Assembly (NCBI RefSeq): GCF_003431825.1
Contig: NZ_CP020083.1
Location: 1,650,501 to 1,714,500, forward strand
Length of the DNA: 64,000 bases
Direction of reading: 5' to 3'
DNA from: Blastomonas fulva
GTDB lineage: Bacteria > Pseudomonadota > Alphaproteobacteria > Sphingomonadales > Sphingomonadaceae
How positions within the stretch are numbered: position 1 is the stretch's first letter; each line of letters begins with the position of its first letter. Below are positions 1 to 64,000 of the stretch, one piece after another. The notes beneath the pieces are model-generated. The model was not told the DNA's origin and did no database searches. It saw only the letters and a program-made list of their open reading frames with translations. The position numbers were made by a program, and so were the translations under genes.

Positions 1-244
1 TGCCGGACACCACCAGCTTGGGCACCGTGTTGATGAAGCCCGAAAACGGCTGGATGTCGGAGGCCGGCCAGAACGCGAACCATTCCTCGTACATCTTTCG
101 GCCCATCAGCACCAGGTCCTGCCCGGCGATCGACTGCGCGATCAGCGGCGAAAAGTCCTGATACAGCTCGGGCCGGACAAAAGTGTCGGGCGCCTCGACC
201 ACGCCGTCGAGCGAGATGAACAGGAACGACGCAAGTTTCCGCAT
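1..244 (-). CDS. DHFR-like / RibD C-terminal domain protein (3' end cut off by the window)
   Basis: The first 81 residues are visible; the gene continues to the left of position 1. It begins MRKLASFLFISLDGVVEAP and continues with a VLMGRKMYEEW stretch, the pattern of the RibD C-terminal/dihydrofolate-reductase-like family, small NADPH-dependent cytosolic reductases of mostly unknown substrate. The start is the ATG at 244-242; no other start in frame fits the conserved N-terminus. It is divergent from the small membrane protein that follows. The family call is firm, but the substrate is not: most homologues of this kind are annotated only as dihydrofolate reductase family proteins. Confidence 0.85.
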   Translation of the reverse strand, partial: MRKLASFLFISLDGVVEAPDTFVRPELYQDFSPLIAQSIAGQDLVLMGRKMYEEWFAFWPASDIQPFSGFINTVPKLVVSG

Positions 245-402
245 GGTTTACCTCGCTATGTCGGGCGCGATCATGACTCATGGGGCGGGGCACGTCATGC
301 GGAAAGTCGGGAGGAGGTGCCTTCTACACTACGAGCGTCGTGTGAATCCTTTGCAGGGGGTCACTGCGAATGGTAAAGTACCGCCAGATTTGGAGACACA
401 TA

Positions 403-744
403 ATGCTGCCTGTTATGTTAACTCTCGTCGTCGTGATTGTATTGGTTTCGATGTCGATGCTTGCGAACAGAAAGTTTCGTGCCGTTGATCGGTTGCCGAT
501 GCAGTGGTCCAATCGGGGCGAAGTGAACTGGACTGCGCCCCGCGTCGCCGCGTTGGCTGTCATGCCGGTCTTGGGAACGCTGGTATTATGTGCGGCCAGC
601 TTGTCCTCTATCTTCGTCGATCCACGCCCCGGTCAGGAAAACATGGTCATCCCGGCCATGCTGGTCATGGCGCTGGTAGCGATCGGCATTCATCATTTGC
701 ATATCACCTTGATCGCCAGATATCTGGGGAAGGCAGGCGATTGA
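403..744 (+). CDS. small membrane protein, DUF1648-like
   Basis: A 113-residue protein with three hydrophobic segments (about residues 2-19, 44-61 and 75-93). Between the first two lies LPMQWSNRGEVNW, resembling the short soluble motif of DUF1648 proteins, which carry an LPxHW-like sequence after the first helix. An ATG at 370 is also in frame, but the ATG at 403 has a GGAG seven bases upstream (392-395) and starts directly at the first helix, so I prefer 403. The stop at 742-744 nearly touches the next gene, suggesting co-transcription. No function can be assigned; the family is associated with integral membrane proteins of unknown role. Confidence 0.6.
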   Translation: MLPVMLTLVVVIVLVSMSMLANRKFRAVDRLPMQWSNRGEVNWTAPRVAALAVMPVLGTLVLCAASLSSIFVDPRPGQENMVIPAMLVMALVAIGIHHLHITLIARYLGKAGD

Positions 745-745
745 G

Positions 746-1033
746 GTGGGTGCGCGTGCGATAACGCAGATATTGCCAGCACTTCCGCTGTCCAGCATCG
801 ACAAGGTCACCTTCTACAAGCGCGACGAGGTCGCAACCGACCTCATCTGCTGCGAGGTGGTGACCGGCAAAAGGCTCTGGAACTTTCACGAGGAAATGCC
901 GGACTGGGGCGAGCTGATCGCCCATCTGGGCGGCCTGCGGGGCTTTCGGTCGGACTGGTTCGCAGAGGTTCTGCAACCTCCCTTTGCGCTGCGCGAGACG
1001 GTGGCGTTCGAGCGCTCGGTTGGGGCAGGATAG
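746..1033 (+). CDS. conserved hypothetical protein, 95 aa
   Basis: A soluble 95-residue protein starting with GTG at 746, one base after the stop of the preceding gene. It contains VTFYKRDEVATDLICCEVV and a WNFHEEMPDWGELIAHL stretch, with no signal peptide or membrane segment. Composition and third-position GC match neighbouring real genes, and the Trp-rich middle looks like a small domain of unknown function found in alphaproteobacteria. The ATG-less start is uncertain because no clear Shine-Dalgarno sequence was found. It is followed by a GC-rich hairpin at 1043-1070. I do not recognise a function. Confidence 0.6.
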   Translation: MGARAITQILPALPLSSIDKVTFYKRDEVATDLICCEVVTGKRLWNFHEEMPDWGELIAHLGGLRGFRSDWFAEVLQPPFALRETVAFERSVGAG

Positions 1034-1042
1034 CCAACCCCT

Positions 1043-1070
1043 CTCCCCTCCCGCAAGCGGTAGGGGGGAG
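1043..1070. repeat. REP-like GC-rich hairpin
   Basis: A run of C's and T's reading CTCTCCCCTCCCGC is followed after a short loop by GCGGTAGGGGGGAG, giving an imperfect inverted repeat. The same CTCCC/GGGAG hairpin recurs after other genes in this window (1907-1938, 34362-34526, 37037-37058). It probably acts as a transcript end or REP element. Confidence 0.5.
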
Positions 1071-1085
1071 GACTGAAAAATTCCC

Positions 1086-1117
1086 CTTGAAGCTGACGTA
1101 ACGTCAAGTGGCATAAG
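1086..1117 (+). promoter_or_regulatory. MerR-type promoter/operator with 19-bp spacer, leaderless start
   Basis: A -35-like TTGAAG (1087-1092) and a -10-like CATAAG (1112-1117) are separated by 19 bp, the over-long spacer typical of MerR-regulated promoters. The spacer contains the perfect palindrome TGACGTAACGTCA (1094-1106), flanked by CTTGA and TCAAG. The ATG of the MerR gene is at 1124, seven bases after the -10 box, so transcription should begin at or next to the start codon and the mRNA should be leaderless. Autoregulation is inferred from position. Confidence 0.6.
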
Positions 1118-1123
1118 CCGCTT

Positions 1124-1900
1124 ATGACTGATTCGCTCGACATTGCCGCCGTCACCCGGCTCACCGGTCTCACCGCCCGCGCGCTGCGTTTTTACGAGGC
1201 GCGGGGGTTGGTGGAGCCGTTGCGCACTGCGTCTGGGCGGCGGCATTATGATGCGGCGGCGCTGGAGCGGCTGAACCTCATCCTGTCGCTCAAGAAGGCG
1301 GGGCTGACTCTGGCGCAGATCCAGCGGCTGACCGCCAACCGGCGGATCGATCTTCACGGGCTGATCACCGCACAGCTCGACCATCTCGAGGCGCAGGCGC
1401 GGCGCATATCCGATGCGCAGGCACTTCTCGTTTCCGTCAAGTCACGCATCGATCGCGGCGAGCCCATCGATGCAGAGACCTTCTGCTCGCTGATCCGACA
1501 CGAACAACAGGACACGACAACCATGTCACAAGACCAATGGAAGGCGGTGACCGACCGCTATTTCACCCCCGAAGAGCAGGCCGAATGGGCCGAGAAGATG
1601 GGCGCAATGACGCCCGGTTTCGATAACGAGGCCTATGCCGCGCAATGGAAGGATCTGGGCGACGCGATCAAGGCCGCGCTGCCGATGGACCCTGCCAGCG
1701 AGGCCGCAGCGGGCTTTGTCGCGCGCTGGTTCGAATTGCTCAAACCCTTCACCCAGGTTGCGAGCCCGGCGATGATGCAGGGCACGATGAAGATGTACGA
1801 CGACATGCCCAACTGGCCGGTTCAGGCCGATCCCGGCTTCGATAGCGAGGTGTGGGCATTCATCAAATTGGCCTCTGCGGCGCGGCTGGCGAAGGGGTAA
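1124..1900 (+). CDS. MerR family transcriptional regulator with TipAS-like C-terminus
   Basis: A 258-residue cytosolic regulator. Residues about 5-72 form the MerR winged helix-turn-helix (TRLTGLTARALRFYEARGL, then RRHYDAAALERLNLI). A coiled linker follows at about 80-115. The C-terminal 120 residues (DRYFTPEEQAEWAEKMG and onwards) match the TipAS/antibiotic-recognition type of alpha-helical effector domain. Proteins with this layout bind hydrophobic drugs or metabolites and twist an over-spaced promoter into activity. The gene's own promoter has a 19-bp spacer with a perfect palindrome, implying autoregulation. The target and ligand are unknown; no efflux gene sits beside it. Confidence 0.85.
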   Translation: MTDSLDIAAVTRLTGLTARALRFYEARGLVEPLRTASGRRHYDAAALERLNLILSLKKAGLTLAQIQRLTANRRIDLHGLITAQLDHLEAQARRISDAQALLVSVKSRIDRGEPIDAETFCSLIRHEQQDTTTMSQDQWKAVTDRYFTPEEQAEWAEKMGAMTPGFDNEAYAAQWKDLGDAIKAALPMDPASEAAAGFVARWFELLKPFTQVASPAMMQGTMKMYDDMPNWPVQADPGFDSEVWAFIKLASAARLAKG

Positions 1901-1906
1901 CACAGG

Positions 1907-1938
1907 CCTCTCCCCTCCCGCGGGCGGGAGGGGAGAGG
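1907..1938. terminator. perfect 15-bp GC-rich hairpin between convergent genes
   Basis: The arm at 1907-1921 (CCTCTCCCCTCCCGC) is an exact reverse complement of the arm at 1924-1938, with a 2-base loop. It lies between the stop codons of the convergent MerR and FAD-oxidoreductase genes. There is no T-run, so it may be a REP-type element or a bidirectional transcript-end hairpin. Confidence 0.6.
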
Positions 1939-1939
1939 G

Positions 1940-3547
1940 TCACCCCCGCCGCCATCTCTTGTCCGCCAGCACCACCTTTGCCGCATTGTGCCCCGGCGCG
2001 CCGGTGACGCCGCCGCCGGGGTGCGTGCCCGATCCGCACATGTACAGCCCCTTCAATGGCCCGCGATAATCAGCATGGCCCAGCACCGGGCGCGCGGCCC
2101 AGAGTTGGTCGAGGCTCATCCGGCCATGGAAGATGTCGCCGCCGATCAGGCCGAAGGTGCGCTCCAGACCTTTGGGGCTGAGCACCTGCTTGCCCAGGAT
2201 CGAAGCGCGAAAGCCAGGCGCGTGCGCCTCGACCGTATCGATGATCGTGCCCGCAGCCGCCGCTTCCTGCTCGGGCGTCCAGTCGAGCTTGGGGTCGAAT
2301 TGCTGGCAGAACAGGCTCGCGACATGATGCCCCGCGGGCGCTAGACTGTCGTCGACGAGCGAGGGGATCAGCATCTCGACGATCGGTTCGCGCGACCAGC
2401 CGTGCGCCTTGGCATCGCTGAACGCGCGGTCCATGTAATCGAGGCTGGGCGCGATGACGATGCCTGCGCGCAGATGCTCGCCCCAAGGGTTTTCGGCCCC
2501 GGGCAGACATGTGAAATCGGGCAGCCGGTCGAGCGCGACGTTCATCCGGAAGCTGCCCGATCCGCAAACGTAGCCATCGATCCGCCGCGCGAAATCTTGC
2601 GGAAGTGCGGCGCGCGGCACCATCTTCCCATAGAGCAGTTTCGGCCCGACATTGGCGATGATGCGTTGGCTCCGCAGTTCCTCGCCGCTTGCCAGCCGCA
2701 CTCCGGTGGCGCGATCGCCCTCGACCAGCACCTTTTCGACCGGGCTGTTCAAGCTGATCTCGACGCCTTGCTCGGCGCAGGCCTCGGCCATCATCCGGGT
2801 AATGCTGCCCATCCCGCCGATGACATGCCCCCAGCTGCCCTTGTGGCCGTTGACCTCGCCGAACACGTGGTGGAGCAATACATAGGCAGAGCCCGGCGTG
2901 TCGGGGCTGGCATAGTTGCCGACAACCGCGTCGAAGCCGAACGCCGCCTGTACAGCCGCGCTCTCGAACCAGGGGGTGAGGAACTCGCGCGCGGACTTGG
3001 TGAACAGGTCGAGCACGTCACGCTGGACCTCGCGCGGCAGCCGGGAAAGCAGCCGCCCGGTGGTCAGCGCATCGACCAGCCAGGCGACGCCGCCGCCGAC
3101 ATTGGGCGGCGGACGCAGCGCAAGCTCGCGCAGCACATCGGCGACGCGTTCGAGCATCGCGTAATAGCCCGGTAGCGCCTCGGCGTCCTTGCGCGAGAAG
3201 CGCGCGAACGCGGCTTGCGTGCGCTCCAGCCCGCCGCCGAGGATCAGATGATCGCCCTGCGCAAGCGGCAGGAAGTTCGACACCGGGCGCTCGATGACGC
3301 GATACCCGCGTCCGACCAGACCCATGTCGGCGATGACCTTGGGCTGGAGCAGGCTCACCGTGTAGCTGGCCACCGAATTGCGGAATCCGGGGTGAAATTC
3401 CTCGGTCACCGCCGCGCCGCCGATCACATTGCGCGCTTCGACGATCCGCACGGACAGGCCTGCGCGCGCCAGATAGAAGGCGCAGGTCAGGCCGTTATGG
3501 CCACCGCCGATGATGATCGCGTCCGGTGATGCGTGCGCCCTGCCCAT
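1940..3547 (-). CDS. CrtI/PYROXD2-type FAD-dependent oxidoreductase
   Basis: A 535-residue flavoprotein. Residues 10-35 hold the Rossmann FAD motif IIGGGHNGLTCAFYLARAGL followed by an acidic residue (VEA). The C-terminus carries the second FAD motif (GLYMCGSGTHPGGGVTGAPG), typical of the phytoene-desaturase/amine-oxidase superfamily. The length and GGGHNGL signature fit the PYROXD2 branch (phytoene dehydrogenase-like, substrate unknown) rather than a true carotenoid enzyme. No crt genes lie nearby, so a carotenoid role is not supported. No signal peptide is seen. It is convergent with the MerR gene and its stop overlaps the base of the hairpin region there. Confidence 0.85.
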   Translation of the reverse strand: MGRAHASPDAIIIGGGHNGLTCAFYLARAGLSVRIVEARNVIGGAAVTEEFHPGFRNSVASYTVSLLQPKVIADMGLVGRGYRVIERPVSNFLPLAQGDHLILGGGLERTQAAFARFSRKDAEALPGYYAMLERVADVLRELALRPPPNVGGGVAWLVDALTTGRLLSRLPREVQRDVLDLFTKSAREFLTPWFESAAVQAAFGFDAVVGNYASPDTPGSAYVLLHHVFGEVNGHKGSWGHVIGGMGSITRMMAEACAEQGVEISLNSPVEKVLVEGDRATGVRLASGEELRSQRIIANVGPKLLYGKMVPRAALPQDFARRIDGYVCGSGSFRMNVALDRLPDFTCLPGAENPWGEHLRAGIVIAPSLDYMDRAFSDAKAHGWSREPIVEMLIPSLVDDSLAPAGHHVASLFCQQFDPKLDWTPEQEAAAAGTIIDTVEAHAPGFRASILGKQVLSPKGLERTFGLIGGDIFHGRMSLDQLWAARPVLGHADYRGPLKGLYMCGSGTHPGGGVTGAPGHNAAKVVLADKRWRRG

Positions 3548-3648
3548 GCTGCTGGACTAGCCCAGCACCCCCGCCGCGCCAAGCCCGCACGGGTGCACCG
3601 GGGCGGGTGACGCTGTCACAAGAAATCGCTGGCGCGCACGCGCGGATA

Positions 3649-3665
3649 TTGATAGCGGTTCGCAA
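3649..3665. promoter_or_regulatory. possible Fur-type box upstream of feoA
   Basis: TTGATAGCGGTTCGCAA, ten bases before the feoA start, is partly dyad-like and resembles alphaproteobacterial Fur boxes of the TGAxAATxxTTCGCA kind. The match is incomplete; the call rests mainly on its place in front of ferrous-iron uptake genes. Confidence 0.3.
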
Positions 3666-3674
3666 CACCAGACC

Positions 3675-3938
3675 ATGCTTCTTGACCAGCTCCCCACCGG
3701 CCAGCGTGCGGAAATTTCCGCGATCGACTGGAGCGTCCTGCCTGCAGACGAAGGCAAGCGGCTGCGCGCGCTGGGCGTCGACGAAGGCGCGAGCGTCACC
3801 ATCCGCCATCGCGGCATCTTCTTCGGGCGCGATCCGATCGCGCTCAGCATCGGCCGGATGACGGTGGCGATCCGCCGCGTCCATGCCCGCGCCATCACGC
3901 TGCGCGCGCCCGACGCCGCGCCAGAGACCATCGCATGA
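3675..3938 (+). CDS. feoA: ferrous iron transport protein A
   Basis: An 87-residue SH3-like protein that partners FeoB in the inner membrane ferrous-iron importer. Visible family features are the start LLDQLPTGQRAEI, the central KRLRALGVDEGASVTIRH and the GRMTVAIRR strand near the end. The length is normal for FeoA. Its last four bases (ATGA, 3935-3938) overlap the feoB start, so the two are translationally coupled. No feoC follows. A weak Fur-like box lies just upstream. FeoA is thought to interact with the FeoB cytosolic G-domain; nothing here suggests a departure from that. Confidence 0.95.
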   Translation: MLLDQLPTGQRAEISAIDWSVLPADEGKRLRALGVDEGASVTIRHRGIFFGRDPIALSIGRMTVAIRRVHARAITLRAPDAAPETIA

Positions 3939-5791
3939 CCGTGCATCAGCCGCTGATCGCGCTGGTCGGCAACCCCAATGCAGGCAAGAGCGCGCTGTTC
4001 AATGCGCTAACCGGCGCGCGGCAGAAGATCGCGAACTATCCTGGCGTCACCGTCGAGCGCAAATCGGGCCGCTTTACTTTTGCCGATGGCCGTCCGGGTG
4101 AGCTCATCGATCTTCCCGGCAGCTACAGCCTCGATCCGACCAGCCCCGACGAGGCGGTGACCCGCGATGTGGTGATGGGCCGCCAGACGGGCGAGCGTCG
4201 GCCTGAGGCGCTGATCATCGTGCTCGATTCGGCCAATCTCGACCAGCATCTGGTGTTCGCGCTCGAGTTGCTGGCTTTGGGCCTGCCCACGGTGGTCGCG
4301 CTGAACATGGTGGATCTTGCCGAACGTGACGGGCTGACGCTCGATGCCGCGCGGCTGGCTGCGGACCTCGGCGTGCCGGTGATCCCCACGGTCGCGGTGC
4401 GGCGCAGGGGGCTGGCAGAACTCGCCGCCGCGCTCGATGCCGTGATCCTCGCCAAGCAGGGGCCGCACGCGCCGCTGGGCGAGCCGGACATGCGCGCGCG
4501 GCGCAGGCGAGCCGAGCACATCGCCAACAGCGCGATCGTTTCGCAGACCGACAGCCGCCGCTGGACCGACCGCGCCGATGGCGTGCTGCTCCACCCTTTT
4601 GCCGGGCCGATCATCCTGTTTGCGCTGCTGTTCATCATCTTCCAGGCGGTGTTCAGCTGGGCAACGCCGTTCGCCGATGCGCTGGAGGCGGGTGCTGCGG
4701 CGCTGGGCGAACTCGCGACCGCGACGATCCCGGAAGGCTTCTTCCGCTCGATGGTGGTCGATGGCGTCATCGCGGGCGTCGGCTCGGTGGTCGTCTTCCT
4801 ACCGCAGATCATCATCCTGTTCTTTTTCATCCTGCTGATGGAGGCGACCGGATACATGGCGCGCGCTGCGTTCATCATGGACCGGATGATGGCGGGGGTC
4901 GGCCTGTCGGGACGCTCGTTCATTCCGCTGCTATCATCGTTCGCCTGCGCGATTCCGGGCATCATGGCGACGCGCAGCATCTCGGACGAGAAGGACCGGC
5001 TGACCACCATCCTGATCGCGCCGCTGATGACCTGCTCGGCGCGGCTGCCGGTCTATACCGTGATCATCGCCGCGTTCATCCCCTCCACCGCGATCGGCCC
5101 GGGGATAGGGATGCAGGGGCTGGTGCTGTTCGGGCTCTATGTCTTCGGCATCATCGGCGCGATGGTGGTCGCTCTGGTGCTGCGCTCGACCGTCGCCAAG
5201 GGCGGGGCGAGCGGCTTCCTGATGGAGATGCCCAAATACCAGCTGCCGCGGCTGCGCGATCTGGCATTGGGGCTGTGGCAGCGCGCTGCGCTGTTCCTGC
5301 GGCGGGCAGGCACGATCATCTTTGCGGTGACCATCGGCCTGTGGCTGCTGCTCACCTATCCGCAGGTGCCCGAAGGCAGCAGTATGAGCCAATCTGAATA
5401 TTCGGCTGCGGGACGGATTGCAGGCCTGCTCGAGCCGGTGGTCGCGCCGATCGGGTTCAGCCGCGACATCGCGCTGGCGCTGATCCCGGCGATGGCGGCG
5501 CGCGAGGTTGCCGTCTCGGCGCTGGCGACGACCTATGCGATCGACGCGCCCGACGAGGAAACCGCAGCGCTCGCGCTGGGCGAGCGGCTCGCGGGACGCT
5601 GGTCTTTGCCCACCGCGCTCGCGTTCCTCGCCTGGTTCGTGTTCGCGCCGCAGTGCATATCAACCATCGCGGTGACCAAGCGCGAGACCAATGGCTGGAA
5701 ATGGCCGATGTTCATGCTCGCCTATCTGTTCGGCCTGGCATGGGTCGCGGCAGGGATTACCTTCTGGACCGCGACGGCTTTAGGGCTATAA
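3935..5791 (+). CDS. feoB: ferrous iron transporter B
   Basis: A 618-residue GTP-dependent ferrous iron permease of the cytoplasmic membrane. The N-terminal G domain shows G1 (GNPNAGKS, residues 12-19), the switch NYPGVTVE (34-41), G3 DLPG (59-62) and G4 NMVD. A long polytopic domain follows, with the GxxG-like gate segments and a conserved CAIPGI stretch. It is shorter than the E. coli protein (about 770 residues), mainly from compact cytosolic loops, which is common in alphaproteobacteria. It overlaps feoA by four bases and is the last gene of that operon. Expression is probably controlled by iron. Confidence 0.97.
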
Positions 5792-5861
5792 ACGCGACAA
5801 CAGACCGGAGCGAATTTCTGCCCGGTCATCCACCACAGCACACAATATCCGGGGAAAGCAT

Positions 5862-6404
5862 ATGTCGGGCAGCGTCAACAAGGTCATTCTGATCGGCAAT
5901 CTGGGTGCCGATCCGGAAGTCCGCAGCTTCCAGAATGGTGGCAAGGTCGCCAATCTGCGGCTGGCCACCACCGAAAACTGGAAGGACCGCAACACCGGCG
6001 AAAAGCAGGAGCGGACCGACTGGCACACTGTCGCGATCTTCGGCGAAGGCCTGGTCGGCGTCGCCGAACGCTTCCTGCGCAAGGGAAGCAAGATCTATGT
6101 CGAAGGCCAGCTGCGCACCCGCAAATGGGCCGACAAGGACGGCAACGACCGCTACACCACCGAAGTCGTGCTGCAGGGCCCTGGCGCTGTGATGACCATG
6201 CTCGACGGCAAGCCCGGCGGCGGCGGTGGCGGCATGGGTGGCGGCGGCGGTGATTACGGCGGCGGTGGCGGCGCTCGCAGCAGCGGCGGCGGCTCGTCGG
6301 GCGGTGGCTCGGGTGGGGCGCGCGGCTTCAACGATGGCGGTTCTTCGAGCGGCTGGGGCGGCGGCGGCTTCGACGACGATCTCAACGACGACGTGCCGTT
6401 CTGA
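5862..6404 (+). CDS. ssb: single-stranded DNA-binding protein
   Basis: A 180-residue SSB. Residues 1-110 form the OB fold ([20 protein letters not shown], then [11 protein letters not shown] and [16 protein letters not shown]). The following ~60 residues are a Gly/Ser-rich disordered linker with many GGGG runs. The protein ends [10 protein letters not shown], the acidic tip that recruits replication and repair proteins. It works as a tetramer on single-stranded DNA. It stands alone between feoB and arsC; no SOS-type box was recognised in the 70-bp gap. The linker makes the DNA locally very GC-rich. Confidence 0.97.
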
Positions 6405-6421
6405 TCCTGCGGAAACAGGCG

Positions 6422-6769
6422 ATGCAGTTCACCGTCTATCACAACCCGAAATGCGGCACCTCGCGCAACGTTCTGGCGGCCATCCGCGAGGCGGGGCACG
6501 AGCCGCAGGTTGTCGAATATCTCAAGACCCCGCCTTCGCGCGATACGCTGGAAAGCCTGATCGCGCAGGCGGGTGAGGGCGCGCGTGGCCTGCTGCGCGC
6601 CAAGGAGCCACTGGCCAAGGAGCTGGGACTCGATGATGCCGGCGTTACCGACGCGCAGATTGTCGATGCGATGATGGCGCACCCGATCCTGATCAACCGC
6701 CCGATCGTGGTGACACCTAATGCAGTCAAGCTCTGCCGGCCCAGCGAGACGGTGGCCGAGCTGCTCTGA
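6422..6769 (+). CDS. ArsC-family (glutaredoxin-type) arsenate reductase-like protein
   Basis: A 115-residue thioredoxin-fold protein. It starts QFTVYHNPKCGTSRN, with the single active cysteine (Cys11) in the CGTSRN loop, and also has LLRAKE and the RPIVVTPNAVKLCRP segment, whose arginines line the arsenate pocket in ArsC. This is the layout of ArsC (glutaredoxin-coupled) and of its relative YfgD. It lies 17 bases after ssb, with no arsR or arsB nearby, so a dedicated arsenic-resistance role is not shown by context. A general YfgD-like oxidoreductase role is equally possible. Confidence 0.85.
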   Translation: MQFTVYHNPKCGTSRNVLAAIREAGHEPQVVEYLKTPPSRDTLESLIAQAGEGARGLLRAKEPLAKELGLDDAGVTDAQIVDAMMAHPILINRPIVVTPNAVKLCRPSETVAELL

Positions 6770-6774
6770 GCGCG

Positions 6775-6806
6775 AAAACCCCGGCGGGCTCAAGCCGCGC
6801 CGGGGT
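6775..6806 (-). terminator. rho-independent terminator for the decarboxylase operon
   Basis: On the minus strand a GC-rich stem built from 6793-6806 and 6778-6790, with one bulge and a 2-base loop, is followed by TTTT (6778-6775). It lies 25 bases beyond the stop at 6831. It may also act on arsC transcripts from the other side, although no T-run follows in that direction. Confidence 0.7.
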
Positions 6807-6830
6807 CAGGAGTGTTCGTTTGGGCGCCCG

Positions 6831-7568
6831 TCAGGTCAAATAATCGTGCAGCACGCGACCATAAGGCAGCGTCATGTCGGTCACCAGATGCAGGCCGCCG
6901 GTGTGTTCGAGCACCGGCAGGTCGGCGAGCGGGCAGTTGACCGAATCGATCAGCTCGACCCGCGCCCGCCCGGTCCACGCGCCATTCACCACCACATCGG
7001 CAAAGGTGATGCCGACAAGCTGCGCGATTGCGGGCGATCCGTCGATGTCGGGGATCAGCTTGAGCGTCACCTGCGTGCGCTTGAGCAGCGCCTCGATTGC
7101 TGCCGGATCGGTCGGGCTGCCGTGCTTGTACACCATCGTCCCGCTGGCGACGGTCTGCCCGGCATAGGTCAGCACTCCGGTCAGCGTGTCGCCCACGGTA
7201 TCCAGCTTGGCGATGCCGTACTTCATCGGATAGCCCCAGATCTCGCGACCGCCCGCGAGCGGCGGGCAGTTGTCGACGTACATCTGGGTGAGGAAGGTGC
7301 ACCTCTCGCCGCCCAGCGCGCAGGGGATCGCCTGCGCCACCGCCGAATAGGCGCCGAAGCCCTCGCCATCGGGCAGGTCGAGCCATTGCACCGAGACGAC
7401 ATCGCCATCGGGTTCGAGTGGCTCGGGCAGCATCTGGCGGATCATCGCCGGATCGGTCCGGTAGTTGATGATCATGTACTGGCGTTCGAAGAACTTGTAC
7501 GGGCCCACCGGATAGGTCGGGCTCTGCAGCGGCATGGAGCTGAGCTTCAGCACATCCTGCTTGTTCAT
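6831..7568 (-). CDS. acetoacetate decarboxylase-like protein, Schiff-base lysine replaced
   Basis: A 245-residue protein of the acetoacetate decarboxylase (ADC) fold, starting MNKQDVLKLSSMPLQSP. It shares the whole fold with the neighbouring copy at 7582-8337 (YPVGPYKFFERQYMIINYRTDP, then GREIWGYPMKYGIAK). In characterised ADC the catalytic pair is Lys-Lys in a PKK motif. Here the motif reads PMK, so the first lysine, which forms the Schiff base, is methionine. It may therefore be a non-decarboxylating ADC-like enzyme or a partner subunit. It is last in the patatin-ADC-ADC operon, 13 bp after its paralogue, and is followed by a good terminator. Confidence 0.85.
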   Translation of the reverse strand: MNKQDVLKLSSMPLQSPTYPVGPYKFFERQYMIINYRTDPAMIRQMLPEPLEPDGDVVSVQWLDLPDGEGFGAYSAVAQAIPCALGGERCTFLTQMYVDNCPPLAGGREIWGYPMKYGIAKLDTVGDTLTGVLTYAGQTVASGTMVYKHGSPTDPAAIEALLKRTQVTLKLIPDIDGSPAIAQLVGITFADVVVNGAWTGRARVELIDSVNCPLADLPVLEHTGGLHLVTDMTLPYGRVLHDYLT

Positions 7569-7581
7569 GTCCTGTCCCCCC

Positions 7582-8337
7582 TCAGCCTTCGGCGTCTTTG
7601 ATGTAATCGAACAGCACCCGGCCGTGCGGCAGAGTGAGATCGCTGATGAAGTGCTTTCCGCCGACGATGCGCAGGATCGGCAGGTCCGCCACCGGCGCGT
7701 TGACATGCGGGATCAGCTGCAGCCGCGCTGGGCTGACCCAGCTGCCCTTCACCGTGACGTCCTCCAGATTATAGGCGACCAGCTGGCAGATCTTGGGGCT
7801 GCCATCGACATCGGGGATGATCTTGAGGTTGCACGATGTCTTGGTCATCGATTTGGCCTGCGCCTCGCAGCCGCCGGGGCTCTCCTGCCACTTGTACGCC
7901 ATCGTTCCCATCGCCACCGTTTGGCCCGCATAAGAGAGCGTGCCGGTCAGCGTGTCCGACGCGACGATCAGCTTTGGGAGAGCGTATTTCTTGGGAAAGC
8001 CCCATATCTCGCGGCCTGCGCTGATCGGCGGCTCGTCGTCGAGATACATCTGCGCAGTGTAGTTGATCGGCTCCCCCTGATAGGTGCAGGGGATGACGAT
8101 ACCGCTTTCGGTATAGTCGCCGAACCCCGAGCTGTCGGGCATGCGGATCCATTCGTAGAGCACCAGATTGTCGGCATTGGGCTCGAGCGGCTCGGGCACC
8201 GCGGCGCGCAGTGCAACCGGGTCGGTCTCGTAGGTCACGATCATGAATTCGCGGTTTATGAAGCGGTACGGGCCGAGCGGATAGCTGGGCGCTGCGGCGG
8301 GCATGGAAGGCAGTTTCAGGATGTCTTCAGGCGTCAT
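7582..8337 (-). CDS. adc: acetoacetate decarboxylase
   Basis: A 251-residue ADC-family protein (MTPEDILKLPSMPAAAPSYP). It keeps the FPKK motif in AGREIWGFPKKYALPK, so both the Schiff-base lysine and the neighbouring lysine that lowers its pKa are present. The expected reaction is acetoacetate to acetone and CO2 in the cytosol, although ADC-fold proteins also act on other keto acids. Its neighbours support ketone-body or PHB turnover: a patatin-like protein upstream in the same operon (30-bp gap) and 3-hydroxybutyrate dehydrogenase, which makes acetoacetate, divergently transcribed. The paralogue downstream differs at the catalytic lysine. Confidence 0.85.
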   Translation of the reverse strand: MTPEDILKLPSMPAAAPSYPLGPYRFINREFMIVTYETDPVALRAAVPEPLEPNADNLVLYEWIRMPDSSGFGDYTESGIVIPCTYQGEPINYTAQMYLDDEPPISAGREIWGFPKKYALPKLIVASDTLTGTLSYAGQTVAMGTMAYKWQESPGGCEAQAKSMTKTSCNLKIIPDVDGSPKICQLVAYNLEDVTVKGSWVSPARLQLIPHVNAPVADLPILRIVGGKHFISDLTLPHGRVLFDYIKDAEG

Positions 8338-8367
8338 GGTCAGGAACCCCCGTTTTTGACCAAAGGA

Positions 8368-9456
8368 TCAGAGAAAAAAGGATTTGATGTCCGTCGACGA
8401 TGTCACCCCGACATCGTCGAAATGATTGTCCAGCCACTGGGTGGCGCATTCGCGGCCGACATCGCGCAGCTTCTTCATGAAGCCCCAGTCGGGGTTGAGC
8501 TTGCTGGTGACGCCCAGGCTTTCCATGAACACCTCGTCCTGGATCGAGTGGATCAGCATCCGGCGGTGCTTGTCGTCGTTGAGCTGGCCATCGTCGATCA
8601 GATGGGTGACGAAGGCGATCGCGCGCATCTCGCGCATCAGGCTGGAATTGAAGCTGATCTCGTTGATCCGGTTGAGGATGTCCTTGGCGGTCTTGGGGAT
8701 TTCCTCGCGGTTGAGCGGGTTGATGTGGACGATCACGACATCGTTGGTCTCGCTGCCATAGATCAGCGGGAAGATTGCCGGATTGCCCATGTATCCGCCG
8801 TCCCAATAGGCCTCGCCATCGATCTCGATGGTCTGGAACATGAACGGCAGGCAGCCCGATGCCAGCACCTGATCGGGGCCGATCTCATGGTTCTCGAACA
8901 TGCGGACCTTGCCGGTGCGTACATTGGTGGCCGACAGGAAAAGCTTGATCGGGCAGCCCTCGCGCAGCACGCCAAAATCGATGCTGGACTCCAGCACCTG
9001 GCGCAGCGGATTGAAGTTGAATGGGTTGAGCTCATAAGGCGACATCACCCGCGAGAGGATGTCCATCATCAGGAAGGCGGGGCTGAAATCGAGGCTGTGG
9101 TTGCCCATCGCCTTGTCGATCCACGAAGGCTGCAGCGGCCCCTTGGCGCCTTCGTCGCTGATTTTCTTCCAGAATTTCTCGAGCTCTTCGCGCGCCCCGT
9201 CGGCCCCGCCGATGGTAAGGCCATAGCCCAGCACCGTGGCGTTCATCGCGCCCGCGCTGGTCGCGCTCACCGCATCGAATTTCAGCCGGCCATCCTCGAG
9301 CAGCCGGTCGAGCACGCCCCAGGCAAAGGCCCCGTGCGCACCGCCGCCCTGCAACGCCAGATTGACCGGCTTGCTGTTAGCGGCTGCAACATATTTGACA
9401 TTTTCGGATTTCGCATCCGCAGCATCGGCCGCAGACGACGGGCTAGCCTTGGCCAT
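8368..9456 (-). CDS. patatin-like phospholipase family protein
   Basis: A 362-residue serine hydrolase of the patatin fold. The oxyanion loop is LQGGGAHGAF at about residues 35-44, the nucleophile elbow is SATSAGAMNA, where Ser-Ala-Gly matches GxSxG except that the first Gly is Ala, and the catalytic Asp is in WDGGYMGNP. The first 30 residues are Ala/Ser/Asp-rich and probably disordered; no clear signal peptide is present. Proteins of this group sit beside 3-hydroxybutyrate dehydrogenase in many sphingomonads, which suggests work at PHB granules or on acyl lipids. That link is inferred from context. It heads the operon with the two ADC genes. Confidence 0.88.
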   Translation of the reverse strand: MAKASPSSAADAADAKSENVKYVAAANSKPVNLALQGGGAHGAFAWGVLDRLLEDGRLKFDAVSATSAGAMNATVLGYGLTIGGADGAREELEKFWKKISDEGAKGPLQPSWIDKAMGNHSLDFSPAFLMMDILSRVMSPYELNPFNFNPLRQVLESSIDFGVLREGCPIKLFLSATNVRTGKVRMFENHEIGPDQVLASGCLPFMFQTIEIDGEAYWDGGYMGNPAIFPLIYGSETNDVVIVHINPLNREEIPKTAKDILNRINEISFNSSLMREMRAIAFVTHLIDDGQLNDDKHRRMLIHSIQDEVFMESLGVTSKLNPDWGFMKKLRDVGRECATQWLDNHFDDVGVTSSTDIKSFFL

Positions 9457-9606
9457 CGCATTTCCCCCAGAAACTGATGCGAAACCCGTCTTTTTCCGTT
9501 GGAACGTAGGGGTAACTCACGTTAGACGAGTCGGCAAGAGTGATTCGCTGCACCTGCGAACAAAGCTCCGGGCCGCGTTGTGCAACTGCTCTGAAGGGGA
9601 TCTGAA

Positions 9607-10389
9607 ATGCTTAAGGGACTGAATGCCATCGTCACCGGCTCGACCAGCGGAATCGGGCTGGGCATTGCCAATGTTCTGGCGTCCAAGGGCGCCAATCTGG
9701 TCATCACCGGTTTCGGCGATGCCGATGCGATCGAGAAGGAACGCGCAGGCCTGGCCGCCAAATACGGCGTCGAGGTCGTCTACAGCAATGCCGACATGTC
9801 CAAGCCCGATGATGTCAAGGCGATGGTCGAACTGTGCGTCGAAAAGCTCGGCTCGGTCGACATCCTGGTCAACAACGCCGGCATCCAGCACACCGACGCG
9901 GTCGAGGACTTTCCGGCGGACAAGTGGCATCAAGTGATCGCGATCAACCTGTCGGGTATCTTCTTCGCCATCCAGGCCGCGCTGCCGCACATGAAGGCAA
10001 AGGGCTTCGGCAGGATCATCAACATCGGATCGGTCCACGGCCTGATCGCCAGCAAGCACAAGGCGGCCTATGTCGCTGCCAAGCACGGCGTGGTCGGCCT
10101 AAGCAAGGTCGTTGCGCTCGAGAACGCCGGCACCGGTATCACGTCGAACACCATCTGCCCCGGCTGGGTCCACACGCCTTTGGTGCAGAAGCAGATCGAG
10201 GCGATGGCCGCCGATCAGGGCATCAGCGTGGAAGCCGCAACCGAAAAGCTGCTGATCGAAAAGCAGCCCAGCAAGCAGTTCGCCACCCCCGAACAGATGG
10301 GCGAACTCGCCGCGTTCCTCTCGAGCGAGGCAGCAGCGCAAATCACCGGCACCGCGATCCCCGTGGATGGCGGCTGGACCGCGCAGTAA
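9607..10389 (+). CDS. bdhA: D-3-hydroxybutyrate dehydrogenase
   Basis: A 260-residue classical SDR. It has the NAD-binding TGSTSGIG near residue 10, NNAG at about 90, the active Ser in IGSVHGLIAS and the Tyr/Lys pair in YVAAKHG. The HTDAVEDFPADKWHQVIAINLSG region and the QFATPEQMGELAAFL tail are characteristic of bacterial 3-hydroxybutyrate dehydrogenases. It interconverts D-3-hydroxybutyrate and acetoacetate with NAD in the cytosol. A GAAGGGG Shine-Dalgarno sequence sits eight bases before the ATG. It is divergent from the patatin/ADC operon, and the two units together form a PHB/ketone-body module. Confidence 0.95.
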   Translation: MLKGLNAIVTGSTSGIGLGIANVLASKGANLVITGFGDADAIEKERAGLAAKYGVEVVYSNADMSKPDDVKAMVELCVEKLGSVDILVNNAGIQHTDAVEDFPADKWHQVIAINLSGIFFAIQAALPHMKAKGFGRIINIGSVHGLIASKHKAAYVAAKHGVVGLSKVVALENAGTGITSNTICPGWVHTPLVQKQIEAMAADQGISVEAATEKLLIEKQPSKQFATPEQMGELAAFLSSEAAAQITGTAIPVDGGWTAQ

Positions 10390-10400
10390 TGCGATGACGG

Positions 10401-10423
10401 CAGCGGGGCGGGGGGCTCCGCTG
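10401..10423 (+). terminator. weak hairpin after bdhA
   Basis: CAGCGGGGC and GCTCCGCTG form a 9-bp stem with one mismatch just past the bdhA stop, followed by CTGTTAAAA. It lies between convergent genes. The T-run is poor, so it is only a possible terminator. Confidence 0.35.
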
Positions 10424-10470
10424 CTGTTAAAATATCGGAAAATCGAAACGGCGGGGCGATAGCTCCACTG

Positions 10471-11832
10471 TTAGAGTCCTTTGCGGTTCAGCAGGTCGAC
10501 AACCCTGGGCCACCCTTGCTTTCTGGCCCAGCGGCTCAAGGTCATCCCATCGCCTGGCCGGACCGCGGTTAGGTCCGCGCCGTGAGCAATCAGGACCATC
10601 GCTACCGTGTCCTCAGATACACTGAACAGGATATGCTCGCCCTCATTGTCTTTGAAATTGGGGTCGGCTCCGGCGCTTATCAGCATCTGCGCGATCACAG
10701 GGTCATCGACCGCCCACAATATGCTTTGAGGATAACCGTATCGAGAGTGCGTTATACTTGCTCCGGCGTTCAAGAGCAGACCTACAACCGTCCTGCGCTT
10801 TTCGGCCCCGAAATCGTGATCATTGACCAGCCCTCCATTAGCGGCCTCAAACAATGGGGGATCGGGGCGGCTGGAAGCTTCGGCCAAGCCACGCGGATCT
10901 GCTCCAACTGCCAGCAACTGCCTTACAAGTCTGACATCTGCGTTTGCCGCGGCGATGGCCAGCAACTCGGTGGCTTTGCGCTGGCCAAGCTCCTTAAGCC
11001 TCGGATCACGAGCCAACAACCGGAACGCGCTGTGGTGACCGACTGTGACAGCCGCAAACACGGCGTCAGCATATGCCTCGTTGGACCCGGCGGCACCGTT
11101 TTCCAGCAACCATGAGGCTGCTTTCTTGCTACCTGCGTAGGTTGCAGACCTGAAAGGGCTTGGACCATTTTCTATATTTACGGGCGCACCCAGTGCTTTG
11201 AGCCTAGCCATTGTGGTGACATCGTCTCGCTCGGCGGCTGCATCCATGAGTTCCAACCCGATCGTCCCCGTAAAGTCAGTGCCTTTAGCTTCCAGCATTG
11301 TTACAACCTCAGGCGTGCCTTTGATCCAGCGTTCTGTTCCGGCCGCAGTGTCGATGGCATCTTCGATCCGGGTAACGCTTGCCGGCATGCCGACACTTTC
11401 GACAGCATAATCCACGACCGTTTTTTTGCCGTTTCCGGTGTCGATCGAGACGATGTAGGTCGGATTGTCTGTGATTTCGGACTGGTATTCGTCCTTCAGG
11501 TTGAAGAAGTCTGCGCCTTTGAATTGGTCAATAAGGGCATCGACCTGTTCTGCTGCTAAGCTGGTGCGGTAACGGCCCGCTACCCTAACGCCGGTCTGGG
11601 TCGAATAGTCCTTCCCTTCCCCGAGACCCATTTCTGCTGAGTTGGGACCAGTATCGAAAACAACATTGCCACCGCCGTCGATCCTCACTTCGTAGGCCGG
11701 GCACGAACCGAAACACCCCGACCGCGACAAAGTGATTTGGAGCTTGCTCCTGTCGATTTCAGGAAATGGCTTTTGATCTGGGCCACACGCGCCGGACATC
11801 GCGGTCAATGTGACCAGAAGCAGTAAGCGCAT
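10471..11832 (-). CDS. secreted DUF6438 and ankyrin-repeat protein
   Basis: A 453-residue protein. I start it at MRLLLLVTLTAMSGACGPD, a signal peptide ending in a Cys that could be lipidated, although the -3 residue is Ser rather than the usual Leu. Residues about 28-150 carry the ITLSRSGCFGSCPAYEVRI pattern of DUF6438. The rest is a set of degenerate ankyrin repeats (for example ALGAPVNIENGPSP and LLNAGASITHS), ending WARKQGWPRVVDLLNRKGL. Ankyrin arrays bind proteins; the likely location is the periplasm or outer membrane. Codon use is less GC-biased than that of its neighbours, which may mean it was acquired. No partner gene is evident. Confidence 0.8.
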   Translation of the reverse strand: MRLLLLVTLTAMSGACGPDQKPFPEIDRSKLQITLSRSGCFGSCPAYEVRIDGGGNVVFDTGPNSAEMGLGEGKDYSTQTGVRVAGRYRTSLAAEQVDALIDQFKGADFFNLKDEYQSEITDNPTYIVSIDTGNGKKTVVDYAVESVGMPASVTRIEDAIDTAAGTERWIKGTPEVVTMLEAKGTDFTGTIGLELMDAAAERDDVTTMARLKALGAPVNIENGPSPFRSATYAGSKKAASWLLENGAAGSNEAYADAVFAAVTVGHHSAFRLLARDPRLKELGQRKATELLAIAAANADVRLVRQLLAVGADPRGLAEASSRPDPPLFEAANGGLVNDHDFGAEKRRTVVGLLLNAGASITHSRYGYPQSILWAVDDPVIAQMLISAGADPNFKDNEGEHILFSVSEDTVAMVLIAHGADLTAVRPGDGMTLSRWARKQGWPRVVDLLNRKGL

Positions 11833-11899
11833 GATGAAATTGTATGGCACTGACAGTCTGTATGCTAAATCGCTCGTTGTTTGCATGTCTGATAAATTC

Positions 11900-13411
11900 T
11901 CAACCCACCGGTGCCCGTCTGCGGTAGCTCAGTGCCTCTGCGACATGCACCCGGCCCACTGTCTGTGCGCCGCTCAGATCCGCGATCGTGCGGGCGACCC
12001 TCAAAACTCGTGTATAGCCGCGCGCAGATAGACGCATCGCCTCTGCCGCTCTTGCCAGCAGCTGCCTTGCCGGCTCATCCGGCGTGGCGAAGCGTTCCAG
12101 CGCTTCTCCGTCGATCTCGGCGTTGGTGCGGGCCTTGATGTCGGCGTAGCGCGCGGTCTGGAGGGCGCGGGCGGCGGCGACTCTGGCGGCGACCTCGGCC
12201 GAGCCTTCGGCGGGCGGGGGCAGGGTCAGGTCGGCGGCGGTGACGGCCTCGACCTCGACATGCAGGTCGATACGGTCGAGCAGCGGGCCGGATACCTTGG
12301 CCTGATAGTCCGCCGCGCATCTGGGCGCGCGCGAGCAGCCGAGCGCGGGGTCGCCCAGATGCCCGCAGCGGCACGGGTTCATCGCCGCGATCATCTGCAC
12401 CCGCGCCGGAAAGGTCACATGCGCATTGGCGCGCGCGACGCTGACCTCGCCGGTCTCGAGCGGCTGGCGCAGCGAATCGAGCACAGTGCGCTGGAATTCG
12501 GGCAGTTCGTCGAGGAACAATACGCCCAGATGCGCCATGCTCACCTCGCCCGGGCGCACTTTCAGCCCGCCGCCGACGAGCGCCGCCATCGAGGCGCTAT
12601 GGTGGGGTGCGCGGAACGGACGCGCGCGGCTGATCCGGCCATCGGTGAGCGTGCCCGCGACGCTCGCCACCATCGAGACTTCGAGCGCCTCCTCCGGCGT
12701 CAGCGGCGGCAATATGCCCGGAAGGCACGAAGCCATCAGCGACTTGCCCGCGCCCGGCGGCCCGGTCATCACCATGTTGTGCCCCCCGGCAGCCGCGATC
12801 TCGAGCGCACGCTTGGCGGTCTCCTGGCCCTTGACCTGCTTGAGATCGGCGCCGCGCACCGGCTCCTCGGCGATCCCGGGCCGGGGCGGGCTCAATCGTC
12901 CATTGCCCTTCAGATGGTTGAGCAAAGTGAGCAGGTCGGGTGCGGCAATGACATCGATGCCGCCCGCCCAGGCGGCCTCCGCGCCCTGCGCAGCCGGGCA
13001 GATCAGCCCTCTTCCGGTTGCCGACGCATGCAAGGCTGCGAGCAGCACGCCGGGCGAGGCGGCGATCCGCCCGTCGAGCGCGAGTTCGCCCACCGCGACA
13101 TACTCGCTCGCCAGTTCGGCATCGATGATCCCCATCGCCGCGAGCAGCGCCAGCGCGATCGGCAGGTCGTAATGCGAACCTTCCTTGGGAAGATCAGCCG
13201 GCGAGAGGTTGACGGTGATGCGCTTGGGCGGAAGCGACAGACCCAGCGAGGCGATCGCCGCGCGCACCCGTTCGCGGCTTTCGCCCACCGCCTTGTCGGG
13301 CAGGCCGACCACAGCGATGCCCTTTTGCACGCCGGGCGAAATCTGCACCTGCGCCTCGACGCTGCGCGCCTCGAGCCCCAGATACGCAACGGTCTGGACG
13401 ATGGCGACCAT
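11900..13411 (-). CDS. comM: YifB/ComM family Mg-chelatase-like AAA+ ATPase
   Basis: A 503-residue protein with three parts: an N-terminal Lon-protease-like fold domain (VGLPDKAVGESRERVRAAI), a central AAA+ module with Walker A GPPGAGKS and a LFLDELPEF Walker B, and a C-terminal Mg-chelatase domain with RARFS-like ARGYTRVLRVARTIADL. ComM is a branch-migration helicase that promotes integration of incoming DNA during natural transformation. The length and domain order are normal. No other competence gene is in the window. It stands between the ankyrin protein and the HxlR regulator without clear operon partners. Confidence 0.93.
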   Translation of the reverse strand: MVAIVQTVAYLGLEARSVEAQVQISPGVQKGIAVVGLPDKAVGESRERVRAAIASLGLSLPPKRITVNLSPADLPKEGSHYDLPIALALLAAMGIIDAELASEYVAVGELALDGRIAASPGVLLAALHASATGRGLICPAAQGAEAAWAGGIDVIAAPDLLTLLNHLKGNGRLSPPRPGIAEEPVRGADLKQVKGQETAKRALEIAAAGGHNMVMTGPPGAGKSLMASCLPGILPPLTPEEALEVSMVASVAGTLTDGRISRARPFRAPHHSASMAALVGGGLKVRPGEVSMAHLGVLFLDELPEFQRTVLDSLRQPLETGEVSVARANAHVTFPARVQMIAAMNPCRCGHLGDPALGCSRAPRCAADYQAKVSGPLLDRIDLHVEVEAVTAADLTLPPPAEGSAEVAARVAAARALQTARYADIKARTNAEIDGEALERFATPDEPARQLLARAAEAMRLSARGYTRVLRVARTIADLSGAQTVGRVHVAEALSYRRRAPVG

Positions 13412-13486
13412 CCCTGCCCCCTGTTTGTTCCGCGCAGAGACTGACGCGTCCGACCTGATGAGTCGAGGGCAATTCGCGAGTTTGCG

Positions 13487-14155
13487 TCATTCTGGAGGCA
13501 ATTGCACCCGCTCGGGCAGCGGAAACAGCGTGCAGAAGCGCGCGATTAATGCGGGGTCGCCCTGCGCGGTCAGCAGCCCCTGCTTAGCCAGCGCCTCCAG
13601 CGGCACCCCGCCATAGACCGCGCCGGCCAGCGCATGGGGGGTTCCGGCAAAGACGATGTCGCACCGCTCGGGCTCGCCGCGCGCAATCGCGATCCCGCGC
13701 GCGGTCAGGTGGCCGACATAGGCCATGTCGCCGAAGACGAAGCCGACGCGCAGGTCGAGATCGCCGACGCGGGCACTGTCCAGCATCGTGCGGAACGAGA
13801 GCATGATCGACACCCCGCTGATCGGCAGCGTCGGATCGTGCCAGGGCGATCGCGCCGCCCAGCGGCCCAGCATCTGGACCAGCGGCTCGGCCTCATAGCC
13901 CCAGGGGGTCAGTTCATAGACCTGTGCGGAGGCCGGCGGCGGCAGGCGGCGGCGGGCGACCAGCAATTTGGCTTCAAGCCCCTCGAGCCGCTGGGTCAGC
14001 ACATTGGCGCTGATCCCGGGCAGGTCTGCGCGCAGTTCGCTGAACCGTCGCGGGCCGAGCATCAGTTCGCGCATCACCAGCAGAGCCCAGCGTTCTCCAA
14101 TCAATTCAAGCCCATGCGCCGTTCCACAGGCATCGTCGTATAGCCGTCTGGCCAA
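13487..14155 (-). CDS. HxlR family transcriptional regulator
   Basis: A 222-residue regulator. Residues 1-95 are the HxlR winged helix (CGTAHGLELIGERWALLVMRELMLGPRRFSELRADLPGISANVLTQRL in segments). An extra C-terminal domain of about 110 residues (GVSIMLSFRTMLDSARVGDLDLRVG) looks like an SCP2/sterol-carrier-type ligand pocket, as in longer HxlR proteins. It is divergent from a seven-gene VOC/GST operon. An AT-rich 17-bp inverted repeat lies just upstream of its start (14171-14187), so control of both itself and that operon is likely. The inducer is unknown. Confidence 0.88.
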   Translation of the reverse strand: MARRLYDDACGTAHGLELIGERWALLVMRELMLGPRRFSELRADLPGISANVLTQRLEGLEAKLLVARRRLPPPASAQVYELTPWGYEAEPLVQMLGRWAARSPWHDPTLPISGVSIMLSFRTMLDSARVGDLDLRVGFVFGDMAYVGHLTARGIAIARGEPERCDIVFAGTPHALAGAVYGGVPLEALAKQGLLTAQGDPALIARFCTLFPLPERVQLPPE

Positions 14156-14170
14156 AAAATGCTCCTTCGA

Positions 14171-14187
14171 AGTTATAAATAATAACT
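14171..14187. promoter_or_regulatory. candidate HxlR operator
   Basis: AGTTAT and ATAACT form a perfect inverted repeat around a 5-base AAATA spacer. It sits 16 bp upstream of the HxlR start and about 90 bp before the divergent VOC gene, in the only AT-rich stretch nearby. It is a plausible operator for the regulator encoded beside it. Confidence 0.5.
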
Positions 14188-14278
14188 AAACAGTTGCTTT
14201 TGATAACATGGCTGGCGACACTCGGCAACAACAGGTCCGAGTCGCACAGCAAGCGGCGGGCTGCGAGAGGGTGAACCG

Positions 14279-14764
14279 ATGAGCAAGATTGCACCGTGTC
14301 TGTGGTTCGATGGAGTGTCTGAGCTTGCGGCGCGGCATTATGTGGCGGTGGTGCCGGACAGCCGCATCGACCGGATCGTGCATGCACCGGCGGACAATCC
14401 CTCGACCGCCGAGGGAGCGGTGCTGCTGGTCGAGTTCACCTTGGCGGGGCAGGGCTTTGTCGCGCTCAACGGTGGCCCCGGCAACCCGCACACCGACGCA
14501 ATTTCGTTCCAGATCTATACCGACGACCAGGCTGAAACAGACCGCATCTGGGCAGCCATGATCGCAGACGGCGGGGCGGAGATCGCCTGCAGTTGGTGCC
14601 GCGACCGCTGGGGCGTGCGCTGGCAGATCGTGCCCAGGCGGATGATGCAGCTGCTGGCCGATCCTGACCCCGGCCGGGCCGCACGCGCGTTCGCAGCGAT
14701 GTCGGCGATGGTCAAGATCGACATCGCCGCGATCGAGGCGGCAGCCGAAGGGCGGGGCGCCTGA
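14279..14764 (+). CDS. VOC family protein, PhnB/YjdN-like
   Basis: A 161-residue protein of the vicinal-oxygen-chelate superfamily, PhnB type: it opens SKIAPCLWFDGVSELAARHYV, has a middle AISFQIYTDDQAETDRIWAAM and the characteristic CSWCRDRWGVRWQIVPRRM. The related group is often labelled 3-demethylubiquinone methyltransferase-like, but the metal-binding residues vary and no enzyme activity is established. It is the first gene of a run of seven that encode small glutathione- or VOC-type proteins. Three bases separate its stop from the next start. Confidence 0.85.
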   Translation: MSKIAPCLWFDGVSELAARHYVAVVPDSRIDRIVHAPADNPSTAEGAVLLVEFTLAGQGFVALNGGPGNPHTDAISFQIYTDDQAETDRIWAAMIADGGAEIACSWCRDRWGVRWQIVPRRMMQLLADPDPGRAARAFAAMSAMVKIDIAAIEAAAEGRGA

Positions 14765-14766
14765 TC

Positions 14767-15456
14767 ATGGCTGTCGATCCGCAAGCCAGCCTGGTGATCA
14801 CCGCGTTCGACTGGGTGCCCGATTTCGCGCGCGGTTTCGTCCGCGATCTGCGCCCCCGCTGGGCGTGTGAAGAGATCGGCCTCGCTTATGCCGAACGGCT
14901 GATCAGCGCGGTCAAACGGCCCGCCGAGCATTTTCGTGACCAGCCATGGGGGCAGGTGCCGGTGATCGACGACGCAGGCATCCGGCTGTTCGAATCGGGT
15001 GCGATCCTGCTGCATCTGGGAGAGAGGCACCCCGATCTGCTGCCGGTCGATCCGCAGCTGCGCGCCGATACCCTGTCCTGGCTGTTTGCGGCGTTCAACA
15101 GCGTAGAGCCGATGATGTTCGAGCTCGGCACCGTCACCCTGTTCGCCGCAGGTGAGCCTTGGGCCGAGCTCAGGCGACCATCGCTGATGGCGTTTATCGG
15201 CGGTCGGCTCGACAGGCTGGCCACCGCTCTGGGGGACCGAGAATGGCTGACGGGCCAGTTCAGTATCGCCGATATCGCGATGGTGACGGTACTGCGCGAG
15301 GCGCAGGATACCGACCTGCTGACCGAACGTCCGGTGCTCGCCGCCTATCTGGCGCGCGCCACAGCGCGCCCAGCCTTTGGCCGCGCGCTCGCGGCGCAAT
15401 TGGCCGCCTTCGGCGACGGACCCCCATCGCCAACACAGCACGGAGAGACCCCATGA
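14767..15456 (+). CDS. glutathione S-transferase family protein
   Basis: A 229-residue GST. The N-terminal thioredoxin-like domain contains the cis-proline and Glu-Ser glutathione motif (WGQVPVIDDAGIRLFESGAIL). The helical C-terminal domain has the SIADIAMVTVLRE N-capping region. An unusual short N-terminal extension (ITAFDWVPDFARGFVRDLRPRW) precedes the CEEIGL helix. It is cytosolic and likely conjugates or reduces small electrophiles. Its stop overlaps the start of the DUF1428 gene (ATGA at 15453-15456), so the operon is translationally coupled here. Confidence 0.9.
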   Translation: MAVDPQASLVITAFDWVPDFARGFVRDLRPRWACEEIGLAYAERLISAVKRPAEHFRDQPWGQVPVIDDAGIRLFESGAILLHLGERHPDLLPVDPQLRADTLSWLFAAFNSVEPMMFELGTVTLFAAGEPWAELRRPSLMAFIGGRLDRLATALGDREWLTGQFSIADIAMVTVLREAQDTDLLTERPVLAAYLARATARPAFGRALAAQLAAFGDGPPSPTQHGETP

Positions 15457-15836
15457 CCTATATCGATGGCTTTGTGATCGCTTGCCCCACCGCTAACCGC
15501 GATGCGTTCATCGCGCACGCGCGCATGGGCGATGCGGTGTTTATCGAGCTGGGCGCACTGCGCGTGGTCGAATGCTGGGGCGACGACGTTCCCGACGGTC
15601 ACACCACCGACTTCCGCCGTGCGGTAAAGGCCGAGAGCGACGAGAGCGTGCTGTTCAGCTGGATCGAATGGCCCGACAAGGCGACGCGCGACGCTGCCAT
15701 GGCGCGGATGACCGAGATGATGACCGATCCCGCCAAGGCCGACCCGCGCATGGACCCGGCCAAGAACCCGATGCCGTTCGATGGCAAGCGCCTGATCTTC
15801 GGCGGTTTCGTCCCCGTCGTCGACATGACCGCCTGA
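15453..15836 (+). CDS. DUF1428 domain protein
   Basis: A 127-residue protein starting MTYIDGFVIACPTANRDAF. The pattern YIDGFV, VVECWGDDVPDGHTTDFRRAV, then FSWIEWPDK and the ending MPFDGKRLIFGGFVPVVD are hallmarks of DUF1428, a ferredoxin-like dimeric alpha-beta barrel family of unknown function. It overlaps the preceding GST by four bases and is followed by a VOC protein 12 bp on. Its place in a detoxification-type operon suggests a role with small organic molecules, but no activity is known for the family. Confidence 0.9.
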   Translation: MTYIDGFVIACPTANRDAFIAHARMGDAVFIELGALRVVECWGDDVPDGHTTDFRRAVKAESDESVLFSWIEWPDKATRDAAMARMTEMMTDPAKADPRMDPAKNPMPFDGKRLIFGGFVPVVDMTA

Positions 15837-15848
15837 AGGAGCCCAGCC

Positions 15849-16640
15849 ATGACCAATCCGCATGGAGAGTTCGTCTGGTACGAGCTGATGACCCCCGACA
15901 TCGAGGGGGCGAGCGCCTTTTATGGCGCGCTTCTGGGGTGGACCTTCGCAGCGTCGAGCCAGCCCGATATGGACTACCGCTTCTTTTCCGCCGGCAGCGA
16001 GCAGATTGGCGGCTTTCTGGCGCTGACGCCCGCAATGCAGCAGGGCGGAGCGCAGCCCGGCTGGCTCGGTTACATCGCGGTCGACGACATCGATGCGGCG
16101 ATCGGCGCGATCACGGCAACGGGCGGCGCGTTGCACATGGGCCCGCAGCACATTCCCGGCACCGGGCGCTTCGCGCTGGTCGCCGATCCTCAGGGCGTCG
16201 TGTTCTACATCATGCAGGACACATCGGGCGAAACCAGCCAGGCCTTCGCCGCTGACATGCCGCGCGTCGGCCATTGCGCGTGGAACGAGCTCGCTACCAC
16301 CGATCAGGCGGGCGCGATGGCGTTCTACACGCAGACCTTTGGCTGGGTGAAGGACGGCGAGATGGATATGGGCGCGATGGGGTCGTATGAATTTATCCGC
16401 CACGGCAGCGTCATCGGCGCGATGATGACCAAGCCACCCGAAATGCCTTTCGCCTGCTGGTCCTGTTACTTCCGGGTCGCCGATATCGACGCTGCTGCGG
16501 CGACCGCCAGCGCGAAAGGAGGGCACGTGCTTTTCGGCCCCTCGGAAGTGCCCGGCGGCGATTTCATCATCACCGGGATCGATCCGCAAGGTGCGCCCTT
16601 CTCGCTCGTGGGGCAGCGCAACCAGGCGACCGCAGCGTGA
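15849..16640 (+). CDS. two-domain VOC family protein
   Basis: A 263-residue protein with two glyoxalase/bleomycin-resistance-like modules. The first starts HGEFVWYELMTPDIEGASAFYGALLGW and the second VGHCAWNELATTDQAGAMAFYTQTFGW. This tandem form resembles proteins of the hydroxylase/glyoxalase group seen in actinobacteria and sphingomonads; the substrate is not known. A Shine-Dalgarno AAGGAG precedes the ATG. Its last bases overlap the GTG start of the next GST, so it is coupled to it. Confidence 0.88.
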   Translation: MTNPHGEFVWYELMTPDIEGASAFYGALLGWTFAASSQPDMDYRFFSAGSEQIGGFLALTPAMQQGGAQPGWLGYIAVDDIDAAIGAITATGGALHMGPQHIPGTGRFALVADPQGVVFYIMQDTSGETSQAFAADMPRVGHCAWNELATTDQAGAMAFYTQTFGWVKDGEMDMGAMGSYEFIRHGSVIGAMMTKPPEMPFACWSCYFRVADIDAAAATASAKGGHVLFGPSEVPGGDFIITGIDPQGAPFSLVGQRNQATAA

Positions 16641-17296
16641 CCATCGAGCTTTTTGCGCACCCGTTCTCGTCCTATTGCCAGAAGGTGCTGGTGGCCCTTT
16701 ACGAGAACGCGACGCCATTCACCTTGCGGATGCTCGGCCCGGTCCATCCCGACAATGGTGCTGCGCTGGCTGCGCTCTGGCCGCTGGGCAAGTTTCCGTT
16801 GCTGCGCGAGGGCGATCGCGTCGTGATGGAAGCGAGCACGATCATCGAATATCTCGGCATCGCCCACCCCGGCACCACCCCGCTGATCCCCGCCGATCCG
16901 GCTGCGGCGCTGCAGGTGCGGATGATGGACCGCATCTTCGACAATTATGTCATGACCCCGCAGCAGAAGGTTGTCTCCGATGCGATGCGCGCTGCCGATG
17001 CCCGCGATCCTGCCGGGCTGGCCGATGCCAGGGCGATGCTCGATGAAATATATCGCTGGCTCGACGCCAGAATGCAGGACCGGGTCTGGGCTGCCGGTGA
17101 TGCCTTTACCCTTGCCGATTGCGGCGCGGCGCCGGCCCTGTTCTATGCTGACTGGTCGCACCAGATCCCCGCCGGGCTGCAGGCGCTGCATGCCTATCGG
17201 GCGCGGCTGCTGGCGCGGCCCTCGTTTGCCCGCGCGGTGGACGAAGCGCGGCCGTATCGACCGCTGTTTCCGCTCGGTGCGCCCGAGCGCGACTGA
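16637..17296 (+). CDS. glutathione S-transferase family protein (second in operon)
   Basis: A 219-residue GST starting with GTG that overlaps the preceding stop (GTGA, 16637-16640). The thioredoxin-like domain begins TIELFAHPFSSYCQKVLVALYEN, carrying Ser-Ser-Tyr-Cys in the glutathione site, and continues with FPLLREGDRVVMEASTIIEYL. The helical domain has FTLADCGAAPALFYADW. It differs clearly from the first GST in the operon, so the two are not a recent duplication. The family acts in the cytosol on electrophiles; the presence of two GSTs with three VOC modules hints at one pathway for a reactive compound. Confidence 0.9.
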   Translation: MTIELFAHPFSSYCQKVLVALYENATPFTLRMLGPVHPDNGAALAALWPLGKFPLLREGDRVVMEASTIIEYLGIAHPGTTPLIPADPAAALQVRMMDRIFDNYVMTPQQKVVSDAMRAADARDPAGLADARAMLDEIYRWLDARMQDRVWAAGDAFTLADCGAAPALFYADWSHQIPAGLQALHAYRARLLARPSFARAVDEARPYRPLFPLGAPERD

Positions 17297-17321
17297 GCCT
17301 TTCTGCTGGAGAAACCCGTTC

Positions 17322-17774
17322 ATGACCGATGCTCACGCCCTCAGCGTTACCCGTTTCATCGCCGCGCCGCCCGCAACAGTGTGGGACATCATCACGCAGA
17401 GGCTGGAAGAGTGGTGGTGCCCGGTTCCCTGGCGAACCGAGGTCGTCGAATATGACTGGCGATCGGGCGGCCGCATGGCGACGATCATGCACGGCCCGGA
17501 TGGCGAGCGGCATGAAAGTGAAGGAGTGTTTCTGGAGGTTGTTCCGCAGGTGCGATTCGTTTTCACCGATGCCTTCCGCGCAGGATGGGTGCCGCAGGAG
17601 GCCTTCATGGTCGGCACCATCGCGATTGCCCCCGAAGGCGAGGACACCCGCTATACCGCCAGCGCGCAGCACTGGACGCGGGAAGCAATGGAGCGTCACC
17701 GCGACATGGGGTTCGAGCCAGGCTGGTCGGCGGTCGCGGACCAGCTTGCGGCGCTTGCGGAAGCGTCGGTCTAG
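17322..17774 (+). CDS. SRPBCC (AHSA1-type) domain protein
   Basis: A 150-residue START-like fold protein: SVTRFIAAPPATVWDIITQRLEEWW at the start, a central EVVEYDWRSGGRM, then FVFTDAFRAGWVP and a C-terminal helix of the kind GWSAVADQLAALAEA. These are the signs of the AHSA1/SRPBCC family, which binds hydrophobic ligands. It is the last of the seven-gene unit, 25 bp after the second GST. No catalytic residues are known for this branch, so it is best read as a ligand-binding helper or an unassigned enzyme. Confidence 0.88.
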   Translation: MTDAHALSVTRFIAAPPATVWDIITQRLEEWWCPVPWRTEVVEYDWRSGGRMATIMHGPDGERHESEGVFLEVVPQVRFVFTDAFRAGWVPQEAFMVGTIAIAPEGEDTRYTASAQHWTREAMERHRDMGFEPGWSAVADQLAALAEASV

Positions 17775-18079
17775 ACCTCGCGGTGAGACGAGGCCATGAT
17801 GCCCGTCAACCGCGTCACTTCCGGTCCACTTGCGCGATACGGGTGATTCGCGCTGTGCGAATCGCAGGCGGCGATTGCCTTGTGGCGATTGATGCCGTGA
17901 TATGGGCCCTGCAATACGGTTACAAATGCCGTTAATTGCGGAATTCCGTGCCCCCGGCTTGCGGGGAAGCGCCTGAAAAGAGCGATGAAATTGGTCCAAA
18001 TTGCGCTCAACGCATGTTGCATTTGCTAACATCCTGTGGAATACGGCGATTGCTAGCAGCACGTCTGAAGGGACTATTT
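17775..18079. other. 305-bp gap without a gene
   Basis: No open frame here has coding character. A short CCTCG/CGAGG stem follows the SRPBCC stop. The right end must hold the promoter of the small membrane protein at 18080, but no convincing -35/-10 pair was recognised. The composition is less GC-rich than that of the flanking genes. Confidence 0.5.
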
Positions 18080-18301
18080 ATGAAACTTGCAAAGACCGCA
18101 CTGGCTGCGCTTGCTCTGACCACGATGGTCGGCGCTCCGGTTCTGGCACAGGCTGCGACTTCCGCAGCCCGCGTCAGCGCTTCGAGCGAAGAGAGCGACG
18201 CAGAGGGCAGCACCGGCATCATCATTGGTGTCGTGGCCGCTGCCGCCGTGATCGGCGGCATCATCATCATCGCTGATGATGATGAGCCCAACAGCCCCTG
18301 A
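18080..18301 (+). CDS. small exported protein with a C-terminal membrane segment
   Basis: A 73-residue protein. Residues 1-25 are a Sec signal peptide (MKLAKTALAALALTTMVGAP, cut after VLAQA). A Ser/Glu-rich stretch (SASSEESDAEGS) is followed by a hydrophobic helix (about residues 48-64) and the acidic tail ADDDEPNSP. A GAAGGGA Shine-Dalgarno sequence precedes the ATG and a strong terminator follows, so it is a monocistronic gene that is probably well expressed. I know no function; proteins with this layout are common in sphingomonads as unnamed envelope proteins. Confidence 0.75.
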   Translation: MKLAKTALAALALTTMVGAPVLAQAATSAARVSASSEESDAEGSTGIIIGVVAAAAVIGGIIIIADDDEPNSP

Positions 18302-18335
18302 GCCCTTCTTCGGAAGAGATCAGGTACTGATTCGG

Positions 18336-18367
18336 AAAAGGGCGGCCAGCAATGGTCGCCCTTTTTT
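18336..18367 (+). terminator. strong rho-independent terminator
   Basis: AAAAGGGCGGCC pairs with GGTCGCCCTTTT around a 6-base loop, with one mismatch, and is followed by more T's. It lies 35 bp after the small exported protein and fits a classical intrinsic terminator. Confidence 0.9.
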
Positions 18368-18455
18368 GTTGCGCTCCGGTTGATTGCGGGCCGATCCGGG
18401 CTGATATGGGTCGGGACTCACTTCCTCGCTCACTCTCAGCTGCGGAGCCCAGCCC

Positions 18456-19343
18456 ATGACCAATTTCCCTGCCGACTATACCCCGCCTGCCGTGTGGACC
18501 TGGGACAAGGACAATGGCGGCGCCTTTGCCAACATCAACCGGCCGATCGCGGGCGCGACTCACGACAAGACGCTGCCGGTCGGCAAGCATCCGCTGCAGC
18601 TCTATTCGATGGCGACGCCCAACGGCGTCAAGGTCACGGTGATGCTCGAGGAGCTGCTCGCAGCGGGCCATTCGGGCGCCGAATATGATGCGTGGATGAT
18701 CGATATCCGCAGCGGCGACCAGTTCGGCAGCGATTTCGTCGCGATCAACCCCAACAGCAAGATCCCCGCGCTGATGGACCACAGCGCGCCCGAACCCGTC
18801 CGGCTGTTCGAATCGGGATCGATCCTGCTGTATCTTGCGGAAAAGTTCGGTGCTTTGCTGCCCACCGACCCGGCCAGGCGGACCGAGGCGCTGAACTGGC
18901 TGTTCTGGCAGATGGGCAGCGCGCCCTATCTCGGCGGCGGCTTCGGCCATTTCTATGCCTATGCGCCGATCAAGATCGAATATTGCATCGATCGCTTCAC
19001 CATGGAGACCAAGCGCCAGCTCGACGTGCTCAACCGGCATCTGGCGGATAACGAATATCTGGCAGGCAGCGAGTATTCGATCGCAGATATCGCCATCTGG
19101 CCCTGGTATGGCGGCGTGGCGAGCGGCGCGGTGTACAACGCGGCCGAGTTCCTGCAGGCGCAGGACTATCCGCATCTGCTGCGCTGGGCCGACCAGATCG
19201 GCGAGCGGCCCGCGGTGAAGCGCGGCAAGATCGTCAACCGGACATGGGGCGATGATCTGAGCGAGCAGCTGCGCGAACGGCACGATGCCAGCGACTTCGA
19301 ACTGCGGACGCAGGACAAGCTTGCTCCCGCCGAAACTGACTGA
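18456..19343 (+). CDS. yghU: glutathione-dependent disulfide-bond oxidoreductase
   Basis: A 295-residue protein of the YghU/YfcG branch of the GST superfamily. Diagnostic segments are YTPPAVWTWDKDNGGAFANI and NRPIAGATHDKTLPVGKHP before the thioredoxin domain, then INPNSKIPALMDH and FESGSILLYLAEKFG. The C-terminal helices contain EYSIADIAIWPWYGG. E. coli YghU binds two glutathiones and reduces small disulfides. The length and every visible motif match the family. It is convergent with the fructokinase gene and appears to be transcribed alone. Confidence 0.93.
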   Translation: MTNFPADYTPPAVWTWDKDNGGAFANINRPIAGATHDKTLPVGKHPLQLYSMATPNGVKVTVMLEELLAAGHSGAEYDAWMIDIRSGDQFGSDFVAINPNSKIPALMDHSAPEPVRLFESGSILLYLAEKFGALLPTDPARRTEALNWLFWQMGSAPYLGGGFGHFYAYAPIKIEYCIDRFTMETKRQLDVLNRHLADNEYLAGSEYSIADIAIWPWYGGVASGAVYNAAEFLQAQDYPHLLRWADQIGERPAVKRGKIVNRTWGDDLSEQLRERHDASDFELRTQDKLAPAETD

Positions 19344-19349
19344 ATTCGC

Positions 19350-20225
19350 TTACAGGAGATCCGCCGCCAGCAGAAATGCGCCTGCCAGCCCCGATGTCGG
19401 GGCCAGGGCAGGGCGGCGGATCACCTCGGCTGCCGGCAGCGCAAAATAGCCGCCGTCGCTGGCATGCGCAGCGGCCACCACGCGCTCGAACAGCCCGGGC
19501 GTTGCCATCACTCCGCCGCCCAGCACGATGGCATCGGGCGCGAGCGCGGCGCGCAGCGTGTTGCACATCTCGGCAAGGTAGCCCGCGATGATGCCGTGCG
19601 CGGCATGATCGGGTGGAAGGTGCGACAGGGTCTCGCCCCAGCGCGCCAGAATTGCAGGGCCGCTCGCCAGCCCTTCCAGGCAGTCGCCGTGGAACGGGCA
19701 TATCCCATCAAACCCATGGTCGTCGGCATTGCGCCGCGGGCGCATATGGCCAAGCTCGGGATGGCCCGTTCCGCCGACGATCTGCCCATCGGCGATCACA
19801 CCGCCGCCGATTCCGGTGCCGATGGTGACATAGACGCTGACCCCGGTATCGCGCGCTGCGCCCAGCCGTGCTTCGGCCAGCGCGGCGGCGTTGACATCGG
19901 TATCGAATGCGATCGGAACGCCATTGGCGCGCGCCACGGTTCCGGCAAGGTCGAACCCGCTCCAGCCCAGCTTGGGCGTGGCGAGGATATGGCCCCATTT
20001 CGGCGAGCGGGTATCGCGCTCGAGCGGCCCGAACGAGCCGATGCCGATCGCGGCCAGCCCTGCATGCCGTTCGAAAAAGGCGTTGGTTTCGGCAAGCGTG
20101 GTCTCAGGATCGCGTGTCGCGATCTGCAGCTGGTCGATCACAGCATCGGGCCCATGGCCTACGCCGAGCACGAACTTGGTGCCGCCGGCCTCGATCGCGC
20201 CCAGCAGCGGCCGGTCAGCGGGCAT
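19350..20225 (-). CDS. ROK family fructokinase
   Basis: A 291-residue sugar kinase starting MPADRPLLGAIEAGGTKFVLGVG; the GAIEAGGTK phosphate loop lies at residues 9-17. The ROK zinc site is visible as GHPELGH and CPFHGDCLEG, and the sugar-binding EGLASGPA follows. The length and EAGGTKF opening match bacterial fructokinases of the ROK type (GmuE/ScrK-like). It would phosphorylate fructose released by the GH68 enzyme encoded just upstream. The start overlaps the GH68 stop by 11 bases, so translation is coupled. It is the third gene of the sucrose operon, after the receptor and GH68. Confidence 0.9.
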   Translation of the reverse strand: MPADRPLLGAIEAGGTKFVLGVGHGPDAVIDQLQIATRDPETTLAETNAFFERHAGLAAIGIGSFGPLERDTRSPKWGHILATPKLGWSGFDLAGTVARANGVPIAFDTDVNAAALAEARLGAARDTGVSVYVTIGTGIGGGVIADGQIVGGTGHPELGHMRPRRNADDHGFDGICPFHGDCLEGLASGPAILARWGETLSHLPPDHAAHGIIAGYLAEMCNTLRAALAPDAIVLGGGVMATPGLFERVVAAAHASDGGYFALPAAEVIRRPALAPTSGLAGAFLLAADLL

Positions 20226-21351
20226 GCAACTGGTCCATGGCAAAGCTTTCGACGATCCGGCTGGTGTCGCCGTCGAGCGCGATGCGCACCATAGGCGCAG
20301 GCGTCGCGCCAAAGGTCTCGGCGGCGACAAAGGCGTTTTCTGCCGGGTTGCGGCCCTTCAGGCCCCAGTGATCGACAAAGCTGCACACCAGCAGTTCGGC
20401 GCTGGCGAACCAGCTGAACGCCTGCATGGGCTCGGCATCGGGGTTCGCGATCACCAGCCCGGTGCCGTTGAGCGGGCGCCAGGGGCCGCAAAGCTGCTCT
20501 GCCACCATGCCGTAAAAGCCGGTGGGGCCGCTGGGGCCATCGGGAGCGAACACGCTGCGCTGGGTGGACCAGAAGACATAATACAGCCCCTGATGCGCGA
20601 CGATCTGGGCGCGTTCAAGCTCGTTGTTCAGCGTGTCGGCGTGCATGATCGGGGGCAGAAGCTGCCAGCCGCCCTCGGCATCCTGCCGTGCCAGCCCGAT
20701 CGCACCGTTATATGCGGCGCTCGATGTCGCAAGCGTCGCGGTGAAAACGATGTAGCGCGCACCATCGGCCGGATCGATGAAGAAGGCAGGGTCGCGGAAG
20801 GCCTTGACCGTGCCGGGGGCGCCGTCGTGCCGGTCGGCGACCAGATACATCGCGCCATCGGCGGCGAAGATCTCGCGTACCGGGGTCCATCCGGTGATGC
20901 GGCCATCACTTTGCAGCGTGCCGGTCGTTTCGACAAGCCGCTGCTGATAGCCGCCGGGGCGTTTCGCCAGCCCTGCTGCGGTGAAGTACAGCGTGACCCG
21001 GTCGCCCTCGAGCACAGCAGAGCCCGACCATTCCCGCTCGTGATCGCCAAGCCCCGGCGGTAGCAGGTCGCCCAGATCATGCCAGCCCGCTGAGTCCAGG
21101 TGAAGCAGCCGGATTTTCGCCTCGAAATGGCGCAGCGCTGGATCGCTCCGGTCGGGTGCAGCCAGCACCATCCACACAGTGCCGCCGTTGACCTGCGCCA
21201 TCGACCCGTCTGCCTGCTGCAGCGGCCACATGTCCCACAGCAGCAGGTCGGGCAGGATCCGCGCCGCCTCGGCCTCGCCGATCAACCCTAGCGCGGGCAG
21301 GGGCTGATCGGCGATGGCGGTGACATGCGCGGCGGTCCAGGCGGTCGTCAT
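20215..21351 (-). CDS. GH68 family beta-fructofuranosidase/levansucrase
   Basis: A 378-residue glycoside hydrolase. The three family acids are seen: the nucleophile Asp in LLWDMWPL, the stabilising Asp in FRDPAFF, and the acid/base Glu in ELERAQ. EWSGSAV is also conserved. GH68 enzymes split sucrose and transfer or hydrolyse the fructosyl unit. There is no signal peptide, so the protein is probably intracellular and works as a sucrase, although some alphaproteobacterial levansucrases are exported without one. It lies 8 bp after the TonB receptor and overlaps the fructokinase, all opposite an MFS carrier. Confidence 0.9.
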   Translation of the reverse strand: MTTAWTAAHVTAIADQPLPALGLIGEAEAARILPDLLLWDMWPLQQADGSMAQVNGGTVWMVLAAPDRSDPALRHFEAKIRLLHLDSAGWHDLGDLLPPGLGDHEREWSGSAVLEGDRVTLYFTAAGLAKRPGGYQQRLVETTGTLQSDGRITGWTPVREIFAADGAMYLVADRHDGAPGTVKAFRDPAFFIDPADGARYIVFTATLATSSAAYNGAIGLARQDAEGGWQLLPPIMHADTLNNELERAQIVAHQGLYYVFWSTQRSVFAPDGPSGPTGFYGMVAEQLCGPWRPLNGTGLVIANPDAEPMQAFSWFASAELLVCSFVDHWGLKGRNPAENAFVAAETFGATPAPMVRIALDGDTSRIVESFAMDQLHAR

Positions 21352-21359
21352 GCGTTGAG

Positions 21360-23840
21360 TCAGAAGTCGTAACGCAGCGTGGCGGAGATGGTGCGGCCGT
21401 TGATCGAACGCGCGCGGACGAAGCCGTTGGCCGGGATCGCACCTTCCTCGGCCTCGGTGAAGCCGCGCGTGTCGAACAGGTTGTTGGCGTTGATCGACAG
21501 CTGCACCCGCTCGATCGGGCGCACCGCGACGAACGCGTTCACCTGCGTGAAGCCCGGCAGCACCAGCAGGTTGTTGTCCTGTGCAAAGCTGTCGGTGGTG
21601 CCCACCAGATTGGCGCCGAGCGAGAACATATCCTGTTCGTACTGGCCGCTCAGCTGATAGATGAAATCGGCCTGGCGACGCGGGGTGTTGCCTTCGTTGG
21701 CGGGGTTGATGCGGTCGCGGTTGATCTCGGCATCGGTATAGGTGCCGCTGGCGCTCATCGTGAAGCCACCGGTGCGGTACGATGCCTCGACCTCGAGACC
21801 CTTGGCCCTGAACACGCGGTCGAAGGTCTGGCGGGTGGTTGCCTCGAAGTTGGTTTCCTCGGTTTCGGCGTAGAAAGCCGTGGCATAGACCGCGAGCCCG
21901 CCCGCACGGTACTTGATCCCGGCTTCGGCCTGCTTGACGAAGTCGACCGCGATCCCTTCGTTGCGGATATCGCCGGTGACGAAGTTGACGTTGTCGTTGT
22001 TGAACAGCAGACGGTCGGCGTTGGCACGGCCGCCCTTGCTGTAGCGCGCGAACGCCGCCAGATCGTCGGAGAAGCGATAGTTCGCGCCGAACGAATAGCT
22101 GAAATAGTCATAGCTGTAATCGACCAGCGCGGGCGCGCCGAGCGGGATGGTCGATGTCTGCGCCTCGGCAGCGCTGATCACGCCATTGCGGTTGAAATCG
22201 AACGCGGTCGTGCCGACGCGGCCACCGCCCAGGTCCGCGCCGAAGGTGCGGCCCGAAGCATCGCCAAAGTCATAGCGGATGCTGCCATCGAGCGTCAGCC
22301 GGTCGAACTCGAGCGAGAGCGATGCGAACGGCGCGTTGGTATCATATTGCAGATCATAGCTGCGCCGGCAGCATCCGCCGAAGAAGCTCGCGCCATAGGC
22401 CACCGTGCCGCGGTCGGACAGCCGGGTGCCAGCGGCGTTGACCACGTCGATCAGCGCCGCATCGCCGCCACCGCGCACCTCGAGTAGATGCGAGGTCCAC
22501 AGCCAGTCGGTGTTGATGTCCTGGCGCGACTTGTAGAAGCCCGCGGTCAGCGTGGCGGTGCCGCCGCCCAGATCGAAATCACCGGTCACGCGCAGATCGT
22601 TGGTGATGTTGTCGAGGCTGTTCAGCCGGGTGTTGAACAGCACGACGCTGGCGACCAGCGAGCCGCCGGGCACGTTCTGCCCTGCCTGCGTTCCATTGGC
22701 GAACACCAGCCGCGCGCCCGCGCCGCCAAGGGCAGCCGCGGTGTTGGCGGCGGTATCGAACGATCCGGGGAAGGGCGAGGTGAAGCCGCCCGAGACATCG
22801 GAGAAGCGGAAGCGGTTGGTGACCTTCCAGCCATCGGCAATCTCGAACTCGCCTTCAAAGCCGAATGCCTTGACCAGGGGGCGCTGGCCGTTGGTGATGT
22901 CGTACCGGCGCGGCTGGTTGTTGCCGTCGAGCGTCAGCGCCGACTGGAAGAAGCGCGAGTGCAGGCTGTCCGAGCTGATGTCGAAGCCGGGGACGTTGGA
23001 ATAATTGGGGTTGCCGTTGGTTCCGGTCACCCGCACCGGATTGGGCAGATAGCCGACGGCGCGGTCGTCCAGATACTTGGCATAGACGCGGATATAGCCG
23101 CCGGTGAACTCCTTGGTGATGTTGGCCTTGATCTGGCCACCGCGGTTGCCGTCATAGCCGATATCGCGCGGGCCTTCGCCCTGGCGCACAAAGCCGCCCA
23201 TGTGGAAATACAGGTCCTGCCCCAGGCTGCCGCCATAATCGAAATCGAAGCGCTTCTCGTCATAGTCGAGGCCCAGCGTCGCCTGGATGGTGCCGCCATT
23301 CTGGTCCTTGCCGGTTTTGGAGATCATGTTGATCACGCCGCCGGGCGAGTTGGAGGCGAAGGTCGAGGCGCTGCCGCCGCGGATCGCCTCGACACGCGCG
23401 ATGTTGAGATCGGCGCGCAGGAAGATGTCCGAGTTGCCGAAGGTGATGTCGCCAAATTCGAGGATCGGCAGGCCGTCCTCCTGCAGCTGCAGGAACTTGG
23501 CGCCGCCCGATGCGATCGGCAGGCCGCGCACCGCGATGTTGGCATTGCCTTCGCCGCCCGATGCTTCCGAGCGGATGCCCGGGATGTTGCGGAAGATTTC
23601 CGCCGCGCTGCGCGGTGCAGTCGTGGCGATCTGTTCGGCGCTGAGCGAGCTCACCGAGATCGAGCTGTCGAGCACATTGGCGCCGCGCGCCACCGCAGTG
23701 ACGACGATCACGTCACCCGAATCGGCATCATCGGCTGACGAAGCGTCCTGGGCAAAGGCTGTGGGGGTGATTGCAGTGGCGGTGGCAACGGCCAGTGCCG
23801 CATAGGCGCTGCGAACGCGCAGGGCTTTCAAAATCGACAT
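21360..23840 (-). CDS. TonB-dependent receptor, probably for sucrose
   Basis: An 826-residue outer-membrane receptor. It opens with a signal peptide (MSILKALRVRSAYAALAVAT, cut after AFAQ), then a TonB box-like DVIVVTA, the plug domain (ATTAPRSAAEIFRNIPGIRSE and GGSASTFASNSPGGVINMI) and a long barrel ending in Phe (ATLRYDF). The start is set at the ATG at 23840-23838, just before the signal peptide; a longer frame would run across the LacI-type operators. It leads the GH68-fructokinase operon. The role in sucrose uptake is inferred from the operon and resembles the sux system of Xanthomonas. Confidence 0.93.
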   Translation of the reverse strand: MSILKALRVRSAYAALAVATATAITPTAFAQDASSADDADSGDVIVVTAVARGANVLDSSISVSSLSAEQIATTAPRSAAEIFRNIPGIRSEASGGEGNANIAVRGLPIASGGAKFLQLQEDGLPILEFGDITFGNSDIFLRADLNIARVEAIRGGSASTFASNSPGGVINMISKTGKDQNGGTIQATLGLDYDEKRFDFDYGGSLGQDLYFHMGGFVRQGEGPRDIGYDGNRGGQIKANITKEFTGGYIRVYAKYLDDRAVGYLPNPVRVTGTNGNPNYSNVPGFDISSDSLHSRFFQSALTLDGNNQPRRYDITNGQRPLVKAFGFEGEFEIADGWKVTNRFRFSDVSGGFTSPFPGSFDTAANTAAALGGAGARLVFANGTQAGQNVPGGSLVASVVLFNTRLNSLDNITNDLRVTGDFDLGGGTATLTAGFYKSRQDINTDWLWTSHLLEVRGGGDAALIDVVNAAGTRLSDRGTVAYGASFFGGCCRRSYDLQYDTNAPFASLSLEFDRLTLDGSIRYDFGDASGRTFGADLGGGRVGTTAFDFNRNGVISAAEAQTSTIPLGAPALVDYSYDYFSYSFGANYRFSDDLAAFARYSKGGRANADRLLFNNDNVNFVTGDIRNEGIAVDFVKQAEAGIKYRAGGLAVYATAFYAETEETNFEATTRQTFDRVFRAKGLEVEASYRTGGFTMSASGTYTDAEINRDRINPANEGNTPRRQADFIYQLSGQYEQDMFSLGANLVGTTDSFAQDNNLLVLPGFTQVNAFVAVRPIERVQLSINANNLFDTRGFTEAEEGAIPANGFVRARSINGRTISATLRYDF

Positions 23841-23897
23841 GATACCTCTCCTGAACTGGCCGGTACTCCGGCTGCAGCTATCTATGCTATGCACACC

Positions 23898-23934
23898 TGC
23901 AATCGTTTGCAACAGTTAGTTGCAAACGATTGCA
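23898..23934. promoter_or_regulatory. double LacI-type operator between divergent sucrose genes
   Basis: Two 14-bp sites, TGCAATCGTTTGCA (23898-23911) and TGCAAACGATTGCA (23921-23934), each fit the LacI-family pattern TGNAANCGNTTNCA. They are exact reverse complements, so the whole stretch is a 16-bp perfect inverted repeat around AGTTA. The receptor's promoter (minus strand TTGCAA, 17 bp, TAGCAT) overlaps the left site. No lacI-type gene is in the window, so the regulator is elsewhere. Confidence 0.85.
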
Positions 23935-24020
23935 AAAAAGCTTGCCAAAGTGCCAGCGCGCCTATTAGCATAACGCCCAAGGCGCAAGGCAAAGACGCCC
24001 CCAGGATCGAGGACCACGTC

Positions 24021-25376
24021 ATGACCAGCGCCGTGCAAGCACCATCCGCCAGCCATGACGCTGCACCCTTCCGGGCGCCTCGGCTGTCGCTGCCGCGGAT
24101 CGTCGAGATGAACCTCGGCTTTTTCGGGCTGCAGTTCAGCTTCGGCCTGCAACAGGCCAACATGACGCCGATCTACACCTTTCTGGGCGCTGACGAGGCG
24201 ACCATGCCGCTGCTGTGGCTGGCAGGACCGATGACCGGGCTGCTGATCCAGCCGATCGTCGGCGCGCTGTCCGATCGCACCAATTCCAGGCTGGGGCGGC
24301 GCACGCCGTATTTTCTGATCGGTGCGGTGATCTGTTCGCTGTGCCTGTTCCTGATGCCCTATTCGAGCGCATTGTGGATGGCCGCGAGCCTGCTGTGGCT
24401 GCTCGATGCGGGCAACAATATCACCATGGAGCCTTATCGCGCCTATATCGCCGACCGGCTCGAACCGGGGCAGCGGCCCGCGGGCTTTCTGATCCAGAGC
24501 GCGTTTACGGGCCTTGCCCAGTGCCTGTCCTATGCCACCCCCAGCCTGCTGGTCGGGTTCGGCATCAGCCAGAACCTCGTAGACATCAACGGCATCCCGG
24601 TGATCGTCCGGATCGCCTTCGTGTTCGGCGCGATCCTGTCGATTTCCACCATCGTCTGGTCAGTAGTGCGCGTGCCCGAACTCAAGCTGACCGAGGCGGA
24701 GCTCGCCGAGATGGCCGCCAAGCCGATGGGGGCAGGCGCCGCGCTGGCAGAGATCCGCGATGCCTTCATCGCCATGCCCAGGCCGATGCGCCAGCTGGCC
24801 TGGGCGATGCTGTGCCAATGGTATGCGATGTTCGTCTACTGGCAGTTCATCTCGCTCTCGGTGTCGCGCACGCTGTTTCCGGGGGGGGAACGCGGATCGG
24901 CCGGCGCGAATGCGGATTTCATCTCCGCCTCGCTCACCGCGCAGCAGATGGGCGTGGCCTATAACGCCGTCGCCTTTATCGGCGCGCTGGCGCTGATCCC
25001 TGTCGTCCGGCGGCTGGGCGCCAAGCCGGTGCACGCCGCGTGCCTCGTCGCGTCGGGAATCGCGATGATGTCGCTGCCGATGCTCGACAGCCGCGCCGCG
25101 ATGTTCGTGCCGATGATCGGCATCGGCCTGGGCTGGGCCGGGATGATGGGCAACACCTATGTGATGCTGGCCGATTGCATCCCGCCCGAGCGGACCGGCG
25201 TGTACATGGGCATCTTCAACATGTTCATTGTGGTGCCGATGCTGATCGAGACGATGACCATGCCGCTGATCTATGCGCCGCTGCTGGGGTCCGATCCGCG
25301 CAACGCCATCCTGCTGGCGGGCGTGCTGATGCTGTTCGGCGCGGTCGCGACGCTTCGGGTGCGCACCGCGGCCTGA
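24021..25376 (+). CDS. MFS sugar (sucrose-type) transporter
   Basis: A 451-residue, twelve-helix carrier of the GPH/sucrose-porter type. It shows LGFFGLQFSFGLQQANMTPIY in the first helix and the loop motif DRTNSRLGRRTPY after helix 2, then ADCIPPERTGVYMGIFN near the end, as in SUT-like bacterial sucrose and maltose carriers. An in-frame ATG at 23889 would make the two operators part of the gene, so the start is set at the ATG at 24021. It is divergent from the TonB receptor operon. It moves sugar across the inner membrane, probably sucrose. Confidence 0.9.
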   Translation: MTSAVQAPSASHDAAPFRAPRLSLPRIVEMNLGFFGLQFSFGLQQANMTPIYTFLGADEATMPLLWLAGPMTGLLIQPIVGALSDRTNSRLGRRTPYFLIGAVICSLCLFLMPYSSALWMAASLLWLLDAGNNITMEPYRAYIADRLEPGQRPAGFLIQSAFTGLAQCLSYATPSLLVGFGISQNLVDINGIPVIVRIAFVFGAILSISTIVWSVVRVPELKLTEAELAEMAAKPMGAGAALAEIRDAFIAMPRPMRQLAWAMLCQWYAMFVYWQFISLSVSRTLFPGGERGSAGANADFISASLTAQQMGVAYNAVAFIGALALIPVVRRLGAKPVHAACLVASGIAMMSLPMLDSRAAMFVPMIGIGLGWAGMMGNTYVMLADCIPPERTGVYMGIFNMFIVVPMLIETMTMPLIYAPLLGSDPRNAILLAGVLMLFGAVATLRVRTAA

Positions 25377-25387
25377 TCGCGAGCGCT

Positions 25388-26095
25388 TTAGCTGGGCACG
25401 GGCTGGTGCGGTAGCTGCCAGTCGATCGGGTTGCGCCCGGCTGCTTCCAGAAACGCGTTGGCCTTGCCGAAATGACCGCAGCCCAGAAAGCCGCGATGCG
25501 CCGAGAGAGGCGAGGGGTGCGGGGCTTTCAGCACCAGATGCCGCGCATCGACATTCCCAGCCTTTTTCTGCGCATGGCTGCCCCACAGCAGGAACACCAC
25601 CGGCTGCTGCTGCGCATTGACGCGCGCGATCACCGCATCGGTGAAGCGCTCCCAGCCGCGTCCCTGATGCGAGCCTGCCTCGCCCATTTCCACCGTCAGC
25701 ACCGCGTTGAGCAACAGCACGCCCTGGCGCGCCCAGGGCTCTAGAAACCCGTGCGCGGGGGGCATGATCGCAAGGTCACGCTCCAGCTCCTTGTAGATGT
25801 TGATCAAAGAAGGCGGCGGCCGCACCCCTGGTTGGACGCTGAAGCATAGCCCATGCGCCTGTCCGGGGCCGTGATACGGATCCTGCCCCAGAATGACCAC
25901 GCGAACGCTGTCAGGCGGGGTCAGGTCGAGCGCGCGAAACCACTGGCTGCCCGGCGGAAAGATCCTGGCGCCTGCCGCCTTGCGCTCTAGCAGGAAGGCT
26001 TTCAGCTCGGCCATGTAGGGCGCGGCAAATTCGTCGGCCAGCGCGTCGCGCCAGGCGGGACGGATCTGCGGAACTACGGGGGCAGGGGTGGTCAT
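25388..26095 (-). CDS. ung: uracil-DNA glycosylase
   Basis: A 235-residue family-1 UDG. The water-activating loop is [14 protein letters not shown] (Asp in GQDPYH), and the DNA-intercalating loop [17 protein letters not shown] carries the catalytic His. It removes uracil from DNA as the first step of base excision repair. The start is the ATG at 26095; a longer in-frame Met lacks family similarity. It is convergent with the MFS carrier, with only 11 bases between the stops. Confidence 0.96.
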
Positions 26096-26216
26096 GGGGT
26101 GCCTGATGCCCGCCCCGGCCACGCCCGGTCAAGCCGCTGCATGGATTTTGACCCGGCGCGATGATAACCTTGGCCAAAGCAATACGAGTCGCGTCACCAC
26201 ACCATTTGAGGGGGTC

Positions 26217-26600
26217 ATGACCATGCCGCTGTCCAGTGCCAAGCCCGTCACCTTCATCAACACCGCCAGCCGCGCGGCGAGCGAGCCTTTCTATCGTGAT
26301 GTCCTTGGCCTGCCATTCGTGGCGGACGATGGCTTTGCCGCGGTGTTCGATCTGCCGGGCGCGGTGCTGCGTATTACCGAGTTGCAGGATTATCAGCCCG
26401 CACCCCATCCCGCTTTGGGGTGGATGGTGGATGACATCGCTGCGACCATGCAGGCGCTGATTGAGCGCGGTGTGACCCCGACGATCTACGAGGGCTTCGG
26501 CCAGGATGCGCTGGGCATCTGGACCGCGCCCGACGGCATCGCCAAGGTCGCCTGGTTCAACGACCCAGACGGCAATGTGCTGAGCCTCACCCAATGCTGA
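26217..26600 (+). CDS. VOC family protein
   Basis: A 127-residue single glyoxalase-like domain: PVTFINTASRAASEPFYRDVLGLPF, then LRITELQDYQPAPHPALGWMVDDI and the closing KVAWFNDPDGNVLSLTQC with the typical metal-site Glu region altered. The ATG at 26217 is preceded by a GAGGGGG stretch that can serve as a ribosome site. Such proteins bind small molecules around a metal, but the substrate is unknown. It stands alone between ung and a convergent SDR gene. Confidence 0.85.
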   Translation: MTMPLSSAKPVTFINTASRAASEPFYRDVLGLPFVADDGFAAVFDLPGAVLRITELQDYQPAPHPALGWMVDDIAATMQALIERGVTPTIYEGFGQDALGIWTAPDGIAKVAWFNDPDGNVLSLTQC

Positions 26601-26610
26601 GGCGGCAGCG

Positions 26611-27366
26611 CTAAAGCGATCCTACCAGATGCCCGCCATCGACGGTGAGGATGCTGCCGGTCATGAACCGGCTGGCGTCAGACACCAGAAGCAGCAGCGG
26701 GCCATCGAGATCCGGCAGCTCGCCGTAACGCCGCATCGCGATGCGCTTGCGCAGGGGTTCACCCGCGTCGCCAGCCAGCTGGTCGCGGTTGATGTCGGTG
26801 AGGAAATAGCCCGGTGCGATCGCGTTGACGCGGATGTTGAAGCGCGCAAGCTCCATCGCCAGTTGCCGCGTCATGTGTAGCACGCCCGCCTTGGACATCG
26901 CATAGGGTCCTGTGCCCGCAGCGGTCTGGAAGCCGGTGATCGATGCGGTGTTGATGATGTTGCCGCCGCCTGAATCGCGCATCACCTTCGCGGCTTCCGT
27001 GGCGACGTTCCACGCGCCTTTCAGGTTGGTGTCCATCACGAAGTCGTAATCGGCCTCGGTCTGGTCAAGCGCGCGCTTGGTCACCGCGACGCCTGCGTTG
27101 TTGATGCAGGTGGTGATCGCGCCAGCCGCTTTGACGCCATCGCGCACCGAGGCGAGGTCGGCGACATCCATCCGCACCGCGCTCGCGCTGCCGCCAGCAT
27201 CGGTGATCTCGGTGACCAGCGCCTCCAGCGCCTCCAGCCGCCGTGCGGCGACCACGACATACGCGCCGCAGCGGGCGAGGACACGGGCGAAATGCGCGCC
27301 AAAGCCCTCGCTCGACGCCCCGGTGACAAGGATGCGCTGGCCGGTCAGATCTGCGGTCAGGGTCAT
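26611..27366 (-). CDS. SDR family oxidoreductase
   Basis: A 251-residue short-chain dehydrogenase. The nucleotide loop is TGASSEGFGAHFARVL at about residues 16-31, NNAG is at about 90, and the active Tyr/Lys pair is in YAMSKAG; it ends SRFMTGSILTVDGGHLVG. The upstream acyl-CoA dehydrogenase gene overlaps it by four bases (ATGA at 27363-27366), so the two enzymes are coupled. The pair suggests oxidation of an acyl-CoA and of a hydroxy intermediate, as in fatty- or branched-acid breakdown. The exact substrate is not visible. Confidence 0.92.
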   Translation of the reverse strand: MTLTADLTGQRILVTGASSEGFGAHFARVLARCGAYVVVAARRLEALEALVTEITDAGGSASAVRMDVADLASVRDGVKAAGAITTCINNAGVAVTKRALDQTEADYDFVMDTNLKGAWNVATEAAKVMRDSGGGNIINTASITGFQTAAGTGPYAMSKAGVLHMTRQLAMELARFNIRVNAIAPGYFLTDINRDQLAGDAGEPLRKRIAMRRYGELPDLDGPLLLLVSDASRFMTGSILTVDGGHLVGSL

Positions 27367-28547
27367 GCGGCGGCTCCCTCGGTTGCGTGCTTATGATCGC
27401 GCTTGATCTTTTTGGCGAGCGACCATTTGTGCACTTCGGTCGGGCCATCATAAATGCGGAAGGCGCGGATTTCGCGGAATACCTGCTCGACGATGGTGTC
27501 GCCGCTGACCCCCTTGCCGCCCATCACTTGGACACAGCGGTCGGCAACGCGCATCAAGGCTTCGGACACCGCGACCTTGGTCATCGAGCTTTCGACCGTG
27601 CCCAGTTCACCGGTGTCGAGCACGCCCGCGCACCAGGCGATCATCAGCTCGGCCTGTTTCAGGTCGATAAGGTTTTCCGCCAGCATGAAGCCGACGCCTT
27701 CGTGATCGACCAAAGGCTTGCCAAAGGCGTGACGGCGGCAGGCGTAATCGCTGGCGATTTCATGCGCGCGTGATGCTGCACCCCACCAGCGCATACAGTG
27801 CGACAGCCGGGCAGGGGACAGGCGTACCTGCGCGTATTTGAAGCCTTCGCCGCTCTGTCCCAGCATCTGGTCGGCGGGGACGCGCAAGTTATCGATGGCG
27901 ATGATCGCATGGCCACCGGGCATAGAGCTGTCGATGGTGTCGAGCACGCGCTCGATGCGGATCGCCGGATCGGGAAGATCGACCAGGAACATGCACGCGC
28001 CGTCCTCGGACTTGGCCATCACGATGCCGACCTTCGCGCCTTCGGCCCCGGTGATGAAAGCCTTGCGGCCGTTGATCACCCAATGGTTGCCGTCGAGCTT
28101 CGCGGTGGTCCGCATCATCGAAGGGTCAGAGCCTGCGCCGCCTTCCTCGGATGGTTCGGTCATGAAGAAGGCCGAGCGCGATTCGCCGCTGACCAGCTGG
28201 TTCAGGAACCGTGCCTTCTGTTCAGGGCTGCCGACCTTGCCCAGCAGATACATGTTACCCTCATCGGGCGCGGCGGTGTTGCACGCGACCGGCCCGAGCG
28301 GCGACAGGCCGGATTTTTGCAGCACAATCGCGGTCTGTGCCTGGGTCAGGTGGCGGCCATCGGGCAGGATATGCGGCGTCATAACGCCTGCTGCCCGGGC
28401 GAGCCGGCGCATTTCATGGACCAATTCTTCGGACGGTCCATGCGACCCACAGCGCGGGTCCTGCTCATAGGGTGCGATGACCTCGCGGACGAAACGCTCA
28501 ACCTTCGCGGCAATGGCATCGACTTCGGCGGCGGACAGATGGGACAT
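27363..28547 (-). CDS. acyl-CoA dehydrogenase family protein
   Basis: A 394-residue flavoenzyme. The FAD and substrate region shows FFMTEPSEEGGAGSDPSMM and the VINGRKAFITGAEGAKVGIVM strand, and the C-terminal helices contain CVQVMGGKGVSGDTIVEQVFREIRAFRIYDG. It would catalyse alpha,beta-dehydrogenation of an acyl-CoA in the cytosol. This length and the RIYDGPTEVHKW ending are typical of the CaiA/ACAD group found near SDRs in sphingomonads. It heads the two-gene operon with the SDR. Chain-length preference cannot be read from the sequence. Confidence 0.94.
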   Translation of the reverse strand: MSHLSAAEVDAIAAKVERFVREVIAPYEQDPRCGSHGPSEELVHEMRRLARAAGVMTPHILPDGRHLTQAQTAIVLQKSGLSPLGPVACNTAAPDEGNMYLLGKVGSPEQKARFLNQLVSGESRSAFFMTEPSEEGGAGSDPSMMRTTAKLDGNHWVINGRKAFITGAEGAKVGIVMAKSEDGACMFLVDLPDPAIRIERVLDTIDSSMPGGHAIIAIDNLRVPADQMLGQSGEGFKYAQVRLSPARLSHCMRWWGAASRAHEIASDYACRRHAFGKPLVDHEGVGFMLAENLIDLKQAELMIAWCAGVLDTGELGTVESSMTKVAVSEALMRVADRCVQVMGGKGVSGDTIVEQVFREIRAFRIYDGPTEVHKWSLAKKIKRDHKHATEGAAA

Positions 28548-28767
28548 GGTGACGGTCTCCCGGATGCGTGGCGTGTGCGCAAGCCGGGTATCAAAGCTGG
28601 AGCGTTAATCAACTGATTAAATTGCAGGAGCAGGGTAAACGTAACGGAATCGCATGACCGATGAACGAACGGTCGGTCCCCTCCGCAGGCAGGGGTCTAT
28701 CTCCCGACCGTTGAGCTGGACGCCAATACACGAGATGGCCTTCTGCGTTGGCGGGAGAGGGGGCGGT

Positions 28768-29372
28768 TTATGACCAGTGGCCTTTTCTGTCCTCGTCCTT
28801 CCATGGAAACAGCGCAAGGGCACTTACGATGAAGATAGCAGCACAGACCTGACCAGCTTCCAGACCGACAAAATACACCAGTGCATTGTAGGTGGCGTGG
28901 ATAGCCGTCCCGATCACTAACTGGTGCCATCGCGCGCCATGAAGATAAAACGCATACACCACCGCTGTCAGGATGTGCAGGAACAGGGCCGGTATCGCTG
29001 CAAAGGCCTCGAAGAAACCCTGGATCGAGAATGGTTGCTCCATGGCGAATGGCTTTGAGATCATGAGTTCGTAGATGCCGAAAAGACTAACCAGCGCAAA
29101 TCGGTGCAGGGCCTCGTTAGTGACTGGCAGGCCTGAAGTTTCGCAAGCTCTTCGAAAATGGGTGCCAGAAGCACGATCTGTATTCCAAACAGGGTCAATG
29201 CGCTGGGTGAAAAGATCACTTTTATGCCGAATGACAAGATTGTCGTCATTAGTTCAGCAGCAAGCATACACAGCAGGCAAACCCACAGCAGTCGCATGGC
29301 TGTCTTATCGGCATCGGTAAAATACAGCCAGATAACAAGGCACATGGTGCCGATCAGGAACGTGATGATCAT
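28768..29372 (-). pseudogene. frameshifted PrsW/CPBP-like membrane protein
   Basis: Two pieces in different frames make up one protein. The upstream piece (29372 downwards) has two or three membrane helices and ends in APIFEELAK, the Glu-Glu motif of PrsW-type membrane proteases. The downstream piece carries LHILTAVVYAFYLHGARWH and GTAIHATYNALVYFVGL, the expected later helices with conserved His. Reading through, the frame changes by one base at about 29136-29137: adding one T there gives a continuous EELAKLSGLPVTNEALHRFA. A one-base deletion in the genome or an assembly error would explain it. Confidence 0.6.
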
Positions 29373-29447
29373 CGGTCGTTACAATGCTGAAATGCTCGCA
29401 TATATCAACTGTAGACTGGTTTCGGGCGTCGAGCCTTGATGTTGTGT

Positions 29448-29519
29448 TCTCCGGCGAAAGCGGGAGTCTAGTGGCGGTGTTGATCTGCCGCCGCCCTGGA
29501 TTCCGGCTTTCGCTGGAAA
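29448..29519. repeat. imperfect intergenic inverted repeat
   Basis: The left arm CTCCGGCGAAAGCGGGAGTC and the right arm around TGGATTCCGGCTTTCGCTGG are imperfect reverse complements, separated by a short GC-rich middle (GGCGG/CCGCC also pair). The CCGGCTTTCGC core is typical of mobile intergenic palindromes in sphingomonads. It lies between the broken PrsW-like gene and the PhyH gene. Confidence 0.6.
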
Positions 29520-29574
29520 GCGGTGATGTTCGGGCGATGTTGCGGACTTGACGCGGTCATGCTTAACTCGGCAC

Positions 29575-30255
29575 ATGATTATTAGCTTCGTGGCGAATGA
29601 CTTCGCGACCAATGGTGCCGTTCTCCTTAAGGGCGCTATCCTACCTCACATCGACGAGTTGAAGTCAGCGATTGCCGGGCTGCCAGAAGACCAGGCTGGT
29701 GTCCGTCTGCATGGCATTCGATCACTTGGGCCATTGCTTGCCAGTGACGGTGCGATTGGAGCTATAGCTGATAAGGCCTTGGGCAAATCTGCACGGCCGG
29801 TCAGGGCAATTCTGTTCAACAAGTCAGCGGATACGAACTGGTCGCTTGCTTGGCATCAAGACCGGACAATCTGCGTCAAGGAAAGGCGGGCGGCACCCGG
29901 CTTCGGTCCTTGGACTATCAAAAGCGGGATGAATCATGTCGCGCCACCGTTTGATTTGCTCGCGCGAATGGTGACATTGCGGGCACATATTGATGATGTG
30001 CCGGAGACTAACGCGCCGTTGCTCATTGCGCCCGGCTCCCACGCCTTTGGCAGGATTGCCGTCAACCATATACAGGAAGTCGTAATCCGTTGCGGAACGG
30101 CGACCTGTCTGGCCGACGCTGGCGATGTCTGGCTGTATGCGACGCCGATTCTTCACGCATCCGAAGCAGCCTCCGCCCCGAAAAACAGAAGGGTGCTACA
30201 AGTTGACTTTGCTGCCGAAGAGCTGCCGCACGGCCTCAAATGGCTGGGCGTGTAG
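29575..30255 (+). CDS. phytanoyl-CoA dioxygenase (PhyH) family protein
   Basis: A 226-residue non-heme iron, 2-oxoglutarate-dependent oxygenase-like protein. The facial triad is visible as WHQD (His and Asp) near the middle and ILHASEA (distal His), with RRVLQVDFA after it supplying the 2-oxoglutarate Arg. The start is placed at the ATG at 29575 rather than a TTG at 29548, because the family similarity begins there. Codon use is somewhat less GC-rich than that of its neighbours. The substrate is unknown; it is not similar in sequence to the PhyH protein at 50736-51518 beyond the motif. Confidence 0.8.
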   Translation: MIISFVANDFATNGAVLLKGAILPHIDELKSAIAGLPEDQAGVRLHGIRSLGPLLASDGAIGAIADKALGKSARPVRAILFNKSADTNWSLAWHQDRTICVKERRAAPGFGPWTIKSGMNHVAPPFDLLARMVTLRAHIDDVPETNAPLLIAPGSHAFGRIAVNHIQEVVIRCGTATCLADAGDVWLYATPILHASEAASAPKNRRVLQVDFAAEELPHGLKWLGV

Positions 30256-30282
30256 ACGCCAAATCCGCAATCAGGCTACCAC

Positions 30283-30318
30283 AATAAAACCCCGCCGCGC
30301 CGAAAGCGCAGGCGGGGT
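30283..30318 (-). terminator. rho-independent terminator of the cold-shock gene
   Basis: Read on the minus strand, a stem of ACCCCGCC pairing with GGCGGGGT, extended by GCGC pairs around CGAAA, ends in TTTTATT. It lies 42 bp past the stop codon at 30361 and could also stop transcription from the PhyH gene. Confidence 0.85.
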
Positions 30319-30360
30319 CTTCATGTCTCTCGTCCCGGCCCTGTCAGGCCGAGCAGCCGA

Positions 30361-31125
30361 TCAATCGTGGTGCGCGACCAGATTGACGGCGGAGTGCTTT
30401 CCGCGACGGTCGACTTCAAGGTCGAACTCGAGGCGGTCGCCCTGGTTGAGGCCGTTCATGCCGGCGCGTTCGACCGCGCTGATGTGAACGAACGCATCGG
30501 GCTGGCCGTCGTCGCGGGTGATGAAGCCGAAGCCCTTCATGGAGTTGAAGAACTTGACGGTTCCGGTCGCACGCTCGCCAGTGAGTTCCCGGCGGGGCGC
30601 TTCGCCGCGCGGTGCACGCTCGCCGCGGTCACCGCCGCCGCCGCTATCGGATACGGGGATCAGTTCGCCATCGACCTTGAGGTCGCTGGCAGACACCTTG
30701 CCGCCGCGATCGACCAATGTGAATTCCAGGCCCTGGCCTTCGGCGAGGTTGGAAAGACCCGCACGTTCCACCGCGCTGATGTGGACGAACACGTCTTCGC
30801 CGCCATCGTCACGCTGGATGAAGCCGAAGCCCTTTTGCGCGTTGAAGAATTTGACCTTGCCCTTGGCTTCGCCCACCACTTGGGTGGGCATGCCGCCAAA
30901 GCCGCCGCTGCGCGGAGCGCCGCCGCCGGCACCGCCGCCCGGACCGCGCGGGGCACCGAAGCCGCCGCCACCTGCAGGAGCGCCATATCCGCCGCCGCCA
31001 CCGCCGCCGCCGAAGCGGTCACGATCACCATATGCAGGCGGAGGCGAAAATGCGTCGAAATCATCCTCGCCAAATCTGTCGCGTTTGTCCCGGCCCCTGC
31101 CGCGCCGACCCCTGTCAAAACTCAT
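30361..31125 (-). CDS. double cold-shock domain protein, Gly-rich N-terminus
   Basis: A 254-residue RNA-binding protein. After a basic and Gly-rich start ([12 protein letters not shown], then GGGGG runs to about residue 75) come two cold-shock domains: [19 protein letters not shown] with [14 protein letters not shown], and [19 protein letters not shown] with [14 protein letters not shown]. Each has both RNP motifs. Two-domain cold-shock proteins are common in alphaproteobacteria and act on RNA at low temperature or in stationary phase. A clear terminator follows. The long upstream gap could hold a regulatory leader. Confidence 0.92.
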
Positions 31126-31607
31126 GCCGAATTATTCACTTTCAATGTCGTCCTGGATCATGTGCTCAAGAACAAGGCGGACGTGAACCCTGTCGCTCAA
31201 CTGATGGAACTCTTCGTGCGGACCCTTTCAGCATGGATCAATCCGCCACAAATACGCACCAAAAACCTTAGCTTACCTTAACCTTCATCAGCATCCGCCA
31301 GCGACCTTTCGACAATCGAACTGCCATCAACCAATCAAAAACCTGTGGATAGCACACAGATGTTGCGTGACACACGGCAAAACATGCGCGGCAATCGCGT
31401 ACTTCCAAGGTGATTCTCTTAACGCAAATCCGGCGGCATGGCGAATAATAAATGGGGCTGGCCAAGGCGTTGCCGCGCAATTGCGGCGGTCCGGCAGGCA
31501 GTGGCGACCAGCGACCGCACAGGCGGTGCGACGAACGGCGGCAAAATTCGCGCGCGCCAGCGTTTGCGGGCCTTGCCATGCCTCTGGCGCTGCGGCAATT
31601 GGGGCCG
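31126..31607. other. 482-bp divergent gap between cold-shock protein and terC
   Basis: No gene was found; open frames here lack coding character and overlap one another. The left part must hold the cold-shock gene promoter and leader, the right part the terC promoter. I looked for a yybP-ykoY (manganese) riboswitch before terC and did not see its conserved core. The AT-rich part is around 31250-31400. Confidence 0.45.
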
Positions 31608-32423
31608 ATGGATAGCATCATTCCGCTGTTGAGCGACCCCGCAGCATGGGCTGCACTTGTCACCCTTGTGATCCTGGAGGTCGTGCTTGGCATCGACAAC
31701 CTGATCTTCATCTCGATCCTCTCGAACAAGCTGCCCGAACATCAGCGGCAGCTTGCGCGGCGGATCGGCATCGGTCTTGCACTGATCATGCGGCTCGCGC
31801 TGCTGTCGATGATCGCGTTCATCGTGTCACTGACCACGCCGGTGTTCGACCTCGGCATTTCGGGCCCGCTGGGCGAATATGGCGAGCCGACCTTCGAGAC
31901 GCAGTTCTCGTGGCGCGACCTGATCCTGATTGCAGGCGGTCTCTTCCTGGTGTGGAAGGCGACCAAGGAAATCCACCACAGCGTCGATGACGACCCCTCG
32001 GGCGAGGCGCTGGACAAGAAGGGCAAGGCCGCGCTCGGCTTTGGCGCGGCCATCGTCCAGATCATCGCGCTCGACATGGTGTTCTCGATCGATTCGATCC
32101 TGACCGCAGTCGGCATGACCGACCATGTTCCGATCATGATGGCCGCGGTGATCATCACCGTTCTCGTCATGCTGGTCGCTGCCGATCCGCTGGCCAATTT
32201 CATCAATCGCAACCCCACGGTGGTGATGCTGGCGCTGGGCTTCCTGCTGATGATCGGCTCTGTGCTGATCGCCGATGGCTTCGGCGTCCATGTGCCCAAG
32301 GGATATATCTATGCCGCCATGGCTTTTTCTGCGATGGTCGAATCCCTCAACATCTGGGCCCGCAACGGGCGCGAGAAACGACGCGGCATTTCGCCGGCAG
32401 CTACCAACGGCGAGAGTGCATGA
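31608..32423 (+). CDS. TerC family integral membrane protein
   Basis: A 271-residue membrane protein with about seven helices. TerC signatures are [21 protein letters not shown] in the first helix and [18 protein letters not shown] in the middle, each with an acidic residue in the membrane that is thought to bind metal. The start is the ATG at 31608, which puts the first helix near the N-terminus; the longer frame has no similarity. Relatives export manganese or take part in tellurite resistance and metal loading of secreted proteins. It overlaps rnd by four bases. Confidence 0.9.
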
Positions 32424-33037
32424 CCGTATATTTCCATGAAAGCGATCTGCCTGCCGATGTGCTGGCCCCCGGCCCTGTGGCGGTGGATACCGAAACCATG
32501 GGGCTGGTGACGCCGCGCGACCGGTTGTGCCTGGTGCAGATCTCCGATGGCAGAGGCGACGAGCATCTCGTGCGCTTCATGCCCGGCAGCGATTATGCCG
32601 CGCCAAATCTTCGCGCCGTGCTCGCCGATCCCGAGCGGCTCAAGCTCTATCATTTTGCCCGGTTCGATCTGGCGGCGATCCAGCATTATCTGGGCGTGAT
32701 GGCAGCGCCGGTGTTCTGCACCAAAATCGCATCGCGGCTGATCCGTACCTATACTGACCGGCATGGCCTGAAGGAACTGGTGCGCGAGGTACTGGGCAAG
32801 GAGCTCAGCAAGGTGCAGCAGTCGAGCGACTGGGGCGCGCCCGAGATCAACGATGCGCAGCGCGACTATGCGGCCAGCGACGTGCGCTTCCTGCATGCCC
32901 TGCACACCGCGATGGACGCACGGCTGGTGCGCGAGGGACGGCGCGAGATCGCGCAGGCCTGTTTCGATTTCCTGCCCGCGCGCGCGCAGCTCGATCTGGC
33001 GGGCTGGCCGGAAATTGATATTTTCGCGCACGCTTAA
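32420..33037 (+). CDS. rnd: RNase D-like 3'-5' exonuclease
   Basis: A 205-residue DEDDy exonuclease domain without the C-terminal HRDC domains of E. coli RNase D. The three acidic motifs are [22 protein letters not shown] and [12 protein letters not shown] (Tyr before the last Asp). This short form is common in alphaproteobacteria and is expected to trim the 3' ends of stable RNAs. Its start overlaps the terC stop (ATGA). It sits directly before the lptC-lptA-lptB-rpoN set, its usual place in this group of bacteria. Confidence 0.92.
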
Positions 33038-33104
33038 TATATCGCGGGGCAACACCCCCTCCGACCGCGTAACCGGCGCGACACCGAAAGGCCCCTAAGG
33101 CGAC

Positions 33105-33746
33105 ATGACCGAACGCGCTGATATCATGCGCAGCCGCCGCCAGCTGTTTGCGACCCCCGGCAGCAGCCATGACCGGATGGTGCGGTTGCTGGGCATCATC
33201 CTGCCCTCGGCGATCGGCGTGCTGGTGGCGTTCCTGGCGCTTGCGCCGCTGCTGCGCAACACAGAGGTCAGCTTCCTGCTCGACAAGAACCAGGTCGATA
33301 TCGCGCGCGAACGCATGCGGGTGACGCAGGCGCTGTATCGCGGGCAGGACAGCGAAGGACGGCCCTTTTCGCTGCAGGCGGGCTCCGCGGTGCAGAAGAC
33401 CTCGCGCAATCCGGTGGTGGAGATGAGCGATCTGGCCGCGCGCATCCTGCTGACCGAAGGCCCGGGCGTGCTCGAGGCCGGGCAGGGGACCTACAACATG
33501 GACAGCGAACAGGTGTCGATCATCGGCCCGGTGCAGTTCAGCTCCGCCAATGGCTATCGCATGGTCACCCGCGATGTGGACATCGATCTGCCCAAGCGCA
33601 GCATGGTCAGCCGCGGCGAGGTGACGGGTCGCTTGCCCGCTGGCACTTTCCGCGCCGACCGGCTAAAGGCCGATCTTGCCAATCGCACGGTCACGCTCGA
33701 AGGCCGCGCACGGCTGCGGATGACTCAGGGCGGATTGCCCCGGTGA
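33105..33746 (+). CDS. lptC: LPS export ABC transporter periplasmic protein LptC
   Basis: A 213-residue bitopic protein: one N-terminal membrane anchor (LLGIILPSAIGVLVAFLALA, about residues 26-46) followed by a beta-jellyroll with DSEGRPFSLQAGSAVQ and YNMDSEQVSIIGPVQF. LptC forms the periplasmic bridge between LptB2FG and LptA for lipopolysaccharide export. It overlaps lptA by four bases (GTGA), and the gene order lptC-lptA-lptB-rpoN is classical. Confidence 0.93.
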   Translation: MTERADIMRSRRQLFATPGSSHDRMVRLLGIILPSAIGVLVAFLALAPLLRNTEVSFLLDKNQVDIARERMRVTQALYRGQDSEGRPFSLQAGSAVQKTSRNPVVEMSDLAARILLTEGPGVLEAGQGTYNMDSEQVSIIGPVQFSSANGYRMVTRDVDIDLPKRSMVSRGEVTGRLPAGTFRADRLKADLANRTVTLEGRARLRMTQGGLPR

Positions 33747-34357
33747 CGAACCAAAATCGAGTGACGAGCGGAGATACGGGATTGACCAAGCGGTTTTCAG
33801 CCAGGGTTTCGATGCTGGCCCGTCGCCGGTTGCCAGGTGCGGCTGCCGGTGCGTTTTGCCTCGCCGCGCTGGCGCTGGTGCCCGGCAGCGTCACTGCGCA
33901 GTCGCTGATGAACCACAACAGCAACGCGCCGGTCGATTATGCTGCCGATCGCATCGAACTGCAGGACCGCGCCAATCGCGTGCTGCTTTCGGGCAATGTC
34001 GATATCACCCAGGCGGGTCTTCGCCTGCAGGCGGCGCGGATGACCGTGGCCTATCGCAACGCGGGCAGCATCGAGATCGAGCGGATCGACGCCAATGGCG
34101 GCGTGGTCGTCACCAAGGGCGAGGAACGCGCCAGCGGCAATGTCGGCATCTATGATTTCAACAAACGGATCATCACGCTGATCGGCAATGTCGCGCTGCG
34201 CCAAGGCGGCAACACGCTCAACGGCGGGCGGATGGTAATCGACCTGACCACCGGCCGCTCGACCGTCGACGGCCGCTCGGCCGGCGGCGCTCCGGGCCAG
34301 ACGGGCTCGGCAGGCGGCCGTGTCTCGGGCACGTTCTCGGTACCCAAGCGGGATTGA
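33743..34357 (+). CDS. lptA: LPS transport periplasmic protein LptA
   Basis: A 204-residue periplasmic protein. It starts with GTG overlapping the lptC stop, has a signal peptide (FCLAALALVPGSVTAQS cut after AQ) and then the LptA jellyroll: DYAADRIELQDRANRVLLSG, AARMTVAY and YDFNKRIITLIGNVALRQG. It shuttles LPS between LptC and the outer membrane LptD. The last 25 residues are Gly/Ser-rich. A TTG further in could be an alternative start, but the GTG is supported by the overlap. Confidence 0.92.
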   Translation: MTNQNRVTSGDTGLTKRFSARVSMLARRRLPGAAAGAFCLAALALVPGSVTAQSLMNHNSNAPVDYAADRIELQDRANRVLLSGNVDITQAGLRLQAARMTVAYRNAGSIEIERIDANGGVVVTKGEERASGNVGIYDFNKRIITLIGNVALRQGGNTLNGGRMVIDLTTGRSTVDGRSAGGAPGQTGSAGGRVSGTFSVPKRD

Positions 34358-34667
34358 TCGTAAATCCTCCCACAGCTTGCTGGGGGAGGGGGACCGCCCG
34401 CGCAGCGGGTGGTGGAGGGGCGGCCAGTTCGAGCCCAGCCTATAGATGCCGTGCCATCCCGCTTCCCCCCCACCACTGACCTTCGGTCAGCGGTCCCCCT
34501 CCCCGAGCCAAGCTCGGGGAGGATTTGAACTGCTCCCCACGCCTGCCCATGCATAAATCCTGCCAACACGTGAATATCGTCGGTTTTCATCGCATTGTTC
34601 CATGCTATGGGAGAACAAAGACAAAGCGGCGCCCCAAGCTGCGGTTTATGTTTGCAGGAATGTTGCA
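34358..34667. other. 310-bp gap before lptB, mostly a REP pair
   Basis: No gene is present. The left two thirds are occupied by the inverted pair of REP sequences (34362-34526). The last 130 bases before the lptB start include AT-rich stretches that could carry its promoter, but no clear -35/-10 pair was recognised. Confidence 0.5.
34362..34526. repeat. inverted pair of sphingomonad REP sequences
   Basis: The left copy (about 34362-34422) runs AAATCCTCCC, GGGGGAGGGGGACCGC, a small stem, then GTGGTGGAGGGG. The right copy (about 34464-34526) is the same order in reverse complement, with a TGACC/GGTCA stem in the middle. Together they make a long cruciform-like structure between lptA and lptB. 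Confidence 0.8.
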
Positions 34668-35450
34668 ATGAACGATGTAGCCCCCCTTGGCCTGCTCAGC
34701 GGCACCGCGGCGGACCCTGCCGTGTCCACCGATGGCCTTAACGTCGTGTCGATCGCCAAGAGCTATGACAAGAAGGTCGTGCTCTCCGATGTCTCGCTGC
34801 AGGTCGCCAAGGGCGAGGTGCTGGGCCTGCTCGGCCCCAATGGCGCGGGCAAGACCACCTGCTTCTATTCGATCATGGGGTTGGTGAAACCCAATTCGGG
34901 CCGCATCATGCTAGATGGCGTCGATATCACCCCGCTGCCGATGTACCGCCGCGCGATCCTGGGTCTTGGCTATCTGCCGCAGGAAACCTCGATCTTTCGT
35001 GGCATGACGGTCGAGCAGAATATCAAGGCGGTGCTTGAACTGGTCGAGCCCGAGGTAGAGGCGCGCGCGGCGCGGCTGGAGACATTGCTCGAGGAATTCG
35101 GGCTGACGAGGTTGCGCGAATCCCCCGCGATGGCGCTGTCGGGTGGCGAACGCCGCCGCTGCGAGATCGCCCGCGCGCTCGCCGCCAGCCCCTCCATCAT
35201 CCTGCTCGATGAACCGTTCGCAGGCATCGATCCGCTTTCGATCGCCGACATCCGTGACCTCATCATCGAGCTCAAGTCGCGCGGCATCGGCGTGCTGATC
35301 ACCGATCACAACGTCCGCGAGACGCTCGACATCGTCGACCGCGCCTGCATCATCTATGATGGCAAGGTGCTGTTTGCCGGCACGCCAGAGGCGCTGGTGG
35401 CCGATGAAAACGTCCGCAGGCTGTATCTGGGCGAGGGCTTTGCGCTGTGA
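34668..35450 (+). CDS. lptB: LPS export ABC transporter ATP-binding protein LptB
   Basis: A 260-residue ABC ATPase with Walker A GPNGAGKTT, the signature ALSGGERRR and Walker B IILLDEPFAGID; the switch His is in ITDHNVRETLDI. The start is the ATG at 34668, after a GCAGGAATGTTG leader; a longer frame from 34602 has no support. It drives LPS extraction from the inner membrane with LptF and LptG, which are not in the window. It lies directly before rpoN, as in most proteobacteria. Confidence 0.95.
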   Translation: MNDVAPLGLLSGTAADPAVSTDGLNVVSIAKSYDKKVVLSDVSLQVAKGEVLGLLGPNGAGKTTCFYSIMGLVKPNSGRIMLDGVDITPLPMYRRAILGLGYLPQETSIFRGMTVEQNIKAVLELVEPEVEARAARLETLLEEFGLTRLRESPAMALSGGERRRCEIARALAASPSIILLDEPFAGIDPLSIADIRDLIIELKSRGIGVLITDHNVRETLDIVDRACIIYDGKVLFAGTPEALVADENVRRLYLGEGFAL

Positions 35451-35484
35451 TCGCATCCGTCGCAGGTGACGAAGGACTGACCTG

Positions 35485-37029
35485 ATGGCGCTCGGCCCGC
35501 GCCTTGACCTGAGGCAGAGCCAGTCGCTGGTGATGACGCCGCAGTTGCAGCAGGCGATCCGGCTGCTCGCGCTGTCGAATATCGAGATCGAAGCGTTCAT
35601 CGGCGAGGAACTCGAGCGCAACCCGCTGCTCGAGCTGGGCGGCGAGGACACCGGCGGCGATGTCGCCTCGAGCGGGGTGGATGCTACGTTCGACGCGCCC
35701 GCTGCTCCTGCCGATGGCGATCCGGCGGGCAGCGACGAGCTGATCGGCGCAGGCATGGGCGAGATCGATCGTCCGCTCGATATCGACCTGGGCGGCGAGG
35801 TGTTTCATCACGACTGCGCCAGCGACGGCCCCGACCGGGTGGCGGGTGAGGCCAGCGGCGGGCTCGACGGGGCGCTTTCGCTCAACGATATTTCCACCGG
35901 CGGCGGTGCCGACAGCGACGGCTGGGAAGATTCGCTCGAATACGATCTCACGCTGCGCGAGCATCTGCACGCCCAGGCGGGGATGGCGATGTCCGGCGTC
36001 ACATTGTTCATCGGCCGGCACCTGATCGAGCTGATCGACGAGAACGGCTATCTGCGCGGCGACCTGCTGCAGGTGTCGCACCAATTGGGCGTGCCTCTGG
36101 GCGAGGTCGAGACCGCGCTGGCGGCGATCCACACGCTCGAGCCTACCGGCGTCGGCGCGCGCGATCTGGCCGAGTGCCTCGCGCTGCAGGCAAAGGAAGC
36201 CGACCGCTACGACCCGTGCATGGCGCGGCTGATCGACAATCTCGAGCTGCTTGCACGCGGCGCGCTGCCGCAGTTGAAGCGGTTGTGCCGGGTCGACGAC
36301 GAGGACCTTGCCGACATGATCGCCGAGCTGCGTCAATATGATCCCAAGCCGGGCAGCCGCTTTGGCGGGGCGAGCGTCGAGGCGGTGGTGCCCGATCTGT
36401 TCGTGCTCGAGCGCGAGGGCAAATGGATGATCGAGATCAACAGCGGGACGCTGCCGCGGCTGCTGGTCAACCGCAGCTATCATGTCTCGCTGTCTGGCGG
36501 GCGGCACGATGCCAAATCCAAGGCTTGGCTCAGCGAATGCCTTGCCGAGGCCAACTGGCTGCTCAAGGCTCTCGACCAACGCCAGCGCACGATCATCAAG
36601 GTGGCGAGCGAGATCGTCAAGCAGCAGGAAGGCTTCTTCCGCAACGGCGTCACGCAATTGCGCCCGCTCACCCTGCGCAGCGTCGCCGATGCGATCGAGA
36701 TGCACGAATCGACCGTCAGCCGGGTGACCAGTCACAAATATCTGAGCTGCGCACGCGGTCTGTTCGAACTCAAATACTTCTTCACCAGCGCGATTCAGGC
36801 GACCGATGGCGGCGATGCGGTGTCGGCCTCGGCGGTGAAGAGCCACATCAAGACGCTGATCGACGAGGAGGACGCCAAGAACATCCTCTCCGACGACCAG
36901 CTGGTCGATCTGCTGAAGGAACGCGGGTTCGACATTGCGCGGCGGACGGTGGCGAAGTACCGCGAGGCGCTCGGCCTTGGCTCATCGGTCCAGCGCCGCC
37001 GCCAGAAGAAGCTGCAGGGCGCGCGGTGA
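35485..37029 (+). CDS. rpoN: RNA polymerase sigma-54 factor
   Basis: A 514-residue sigma-54. The Gln/Leu-rich region I is SQSLVMTPQLQQAIRLLALSN (shown here in part), followed by an acidic linker, the core-binding domain, an HTH (LRSVADAIEMHESTVSRVTSHKYL, cut to the key part VADAIEMHESTVSR), and the RpoN box near the end (RRTVAKYREALGL). It directs transcription from -24/-12 promoters with an AAA+ activator. It follows lptB by 34 bp. The protein is complete and of normal length. Confidence 0.96.
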   Translation: MALGPRLDLRQSQSLVMTPQLQQAIRLLALSNIEIEAFIGEELERNPLLELGGEDTGGDVASSGVDATFDAPAAPADGDPAGSDELIGAGMGEIDRPLDIDLGGEVFHHDCASDGPDRVAGEASGGLDGALSLNDISTGGGADSDGWEDSLEYDLTLREHLHAQAGMAMSGVTLFIGRHLIELIDENGYLRGDLLQVSHQLGVPLGEVETALAAIHTLEPTGVGARDLAECLALQAKEADRYDPCMARLIDNLELLARGALPQLKRLCRVDDEDLADMIAELRQYDPKPGSRFGGASVEAVVPDLFVLEREGKWMIEINSGTLPRLLVNRSYHVSLSGGRHDAKSKAWLSECLAEANWLLKALDQRQRTIIKVASEIVKQQEGFFRNGVTQLRPLTLRSVADAIEMHESTVSRVTSHKYLSCARGLFELKYFFTSAIQATDGGDAVSASAVKSHIKTLIDEEDAKNILSDDQLVDLLKERGFDIARRTVAKYREALGLGSSVQRRRQKKLQGAR

Positions 37030-37036
37030 CTTGCCA

Positions 37037-37058
37037 CCCCTCCCGCAGGCGGGAGGAG
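37037..37058. repeat. REP-like hairpin after rpoN
   Basis: CTCCCGC (37040-37046) and GCGGGAG (37049-37055) form a perfect 7-bp stem with a 2-base loop, with flanking C's and G's adding partial pairs. It lies between the convergent rpoN and Lon-domain genes and may end both transcripts. Same family as the hairpins at 1043 and 1907. Confidence 0.6.
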
Positions 37059-37068
37059 GGAAAGAAGA

Positions 37069-37704
37069 CTACTGCAGCGTCACCCGTGGATCATCGCTGT
37101 CGCGGCGGCCGAAGAACTGCATCAGCTGGACCAGCAGATCGGCGCGGGTGGTGAGGCCTTCGGCTTCGAGCAGCGCCTGTTTGGCGGCTGCATCGAACGG
37201 GGCGATCTGCGCGATGCCGTTGACCAGCGAGCGGTCGTCGAGCCGCGCCACCGAATCCCAGTCGACGCTATAGCCCTGCGCATTGGCGAACCGCTGCGAT
37301 TCGCGTTCCAGGCTCGCACGCTCGATGCTGGAGAGCGCCTGGTCATCCTCGTTTTCGTTGATCAGCTCCGCCTCGATCTGGCGGAACGGCGTCGTCACGT
37401 CCAGCTCGCGCAGCACGCGGAACCGGGCAAAGCCCTCGAGCACAAGATTGTAGCGGCCATCATCGAGCGCTTCGACATCGACGATGCGGCCCACACAGCC
37501 CATGTCGAACAGCGCGGGCGGATCGCCGGGGCCGCGCGGCTGGATCATCCCGATCTGCCGGTCGCGCGCCATCGCATCGCTCACGAGGGCGCGATAGCGC
37601 GGCTCGAAGATGTGCAGCGGCACCTGCAGGCCGGGAAACAGGATCACCCCGGTGAGCGGAAAGATCGAGATGCGCTGGGCGACCATGACGGGCTTGTCGG
37701 TCAT
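37069..37704 (-). CDS. Lon N-terminal (substrate-binding) domain protein
   Basis: A 211-residue protein made only of the LON substrate-binding domain: RISIFPLTGVILFPGLQVPLHIFEPRYR in its first strands (key part FPLTGVILFPG), then IGMIQPRGPGDPPALFDMGCVGRI. There is no ATPase or protease part, so it is not Lon itself. Such stand-alone proteins are widespread and of unknown role. Its start overlaps the stop of the thioredoxin-TPR gene (37701-37704), and the pair is conserved in alphaproteobacteria. Confidence 0.9.
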   Translation of the reverse strand: MTDKPVMVAQRISIFPLTGVILFPGLQVPLHIFEPRYRALVSDAMARDRQIGMIQPRGPGDPPALFDMGCVGRIVDVEALDDGRYNLVLEGFARFRVLRELDVTTPFRQIEAELINENEDDQALSSIERASLERESQRFANAQGYSVDWDSVARLDDRSLVNGIAQIAPFDAAAKQALLEAEGLTTRADLLVQLMQFFGRRDSDDPRVTLQ

Positions 37705-38609
37705 CCGAACAACGCGGCGGAAAGCTTGCGCCGCGTCGCTGATACCCAGGGATCCTCGAGCCCGACCGCCTCGAAGATCTGCAGCAGCCGCGCGCGGGCC
37801 GCGCCCTCGTTCCATTCCTTGTCGGCCTTCACGATGGCCAGCAGATGCTCCGCCGCCTCGTCGCGTTCGCCGCCGGCAAACAGCGCGACCGCCAGATCGA
37901 AGCGCGCGGCGTGATCGTCCGGCGTGGCATTGGCGGCTGCACGCAGCCCTGCGATTTCGCTGTCATCGGCCTTGTCGGCGACCAGCGCGATGGCGGCCTT
38001 GGCGCGATCGAGCGCGGGGTCGGCGGTGATTTCGGGGGGCAGATCGGCGAGCAGCGCCTGTGCCTCCTCCACCTTGTCGGCGGCGACCATTGCGCGCAGC
38101 AGGCCGGAAATGGCCGCAACGCTGTCCGGCACCATGTCCAGGATCTGCGCGAACATGCCCATGGCCTGCTCGGTGTCGCCCTCGGCCAGCACGTCTTCGG
38201 CCATCGCGATCAGCGGCGTGATATCGGGCGCGCCGGCATCGTCGCCATCACCCGCCTGGACGGGCAGCTTCTCGAGCAGCTGGTCAAGGATGCCGCCAAG
38301 CTGCGCCTCGGTGCGCGCGTTGGTGAGGTTGGCGACCGGCTGGCCCTGGAACATCGCATAGACGGTTGGGATCGACTGAATCTGGAACTGCGAAGCGACG
38401 AAGCGTTCCTCATCGACATTGACCTTGACCAGCATCACGCCCTTGTCGGCATAATCGGCCGCGACCTTCTCCAGCACCGGGGTCAGCGCCTTGCACGGCC
38501 CGCACCATTCCGCCCAGAAATCGAGGATGACCAGCTTCGTCATCGATGGTTCGACCACGCTGGTGCGGAATGCCTCGACGGCCTTGTGCTCTTCGGTCGT
38601 CAAACCCAT
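37701..38609 (-). CDS. thioredoxin-TPR protein (YbbN/CnoX-like)
   Basis: A 302-residue protein with an N-terminal thioredoxin domain, active site WCGPC at about residue 35, followed by TPR-like helices (EDVLAEGDTEQAMGMFAQIL, then AAEHLLAIVKADKEWNEGAAR). E. coli YbbN/CnoX of this design is a chaperedoxin that protects clients from oxidative aggregation; it has lost the CxxC there, whereas here both cysteines are present, as in other alphaproteobacterial copies. The start is the ATG at 38609. It is coupled to the Lon-domain gene downstream. Confidence 0.9.
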   Translation of the reverse strand: MGLTTEEHKAVEAFRTSVVEPSMTKLVILDFWAEWCGPCKALTPVLEKVAADYADKGVMLVKVNVDEERFVASQFQIQSIPTVYAMFQGQPVANLTNARTEAQLGGILDQLLEKLPVQAGDGDDAGAPDITPLIAMAEDVLAEGDTEQAMGMFAQILDMVPDSVAAISGLLRAMVAADKVEEAQALLADLPPEITADPALDRAKAAIALVADKADDSEIAGLRAAANATPDDHAARFDLAVALFAGGERDEAAEHLLAIVKADKEWNEGAARARLLQIFEAVGLEDPWVSATRRKLSAALFG

Positions 38610-38848
38610 GCTTGCCAAGTGAACTGCTCCTGCTGTTGCGCGTGCCGGGCGGTTCACCGCCCCGTCGCGGGTTGTGCCCCGCTTTGTCCTGGCACCTTAT
38701 CCGAAACACCAAGATGGTGCGCAAGCCGCTTCTGCCAAGGGTGAAACAATGAATCGTCGCCAAATGCAAATTTGGGGCTTGCCGGACCCAAAACCCGATG
38801 CTAACTGCGCGCCTCACCTGCTGGATCGCACGTCGAACCAGCCGCCGA

Positions 38849-38923
38849 GCGGGCGTAGCTCAGGGGTAGAGCACAACCTTGCCAAGGTTGGGGTCGAGGG
38901 TTCGAATCCCTTCGCCCGCTCCA
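38849..38923 (+). tRNA. tRNA-Gly (anticodon GCC)
   Basis: A 75-base cloverleaf: acceptor GCGGGCG pairs with CGCCCGC, the D-loop has AGCTCAGGGGTAGAGC, the anticodon arm is ACCTTGCCAAGGT with GCC in the loop, and the T-arm is AGGGTTCGAATCCCT. The CCA end is encoded. It marks the left edge of the accessory region; no integrase or second copy of its 3' end was seen in the window. Confidence 0.97.
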
Positions 38924-39319
38924 GTTTTCTTCCTAAATTTTTGACGTTTTGGCCTCAGGCGATCAGGCCTGAGGTGGGATACGAGCGCACCAAGGTGGCA
39001 CTCGCGTATCCATTCGTATCCAATGCTTGCCAAGCCAGCGGCGATAGTTCGCGAGTGGGTATCAATACAATCGCCGCTAGGCTGCAATGCACCCGTCAAA
39101 TGCCGCGCTGGCTGTCGCCGCGTTTCGCTCACCATTGCCGATGGGGATATGGCTGCATGGGGCGGGCAAGGGTGTCGGCCTTCAGGCGCGCTTCCGGTTT
39201 CACCACTTATAGGCATCAACGAAGCACGTTCGCTGTTCGTTGTCATGAGATGCGAGCAGGCGGAAAATGCCTCCTGCTTGAGGTCGGTGGCGCAAGGAAT
39301 TTGCCTTGAAGAACCGGCG
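38924..39319. other. 396-bp gap after tRNA-Gly
   Basis: No gene was found. A perfect 8-bp stem, CCTCAGGC with GCCTGAGG around a 6-base loop, is at 38953-38974 just after the tRNA; it lacks a T-run. An antisense frame across the tRNA reading GEGIRTLDPNLGKVVLYP is a well-known false protein made from tRNA-Gly. The rest has no recognised element. Confidence 0.5.
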
Positions 39320-39847
39320 TTATTTGAAACCTTTATCTACCAGCAGCGCGGTAAGATCGGTGTCCGAGTAGGCCTCAAGGCTGAGCAGCGCCTGATATGG
39401 ATCGCCGACAAGGCCAAGCAAGGCCGCAAATGCGGGCTCGGTCTTCATGCCATTGCTTCGCTGCGCCATGACCGCGTCGCGAAAAACGCCTGTGCCAAGC
39501 GCAAGCAACCTCTGCTCCACAAGGAAATGCCGCCATCCATATTGCTCGGATACCGGAGACGCCTGACCAAACAGTTCGATCGTCCAGCCAGCGCCGGCAA
39601 AACTGGCGACGACGGGCCGATCATGCGCGATCCTCTGCCACATGCGGAACTCGGCGTGCGTGCCAAAAGCGTTCCACACCGCGCGCGTGAAGCCATCCGG
39701 ATCGGGGGCGAAGCAGACAATATCTATATCGCTCGCTGGAAGGTCCAAGCCCAATGGCGGCGTTCCCACGACATGCGGATCGAAGGCAGCCAGCTCAGGC
39801 AAAACCCCCAATCTGTCCAGAGCCTCCAAATAGTGCGGTCGGATCAT
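39320..39847 (-). CDS. DUF4269 (nucleotidyltransferase-like) protein
   Basis: A 175-residue protein starting MIRPHYLEALDRLGVLPELA. The segment FDPHVVGTPPLGLDLPASDIDIVCF matches the core of DUF4269, with the Ser-Asp-x-Asp pair (SDID) that resembles the metal site of nucleotidyltransferases. The end, AFAALLGLVGDPYQALLSLE, also fits. The function is unknown; the fold suggests transfer of a nucleotide to a small molecule or RNA. It stands alone at the edge of the accessory region, opposite in strand to the genes on its right. Confidence 0.8.
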   Translation of the reverse strand: MIRPHYLEALDRLGVLPELAAFDPHVVGTPPLGLDLPASDIDIVCFAPDPDGFTRAVWNAFGTHAEFRMWQRIAHDRPVVASFAGAGWTIELFGQASPVSEQYGWRHFLVEQRLLALGTGVFRDAVMAQRSNGMKTEPAFAALLGLVGDPYQALLSLEAYSDTDLTALLVDKGFK

Positions 39848-40170
39848 CGAGACACTGATACGACGAGCCCGCGTGTTCCGTAAAGGTCTGTGCCGGATGA
39901 AGTACGTCCGCCAGGGAGCAACCGATGGAACATCCATCGGCCGGTTTCGGGCGGCCAACCGATGCTGCATGCCAGACGCGCAGTTCGAGGCCAGCAGGGA
40001 CTGTGACGGACCAGGCCAGCCAGAGAATTCCTGCGGCTCTGAAACAAGATTTTTGGTTTGCGGACAGCAAGCGGCCCGCGTCTAAAACAGGCTGAGCTTT
40101 ATCATTACCCGAAGCGCCCCCGGGCGGGGCGGCTTGCTCAGGCATCGACTTCAAGCGTTGGGGCAACTGG
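39848..40170. other. 323-bp gap upstream of the PQQ dehydrogenase
   Basis: No gene with coding character is seen. The right half contains one copy of the 45-bp element (40019-40063), 107 bp before the dehydrogenase start. The left half should hold the promoter of the DUF4269 gene. Confidence 0.5.
40019..40063 (+). promoter_or_regulatory. 45-bp regulon element, copy 1 (before PQQ dehydrogenase)
   Basis: It begins GCCAGAGAATTCCTG and ends TTTTTGGTTTGCGG. It aligns without gaps with the copy at 51877, with 35 of 45 bases identical by my count. The first core is AGAATTCCT, the second ACAAGATTTTTGG. The orientation is the same as that of the gene, whose start lies 107 bp downstream. Confidence 0.75.
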
Positions 40171-42312
40171 ATGCATTCTCTGTCGGAAATCCGGAAATAC
40201 ACGCAGGCGGCATTCATTTGTGCCGCGTTCTTGCTGTTGAGCTTGCAGGCGTGTTCATCGCCCAAATCCGCAGCCCCAGGTGCCGTTGATCAGGCGAGAC
40301 TTCTCAATGCTTCATCCGAGCCGGACAACTGGCTCGCAGGTGGCGGCGGGTTCGATGAGCAGCATTACAGTGCGCTCGACCAGATCAACGCACAGAATGT
40401 TGCACGATTGGGTCTCGCATGGTCGTTTGAAGTCGATACCAATCGAGGACAGGAAGCGACCCCTTTGGTCATTGACGGCGTCATGTACACGTCAACGGCT
40501 TGGTCGAAGGTCTATGCTATCGATGCACGTACGGGCAAGCAGCTGTGGCAGTTCGATCCACAGGTTCCCGGTGATGCAGCCTACAGCACCTGCTGCGATG
40601 TGGTGAATCGCGGCGTGGCTGTCTGGAGGGGGAAGGTTTTTGTCGGTACGATCGATGGGCGGCTGATCGCGATCGATGCGAGGACCGGCGATCAGCTTTG
40701 GTCCGTACAGACCTTCGACCGCTCCCATCCCTACGCGATTACCGGCGCCCCCCGGGTCTTCAAGGACAAGGTCATCATTGGCAATGGCGGTGCCGAATTC
40801 GGCGTCCGCGGGTATGTCACTGCTTATGATACCCAAACCGGTGCGCAGTTATGGCGTTTCTACACTGTGCCAGGCGATCCGTCGAAAGGGCCCGACGGTG
40901 CCGCATCAGATTCGGTGATGCCAATGGCGACCAGAACCTGGGCGGGCAAGTGGTACACGATGGGGGGCGGCGGCACCGCCTGGGACTCGATCGTTTATGA
41001 TCCCGAATTCGACCAGGTCTATATCGGCGTGGGCAACGGTGCACCGTGGAACCGGCAGGTCCGCTCGGACGGCAAGGGTGATAACCTGTTCCTGTCCTCG
41101 ATCGTCGCGGTCGATGCGGACACCGGCAAGTACAAATGGCATTATCAGCAGATACCTGGTGAAAGCTGGGACTTCACCGCGACCCAGCCGATGATGCTGG
41201 CCACGCTTTCGATCGGCGGAAAACCGCGCAGGGTGCTGATGCAGGCGCCGAAAAACGGCTTCTTCTATGTTCTCGATCGAAAGACCGGCAAGCTGCTCTC
41301 TGCCAAGGCATTCGTCCCGCAGACCTGGGCCGACCATATCGATTTGGCAACTGGGCGTCCGGTCATGAGCGAGAATGCCTATTACCAGAATGGCGCGAAA
41401 GTCATGTCCCCGGCTTCGGTCGGCGGCCACAACTGGCAGCCCATGTCCTACAGCCCCCGCACCGGGCTGGTGTACATTCCCACCGTCCGCTGGAGCATGC
41501 GATATGACCAGGACCCTGCGTTCAAGTTCCGTCCCGGCGCTGAACTGAACCAAGGGGCAGCGATCAGCCTCGATCCTGCTGCACCTTGGGGCACCGGCGC
41601 ATTGATTGCCTGGGATCCGCTCAGACAGCGCGAAGTCTGGCGGGTCCCACAACCCGAGATGATCAACGGCGGCACGATCGCGACGGCAGGCGATCTGGTG
41701 TTTGCCGGCGATGCGCATGGCACGTTCAGCGCATTTGGAGCAAGGGACGGCAAGAGGCTGTGGTCGTTCAAGCAGCCATCGGGCATCCTCGCAGCGCCAG
41801 CCAGCTACAGCATCGATGGCGTTCAATATATTGCGGTGTTGGTCGGAAAGGGCGGTGGTGCCATGGGCCTGCCGGATGTCAATCGTCCCCGGATTCCGAG
41901 GCTTAACGGCCGGATGCTGGTGTTCAAGCTGGGCGGAAAGGCCGTGCTGCCCCGGGTCGATCTCGATCTTCCGCCAGCCAATCCGCCCGGGCAGACATTC
42001 TCCCCGGCCACTGTCGCCTTGGGCGGGCGGCTGTATGGCGATAAGTGCGCGCGGTGCCATGAGGGGGTCGCGGCGCCTGATCTGCGTCGCTCCAACGCGC
42101 TGTCCGATGCGGAAACGTGGAAGGCCGTCGTTTACGATGGCGTGCTGACCGACACCGGTATGATCGGCTTTTCAAAGCTGATGTCGCAGGCGCAGGTCGA
42201 AGCAATCCGGGCTTATGTCGGCGATCTGGCGCTCGAACTTCAGAAGGAAGCGAAGACAGCACCCGGCAAGGGGGCAACTGCCAAGGATATGGCACGCGCA
42301 AAACCGCAATAG
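40171..42312 (+). CDS. PQQ-dependent alcohol dehydrogenase with cytochrome c domain, probable lipoprotein
   Basis: A 713-residue quinohemoprotein. A signal sequence ends in LLLSLQAC, a likely lipobox with Cys28, so the enzyme is probably anchored on the periplasmic face. The PQQ beta-propeller shows LGLAWSFEVDTNRGQEATPL, the vicinal cysteine pair in YSTCCDVVNRG that contacts PQQ, and the catalytic Asp in ESWDFTATQ. DFT instead of DYD at that site argues for calcium rather than lanthanide. A C-terminal heme c site CARCH is at residues 626-630. No PQQ synthesis genes are in the window. It is probably co-transcribed with the racemase-like gene, 98 bp downstream. Confidence 0.92.
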   Translation: MHSLSEIRKYTQAAFICAAFLLLSLQACSSPKSAAPGAVDQARLLNASSEPDNWLAGGGGFDEQHYSALDQINAQNVARLGLAWSFEVDTNRGQEATPLVIDGVMYTSTAWSKVYAIDARTGKQLWQFDPQVPGDAAYSTCCDVVNRGVAVWRGKVFVGTIDGRLIAIDARTGDQLWSVQTFDRSHPYAITGAPRVFKDKVIIGNGGAEFGVRGYVTAYDTQTGAQLWRFYTVPGDPSKGPDGAASDSVMPMATRTWAGKWYTMGGGGTAWDSIVYDPEFDQVYIGVGNGAPWNRQVRSDGKGDNLFLSSIVAVDADTGKYKWHYQQIPGESWDFTATQPMMLATLSIGGKPRRVLMQAPKNGFFYVLDRKTGKLLSAKAFVPQTWADHIDLATGRPVMSENAYYQNGAKVMSPASVGGHNWQPMSYSPRTGLVYIPTVRWSMRYDQDPAFKFRPGAELNQGAAISLDPAAPWGTGALIAWDPLRQREVWRVPQPEMINGGTIATAGDLVFAGDAHGTFSAFGARDGKRLWSFKQPSGILAAPASYSIDGVQYIAVLVGKGGGAMGLPDVNRPRIPRLNGRMLVFKLGGKAVLPRVDLDLPPANPPGQTFSPATVALGGRLYGDKCARCHEGVAAPDLRRSNALSDAETWKAVVYDGVLTDTGMIGFSKLMSQAQVEAIRAYVGDLALELQKEAKTAPGKGATAKDMARAKPQ

Positions 42313-42410
42313 GGCACTGCGGACCGCGCGGCGTCGATGAGCAGCTTGGTTTTCGCCTGAAGCCGGTCACCCCGCCTGATTTGAACATCGAGCCAACAGG
42401 ACACATTGCC

Positions 42411-43526
42411 ATGCCCTTGCCTTTGTCGAAGCGGCCAGCCTGGGCCGAAATTGATCTCGATGCACTTGCAAGCAATGTGCGCAAGATCAGAAGCCTGATC
42501 GGGCCCGATGTCAGGTTCTATGCGGTCTGCAAGAACAACGCTTATGGATGCGGCGCTGGCGAATGCGCAGCCACGATGCGTAACGCGGGTGTTGACGCTT
42601 TCGCGGTCTCTGACCCTGAGGATGCAGAGCGTATCCGCGATGCCGGCATAAATGCTCCGATCCTGCTGTACGGCGCGACGACACCCGATCAGGCCGAGGC
42701 GATTGCTGACCTCGGCTTGATCGTCACTATCCACGACCGACACGGGCTTGAGGCATTCGAGCAGCTGCAGCGTTCGGTTCAAGTCCATGTGGAAGTGGAT
42801 TGTGGCTATGGCCGCCTTGGATTTGTCCCGGAAGAATGGCCCGCCGTGTTTGAACGGTTGAAGCAAGCACGTCACCTTGAGGTCATTGGCCTGTACACGC
42901 ATCTGGTCAGGGCCGAAGACAGGCTGGCGATCGATAGGCAGGTCCGACGATTGAAGCAGGCCATCTCAGCTGCGCATGCGGCCGGCTTTCAGGACCTCGA
43001 GACAATGGCCGCAAGCAGCCGCGTTCTGCTGGGCTATCCCGAGCTCACCTGGACAGCGGTCAATCCCGGGCGTGCGCTCTACGGGATGATGGAGCAGCCC
43101 TGGCTTGACGGTCTGACGTTCGACCCCGTGATCCGGTCCATCAAGTCGCGGGTCTTGCAGGTCAAGACACTGCCTGCGGACTTCGAGGTCGATGATGCCC
43201 GGCACACGGCTGATCCGGGCAGGCTTAAAACAGCGGTGATTGCCTTCGGTTTCAAGGATGGCCTGCCTGCGCAGCCGGACGGGGGCACCGTGCTGGTGCG
43301 CGGGCAGCGCGCCCGCATCATTGCAGGGCGCGCGACAGAGCACACCATTCTCGACGTGACGGACATTCCCGATGTCGTCCCGGGTGATGAGGTCGTGCTG
43401 GTCGGCGTCCAGGGCGGCGACCGGATCACCGCAGCACAGGCGGTTCAATTCTATGGCATGCCGATGATCGAGCTGATGGCGCGCATGTCGCTCAGCGTCC
43501 CCCGGATATACTCCGGTGGTGCATGA
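42411..43526 (+). CDS. alanine racemase-like PLP protein with altered catalytic residues
   Basis: A 371-residue fold-III PLP protein. Lys41 in CKNNAYGCG is the expected PLP lysine; the normal motif is KANAYGHG, so the His is Cys here. DCGYGRLGF and NPGRALYG follow. In alanine racemases the latter reads RPGIALYG, whose Arg contacts the PLP pyridine nitrogen; here that position is Asn218. The catalytic Tyr of GYADG is replaced by Phe281 (GFKDG). The C-terminal barrel (TVLVRGQRARIIAGRATEHTIL, in part) is intact. A normal alanine racemase reaction therefore looks unlikely; it could be another racemase, a lyase or a binding protein. The start ATG is at 42411. Confidence 0.85.
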   Translation: MPLPLSKRPAWAEIDLDALASNVRKIRSLIGPDVRFYAVCKNNAYGCGAGECAATMRNAGVDAFAVSDPEDAERIRDAGINAPILLYGATTPDQAEAIADLGLIVTIHDRHGLEAFEQLQRSVQVHVEVDCGYGRLGFVPEEWPAVFERLKQARHLEVIGLYTHLVRAEDRLAIDRQVRRLKQAISAAHAAGFQDLETMAASSRVLLGYPELTWTAVNPGRALYGMMEQPWLDGLTFDPVIRSIKSRVLQVKTLPADFEVDDARHTADPGRLKTAVIAFGFKDGLPAQPDGGTVLVRGQRARIIAGRATEHTILDVTDIPDVVPGDEVVLVGVQGGDRITAAQAVQFYGMPMIELMARMSLSVPRIYSGGA

Positions 43527-43554
43527 CGTTTTCTCTGCATGGCCTGGCTCGCGT

Positions 43555-43567
43555 GTGATTGTCTCGC
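43555..43567 (+). repeat. 13-bp sequence shared with 58409-58421
   Basis: GTGATTGTCTCGC occurs here, in the gap between the racemase-like gene and the SDR gene, and again in the gap before the second dipeptidase. Both copies follow a GGCCTGG upstream. They are too short to interpret alone but both lie in transcription gaps of the accessory region. Confidence 0.35.
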
Positions 43568-43644
43568 GGCACGAAATCGACCAGACCTTTGGGTGACTTT
43601 CAAGGCAGTCGTTCTGACTGCCCGGATTTGGGTGACGGGAAAAA

Positions 43645-44400
43645 ATGGCGAGAACAGCATTCATTACAGGCGCGACATCCGGCATCGGTGAAGCAGCGCT
43701 TAGGACGTTCGCGCGGGCCGGCTGGAACGTTATCGGCACAGGCCGCCGATCCGATCGGTTGCACGCTTTGCGTCAGGAGATCGGTGCGCAGATGCATGGC
43801 TGCGTATTCGATGTGCGAGATGAAGCCGGGCGCGATGCGGCACTGGCGGCATTGCCACCCGCGTTCGGCGAAATCGATCTGCTGATCAACAACGCCGGTC
43901 TGGCGCTCGGCACCAATAGCGCCGATCAATCGGATGTCGACCAGTGGAAGACGATGATCGATACCAATGTTACGGCTCTCGTATCGCTGACGCACAGACT
44001 GCTGCCCGGCCTGATCGGGCGGCGCGGCGCTATCATCAACCTGTCCTCGGTTGCCGGAAGCTACCCCTATGGCGGCGGCAATGTTTATTGTGGCACCAAG
44101 GCCTTTGTCACGCAGTTCTCGCTGGCGCTTCGCTCCGACCTGCATGGCAAGGGCGTTCGGGTCACGTCGATCGAACCGGGTATGGTGGAGACGGAATTCA
44201 CGCTCGTCCGCACCGGGGGGAATGATGCCTCGTCCAGCGCCTTGTACCAGGGTGCAAACCCCATGACGGGCCAGGATATAGCTAACACCCTGTTGTGGGT
44301 CGCACAGTTGCCGCCGCATCTGAACATCAATCGCCTTGAGCTTATGCCCGTGAGCCAGTCGTTCGCCGGGTTTCAGGTTGCGCGGACCGAAGCGGGCTGA
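43645..44400 (+). CDS. SDR oxidoreductase, YdfG-like
   Basis: A 251-residue short-chain dehydrogenase with TGATSGIGEAALRTFARAGW at residues 8-27, NNAG near 88, the active Ser in NLSSVAGSYPYGGG and Tyr/Lys in YCGTKAFV. The C-terminal region (PGMVETEFTLVR and LELMPVSQSFAGF) resembles YdfG, the NADP-dependent 3-hydroxy-acid/serine dehydrogenase. This would fit an amino-acid pathway, since YdfG oxidises L-serine and related beta-hydroxy acids. The substrate here is inferred. It is followed by the GlcG-like gene 78 bp on. Confidence 0.9.
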   Translation: MARTAFITGATSGIGEAALRTFARAGWNVIGTGRRSDRLHALRQEIGAQMHGCVFDVRDEAGRDAALAALPPAFGEIDLLINNAGLALGTNSADQSDVDQWKTMIDTNVTALVSLTHRLLPGLIGRRGAIINLSSVAGSYPYGGGNVYCGTKAFVTQFSLALRSDLHGKGVRVTSIEPGMVETEFTLVRTGGNDASSSALYQGANPMTGQDIANTLLWVAQLPPHLNINRLELMPVSQSFAGFQVARTEAG

Positions 44401-44478
44401 TCGGGCGTCGCAGCGCTGAGTTCCCGACGTCGTCGGGGGCGCATCGCTGGTTGAAGAAACCGTGAAGGGAAACGTGTC

Positions 44479-44955
44479 ATGATGCGAATATTGCTGGTCG
44501 CCGGAGCAGCAGCTGGACTGGGTATTGTGCCAGCAGCCGCTGCGCCTGCCGAGCCGTCCGACCAGGCCATGTTGCGCCTTGCCGATGCACAATCCATCGC
44601 AACCCGCGCGCTGCAGGCTGCAACCGAAAAGCAGATGAATGTGGCGATTGTGATCGTGAACCGCGAGGGCCGGGTCATTTTGGCTCAACGCATGGACGAT
44701 GCCTCGTTCATGAACATGGCGCTGGCCGAAGCCAAAGCAGCGACTGCTGCCGCTGCCGGCGTGCAGACGTCGTTGCTGGAGGATGCCGTGAACCAGGGCA
44801 AGCCCTCTTTGCTGTCCGTGCCCGGATCTGCGATGATCGGTGGCGGTGTGCCCATCGTGCGGGCCGACAGGATTGTGGGCGGAATCGGGGTCAGCGGCGG
44901 ATCGCCGAAGGATGATGAAAGCATCGCAACGGAAAGCCTCGGCCCACAAGGATAA
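44479..44955 (+). CDS. exported GlcG/HbpS-like heme-binding family protein
   Basis: A 158-residue protein with a signal peptide (MMRILLVAGAAAGLGIVPAA, cut after AAA) and one GlcG/HbpS domain: LADAQSIATRALQAATEKQM, VAIVIVNREGRVILAQRMDD and GGVPIVRADRIVGGIGVSGG. The family binds heme or small acids and often sits beside oxidases and dehydrogenases. Its periplasmic location agrees with the PQQ dehydrogenase of the same region. It probably shares a transcript with the SDR. Confidence 0.85.
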   Translation: MMRILLVAGAAAGLGIVPAAAAPAEPSDQAMLRLADAQSIATRALQAATEKQMNVAIVIVNREGRVILAQRMDDASFMNMALAEAKAATAAAAGVQTSLLEDAVNQGKPSLLSVPGSAMIGGGVPIVRADRIVGGIGVSGGSPKDDESIATESLGPQG

Positions 44956-45127
44956 GGCCGGATCTGGCAAGCAGTGTTCCCCGCGGCAAGGTCCGCTGGC
45001 GCATGGACGCGGGCGCCAGGATATGATCGGTTGCTGGCTTGGAAACGCCTGGTCCGATACCCGGCCCACATTCCTCTTCGATCAGGCGGGGCGAAGGTGA
45101 CAGCCCCATTAGGCAGCTAAGAACCCA

Positions 45128-45172
45128 GCGTTAGATTATCTGGCGTCGAGCCCCAAAATTAGTGGTTTGCGC
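45128..45172 (+). promoter_or_regulatory. 45-bp regulon element, copy 2 (before dipeptidase 1)
   Basis: It starts GCGTTAGATTATCTGGCG and ends AAATTAGTGGTTTGCGC. Bases 6-18 (AGATTATCTGGCG) are identical to the copy at 55806. The second core is CCAAAATTAGTGG. It aligns without gaps to the copy at 51877 at 30 of 45 positions. It has the same orientation as the dipeptidase gene. Confidence 0.75.
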
Positions 45173-45358
45173 AGACGGGCACATTTCCGACACAACCCTC
45201 AGCAGAGGGGAAATGTCCTCTCCTGCGCCAACGACAGGGGGTTTGCGGTCAGTCCTGGCGACGTCGGTATGCCCGTGAGCAAACTCCGCTCGATGCAAGG
45301 CTTGGCGGTTGGTGGGGGTGACGGACCTTCTGCTCCATCACATGGCGCCAACCACTTG

Positions 45359-45385
45359 ATGTCGGGTCCGATCCGGACCCGACAT
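45359..45385. repeat. perfect 12-bp inverted repeat in the dipeptidase leader
   Basis: ATGTCGGGTCCG and CGGACCCGACAT are exact reverse complements around ATC. No T-run follows, so it is not a standard terminator. It lies 110 bp before the dipeptidase start. Confidence 0.7.
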
Positions 45386-45495
45386 TCGCCGATCGCAACA
45401 GGAACGCCACCATCCTGCCGGTGACCGCAAGCGAACACCGACGCGCTATCTGCGGTGCGCTGGGCTTGGTTTTCTGTAAGGAGAAGGACGAGGTT

Positions 45496-46626
45496 ATGCT
45501 CAACAGAAGAGAGATCATTCAGGGGACCAGCGCAACCGCAGTCTTGGCCTGGGCGCTTCCCGCGTTGGGAAAAGCGGGTGACGTCCCGGCGCTCCTCAAG
45601 GATGCGGAAGCGCTTTACAGGGAATCGGTCGTCATCGACATGCTGTGCGACGAGTATCGGGACGCCAGCGGGCTCGAGCAGATCAAGCAGGCGGGCCTGA
45701 CAGTCATGAGCACTACCCTGGGTGTACGCCGACCCGAAAAGCCTCGCGGTAGCTATATGAGCAATGGCTTCGAGCTCGACAGCGCAGTCGAGGATTGCGT
45801 CGAGTGCAACAAGTTCATCAAGGATAACAGCACCCTGCTAGCACCGGCGAGATCTGCGGCAGACATTTTGCGCGCAAAGCAGGAAGGGAAGACAGCAGTC
45901 ATGCTCAATTTCCAGAACTGCCCGATCGAAGGCGAGCTGGACAATATCGACATGTTCCACAGCCTCGGCATCCGCGCGATGCAGGTCACATACAACGAGC
46001 GCAACCTTCTCGGCGACGGCGCGACCGAACGAACAAATGCCGGACTTAGCGATTTCGGTATCGCCGCCGTGCAACGGATGAACGAAGTCGGCATCCTCGT
46101 GGATTCATCGCACTCTGGACCTCAGACCACGATGGATACGATCACCTTTTCCAAGCGCACGCCAATCATCTCGCACGCAAACTGCGCCGCACTGAATGAG
46201 CATCCGCGCAACAAGTCCGATGAGATTATCAAGGCGCTTGCCAAGAAGGGCGGGGTCATGGGCCTGACAACGGTCAACACCATGGTGAAGCGCGATTTCC
46301 CAGTGACGATGGAGGACTGGCTGAATCATGTCGACCACGTCGTAAGGCTTGTCGGCGTGGATCATGTCGGCTTTGGCACCGACACGCTGGTGCGCGGCTG
46401 GCCGACCGACCCCAAGCTCAAGGACGAGTTCCTTAAGGCGTATGGCGAACCACATTTCAAGGCGAGCTATCGTTTCCGCTATCCCTTCGGGACCGAGGGA
46501 ATGAACGATGCCCACAAATGGAAATATGCAACTGCGGGGCTGATGAAGCGGGGATATAAGGACACAGATATCGTCAAGATTCTCGGCGGCAACTGGATGC
46601 GGGTGATTGGAGACGTCATCGGCTGA
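45496..46626 (+). CDS. Tat-exported M19 (renal dipeptidase) family protein, metal site altered
   Basis: A 376-residue protein with a twin-arginine signal (NRREIIQGTSATAVLAWALP), so it is exported folded. The M19 barrel is recognisable: LGIRAMQVTYNERNLLGDG, the two metal His in VDSSHSG and ISHANCAAL, and Asp in VGFGTDTLV. The first metal motif, normally HxD after an Asp, reads D48-M-L-C-D52, so the His is lost, and the bridging Glu is Gln140 (LNFQN). M19 enzymes cleave dipeptides, including ones with a C-terminal D-residue; this one may use one metal, bind without cleaving, or act on another bond. A GGAG-containing ribosome site precedes the ATG at 45496. Confidence 0.88.
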   Translation: MLNRREIIQGTSATAVLAWALPALGKAGDVPALLKDAEALYRESVVIDMLCDEYRDASGLEQIKQAGLTVMSTTLGVRRPEKPRGSYMSNGFELDSAVEDCVECNKFIKDNSTLLAPARSAADILRAKQEGKTAVMLNFQNCPIEGELDNIDMFHSLGIRAMQVTYNERNLLGDGATERTNAGLSDFGIAAVQRMNEVGILVDSSHSGPQTTMDTITFSKRTPIISHANCAALNEHPRNKSDEIIKALAKKGGVMGLTTVNTMVKRDFPVTMEDWLNHVDHVVRLVGVDHVGFGTDTLVRGWPTDPKLKDEFLKAYGEPHFKASYRFRYPFGTEGMNDAHKWKYATAGLMKRGYKDTDIVKILGGNWMRVIGDVIG

Positions 46627-47002
46627 GGCAAGTGCGCTGGCTGGTCCTGCCGCTTGCGACAAATGCCTGAGGTCGGACCGCCACCAAGGCTGATCAACTT
46701 CCCACGCGGAGCGAGGGGAGCCGACGGTAGCATCTTGGGCACGCACGATGGCGCCCGGCCTGCCATGCAGCTTGCCGGCGTAACGCAGCAACAGCTCTCG
46801 GCCGATCCATCAGCGGTTTCTTGCGCCTGGTATTTCTAGATTGGCGCGGGGCACATAGAGCAGCGCGATCTCGATATCCCGACAGGCTAATGACCTTGCT
46901 GCCAACCGATATTTCCCTATAAAATCAATTCGCATCTCGGGGGATGCCGAGACGCGCAGGCTGTTGCAATTCAGCCAAATGTTGGCCGAGGGACAAGGTC
47001 TA
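46627..47002. other. 376-bp gap between dipeptidase 1 and the LysR gene
   Basis: No gene with coding character. The last 30 bp contain a perfect palindrome (46974-46986). An AT-rich stretch with CCCTATAAAATCAATT near 46915-46930 may be the LysR promoter. No copy of the 45-bp element was recognised here. Confidence 0.45.
46974..46986. promoter_or_regulatory. palindrome just before the LysR start
   Basis: GCCAAATGTTGGC is a perfect inverted repeat (GCCAA/TTGGC around ATG), ending 16 bases before the ATG at 47003. Its place suggests an autoregulatory site, but it could also be chance. Confidence 0.35.
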
Positions 47003-47962
47003 ATGCTCAGGGAAACACCCAATCTGGACTGGCTGCGCGTGTTCGCCGAAACGGCGGCAACCGAGAGCTTCGTCCTGGCAGCGGCGAGGCTGAGCGTAAC
47101 GCCTGGCGCGGTCAGCCAGCGGATCAAGGCGCTCGAGGCCTTTCTGCGGGTCGAGCTGTTTCAGCGTTATCCGCAAGGAGTAAAGCTGACAGAGGCGGGA
47201 AGGCGTTATGCCCAGCGTATCTCTCCGGCGCTCGACCTTCTGGTGTCCGCCACCCGAGAAATCGCTTCGACCGGAGGCCCCAAGACGATCCGCATGTCGA
47301 TCCTGCCAGCGCTGGCCCAGCTCTGGCTCGGCCCCAGGATGGATAACTTTTATTCGCTCCATGCGAACATGAATGTCGAGATTTGGGCCGATGCGACTGT
47401 GATCGATATGCGCACATCCAATTTCGACATCGCAATTCGCTATGGCCAGCCGCCCTTTCCCGGTTGCGAGTATCGCGCGTTGCTGTTCGACGAGCTTGTT
47501 CCCGTAGCCAGCCCGAAGCTGATGATGGCAACCGATGCCGACCATCTGGGCCTCCCGATTGGAGCGCCCCTGATGCTGGATATTTATTGGGAGCATGATT
47601 TTACCGATTGGCTCAATCGGACCAGCCAGATCCGACCCGAAAAGCTGAGCACGCAGACCTTTTCTTTGTATTCCATGACGGTCGATGCGGCCGTCCAGGG
47701 AAGCGGTTTCATGATCGGCCACACCGCACTGATTGGCGGGCTGCTGGAAGAGGGCAAGCTGCAACAGCTTTCCCAACTGCGTGTTCCTTCCAACAATCAG
47801 TTCTATCTGCTGACGAAATCAGGCGCGCCGTTGTCCGAGGCGGCCGAAACCTTCGTCACCTGGGTAGTGGAGCAGGCCAGAGCTGGGGAGGCCCAGCCAT
47901 CGCCGGGCGTTGCAGGTCTGGAGAGTGATGGGGCTGCTGATGTCGCCGAAGCCGGGAACTGA
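47003..47962 (+). CDS. LysR family regulator, GcvA-like
   Basis: A 319-residue LysR-type regulator. Residues 5-64 form the winged HTH (NLDWLRVFAETAATESFVLA, then LSVTPGAVSQRIKALEAFL, and TEAGRRYAQRI), and the rest is the periplasmic-binding-like effector domain (RMSILPALAQLWLGPRM, then FDIAIRYGQPPFPG). The IAIRYG segment is typical of the GcvA branch. It is the only regulator in the accessory region, in its centre, and thus the best candidate to bind the six 45-bp elements, whose two cores are spaced like a LysR recognition/activation pair. The start is placed at 47003; an in-frame ATG at 46964 would extend it across the palindrome. Confidence 0.9.
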   Translation: MLRETPNLDWLRVFAETAATESFVLAAARLSVTPGAVSQRIKALEAFLRVELFQRYPQGVKLTEAGRRYAQRISPALDLLVSATREIASTGGPKTIRMSILPALAQLWLGPRMDNFYSLHANMNVEIWADATVIDMRTSNFDIAIRYGQPPFPGCEYRALLFDELVPVASPKLMMATDADHLGLPIGAPLMLDIYWEHDFTDWLNRTSQIRPEKLSTQTFSLYSMTVDAAVQGSGFMIGHTALIGGLLEEGKLQQLSQLRVPSNNQFYLLTKSGAPLSEAAETFVTWVVEQARAGEAQPSPGVAGLESDGAADVAEAGN

Positions 47963-48044
47963 CAGTCCTGGCCGTCCAGCCGCCGGATCGCAATCCCGGC
48001 AGTACCGCCGCAATGGGCTGGTCCCGGCGGGTTCGTGAAGCCTT

Positions 48045-49169
48045 TCAGACCGCGATCTGGCCGAGCGATTGCAGCGCTGGCACATAAGGCCGGTTCAGCG
48101 CCCGTGCTACGGCAAGGTTGGTGACCTGCCCTGCGTGAATGTTCAGGCCCTCGAGCAAATGAGGATCGTGGCTGAGCGCTTCGAGACCCCTGGCGGCCAG
48201 TGCGAGTCCGAAAGGCAGTGTCGCATTGTTCAGCGCTTCGCTCGAGGTCATCGGGACGGCACCGGGCATGTTGGCAACGCAGTAATGAATGATGCCATCG
48301 ACTTCGTAGGTTGGATTTTCATACGTCGTCGGCCTTGAGGTTTCAAAGCACCCGCCCTGATCTATGGCGACGTCTATCAGCACGGCCCCTGGCTTCATTT
48401 TGCTGAGACTTGCGCGGCTGACCAGTCTGGGCGCACTGGCCCCCGGCACCAGCACAGCACCGACCGTGGCATCTGCCTCGGCAAGTTCTTCCTCTATGTT
48501 GCCAATCGTCGACATCCGTGTCCGGACCCGCCCGCTGAAGAGTTCGTCCAGCTGGCGCAGCCGTGCAACCGAGCGATCGATGATCGTAACCTCTGCGCCC
48601 AGCCCGACTGCCATGCGCGCTGCATGGGTTCCCACGACGCCACCGCCAATGATCATCACGCGGGCCGCCTTTACGCCTGGCACGCCGCCGAGCAGCAGGC
48701 CGCGGCCGCCGGAATGCCGCCGAAGCGCTGAGCCTGCAGCCTCGATCGAGAGGCGGCCAGCGACCTCACTCATGGGTGCCAGCAAGGGCAGGGCACCGGA
48801 GCGATCCGTGACTGTCTCATAGGCGATTGCCGTGCAGCCCGAATCGAGCAAACCCTTGGCCTGTGCGGGATCGGGAGCAAGATGCAGATAGGTGAAGAGA
48901 ATCTGGCCTGCGCGCAGCTGAACCCACTCAGACGGCTGCGGCTCCTTGACCTTGACGATCATCTGAGCCCTCTGGAACACTTCGCCTGCGCTGGCGACGA
49001 TCGTCGCGCCCACTGCCGCGTAGGCATCGTCCCCAGCCCCGATGCCGGCACCGGCACCGGTCTCCACCACCAGCTGATGACCGTTGGCGACATACTCGCG
49101 AGCGGACCCGGGCGTCAGTCCTACGCGATACTCATTCGCCTTGATCTCACGGGGTACGCCAACCAGCAT
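48045..49169 (-). CDS. ald: alanine dehydrogenase
   Basis: A 374-residue NAD enzyme starting MLVGVPREIKANEYRVGLTP, the usual N-terminus with the substrate Arg. The substrate Lys is in VKVKEPQPSEW, the catalytic His in TYLHLAPDP, NAD is bound by IIGGGVVGTHAARMA, and the catalytic Asp is in IDVAIDQGGC. All known active-site residues are present. It deaminates L-alanine to pyruvate and ammonia, or the reverse. It is third in line after the PhyH dioxygenase and the SHMT-like enzyme on the same strand, which suggests that alanine is the product of the preceding step. Confidence 0.96.
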   Translation of the reverse strand: MLVGVPREIKANEYRVGLTPGSAREYVANGHQLVVETGAGAGIGAGDDAYAAVGATIVASAGEVFQRAQMIVKVKEPQPSEWVQLRAGQILFTYLHLAPDPAQAKGLLDSGCTAIAYETVTDRSGALPLLAPMSEVAGRLSIEAAGSALRRHSGGRGLLLGGVPGVKAARVMIIGGGVVGTHAARMAVGLGAEVTIIDRSVARLRQLDELFSGRVRTRMSTIGNIEEELAEADATVGAVLVPGASAPRLVSRASLSKMKPGAVLIDVAIDQGGCFETSRPTTYENPTYEVDGIIHYCVANMPGAVPMTSSEALNNATLPFGLALAARGLEALSHDPHLLEGLNIHAGQVTNLAVARALNRPYVPALQSLGQIAV

Positions 49170-49331
49170 GTTGCTTCCTTCCTTGTGTGCATCCGCAGAT
49201 GGCGCCGAATGTCATGGGCGCACCGAGCCTGGCTCGTGCGGTTCTCGCGTCGTGATCATCCGGGTTTGAAAACGCGCGCTGCCTGGCCACGACGCGACGC
49301 AGACATGGGGCAGCGCGGACGATCGCGCCTT

Positions 49332-50654
49332 TCAATGACGCATGAAATGCAAGGTCTGGAACCCTTGCCTGAACAGGCTTGTCCGCTCGGCCACCGAGGA
49401 CGGGTCGCTGCAGGTGAGAGCCTCCGTCACGATATCCGCGAGTTCGGGCATGTCGGCTTCCGTCATGCCCCATCGGACGATTTCGGGCGTTCCGAACCGC
49501 AAGCCGTTGAAATCGCCTGCAACGGGCGCTATCGGCAAACCGATTCCGGACGCAAGCACATTCGCCAGACGCAGGCGCTGGGCTGCCTTATGGCCGCCCC
49601 CGAAACGTTCGGCGCACACAGCCAGCTGGTGCGAGTCCGTAAAGTTGCGCGCGCCCCCGAACACCGGAATGCCCTTGGCGTCGAGTTCCTTGGCGAGTTT
49701 CCGCGCGGTCGCCCGCATCTGCCTGGCATAGCCCGGACCAAACTCTTTCCAGTCGAGCAGCGACAGGGCCAGCGAGGCAGTCTTCGCCACATCGAAATTG
49801 GCCGTCAGGCCAGGATACGCGATCCGATCGATCCGAGCGGCCAGCTCGGCATCGTTGGTCATCAGCAGACCGGATGGCGGGCCCCCCAGGCTCTTGTAAG
49901 TGCTGCAGCCCATCAAATGGGCGCCCTCCTCGAGCGGCTGCTGCCATTCGCCACCTGCGATGATCCCGCACAAATGCGCCGCGTCGAACAGCACATAAGC
50001 CCCGACCTCGTCTGCAATCGCCCGAATTTCACGTACGGGGTGCTTCCACAGATTCAGGCTGCCACCGATGGTGATGAGCTTGGGCCGGATTTCCCGGGCG
50101 AGACTGGCAAGGCCATCGACATCGATCGTATAGGCATCTGCATCGATCGGCGCGGAATGAACCTGAAGCCCGTAGAGGCCGGCTGCTCCTGCGATGTGGT
50201 GGGTGACATGGCCGCCGATGGTATCGGGCGGCACAATGATCTTGTCGCCCGGTCTGCACGTGGCCATGAACGCGTAGAGGTTCGCCATCGCGCCCGAAGC
50301 GAGCCGGAATTCGGCATAGCGTGCGCCGAACACTTCGGCCGCCAGTTCGGCTGCGATAATCTCTATCTGCTCGATGGCCTCAAGGCCCATTTCGTATTTG
50401 GCACCCGGATAGCCGAGCGACGGGCGACTCCCAAGACCGCTGGACAGGACCTGCTCCGCCCGGGGGTTCATGACGTTCGTTGCGGGATTGAGGTTTATGC
50501 AGCTGACATCATGGATCTGCCTGTTTTCGGCGATCAGTTCGAACAGCCGTCCATCGATCGTGTCCGCCGTGCTTTCAAACACCTTGGACGCGACCTTCTG
50601 CACCAAGTCTTCGCTGGCGGCCCCGACCCAGGACCGTCTCACCAACATAGCCAT
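49332..50654 (-). CDS. SHMT-like PLP enzyme (probable folate-independent aldolase)
   Basis: A 440-residue fold-I PLP enzyme related to serine hydroxymethyltransferase. The PLP lysine is Lys254 in CSTYKSLGGPPSG, the Asp/His pair is in FDAAHLCG (224-227), and the carboxylate Arg is in LRFGTPEI. The SHMT motif with its proton-handling Glu (ASEN) reads NPATN here, and the RYYGG Tyr pair reads KYEMG. These changes remove residues needed for folate-linked transfer. That points to an aldolase acting on a beta-hydroxy amino acid, such as an alpha-methylserine-type substrate, which would yield alanine for the next gene. The aldolase role is inference. Confidence 0.85.
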   Translation of the reverse strand: MAMLVRRSWVGAASEDLVQKVASKVFESTADTIDGRLFELIAENRQIHDVSCINLNPATNVMNPRAEQVLSSGLGSRPSLGYPGAKYEMGLEAIEQIEIIAAELAAEVFGARYAEFRLASGAMANLYAFMATCRPGDKIIVPPDTIGGHVTHHIAGAAGLYGLQVHSAPIDADAYTIDVDGLASLAREIRPKLITIGGSLNLWKHPVREIRAIADEVGAYVLFDAAHLCGIIAGGEWQQPLEEGAHLMGCSTYKSLGGPPSGLLMTNDAELAARIDRIAYPGLTANFDVAKTASLALSLLDWKEFGPGYARQMRATARKLAKELDAKGIPVFGGARNFTDSHQLAVCAERFGGGHKAAQRLRLANVLASGIGLPIAPVAGDFNGLRFGTPEIVRWGMTEADMPELADIVTEALTCSDPSSVAERTSLFRQGFQTLHFMRH

Positions 50655-50735
50655 ATCTTCTCTCTTTCGTGCGAATTGTCCACTCTGACACCGTCAGGCG
50701 GCGTTGACCGACGCATGCTGTGGGAGGGGGGCGCC

Positions 50736-51518
50736 TCAATCAGTCGGTGCGAGCAGACAGTCGTCCGCAAGCGGCTCGACAGCGGACAGGTCGCGGTGAT
50801 GACGGAAGTCTTCCCGGTTGGTCTTGGTGTAGGCATTGCTCAGCGGGTTGAGGATCAGCGAGAATATGCTGCGGTTGGACGGCGAGATATTGGCGGGCGA
50901 ACCGTGGACGAGGCAGTCGCCGAAGATCAGAGCTGTTCCCGCTTCGCCCGTGGCCGAAACCAGCGAGCAGGATTTGGAGATTTCCCGGACCTTGTCTTCC
51001 TCGACGACCCACAGCGGGTAGCTCGTGGAGACCGTGTCGTGCCGGGTGGCGACGCTGCCGAATTTCTGCGACCCCTTGAAAAAATAGAGCGGGCCGTTGA
51101 ATTCGGTCACGTCATCCAGAAAGATGTGCAGGTTCAAGGCGAGAGGTTCCGGACAGCCATCATCTTCATGATGGGTCGAAAAATCCTGGTGCCACTGCCA
51201 GAGCTCGCCGTCGAACGCGGCCTTCACGTTGATTTTGACCTGCTGAACGTACAGGTCCTTTCCGGCAATCTGCTGTGCCGGCGAGACCAGGCGGGGGTGC
51301 CGGACAAGCCGCGCGAAGGTTTCATCGCGCAGATGCAGGCCCATTGCAGTCCGCACTACACCGCTTTTCTTCTCCCGGATGTTCCCCGGATGATCTTCAT
51401 CGAATACCCGGTCCATCGCACTGCGAATCTCGGCAACCTCTTCGGCCGAGAACAGATTGGGGATCACGAGAAATCCGTTATTGTTGAACTCCTCAAGTTG
51501 CTCCTGCGAAAGATACAT
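50736..51518 (-). CDS. PhyH-type Fe(II)/2-oxoglutarate dioxygenase, possible amino-acid hydroxylase
   Basis: A 260-residue oxygenase starting MYLSQEQLEEFNNNGFLVIP after a perfect AAGGAG site. The facial triad is H110-x-D112 (WQWHQDFSTHH) with the distal His in LVHGSPANISPSNRS, whose Arg would hold 2-oxoglutarate. The QVKINVKAAFDGELWQWHQD stretch resembles ectoine and proline hydroxylases of the PhyH group, which act on free amino acids. It is the first of three genes on this strand (then SHMT-like, alanine dehydrogenase) and has its own 45-bp element 103 bp upstream. A hydroxylation that prepares an amino acid for aldol cleavage fits the order. Confidence 0.88.
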   Translation of the reverse strand: MYLSQEQLEEFNNNGFLVIPNLFSAEEVAEIRSAMDRVFDEDHPGNIREKKSGVVRTAMGLHLRDETFARLVRHPRLVSPAQQIAGKDLYVQQVKINVKAAFDGELWQWHQDFSTHHEDDGCPEPLALNLHIFLDDVTEFNGPLYFFKGSQKFGSVATRHDTVSTSYPLWVVEEDKVREISKSCSLVSATGEAGTALIFGDCLVHGSPANISPSNRSIFSLILNPLSNAYTKTNREDFRHHRDLSAVEPLADDCLLAPTD

Positions 51519-51621
51519 GTCCTGCTCCTTTATAGGCACGTTCTGTTTCACTGACCGGTGCGCCAGAGGGTAATCCAGCCTGCGGTTAATTCTCATCGCA
51601 CTTCGGCGTATCGGCGCATGT

Positions 51622-51666
51622 CATCAAGCCAGTAATACTGGTCCCTAGGATTAGACTTTATGATGC
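51622..51666 (-). promoter_or_regulatory. 45-bp regulon element, copy 3 (before PhyH, minus strand)
   Basis: Read on the minus strand it starts GCATCATAAAGTCTAAT and contains CCAGTATTACTGG, a perfect palindrome, at the place of the second core. It matches the copy at 55806 in CCAG, ATTACTG and CTT. It is the most diverged copy at its left end. Its orientation matches the PhyH gene, 103 bp downstream. Confidence 0.6.
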
Positions 51667-51876
51667 TTCGATCGCGGCAGGAACTGAGGCCGCTGCGTTC
51701 ACCATATCGGAGGGAAAGGCAGCGCCGGGCTTTGGCTCGCCGAACAGGACGGTTGGCACATGCCGATAGCCCAATAGCATGCGCATGATGCCATGCGCAC
51801 AATGGCTGGGCTGAAGGACGGACTGGAGCGCCGCTGGCGTCGCCTTCAACAGGTTGAACCTGCGGCAACTGACCCA

Positions 51877-51921
51877 GCGAGAGATTTTCTGAGGCTTTGA
51901 GCCAAGTTTAATGGTTTGCGG
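51877..51921 (+). promoter_or_regulatory. 45-bp regulon element, copy 4 (before DUF885)
   Basis: GCGAGAGATTTTCTGAGG at the left and TTTAATGGTTTGCGG at the right, with GAGCCAAG between. The cores are AGATTTTCT and CCAAGTTTAATGG. It is the best match to copy 1 (35 of 45). The DUF885 start is 181 bp downstream. Confidence 0.75.
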
Positions 51922-52102
51922 GTTGCCGGGGCTTCGACTTTGATTGACCCACGAAATGTCCCCTTGAACGGCAGGCCAGCTCGTGCCGCCTCAGGCTGCA
52001 GGATGTTTCGGAAGGTTACCATAAGGGGCGGCGGCTTGCCGGGCTTTGGCCTGAATGCGTCAATGGAGCCTGCCCGCGAACGAACTGTGCAAAGGAATGA
52101 GG

Positions 52103-54019
52103 ATGACGAGTTCGATGCCTTGGGATGTTGCTGCGGCTGGATTGTCCGGGAGACGCACCCGGTCCGTTGCAACGCTGCGGCGCATGGCCTCAATGGGGGC
52201 ACTTCTGCTGTGCGGAGCGGCGGTTCTGCCTGCTCATGCTGAAACTGCTCAGACCGAAGCGCCCTCGGCGCAGGCCGAAAGCGAGACGGCGCGGCTCAAT
52301 CAATGGTTCGATGCGAAGTTCGAGGAGCAGATGGCCTTCAGTCCGATGTGGTATTCCTATCGGGGCGAGAAGACGGCCTATGACAAGATCGACGATCTTT
52401 CGGAGGCCGGAATGCTCGCGCCCGTCGAGTGGCGCCGCAAGTCCGTCGAAGAGATGAAGGCGAAATTCGACCGGGCCAAGCTAACCAAAGACGCACAGGT
52501 CTCGTATGATCTATGGATCAATCAGTACGAGCATGCGGCGCTCGCTTATAAATTCCGCAGAAATGAATATGTGTTCAATCAGATGAACAGCCCGCATGCG
52601 TGGCTCCCCCAGTTCCTGATAGCAATCCACAGGGTTGATGAGCTGTCGGACATGGATGCGTATGTCGCGCGTATTGGCGGGATTTCACGGGGTCTCAAGC
52701 AAAGTCTCGAGCGCGCAAAGCTGAACGCCGCAGCGGGCTCACGCCCTCCCCGATTTTCCTACGATCTGGTGCTCGACCAGTGTCGAGACCTGATTTCCGG
52801 AGCGCCGTTCGGCGGGGAGGGCAGCAGCGCTCTATTGACCGATGCCCAGGCCAAAATCGATGCGCTGGTAAAAAATGGGAAGCTGGATCGCAAAGGGGCC
52901 GAGCGCTATTCCGCGGCGGTGCGCGAAGCGCTGATCAAGGAACTGGCACCTTCGTATCGCGAGATCATAGCATGGCTGGAGGCTGACCGGTCGAACGCGG
53001 ATACCATTGCAACAGGTGTGGGCAAGAACCCCGGTGGCAAGGAATATTACGAAGCCCAGCTCGTGATTTCGACCACGACGGATCTGAACGCAGACCAGAT
53101 CCACGAGATCGGCATCTCCGAGGTGGCGCGGATCAAGAATGAGATGGAGGCCATCAAGGAGCAGGTCGGTTTCAAGGGATCACTGCAGGAATTCTTCGCC
53201 TTCGTCCGCGACGATGATCAATTCTACTATCCCAACACAGATGAGGGGCGGCAAGCCTATATCGATGCCGCAACCAAGCATCTCAGCTACATGACAGCCA
53301 AGTTACCGCAGTATTTTGGAATTCTGCCCAAGGCCGAAGTCGTGGTCAAACGGGTCGAGCCATTCCGCGAGACCGCTGGCGCAGCGCAACATTACCAGTT
53401 GGCTTCGCCCGATGGGTCGCGACCGGGGGTGTATTATGCTCACCTTATCGACATGAAAGCGATGCCGATCCCGCAACTGGAGGTGATCGCCTATCATGAA
53501 GGAAATCCCGGGCATCACATGCAGTTTTCGATCGCGCAAGAACTGACCAATGTCCCCAAGTTCCGGACGATGCTCTATTACAACGCGCTTCAGGAAGGGT
53601 GGGGGCTCTATTCGGAATATCTGGCCAAGGAGATGGGCGGATATAAGGATCCCTTTTCCGACTTCGGGCGTCTGACGACGGAAATCTGGCGCGCCATTCG
53701 GCTGGTGGTCGACACCGGGCTGCACTCCAAGGGGTGGACCGAGCAACAGGCGGTCGCGTATTTCAGCGAGAACTCGCCAGCTGCCGAGGGCCAGATCCAA
53801 TCCGAAGTGCAGCGTTACATCGTGATGCCCGGCCAAGCGACGGGCTACAAGATCGGCATGATCAAGATGCTGGAGCTGCGCAGGAAGGCAGAAGCCGCGC
53901 TGGGCAAGAAATTCGATATCAAGGGCTTTCACGACACGGTGCTGGGGGCAGGGCAGATGCCGCTCGATATCCTGGAGCGCCGGATCGACGATTGGATTGC
54001 GGCGCAACAGTCGCGTTGA
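52103..54019 (+). CDS. DUF885 family exported metallohydrolase-like protein
   Basis: A 638-residue protein. The start is set at the ATG at 52103, six bases after AAAGGA; another ATG at 52097 would overlap that site. A long signal region ends MGALLLCGAAVLPAHAE. The DUF885 core has the thermolysin-like motif HEGNPGHH (His465-Glu466) followed by ALQEGWGLYSEYL, which supplies the third ligand. Relatives are periplasmic peptidase- or esterase-like proteins, few of them characterised. It is followed 101 bp on by the amidohydrolase, probably on one transcript led by a 45-bp element. Confidence 0.9.
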   Translation: MTSSMPWDVAAAGLSGRRTRSVATLRRMASMGALLLCGAAVLPAHAETAQTEAPSAQAESETARLNQWFDAKFEEQMAFSPMWYSYRGEKTAYDKIDDLSEAGMLAPVEWRRKSVEEMKAKFDRAKLTKDAQVSYDLWINQYEHAALAYKFRRNEYVFNQMNSPHAWLPQFLIAIHRVDELSDMDAYVARIGGISRGLKQSLERAKLNAAAGSRPPRFSYDLVLDQCRDLISGAPFGGEGSSALLTDAQAKIDALVKNGKLDRKGAERYSAAVREALIKELAPSYREIIAWLEADRSNADTIATGVGKNPGGKEYYEAQLVISTTTDLNADQIHEIGISEVARIKNEMEAIKEQVGFKGSLQEFFAFVRDDDQFYYPNTDEGRQAYIDAATKHLSYMTAKLPQYFGILPKAEVVVKRVEPFRETAGAAQHYQLASPDGSRPGVYYAHLIDMKAMPIPQLEVIAYHEGNPGHHMQFSIAQELTNVPKFRTMLYYNALQEGWGLYSEYLAKEMGGYKDPFSDFGRLTTEIWRAIRLVVDTGLHSKGWTEQQAVAYFSENSPAAEGQIQSEVQRYIVMPGQATGYKIGMIKMLELRRKAEAALGKKFDIKGFHDTVLGAGQMPLDILERRIDDWIAAQQSR

Positions 54020-54120
54020 TCCAGAAGCGCTACGTCAGGCCAGAGGCCCTGCAAGCCTTGATGGCGGCAACCCGCGGCCCTGACCATTTGCGACAGATAT
54101 TCCTGAAGAAAGGGGCCAAG

Positions 54121-55557
54121 ATGATGATCGCATGGGTTTCTCGATTGGCGCTCGTCGCTCTGATGGCGACTGCGCCTGCCGTGGCGCAACACAATGCTCC
54201 CGAAGCCAGACCCATCTACAAACGCGACCAGTGGCTTCCGAAATCGGTGCCCACCTCGGACGATGGCCTGCGCATCCCAGTTCCGGCTGATTTCAACGCG
54301 CCCAAGGGGTCGTTCGTGCTCGTTGGCGGGCGGTTGTTTGACGGCACCGGGGCACCAGCGCGGCCGGCGACCATCGTGGTGGAGGGCAAGACGATCACTG
54401 CGGTCCTCAACCCCGGTGATCGTAACTGGCCCGAAGGCGCCGTTGTCTTCGATGTTGCCGGCAAGACAGTGATGCCGGGCCTGATCGACTTGCATACCCA
54501 TCTCACCTTTCTCGATACTGCGAGCGCCAGCAGCGTTTTTTCGGCGGCGAATCTCAGCAGCGCGGAATCCGCCATGCGGGCCGTGCAGCGCATGGCGATC
54601 TATCTCCAGGCCGGCATAACCAGCGTGCGCGACGTGGGCTCGCATGGCGATGTGCCGTTCGTGCTCAAGCGCCGCCAGGCGGAGGGTTCGATCGCCGGCC
54701 CCCGCATCTTTGCCGCCGGGCAACTGATCACCCAGACCGGTGGGCATGGTGCGATACATGCGTTTGCGCCGGGATCGCCCGAGGTGACCAACGGCAACCC
54801 GAACTCTATGGCGCGAATTGCAACCGGCCCTGACCAATGGCGCGAGGCGGTGCGCATCCAGTTCGCCAAGGGCGCCGACCTCATCAAGCTCGCAAGCGAG
54901 TATACCCAGGAAGAAGTTACGGCCGCAGTAGACGAGGCTCATTCGCTGGGCCTGCCCGTGACGGTCGATGCCGAGACCCAGTATATCGACATGGCGATCA
55001 AGGCTGGGGTTGATTCGATCGAGCATCCTTTGCCGCGCAGCGACGCTGCGGTCGCGCTGATGGCGAGGCGCGGGATCGCTTCGGTGCCGACGCTGATCCC
55101 CTATCGCCTGATTTCGCGCAGATCGGGCGGCTATTATGGCACGCCTTCGCGCCGGTTCGAGTTGAATGAGACCACCATCATGGAGATGGCCAAGAAAATG
55201 CACCGCGGCGGTGTCAAGATGGGGATCGGACTGGACCTGATCCTGGATGCTCCGGCTCATCTGCCCGGCGCCTATATCAACGAGCTGGAGAGCTTCGTCG
55301 ATCTAGGATTTACCAAGCCAGAGGCGCTGGTTGCGGCGACCAGGACAAGTGCCGAGATCATGCACATGGGAGACCGGATTGGGACGATCAGAGCTGGAAT
55401 GCTCGCGGATATCATCGTCATCGATGGCAATCCCGACGAGGATTTCGCAGCTTTGCGAAAGGTGACCACGGCCTTTGTCAACGGTCGCCTCATGTTGCAG
55501 GACGGCCGCATCTATGTTCCGGCCCATGAAGAGGTCCCTCTCCCTGGTGCCAGGTAA
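54121..55557 (+). CDS. exported amidohydrolase family protein
   Basis: A 478-residue protein with a signal peptide (MMIAWVSRLALVALMATAPA, cut after AVAQ). The barrel has H125-T-H127 in LIDLHTHLTF, the lysine likely to be carboxylated in DLIKLASEY, the later His in DSIEHPLPR, and Asp in GIGLDLIL. The His normally found in the strand before it (VHA) is Asp here (VDAET). The group includes prolidase-like imidazolonepropionase relatives that cleave dipeptides or amides. It starts at an ATG after AAAGGGG. It is probably co-expressed with the DUF885 gene. Confidence 0.88.
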   Translation: MMIAWVSRLALVALMATAPAVAQHNAPEARPIYKRDQWLPKSVPTSDDGLRIPVPADFNAPKGSFVLVGGRLFDGTGAPARPATIVVEGKTITAVLNPGDRNWPEGAVVFDVAGKTVMPGLIDLHTHLTFLDTASASSVFSAANLSSAESAMRAVQRMAIYLQAGITSVRDVGSHGDVPFVLKRRQAEGSIAGPRIFAAGQLITQTGGHGAIHAFAPGSPEVTNGNPNSMARIATGPDQWREAVRIQFAKGADLIKLASEYTQEEVTAAVDEAHSLGLPVTVDAETQYIDMAIKAGVDSIEHPLPRSDAAVALMARRGIASVPTLIPYRLISRRSGGYYGTPSRRFELNETTIMEMAKKMHRGGVKMGIGLDLILDAPAHLPGAYINELESFVDLGFTKPEALVAATRTSAEIMHMGDRIGTIRAGMLADIIVIDGNPDEDFAALRKVTTAFVNGRLMLQDGRIYVPAHEEVPLPGAR

Positions 55558-55805
55558 GCGGATCTGCGGACCAAAGCGCAAGACACCCCGTCTGCGTTTG
55601 CCGTGCGCCTGGGACTGACCGCTCGCTCGCTCTGGGTCCGTCGATACAACGCCGATCGCTTGACGATCCATTGCCTGGACGAACCGGATCGGAGCCTCGT
55701 CACGATCAAGTATGAAGATGCTGCGAGCAACGGACGCCGTTTGGCGCTGGGGAGTTTCACCGCGATCATCGCGCGAAATGTGTCTTGCGGCGGGCCTGTA
55801 CAGGC

Positions 55806-55850
55806 GGCGTAGATTATCTGGCGCAAAGAGCCAGAATTACTGACTTTATA
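55806..55850 (+). promoter_or_regulatory. 45-bp regulon element, copy 5 (before TonB receptor)
   Basis: It contains AGATTATCTGGCG, identical to copy 2 over 13 bases, then GAGCCAGAATTACTGACTTT. The second core is CCAGAATTACTGA. The receptor start is 174 bp downstream on the same strand. Confidence 0.75.
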
Positions 55851-55961
55851 ATAATAAAGGTCAGACTAAATTTCGAATTATGTAGCAAAATCTCGCTCAC
55901 CGATTGCATCGAGGCAGGCTGTTCTGTTGTTTAAGCAGGGCACTGACAGCAACGGCGCCTA

Positions 55962-55976
55962 TATCATAATTTGATA
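55962..55976. promoter_or_regulatory. AT-rich inverted repeat before the TonB receptor
   Basis: TATCA and TGATA are reverse complements around TAATT, 49 bases before the receptor ATG. It could be an operator within the promoter; no regulator is assigned. Confidence 0.35.
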
Positions 55977-56024
55977 GAACCTAAGAAGCTGAATGAATAA
56001 ATAAAAATTAAGGGGATTGGGACC

Positions 56025-58355
56025 ATGATAAAGACCAAAGCAAGTAACAGGCTTTTGGCTACCATATCGATGGGCGCATTTATGTGTTCGACTGCGGCAC
56101 TCGCCAATGACCAAGTGCCGGAGCAGGGCGACGCGAGAACGCGCAATCCAAGCGAGATCGTCGTGACGGCGACGCGCCGCGACACTACGATCTTGCGCAC
56201 GCCGGTCAGCGTCAGTGCCTACTCCCAGGAAGATCTCGATGTGAGGGGCGTGCGCAACATTGAGGACCTCGCGCGCATGACTCCGGGGCTTTCGCTCAAC
56301 CAGGGGGCATTCGGCGCCAGCTATCTTGTGATCCGCGGGCTCACCTCCGTGATCGGCGCGACGATGAACGGCGTCTATATCGACGACACGCCTGTCCAGG
56401 TTCGCTCATTGAGCACGACATCCAACTTCTACCCCGCCATGTTCGACCTTGAGCGCATCGAAGTGCTGCGTGGCCCCCAGGGCACCTTGTTCGGCGCTGG
56501 CGCCATGGGCGGTGCCATCCGCTTCATCACTGCAAAGCCGAGCGTCAGCGAATATTCCGGCTATGGGCGCGCCGAGCTGGCGACGACCGAAGGCGGCGCG
56601 CTGAGTTACGAGGCGGGGGCTGCCGTTGGCGGGCCCCTTGTCGAGAACAAGATCGGATTTCGGGCAAGTGGCTATTATCGCCGCGACGGCGGCTATATCG
56701 ATCGCGTCCCTTACATCCAGAATGGGGGCACACCCAAGCAAAACGCCAACTCGCGCGATACCTATGTCGGCAACTTCGCGTTGTTGCTCAAGCCGACCGA
56801 AGATCTGACGATCACGCCATCTGTCTTCTACCAGAAAGCCAACCGGAACGAGAGCGACCAATTCTGGGAATGGCGACCCAATGTCGATCTGCCACCATTT
56901 CCGGCATTCACCAGCGGCGAAAGCATTCCCTCCTTTGGCCGGGACCGCGCCGTCCTTTATGCGGTCAAGGCGGAAGCCGATCTTGGGCCGGCAAGGCTGA
57001 TCAGCAATACCTCATACCTCGATCGCAAGGTCGTGAACAGCGACGATGGCACCGGTCTTCTGCTCGATATACTCGGTCTACCCGCCGCGGGATTCGGCTT
57101 GCCGGGCATCATTGATGAACGTCTGTCGGTCGACGTCACCATAAGGCAGCGGACGTTGACCCAGGAGCTGCGCCTGGTGTCCAACCCCAGCGCGAGCCCG
57201 ATCAGCTATTCGTTCGGCCTGTTCTACCAGAACGCGCGTCAGAGCGCGGTCGAATTCAACAGGGCTGCCAGGCCCGATATTTTCTACATCCCCTCCATCA
57301 ACGGCAACGTCAATTTTGGCAATGACAGAGCGCTGGACCGCCAGTTTGCCGTTTTCGGGCAGGTCGACTACAAGCTGACCGACAAGCTCAGTGTCAGCGC
57401 CGGTGCGCGCTATTCGTACATCGAATTCGATTTTCGCGGTGTAACGGGCAACAATGTGCCCACCGATGTGGTCACCAGCGGAAGCACGGCAGAAAGCCCG
57501 ATTACGCCCAAGTTCGGGATCGAGTATCAGGCCACCGACGATCTGATGATCTATGCCAGCGCAGGCAAAGGGTTTCGTCCGGGCGGCTCCAACGTCGTTC
57601 CAACGCTTCCCGATCCCGCATGCACCGCCCAGCTCAGAAATCTGGGTTATGAAGATGTACCAAGGCAGTACCGTTCGGACAGCACGTGGAGCTATGAAGT
57701 CGGTGCGAAGGGGCGCGCTGGTCGCTGGCTGACCTTTGCGGCGAACGCGTTCCAGATCGACTGGACCGATGTTCAGCGAAGCCGGACCGTGGTCAATTGT
57801 GCTTCGCCGTTTATCGACAACCTCGGCAAATCGCGCGCCCGGGGCGTGGAGGCGCAGTTCACGATCACGCCTGTCACCGGTCTCTCGCTCGATGTGAACT
57901 TCAGCTACACCCGGGCGACCGTGCAGGAGACCCTCATCCGTCCCGCTATCCTCAATCCTGACGGGTCGGTGGCGAGCCCGGCGGCTAACATCGTCACCAA
58001 GGGGGATCGTTTCGCGCCACCCTGGATCGTTTCGCTCGCGGGCAATTACGAGACCAGCCTGGGGGCCAGCGGGTTGACGGGCTATGGCCGTGTGCAATGG
58101 GATTATCGCAGCGGCCTGGACAACCCATCGGGCAATCTCGGTTTCGATCCGCTGTATGCGCGCGTATTCACCCGAAACTTTGTGGCCGCAAGACTGGGAG
58201 GGCGTGCCGGCAATACGGATATCTCGCTGTTCATCAATAATGTCCTGAATTCACGCGACGAATTGTCGAGGCTGGGGATAGGTCCCGGCCAGCGGCTGCT
58301 GCGGCAGGTCTATCGGCCGCGGACATTCGGGGTCACCGCGAGCTACCGGTTTTGA
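56025..58355 (+). CDS. TonB-dependent receptor of the accessory region
   Basis: A 776-residue outer-membrane receptor. The signal peptide is MIKTKASNRLLATISMGAFM, with cleavage after ALA; then a TonB box-like EIVVTATRR, the plug (DLARMTPGLSLNQGAFGASY and LRGPQGTLFGAGAMGGAIR) and a barrel ending TASYRF with terminal Phe. The PGLS/LRGPQGTLFG motifs are typical of the sphingomonad receptor group for organic substrates. It probably imports the compound broken down by the surrounding peptidase-like enzymes. It is unlike the sucrose receptor in sequence. A 45-bp element lies upstream. Confidence 0.93.
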   Translation: MIKTKASNRLLATISMGAFMCSTAALANDQVPEQGDARTRNPSEIVVTATRRDTTILRTPVSVSAYSQEDLDVRGVRNIEDLARMTPGLSLNQGAFGASYLVIRGLTSVIGATMNGVYIDDTPVQVRSLSTTSNFYPAMFDLERIEVLRGPQGTLFGAGAMGGAIRFITAKPSVSEYSGYGRAELATTEGGALSYEAGAAVGGPLVENKIGFRASGYYRRDGGYIDRVPYIQNGGTPKQNANSRDTYVGNFALLLKPTEDLTITPSVFYQKANRNESDQFWEWRPNVDLPPFPAFTSGESIPSFGRDRAVLYAVKAEADLGPARLISNTSYLDRKVVNSDDGTGLLLDILGLPAAGFGLPGIIDERLSVDVTIRQRTLTQELRLVSNPSASPISYSFGLFYQNARQSAVEFNRAARPDIFYIPSINGNVNFGNDRALDRQFAVFGQVDYKLTDKLSVSAGARYSYIEFDFRGVTGNNVPTDVVTSGSTAESPITPKFGIEYQATDDLMIYASAGKGFRPGGSNVVPTLPDPACTAQLRNLGYEDVPRQYRSDSTWSYEVGAKGRAGRWLTFAANAFQIDWTDVQRSRTVVNCASPFIDNLGKSRARGVEAQFTITPVTGLSLDVNFSYTRATVQETLIRPAILNPDGSVASPAANIVTKGDRFAPPWIVSLAGNYETSLGASGLTGYGRVQWDYRSGLDNPSGNLGFDPLYARVFTRNFVAARLGGRAGNTDISLFINNVLNSRDELSRLGIGPGQRLLRQVYRPRTFGVTASYRF

Positions 58356-58408
58356 GCCGATCCTGGCGCGATGCGGTTCCGCACGGCCTGGACGATCAGC
58401 GACACTCA

Positions 58409-58421
58409 GTGATTGTCTCGC
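58409..58421 (+). repeat. 13-bp sequence shared with 43555-43567
   Basis: GTGATTGTCTCGC is repeated here in the gap between the receptor and the second dipeptidase, again downstream of GGCCTGG. See the copy at 43555. Confidence 0.35.
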
Positions 58422-58533
58422 AATCGAACGGTCAGGCTGGTCGGAATGGTCGCCGCCGTGGGAAGCAATATCTGCCTGAAGGATTGAAGATGGCACAAGC
58501 CCGTCTTGGTCGCGGCCACAGAACGAGCGTTTC

Positions 58534-59532
58534 ATGATGGTCACGCAGCCCCCGGTCAATCTGAAGGACTGGCTGGTCTGGGACAATCACGGTTGCTTGC
58601 CTTTGCGGCCGTTCGATACCGTTTTCCTTCCGCAACTTGCCCGCTATCGGCAGGCGGGGGTCGATGTCGCCATCGTCAATATCGGCTTTGGCGACCATGG
58701 TATCGAAGACCACATCCGGATGATCGCCAATTTTCGTCACTGGCTCAAGCAACATCCCGAAAGCTATGTGCTGATCGCGACGGTGGACGATATCGAACGG
58801 GCCCGGCGCGAGGGTAAGCTGGCGATCGCGTTCAACATGGAAGGCGCCAACGGTGTGGCCGATCAGCCCAGCCTGATCAGCCTGTATTATGATCTTGGCG
58901 TCCGATGGATGCTTATGGCCTACAACCGCGCCAACCGGGTCGGCAGCGGTTGCCATGAGGACGAGGACCGCGGGTTGACCGCGTTCGGGCGTATCGTGTT
59001 GGACGAGATGGCCCGTGTCGGCATGGTGGCCTGCTGTTCGCACACTGGCCATCGTACGACGATGGACGTGATGCATTACGCGTCGCGACCGGTCATCTTC
59101 TCGCACTCCAACCCGCGCGCGCTGCACGACCACCCCCGCAACATCCGTGATGAAGCCATGCGGGCCTGCGCTGCGACCGGAGGCGTGGTCGGGATCAACG
59201 GCATCGGCATCTTCCTCGGCCAGAACGACAATTCGACCGAAACCTTCGTGCGCCACGTCGATTATGCGGTTCAGTTGATCGGTGCCGAGCATGTTGGGCT
59301 GGGGCTGGACTATGTCTTCGATGCCGCTGAACTGGATGATTATCTCGTCAGCATGGCCTCCACTTTTCCCGAAGGCTTCAGCTATCAGGCCGGTATGAAG
59401 ATGATCGAGCCCGAGCGGCTGTCGGACATCGTCGAAGCTCTCGTGAAACGGGGATACCCCGAAGCCGCCATTGGCGGGATTCTGGGCGGCAACTTCATGC
59501 GCGTGGCCCGCGACGTCTGGCGACCTGCCTAG
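58534..59532 (+). CDS. M19 dipeptidase family protein (second copy, cytosolic)
   Basis: A 332-residue M19 protein without a signal peptide. The first metal motif is D17-N-H19-G-C21: His is kept but the Asp of HxD is Cys. The bridging Glu is in FNMEGANG, the two His are in CCSHTGHR and FSHSNPRAL, and Asp is in GLGLDYVF. It therefore keeps more of the site than the copy at 45496 and may be an active dipeptidase of the HxC subfamily. It follows the TonB receptor by 178 bp on the same strand. The two M19 copies differ widely, so they are not a recent duplication. Confidence 0.9.
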   Translation: MMVTQPPVNLKDWLVWDNHGCLPLRPFDTVFLPQLARYRQAGVDVAIVNIGFGDHGIEDHIRMIANFRHWLKQHPESYVLIATVDDIERARREGKLAIAFNMEGANGVADQPSLISLYYDLGVRWMLMAYNRANRVGSGCHEDEDRGLTAFGRIVLDEMARVGMVACCSHTGHRTTMDVMHYASRPVIFSHSNPRALHDHPRNIRDEAMRACAATGGVVGINGIGIFLGQNDNSTETFVRHVDYAVQLIGAEHVGLGLDYVFDAAELDDYLVSMASTFPEGFSYQAGMKMIEPERLSDIVEALVKRGYPEAAIGGILGGNFMRVARDVWRPA

Positions 59533-59625
59533 GTCTCGGCGATGCAAAGCCGGGACACCCGGGGCTGGTGTCCACCACGGCAGCAACCCGCGTGAACACT
59601 GCCCCGGGCGCAGACTCCGCTTGTG

Positions 59626-61161
59626 CTAGTCGATCGCTGCCAGAGTGTAGAGGAACTCGGCATAGGCCATGACCGAGTCGACGAGGCCTGCCACCTTGGG
59701 GTTGGTGGACTCGATCAAGAGATATTCATCGGGCGCATGGGCATAGCCGCCAGTACCCAGCCCGAACCGCCCCACCGGAACGGATACGGGTGGCTGGGTG
59801 AATGTCCCGCCAGGCCAGCTCCCCGCAAGCCTCACGGTGAGATCCGGTCTGATGCCCAGCTTCCTGTACGTTGCCATCGCAGTGCGGATGAGGCGGCTGT
59901 TCTCGTCGGTTTCGGTGGGATCGTAACCGCCACTCACCTTCATCTCGACATCGGCAAAGCCTTGCTTGTCGAGATGCGCGCGCAGCTTCTGAACGGCCTC
60001 GGCGCGCGTCTGATTGGGCACCAGCCGGAAATCGAGCTTGGCAACCGCACGGTTGGGCAGGATGGTCATGCCGCCGGGACCGGTGTGGCCCGCGACCAGC
60101 CCTTCGATATTGACGGTCGGCGCCTGGGCCAGCCGGATAAGCGCATCCGGGAAGGGGAGGTCGTCGATCCAATGGGTGATACCAAAGGCATCTTTCATCT
60201 GCCCTTCGGTCACGGGCGATATCGCTTGTGTGATCAGGGATTTCTCGCGCTCGGTTAGCGGGCGGACATTCTCGAACCAGCCTTCGATCGCAGGGGTATT
60301 GCCGTCAGGCGTAACCAGTGTCTGCAGGGCCTGCACCAGTCGCCATACCGGAGAATCGACTATGGCCTTCAGGCTGGAGTGAATGTCGTTCTTCGGTCCT
60401 CGGCCCCATTTGTTGCCACTGGCGATCAACTCCAGCTCGATGATACCCTTCGCGCCCAGTTCGACTGCGGCATTTCCCTCCAGCCCCTGCATGGTGGTGG
60501 GCATGAAGACGCCGTCGCACGACCGCAGCGCGGCGAGCACACGGGGCGTTGTGACGAGCTGGCGGAAATTGGGAGAGCCGATCTCCTCCTCGCCTTCGCA
60601 AATGAGGACGAGATTGACCGGCAAGGTGCGCCCAGCCGCCCGGATGGCATGCAGAGCGGAGAGAAACGTCGCCTCGGGGCCCTTGTGATTGGCCGACCCC
60701 CTGCCGACCATCGTGGTGCCAAGCCCCTTTCGCTCGACAAGCCTGCCCTCAAGCGGGGGAGAGGACCATTCGGCGGGAGTGAATTGCTTGACGTCATACA
60801 TGAAATAGAGACCCAAGGTGCGTGGCGCCCCCACGTCGATCTTGCCAAACACGCCCGGATGCCCGTCTGTCGGGATGATCTCGACATCGGTGAATCCTGC
60901 ATCCCTCGCCAGTCCGGCGAAATAGGCCGCGCCCTCGGGCATGTTCAGGTTTTCGGCAGCGATCGATGGCAGTGCTATCCAGTCGCGGATGCGCTTGATG
61001 GCCGTATCCTTGCCTGCCAGCGCCGCAGCGCGCACATCCGATAATGCGCCCGATTGCGCCAGAAGGGGTAGCGGTTGAGCCAGGGCAATGCCGGCGCCCA
61101 GCAGTGCGCCGGTTTGGATCAGGTCGCGACGGTTGAGGCAGTTGAAGTCATCGAAGGTCAT
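59626..61161 (-). CDS. Tat-exported M20 peptidase-like protein, metal site altered
   Basis: A 511-residue protein with a twin-arginine signal (LNRRDLIQTGALLGAGIALA). The M20 fold is clear, and the base is E192-E193 in EGEEEIG. The first metal motif, normally GHxD, reads F-M121-Y-D123, so the His is Met; the bridging Asp in GRGxxD is Asn158 (GRGSANHKG). The lid-domain part is present (PNRAVAKLDFRLVPNQT). M20 enzymes cut amides of short peptides or N-acyl amino acids; loss of two ligands makes classical two-zinc chemistry doubtful. The start ATG is at 61161. It is transcribed away from the ABC genes. Confidence 0.88.
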   Translation of the reverse strand: MTFDDFNCLNRRDLIQTGALLGAGIALAQPLPLLAQSGALSDVRAAALAGKDTAIKRIRDWIALPSIAAENLNMPEGAAYFAGLARDAGFTDVEIIPTDGHPGVFGKIDVGAPRTLGLYFMYDVKQFTPAEWSSPPLEGRLVERKGLGTTMVGRGSANHKGPEATFLSALHAIRAAGRTLPVNLVLICEGEEEIGSPNFRQLVTTPRVLAALRSCDGVFMPTTMQGLEGNAAVELGAKGIIELELIASGNKWGRGPKNDIHSSLKAIVDSPVWRLVQALQTLVTPDGNTPAIEGWFENVRPLTEREKSLITQAISPVTEGQMKDAFGITHWIDDLPFPDALIRLAQAPTVNIEGLVAGHTGPGGMTILPNRAVAKLDFRLVPNQTRAEAVQKLRAHLDKQGFADVEMKVSGGYDPTETDENSRLIRTAMATYRKLGIRPDLTVRLAGSWPGGTFTQPPVSVPVGRFGLGTGGYAHAPDEYLLIESTNPKVAGLVDSVMAYAEFLYTLAAID

Positions 61162-61656
61162 AGGAAGCCCCTTGGAAACACAGCAATGGGCACCTGGTTT
61201 CGGATGATCGGGCGGCCAATACAAACCTGAATGTCTCAGGCTAAGCCTGAGCTTTTCTATAGGCCTGGCCGCGCGATGACATCGACAGCAGAGATTTCGA
61301 CGGCTCAGGTCGATCATGCCGCTGACCGATTTCAGCCAGCCCGCCGTTCCAGCATGAGAATAACTACCCTTGAGCGATAAGATTAGTGATTTGCGTCGTT
61401 GCTGGCTTTCTCCGAAACTCTGTCGCGATGGCAAAACAGAAACGCTGGTTAGACGCGCTCAGCCCAACCTAGCCCGGGGCCGTGGTTGACCGGCGGAGCG
61501 ACCTCTCTGGCGCTGAGGAAGGCGCCAGGTCCGCTGGCAAAGGCTGGTCCTGTGAATTGTGTGCGGGCGAAACGCAGCTTCTTCGCGATGTGCTGCGGGC
61601 ATATTGCGGCGTCATCCATGACGATGGGCAGCAAAGAGAATTTCCAGGAGGCAATA
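61162..61656. other. 495-bp divergent gap between the M20 and ABC genes
   Basis: No gene was found. It contains one 45-bp element (61352-61396) in the direction of the ABC genes. The M20 promoter must lie in the left part. An ATG at 61618 is in frame with the ABC gene but lacks a ribosome site. Confidence 0.5.
61352..61396 (+). promoter_or_regulatory. 45-bp regulon element, copy 6 (before ABC exporter)
   Basis: It starts GCATGAGAATAACT and ends GATTAGTGATTTGCGT, sharing the right half AGATTAGTG/GATTTGCG with copies 2 and 4 (26 of 45 identical to copy 4 without gaps). The left core is weaker. It is 260 bp before the ABC ATPase start. Confidence 0.6.
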
Positions 61657-62550
61657 TTGCTGCATTTGAATGGCGTTGAGCATGTTTATCCAAACGGAAT
61701 GCGTGCACTCGATGGGGTCACAATCTCGATCGGCAAGGGAATGTTCGGGCTACTGGGACCAAATGGTGCTGGAAAATCCTCGCTGATGCGGACCATCGCG
61801 ACGCTGCAGACACCGACCGCCGGCGCGATCAGGTTCGGCGATATCGACGTGCTGGCCGAGCCAGGCCGTCTCAGGGCGACTTTGGGCTATCTGCCGCAGG
61901 ATTTCGGGGTGTATCCCCGCGTTTCCGCTTACGACATGCTCGATCACATGGCATCGCTCAAGGGCGTCATCTCTGCCGCTGACCGGCGCGCGACGGTGGA
62001 ATCCTTGCTGGTCCAGACCAACTTATGGGGTGTCCGCACCAAGGCGATCGCGGGATTTTCAGGCGGAATGCGCCAGCGCTTCGGGATCGCGCAGGCGTTG
62101 ATCGGCAACCCCGAACTGATCATTGTCGACGAGCCGACCGCTGGTCTCGATCCGGAAGAGCGCAACCGCTTCTATAATCTGCTGGTGGAAATCGGCGAGA
62201 ACGTCGTGATCATCCTGTCCACTCACATTGTCGAGGATGTCGCCGATCTGTGCCCGCGCATGGCGGTGCTTGCGGCGGGGCGCATCCAGCTTCAGGGCGC
62301 GCCCGGTGATCTGATCGCGCGCAGCCGCGGCACCATCTGGGCCAAGACGATCGAGCGCGACAGGCTCGACGACGTCAAGCTTGGCTATGAGGTCATCTCG
62401 ACCCGGCTGTTTGCAGGCCGAACCATTATCCACATTCTGTCTGAAACGGACCCCGGCAACGGCTTTGCGCCTGTCGAGGGCGGGCTGGAAGATGTTTACC
62501 TGTCGACCTTGACGCAAATCCGCCGCGCCTCCGCGCAACCAGCCGTTTGA
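61657..62550 (+). CDS. ABC transporter ATP-binding protein
   Basis: A 297-residue ABC ATPase of the ABC-2 exporter type: Walker A GPNGAGKS, signature FSGGMRQRFG, Walker B LIIVDEPTAGLD and switch His in LSTHIVEDV. I place the start at a TTG (61657) because a perfect AGGAGG ends five bases before it and the protein then opens LHLNGVEHVYPNG, as in relatives. An ATG at 61618 in frame has no ribosome site. It is followed by its permease 11 bp later. Confidence 0.9.
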   Translation: MLHLNGVEHVYPNGMRALDGVTISIGKGMFGLLGPNGAGKSSLMRTIATLQTPTAGAIRFGDIDVLAEPGRLRATLGYLPQDFGVYPRVSAYDMLDHMASLKGVISAADRRATVESLLVQTNLWGVRTKAIAGFSGGMRQRFGIAQALIGNPELIIVDEPTAGLDPEERNRFYNLLVEIGENVVIILSTHIVEDVADLCPRMAVLAAGRIQLQGAPGDLIARSRGTIWAKTIERDRLDDVKLGYEVISTRLFAGRTIIHILSETDPGNGFAPVEGGLEDVYLSTLTQIRRASAQPAV

Positions 62551-62561
62551 GGGGCACGTTG

Positions 62562-64000
62562 ATGTTCGGTACGATCGCGCGCTTCGAGCTGCGTTACCAG
62601 TTCCGCAACCCGGTGTTCTGGGTTGCCACCGTCCTGTTCTTCCTGCTGACCTTCGGCGCAACGACGGTTGAATCGATCCGCCTCGGCAGCGGCGGCAATA
62701 TCTTCACCAATGCGCCGACCGCGATCGCCCAGATCATGCTGACAATGTCGCTGTTCTTCATGTTCGTGACCACCGCCTTCGTCGCCAACGTGGTCGTGCG
62801 CGACGACGAGACCGGCTTTGGCGGGATCATCCGCTCAACCAAAGTCAACAAGCTTTCCTATATGCTGGGTCGGTTCAGCGGCGCGTTTCTCGGCGCTGCG
62901 GTGGCGTTTCTGGCGGTGCCGGCAGCGATCTGGATTGGCACTTGGATGCCATGGGTTGATCCGGAGTTGATCGGCCCCAACCGGCTGCAGGATTATGCGT
63001 TTGCCTTCCTCGTCATTGCTCTGCCCAACCTGCTGATCACCTCGGCGATCTTCTTTGCGGTCGCGATCTGGACCCGTTCGGTCACCTACAGCTATCTCGC
63101 GGTGATCGTGTGCATGTTTGCCTATTTTGCACTCACGGCCATGCTGCGGAAATGGCCCGATGTGTCGCTTGCGGCCTATTTTGAACCATTCGGCACGATC
63201 GCATATGGCCTGGGCATCCGCTACCTGACCCCGATCCAGGCGAACACGCAGTCACTGGAACTGACCTGGATGCTGCTCAGCCACCGCCTGGTGTGGATGG
63301 CCTTGTCGATTGCGCTGGTCATCATCGCCGTCTGGCACTTCCGCTTCGCCGAACGCGGCACGTCGCCGCGCGCCGCCCGGCGTCAGGCGGCGCGCGAGGC
63401 GAAGCTGGCCGCCGTCAGTCCCCTGGTCTTCCGGCAGCTTCCGGACAGCATGCCCGAGCGCGGAGTATGGCATCAGCTGCGCACGCGCACCCTGCTGGAA
63501 ATGAAGCTCGTCTTCAAAAGCCCGGCCTTCTGGGTGCTTGCACTGGTCGGATCAATCAACCTGCTGCTCACGCTGACGCTTGCCGGCCGCTTCTACGATG
63601 TGCCTCCCTGGCCGCGGACGTTTGTGCTGGTCGAAACGGTTCGGGGTGCTTCGGCCCTGATCACGGTTCTGATGGCGATCTATTTTGCAGGGGAAGTCGT
63701 ATGGCGTGAACGCGAGCGCCGGATCAACGAGATCATCGACGCGACAGCGGTCCCCAATTGGGTTTTTCTGGTCTCCAAGCTTTGCGGGGTGGCAGGTGTC
63801 CTGATCGCGCTCAGCGTCGGGGTGGTGCTCGTCCAATCGATAGCGTTTCAGCTGGTGCGCGGGGTCGCCGATATCGAACTTGGCCAGTGGTTGGCGTGGT
63901 TCGCCGCGCCCAACATCTTCTATGTCATCCATCTGTCTGTTCTGTCGATCGTGGCCCAGGCTGTCAGCCCGAACAAGTTCGTCGGCTGGGGCATCATGCT
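62562..64000 (+). CDS. ABC-2 type permease, cut by the window end
   Basis: About 479 residues are visible and the frame is open at 64000. It starts MFGTIARFELRYQFRNPVFW, then has membrane helices and long soluble loops (FVANVVVRDDETGFGGIIRS, with a charged RDDETG that is typical). After six helices a second membrane set begins near 63500. Large permeases of this type in sphingomonads and xanthomonads carry a C-terminal M1 aminopeptidase domain beyond the point where the window ends; I cannot see it here. It forms an exporter with the preceding ATPase, probably for a peptide or to handle one at the membrane. Confidence 0.85.
   Translation, partial: MFGTIARFELRYQFRNPVFWVATVLFFLLTFGATTVESIRLGSGGNIFTNAPTAIAQIMLTMSLFFMFVTTAFVANVVVRDDETGFGGIIRSTKVNKLSYMLGRFSGAFLGAAVAFLAVPAAIWIGTWMPWVDPELIGPNRLQDYAFAFLVIALPNLLITSAIFFAVAIWTRSVTYSYLAVIVCMFAYFALTAMLRKWPDVSLAAYFEPFGTIAYGLGIRYLTPIQANTQSLELTWMLLSHRLVWMALSIALVIIAVWHFRFAERGTSPRAARRQAAREAKLAAVSPLVFRQLPDSMPERGVWHQLRTRTLLEMKLVFKSPAFWVLALVGSINLLLTLTLAGRFYDVPPWPRTFVLVETVRGASALITVLMAIYFAGEVVWRERERRINEIIDATAVPNWVFLVSKLCGVAGVLIALSVGVVLVQSIAFQLVRGVADIELGQWLAWFAAPNIFYVIHLSVLSIVAQAVSPNKFVGWGIM

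Follow-up and report, generated by a model that had tools for sequence, protein, structure and literature searches.

A recurrent two-dyad element in Blastomonas fulva as a putative operator of a GcvA-like LysR regulator with a probable role in 2-aminoisobutyrate catabolism

Six copies of a 45-bp element were found upstream of genes in the 64,000-nucleotide stretch of Blastomonas fulva DNA analysed here (the window). We propose that they are operator-promoter modules of the GcvA-like LysR-family regulator encoded in the same region, which would govern the uptake and cleavage of peptides containing 2-aminoisobutyrate (Aib) and the degradation of Aib itself, and we regard this reading as probable. 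Aib is an unusual amino acid of fungal antibiotic peptides. The element copies and the genes are listed in Table 1.

Table 1. Element copies and genes of the putative regulon in the window.
Feature	Position	Strand	Remarks
Element copy 1	40019..40063	+	5' of PQQ alcohol dehydrogenase gene
PQQ-dependent alcohol dehydrogenase with cytochrome c domain	40171..42312	+	
Alanine racemase, longest frame	42117..43526	+	family match spans residues 106-465
Short-chain dehydrogenase	43645..44400	+	YdfG-like, below that model's cutoff
HbpS-like protein	44479..44955	+	
Element copy 2	45128..45172	+	5' of M19 dipeptidase gene
M19 dipeptidase	45421..46626	+	likely start 45496
LysR-family regulator, GcvA/DsdC-like	47003..47962	+	proposed element-binding protein
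Alanine dehydrogenase	48045..49169	-	TIGR00518 above cutoff
SHMT-fold PLP enzyme	49332..50654	-	lacks GlyA residues at 55, 57, 65, 347
PhyH-family Fe/2-oxoglutarate dioxygenase	50736..51596	-	true start probably 51518; proposed Aib methyl hydroxylase
Element copy 3	51622..51666	-	5' of PhyH, SHMT-like and alanine dehydrogenase genes
Element copy 4	51877..51921	+	5' of DUF885 gene; dyad centres 51886 and 51908; TTTGC at 51915-51919 fits -35; predicted -10 at ~51940-51945
DUF885 protein	52055..54019	+	
Amidohydrolase, longest frame	53734..55557	+	best domain match from residue 245
Element copy 5	55806..55850	+	5' of TonB-dependent receptor gene
TonB-dependent receptor	56025..58355	+	
Second M19 dipeptidase	58534..59532	+	
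M20 peptidase, longest frame	59626..61434	-	likely start 61161
Element copy 6	61352..61396	+	5' of ABC transporter genes
ABC transporter ATPase, longest frame	61486..62550	+	likely start 61618
ABC permease, start only	62547..63998	+	full protein exceeds window

The original prediction had aligned the six copies without gaps, and all of them were present at its coordinates. Its hand-counted identities (35, 30 and 29 of 45 bases) were exact on recount, pairwise identity among the six ranging from 22 to 35 of 45 bases, and copies 2 and 5 contain the only two genomic occurrences of the 13-mer AGATTATCTGGCG. Each copy had been said to lie 5' of its gene and to share its orientation, which is true for all six. 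Copy 3 apparently lies 26 bp from the PhyH gene because that frame was read too long; the orthologues begin at the second Met (~51518), and with the corrected start the distance is about 103 bp. Copy 6 falls within the longest frame of the opposite-strand M20 gene, yet 5' of its likely start. The 80-residue stretch preceding copy 5 gave no Pfam match.

A scan of the whole genome (4.12 Mb), as suggested with the original prediction, with a sequence-only model of the six copies gave six matches at E <= 10. Six matches at E <= 1 were also obtained with a 29-site model (R2), whose numbers are partly so by construction, since the underlying alignment (A5) was in part picked by hand: it includes five LysR-start sites chosen by eye at a common offset, with one sub-cut-off site, and omits one match above the cut-off (L031, 20180-20217). 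This applies to the 29-site genome scan, to the element scan of 396 genomes and to the list of 54 matches behind the 38 sites described below, and the independent tests are those made with the window-only models on the own genome, on 147 other genomes and on the LysR-homologue loci. In leave-one-out analysis, the held-out copy ranked sixth among all window positions on both strands, the five positions above it being taken to be the training copies, and the six-copy model scored no further window position above 10 bits. The scan of 148 genomes, the own genome among them, gave chance-level sites only in the 147 others; the eight weak matches (E 0.006-0.057 per genome) were set aside because this is the number expected by chance across 147 genomes.

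The original prediction had taken the copies for LysR recognition and activation sites, a role that is strongly supported, at the level of sequence, by the recurrence of the element in loci chosen only for encoding a homologue of the window LysR. In 18 such loci (270 kb) the window-only model found 20 sites at E < 0.05, with 0.05 expected; among the 15 close loci, 11 contain such sites. Over the 241 kb of these 15 loci the window matrix gave 27 matches of at least 22 bits; for 200 column-permuted matrices on the same loci the mean was 0.005 matches at this threshold and the maximum 1. The window-only R1 model gave no match at E <= 5 in the close loci L025, L026, L029 and L032, of which L026 and L029 score high with the ungapped window matrix. 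The site scoring best around the LysR start lies at an offset of -41, with at least 27 bits, in 11 of the 15, where the regulator gene is divergent and its own site overlaps its start codon; a twelfth locus has a weaker site at -44. This fixed offset over the start codon, in loci with differing neighbours, is the arrangement expected of a LysR gene under its own control. No site was found near the LysR start in the other three close loci (L028, L032 and L033). L028 has two element matches 100-240 bp upstream; the short contig L032 has none at all.

The window differs from the 11 loci in that a full-model scan of 46700-47200 recognised no element upstream of its LysR gene. A remnant suggested near 46960-47005 by an eye alignment with indels was rejected, the scan giving one match of 2.9 bits at 46995-47011 on the other strand. 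The best solved relative of the LysR protein is 8y6u, named glycine cleavage system transcriptional activator. Across 396 genomes of the order, the own genome included, LysR was found in three, and elements at E <= 1e-3 occur in two, both LysR-positive. A Qipengyuania genome (G440) carries LysR, PhyH and the SHMT-like enzyme; its best genome-wide element match has an E of 0.6, with weak degenerate matches at the LysR and PhyH starts.

The anatomy of the element was examined in 38 sites (matches of at least 21.9 bits, 16 weaker rows of the 54 being omitted), in which A6, T14, A28, T36, T40 and T41 are invariant. From these bases the cores are restated as AGA-N3-TCT (6-14), as first proposed, and A-N7-T (28-36), which fits better than the earlier CCA-N7-TGG (26-38), a motif that holds in part only. 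The proposed 22 bp between core centres proved correct: a dyad scan without shuffle control gave axes at 10 and 32, with a further one at 21. Around both axes, position -4 is invariably A and position +4 invariably T, so that A-N7-T at axis 32 is found in 38/38 sites; the inner AG-N5-CT at axis 10 is found in 26/38, and G at -3 and C at +3 are common at axis 10 only (32/38 each). No covariation within the dyads beyond column composition was detected. Downstream, TTTGC occupies positions 39-43 and an AT-rich hexamer positions 64-69; a rise in AT content is seen at 56-57 too. A sigma-54 promoter, a class with 10-bp spacing, was considered and rejected by reading, GG at 37-38 and GC at 42-43 being 3 bp apart. 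An rpoN gene is located at 35485-37029.

Homologues of all six window targets bear the element elsewhere. It was found 5' of PQQ alcohol dehydrogenase homologues in L078 (71%) and L028 (44%), of M19 genes in L084 (93% identical) and L079 (81%), of PhyH in L020, L031, L076, L078, L083 and L084, of DUF885 in L020, of TonB receptor genes in L027, L081, L083, L076, L070 and L030, and of an ABC ATPase homologue (64%) in L077. A formaldehyde dehydrogenase gene is under the element in L020 and adjoins LysR in L083. Gene maps consist of longest frames drawn by a simple rule, and frames overlap the element in L079, L072, L031 and L084; the same rule hid the Luteimonas decarboxylase gene, which a separate decarboxylase search recovered.

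The copies had originally been assigned to one regulon for oxidation, import, hydrolysis and export. The single regulon is supported; its scope looks more specific, namely the catabolism of Aib released from peptides, and Aib is the likely substrate judging from gene content. The SHMT-like enzyme (72-100%) is present in 10 of the 13 regulator genomes, beside the PhyH dioxygenase, and a close 2,2-dialkylglycine decarboxylase (82-100%) is present beside the regulator in exactly the other three. This swap reflects few independent events, because the LysR proteins of two Caulobacter genomes are sisters and the placement of the third is poorly supported. In the window enzyme and seven relatives, E57, Y55, Y65 and N347 of GlyA, residues expected in a serine hydroxymethyltransferase, are replaced by L, P, E and I, and K229, D200, H203, R363, H126 and S175 are kept. 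The decarboxylase scores 573 bits to the solved 2,2-dialkylglycine decarboxylase, and the gene at 8548-9948 of L030 encodes, counted along the alignment, all of Q52, W138, M141, S215, K272 and R406, the residues given for the active site in the excerpted source (PMC10169451). This enzyme acts on Aib, as stated in excerpts of two sources (PMC7782822; PMC10169451). In two of the genomes with the SHMT-like enzyme a decarboxylase homologue (49-50%) is encoded elsewhere as well, and the window genome holds no close decarboxylase homologue at E <= 1e-80. Many neighbouring genes encode peptidases and TonB receptors, which suggests scavenging of Aib peptides. The solved relatives of the PhyH enzyme include leucine hydroxylase 5nch and EctD, and the full-length ABC permease has an M1 peptidase domain at its C-terminus (L080). 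A layout of the AibH1H2GF type was not found among the window genes scanned, which include one amidohydrolase and the PhyH enzyme instead; an adjacent amidohydrolase-fold pair with a Rieske ferredoxin and a reductase is seen in the cluster of an SHMT-like relative on a Mesorhizobium plasmid.

From these observations we infer the following course of regulation and catabolism. The half-site pairs A6-N7-T14 and A28-N7-T36, two helix turns apart, would be read by the two dimers of a LysR tetramer. TTTGC may serve as the -35 element and the AT-rich hexamer as the -10 element of the target promoter, an assignment that would put the upstream dyad near -65 and the downstream dyad near -43, the positions of LysR activation. 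The regulator probably senses Aib or a product of Aib. The TonB receptors would import Aib-containing peptides, to be cleaved by the M19, M20, DUF885, amidohydrolase and M1 proteins. PhyH would then hydroxylate a methyl group of Aib, giving alpha-methylserine, which the SHMT-fold enzyme may split into a one-carbon unit and alanine. Alanine would reach pyruvate through alanine racemase and alanine dehydrogenase. In its widest form the proposal is that one LysR regulator and its operator run a full bacterial programme for feeding on peptaibols, the Aib-rich peptides of fungi. Such a programme would comprise uptake, a set of peptidases that take the peptides apart, oxidation of the amino alcohol at the C-terminus, and degradation of Aib by a 2-oxoglutarate dioxygenase followed by an SHMT-fold lyase that needs no folate, evolutionarily interchangeable with dialkylglycine decarboxylase; this wider form is offered tentatively, as somewhat short of an even chance.

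Other readings concern the substrate. The element may be the operator of the same LysR with peptides of D-amino acids or beta-hydroxy-amino acids, or general peptide scavenging, as its object; the SHMT-like, PhyH and alanine dehydrogenase families are broad and many neighbours are general peptidases, but all three genomes without the SHMT-like enzyme have the Aib-acting decarboxylase under this regulator, and the SHMT-like enzyme itself has lost GlyA residues at four positions, and we hold this reading possible though not favoured. It is unlikely that the regulon serves free 2-amino-2-methyl-1-propanol, oxidised to Aib by the PQQ enzyme, or free Aib: PQQ alcohol dehydrogenase is indeed a target in the window, L078 and L028, but many loci have TonB receptor and peptidase genes as targets or neighbours, and the three decarboxylase loci showed no homologue of this dehydrogenase within the stretches mapped.

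The identity of the binding protein can be questioned as well, given that the window LysR gene has no adjoining element and that gene clusters can travel with several regulators. Another factor, co-inherited with the LysR gene, is nevertheless quite improbable in view of the fixed offset over the LysR start codon in 11 of 15 loci with differing neighbours, and of an element geometry equal to the published one of GcvA, the nearest solved relative by name. That the copies are a dispersed repeat of REP or MITE type spread by copying, as the 35 of 45 identical bases of copies 1 and 4 might suggest, is hardly credible: the genome scan gave six matches in 4.12 Mb, all 5' of genes and in gene orientation, conservation drops at the element edges, and across genera single columns are conserved with variable bases in between.

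With the LysR operator model preferred here, an uncharacterised regulator gains a defined putative operator, a geometry for its promoters and a set of targets readable in sphingomonads, Caulobacter and Luteimonas. The model predicts a 2-oxoglutarate-dioxygenase route for Aib, whereas the hydroxylation route in the excerpted publication uses a diiron enzyme (PMC7782822). It also points to bacteria that may consume peptaibols, with a bearing on warfare between Trichoderma and bacteria and on biocontrol, and the operator could be used as a search handle for new Aib-peptide peptidases.

Among the titles listed for the literature on peptaibol degradation, Aib catabolism, DgdR, LysR regulons and alpha-methylserine aldolase, none describes this system, which is not proof of absence; among those listed for the solved relative of PhyH, none was relevant. 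A 2,2-dialkylglycine decarboxylase is known from Burkholderia cepacia, where its gene dgdA is governed by the LysR-type DgdR; in Caulobacter and Luteimonas the decarboxylase gene lies under the element and the regulator described here. Excerpts of published accounts allow further comparisons. The TRIS degradation cluster of Pseudomonas has a methylserine hydroxymethyltransferase and a helix-turn-helix regulator; as proposed for the window, its SHMT-annotated enzyme acts on an alpha-substituted serine within a catabolic cluster, and it differs in its substrate, the excerpt describing no PhyH, peptidase or TonB gene (PMC10848231). In Saccharomyces, DGD1/DGD2 combine an Aib-responsive regulator with dialkylglycine decarboxylase and were linked by the authors to fungal peptaibols; the regulator is of a eukaryotic type, and the excerpt describes no peptidase regulon (PMC10169451). 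The aib cluster of Rhodococcus wratislaviensis C31-06 shares with the window a LysR regulator (AibR), an SHMT-annotated PLP enzyme (AibC) and an alanine dehydrogenase (AibA), and according to the excerpt its proteins are induced by Aib, except AibR, which was not detected (PMC7782822). In that cluster a diiron monooxygenase of the amidohydrolase fold, with three components, hydroxylates Aib, in contrast to the candidate PhyH-family dioxygenase of the window, and AibC decarboxylates 2-amino-2-methylmalonate after two oxidations (PMC7782822). Finally, GcvA of Escherichia coli is reported, in the excerpted text, to use repeats of the sequence ATTAG-n5-CTAAT centred at -65 and -43 (PMC5002191). 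The element matches this sequence incompletely, the outer letters not being kept at its axes, its targets form a catabolic peptide and Aib set unlike gcvB and gcvTHP, and the window regulator, unlike gcvA, has no recognisable site of its own. As in the gcvA-gcvB operator, however, the element has two inverted repeats 22 bp apart, with the A at -4 and the T at +4 of ATTAG-n5-CTAAT, and the regulator linked to it is of the GcvA type, with a divergent and probably self-regulated gene in 11 of the 15 close loci.

Six copies of a 45-bp two-core element had been described in the window, and all six were confirmed at the positions given in the table below, with pairwise identities of 22-35 of 45 bases. 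When a matrix was built from any five copies and used to score all window positions on both strands, the sixth copy ranked directly behind five positions, which were taken to be the training copies. The whole-genome scan suggested in the original prediction was performed with R1, a sequence-only covariance model built from the six window copies; it returned six matches in 4.12 Mb (E <= 10), all of them the known copies. The accompanying scan of related genomes, using stricter filters, gave only chance-level R1 matches in 147 other genomes (8 genomes, E 0.006-0.057), with no match in the 8 congeners among them. The PhyH gene, coding for an Fe/2-oxoglutarate dioxygenase, was found in 0 of the 8 other genomes of the genus, which argues that the region is accessory.

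The proposal that the element is recognized by the product of the LysR gene was supported and extended by the analysis of 16 loci chosen from public genomes solely by homology to the LysR protein. Fifteen of these are close (53-75%; 12 genomes), and the remaining one, L035 from Mesorhizobium, is a distant paralogue (27%). With R1, 270 kb of sequence (the LysR loci and two duplicates) yielded 20 matches (E < 0.05), spread over 11 of the 15 close loci; none was found at this threshold in L025, L026, L029, L032 and L035. An ungapped six-copy matrix scored 22 bits or more at 27 places in the close loci, far above 200 column-permuted matrices (mean 0.005 hits, maximum 1). By family the LysR protein resembles GcvA and DsdC, with scores under the curated cutoffs for both models; among solved structures, its closest relative is 8y6u, named glycine cleavage system transcriptional activator. 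These sequence comparisons support the element as a putative operator of the LysR kind.

Eleven of the 15 close loci have their top-scoring match around the LysR start at offset -41; it points away from the gene and overlaps its start codon with the 5' end, which suggests possible autorepression in the homologue loci. L025 has a lower-scoring match 3 bp off this position, and no match was detected by the ungapped matrix in the LysR start regions of L028, L032 and L033. As a full-model scan found no such site at the window LysR start, autoregulation is not claimed for the window. The element copies of L025 (Qipengyuania), which are weak, displaced or gapped, are perhaps a diverged operator. A second LysR paralogue of the family is present in some genomes.

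The LysR and element searches each reported 396 genomes of the order, the genome under study included, and listed matching genome handles. The regulator was found in three (the genome under study, G231 and G335), and elements (E <= 0.01) also in three (the genome under study, G335 and, as a weak and partial match, G346). G231 has the regulator but no element match at this threshold, and the sequence upstream of its LysR gene is identical to that of L025. With R2, a 29-site model trained in part on LysR-homologue loci, the majority of strong genome-wide matches were located on LysR contigs; four (E <= 0.04) were not, three in Sphingopyxis panaciterrae and one in Sphingomonas colocasiae. Elements off the LysR contigs may mean that the regulon is wider in some species. 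For each window target, at least one other genome has a homologue with the element upstream, and because the target genes are not mutually homologous, the motif is not accounted for by common descent of the flanking sequences.

Elements, genes behind them and related features in the window and in loci from public assemblies (L-numbers); percentages are identities of homologues.
Feature	Position	Loci with upstream element
PQQ-ADH	copy 1, 40019-40063	L078 (71%), L028 (44%)
M19	copy 2, 45128-45172	L079 (81%), L084 (93%)
PhyH	copy 3, 51666-51622 (minus)	L020, L031, L076, L078, L083, L084 (73-81%)
DUF885	copy 4, 51877-51921	L020 (66%)
TonB receptor	copy 5, 55806-55850	L027, L081, L083 (49-61%)
ABC genes	copy 6, 61352-61396	L077 (ATPase, 64%)
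LysR gene	47003-47962 (+)	
ABC permease after copy 6	from 62547 (window 62547-63998; L080 3-3680)	
Alanine dehydrogenase		L074
Amidohydrolase		L072, L075
M20 peptidase		L073, on a contig other than the LysR locus
Amino-acid permease and alanine racemase pair		L078
Glutathione-dependent formaldehyde dehydrogenase		L020
Off-LysR-contig element, M20 peptidase	L073 4839-4880	
Off-LysR-contig element, TonB receptor	L070 4610-4651	
Off-LysR-contig element, amidohydrolase	L072 4862-4901	
Weak elements at LysR and PhyH starts	L025 4198-4235 and 7608-7648	
Second LysR paralogue, weak element at start	L020 2656-3595	

The gene order behind copy 3 is PhyH, an SHMT-fold PLP enzyme (SHMT-like) and alanine dehydrogenase. 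The closest solved relatives of PhyH are entries named only phytanoyl-CoA dioxygenase, followed by leucine hydroxylase and ectoine hydroxylase, and the alignment shows an H-x-D motif and, further along, an H. SHMT-like is 32% identical to the sole other match in the genome, taken as its GlyA. Among the compared GlyA residues, Y55, E57, Y65 and N347 are missing from SHMT-like in the window and in seven relatives of the system, and K229, D200, H203 and R363 are kept.

Three regulator genomes (two Caulobacter, one Luteimonas) lack SHMT-like, and in these a 2,2-dialkylglycine decarboxylase (573 bits to 1d7r vs 224 for the next kind) adjoins regulator and element. SHMT-like and decarboxylase divide the 13 regulator genomes 10 to 3, with zero overlap at close identity; the chance of a perfect split is 1 in 286, for genomes that, as their tree shows, are not independent. 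The Mesorhizobium genome of L035, which holds a 59% decarboxylase, was left out of the 13. Additional decarboxylase homologues (49-50%) occur elsewhere in genomes G436 and G438, and a second SHMT-like gene (38%) in G439. PhyH adjoins the SHMT-like gene in all 10 SHMT-like genomes. In the Caulobacter locus L030, the called decarboxylase frame opens 13 bp past the element; homology to the solved enzyme sets in only at residue 42, so translation probably starts downstream of the called position. Six active-site residues are listed for the Burkholderia decarboxylase in PMC10169451, and all six, counted along the alignment, are conserved in the Caulobacter enzyme.

The Rhodococcus aib cluster for 2-aminoisobutyrate (Aib), described as backed by proteomics and assays (PMC7782822), contains a LysR gene, an SHMT-annotated enzyme and alanine dehydrogenase, and the same three kinds are found in the window. 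SHMT-like could, as an alternative, be AibC-like and decarboxylate 2-amino-2-methylmalonate, a route that the YdfG-like dehydrogenase of the window could serve; no clear counterpart of this dehydrogenase was seen in the gene maps of the other loci. A folate-independent aldolase giving off formaldehyde would fit the formaldehyde dehydrogenase adjoining the regulator in L020 and L083, and the glutathione-dependent one near a 55% SHMT-like gene in L087; in vitro, alpha-methylserine aldolase is reported to need no folate (PMC7918591). In L087, on a Paraburkholderia plasmid, genes for an L-serine ammonia-lyase and a branched-chain-type transporter come after the SHMT-like gene, and the R2 scan gave no element match. 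On the Mesorhizobium plasmid pB2-1-8 (L088/L089), a 40% SHMT-like gene shares a cluster with a pair of neighbouring amidohydrolase genes and with ferredoxin and reductase genes, an arrangement that resembles the Rhodococcus Aib monooxygenase. The catabolic programme, if true, would be a new form of Aib catabolism.

Peptaibols end in a C-terminal amino alcohol, on which the PQQ alcohol dehydrogenase might act, as the weakest step of the proposal. Targets or neighbours in the examined loci include TonB receptors and M19, M20, M1, S9, S10, S15, S33-type, penicillin-amidase-type and DUF885 hydrolases, and PMC10169451 describes peptaibols, which are fungal antibiotics, as rich in Aib; together these point to Aib peptides as a possible supply. 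The ABC permease behind copy 6 is 1225 residues long, with an M1 peptidase domain at its C terminus; L075, L077, L082 and L083 have homologues 1202-1247 residues in length.

Across 38 sites, comprising every R2 match that scored 21.9 bits or more, the bases A6, T14, A28, T36, T40 and T41 are invariant. The two dyads 22 bp apart of the original prediction were recovered: in a scan of 29 sites with half-lengths 7 and 9, run with no shuffle control, axes 10 and 32 ranked first together with 21, a spacing of one helix turn. The dyad pairs showed no covariation beyond column composition. Downstream, A+T reaches 0.53-0.79 at positions 64-69 and is 0.21-0.53 over most of the rest; a further peak of 0.63-0.66 falls at 56-57, and TATAAT-like matches peak near 61-71 (mean 3.13/6 vs 2.05-2.68 in control windows). 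GcvA is reported to repress its own gene and to activate the divergent gene (PMC5002191). If TTTGC (39-43) were the -35 and 64-69 the -10 element, the dyad axes would lie near -65 and -43, and two inverted repeats of the GcvA operator are placed at -65 and -43 relative to the start of gcvB (PMC5002191); by this analogy, the element would work like the GcvA operator.
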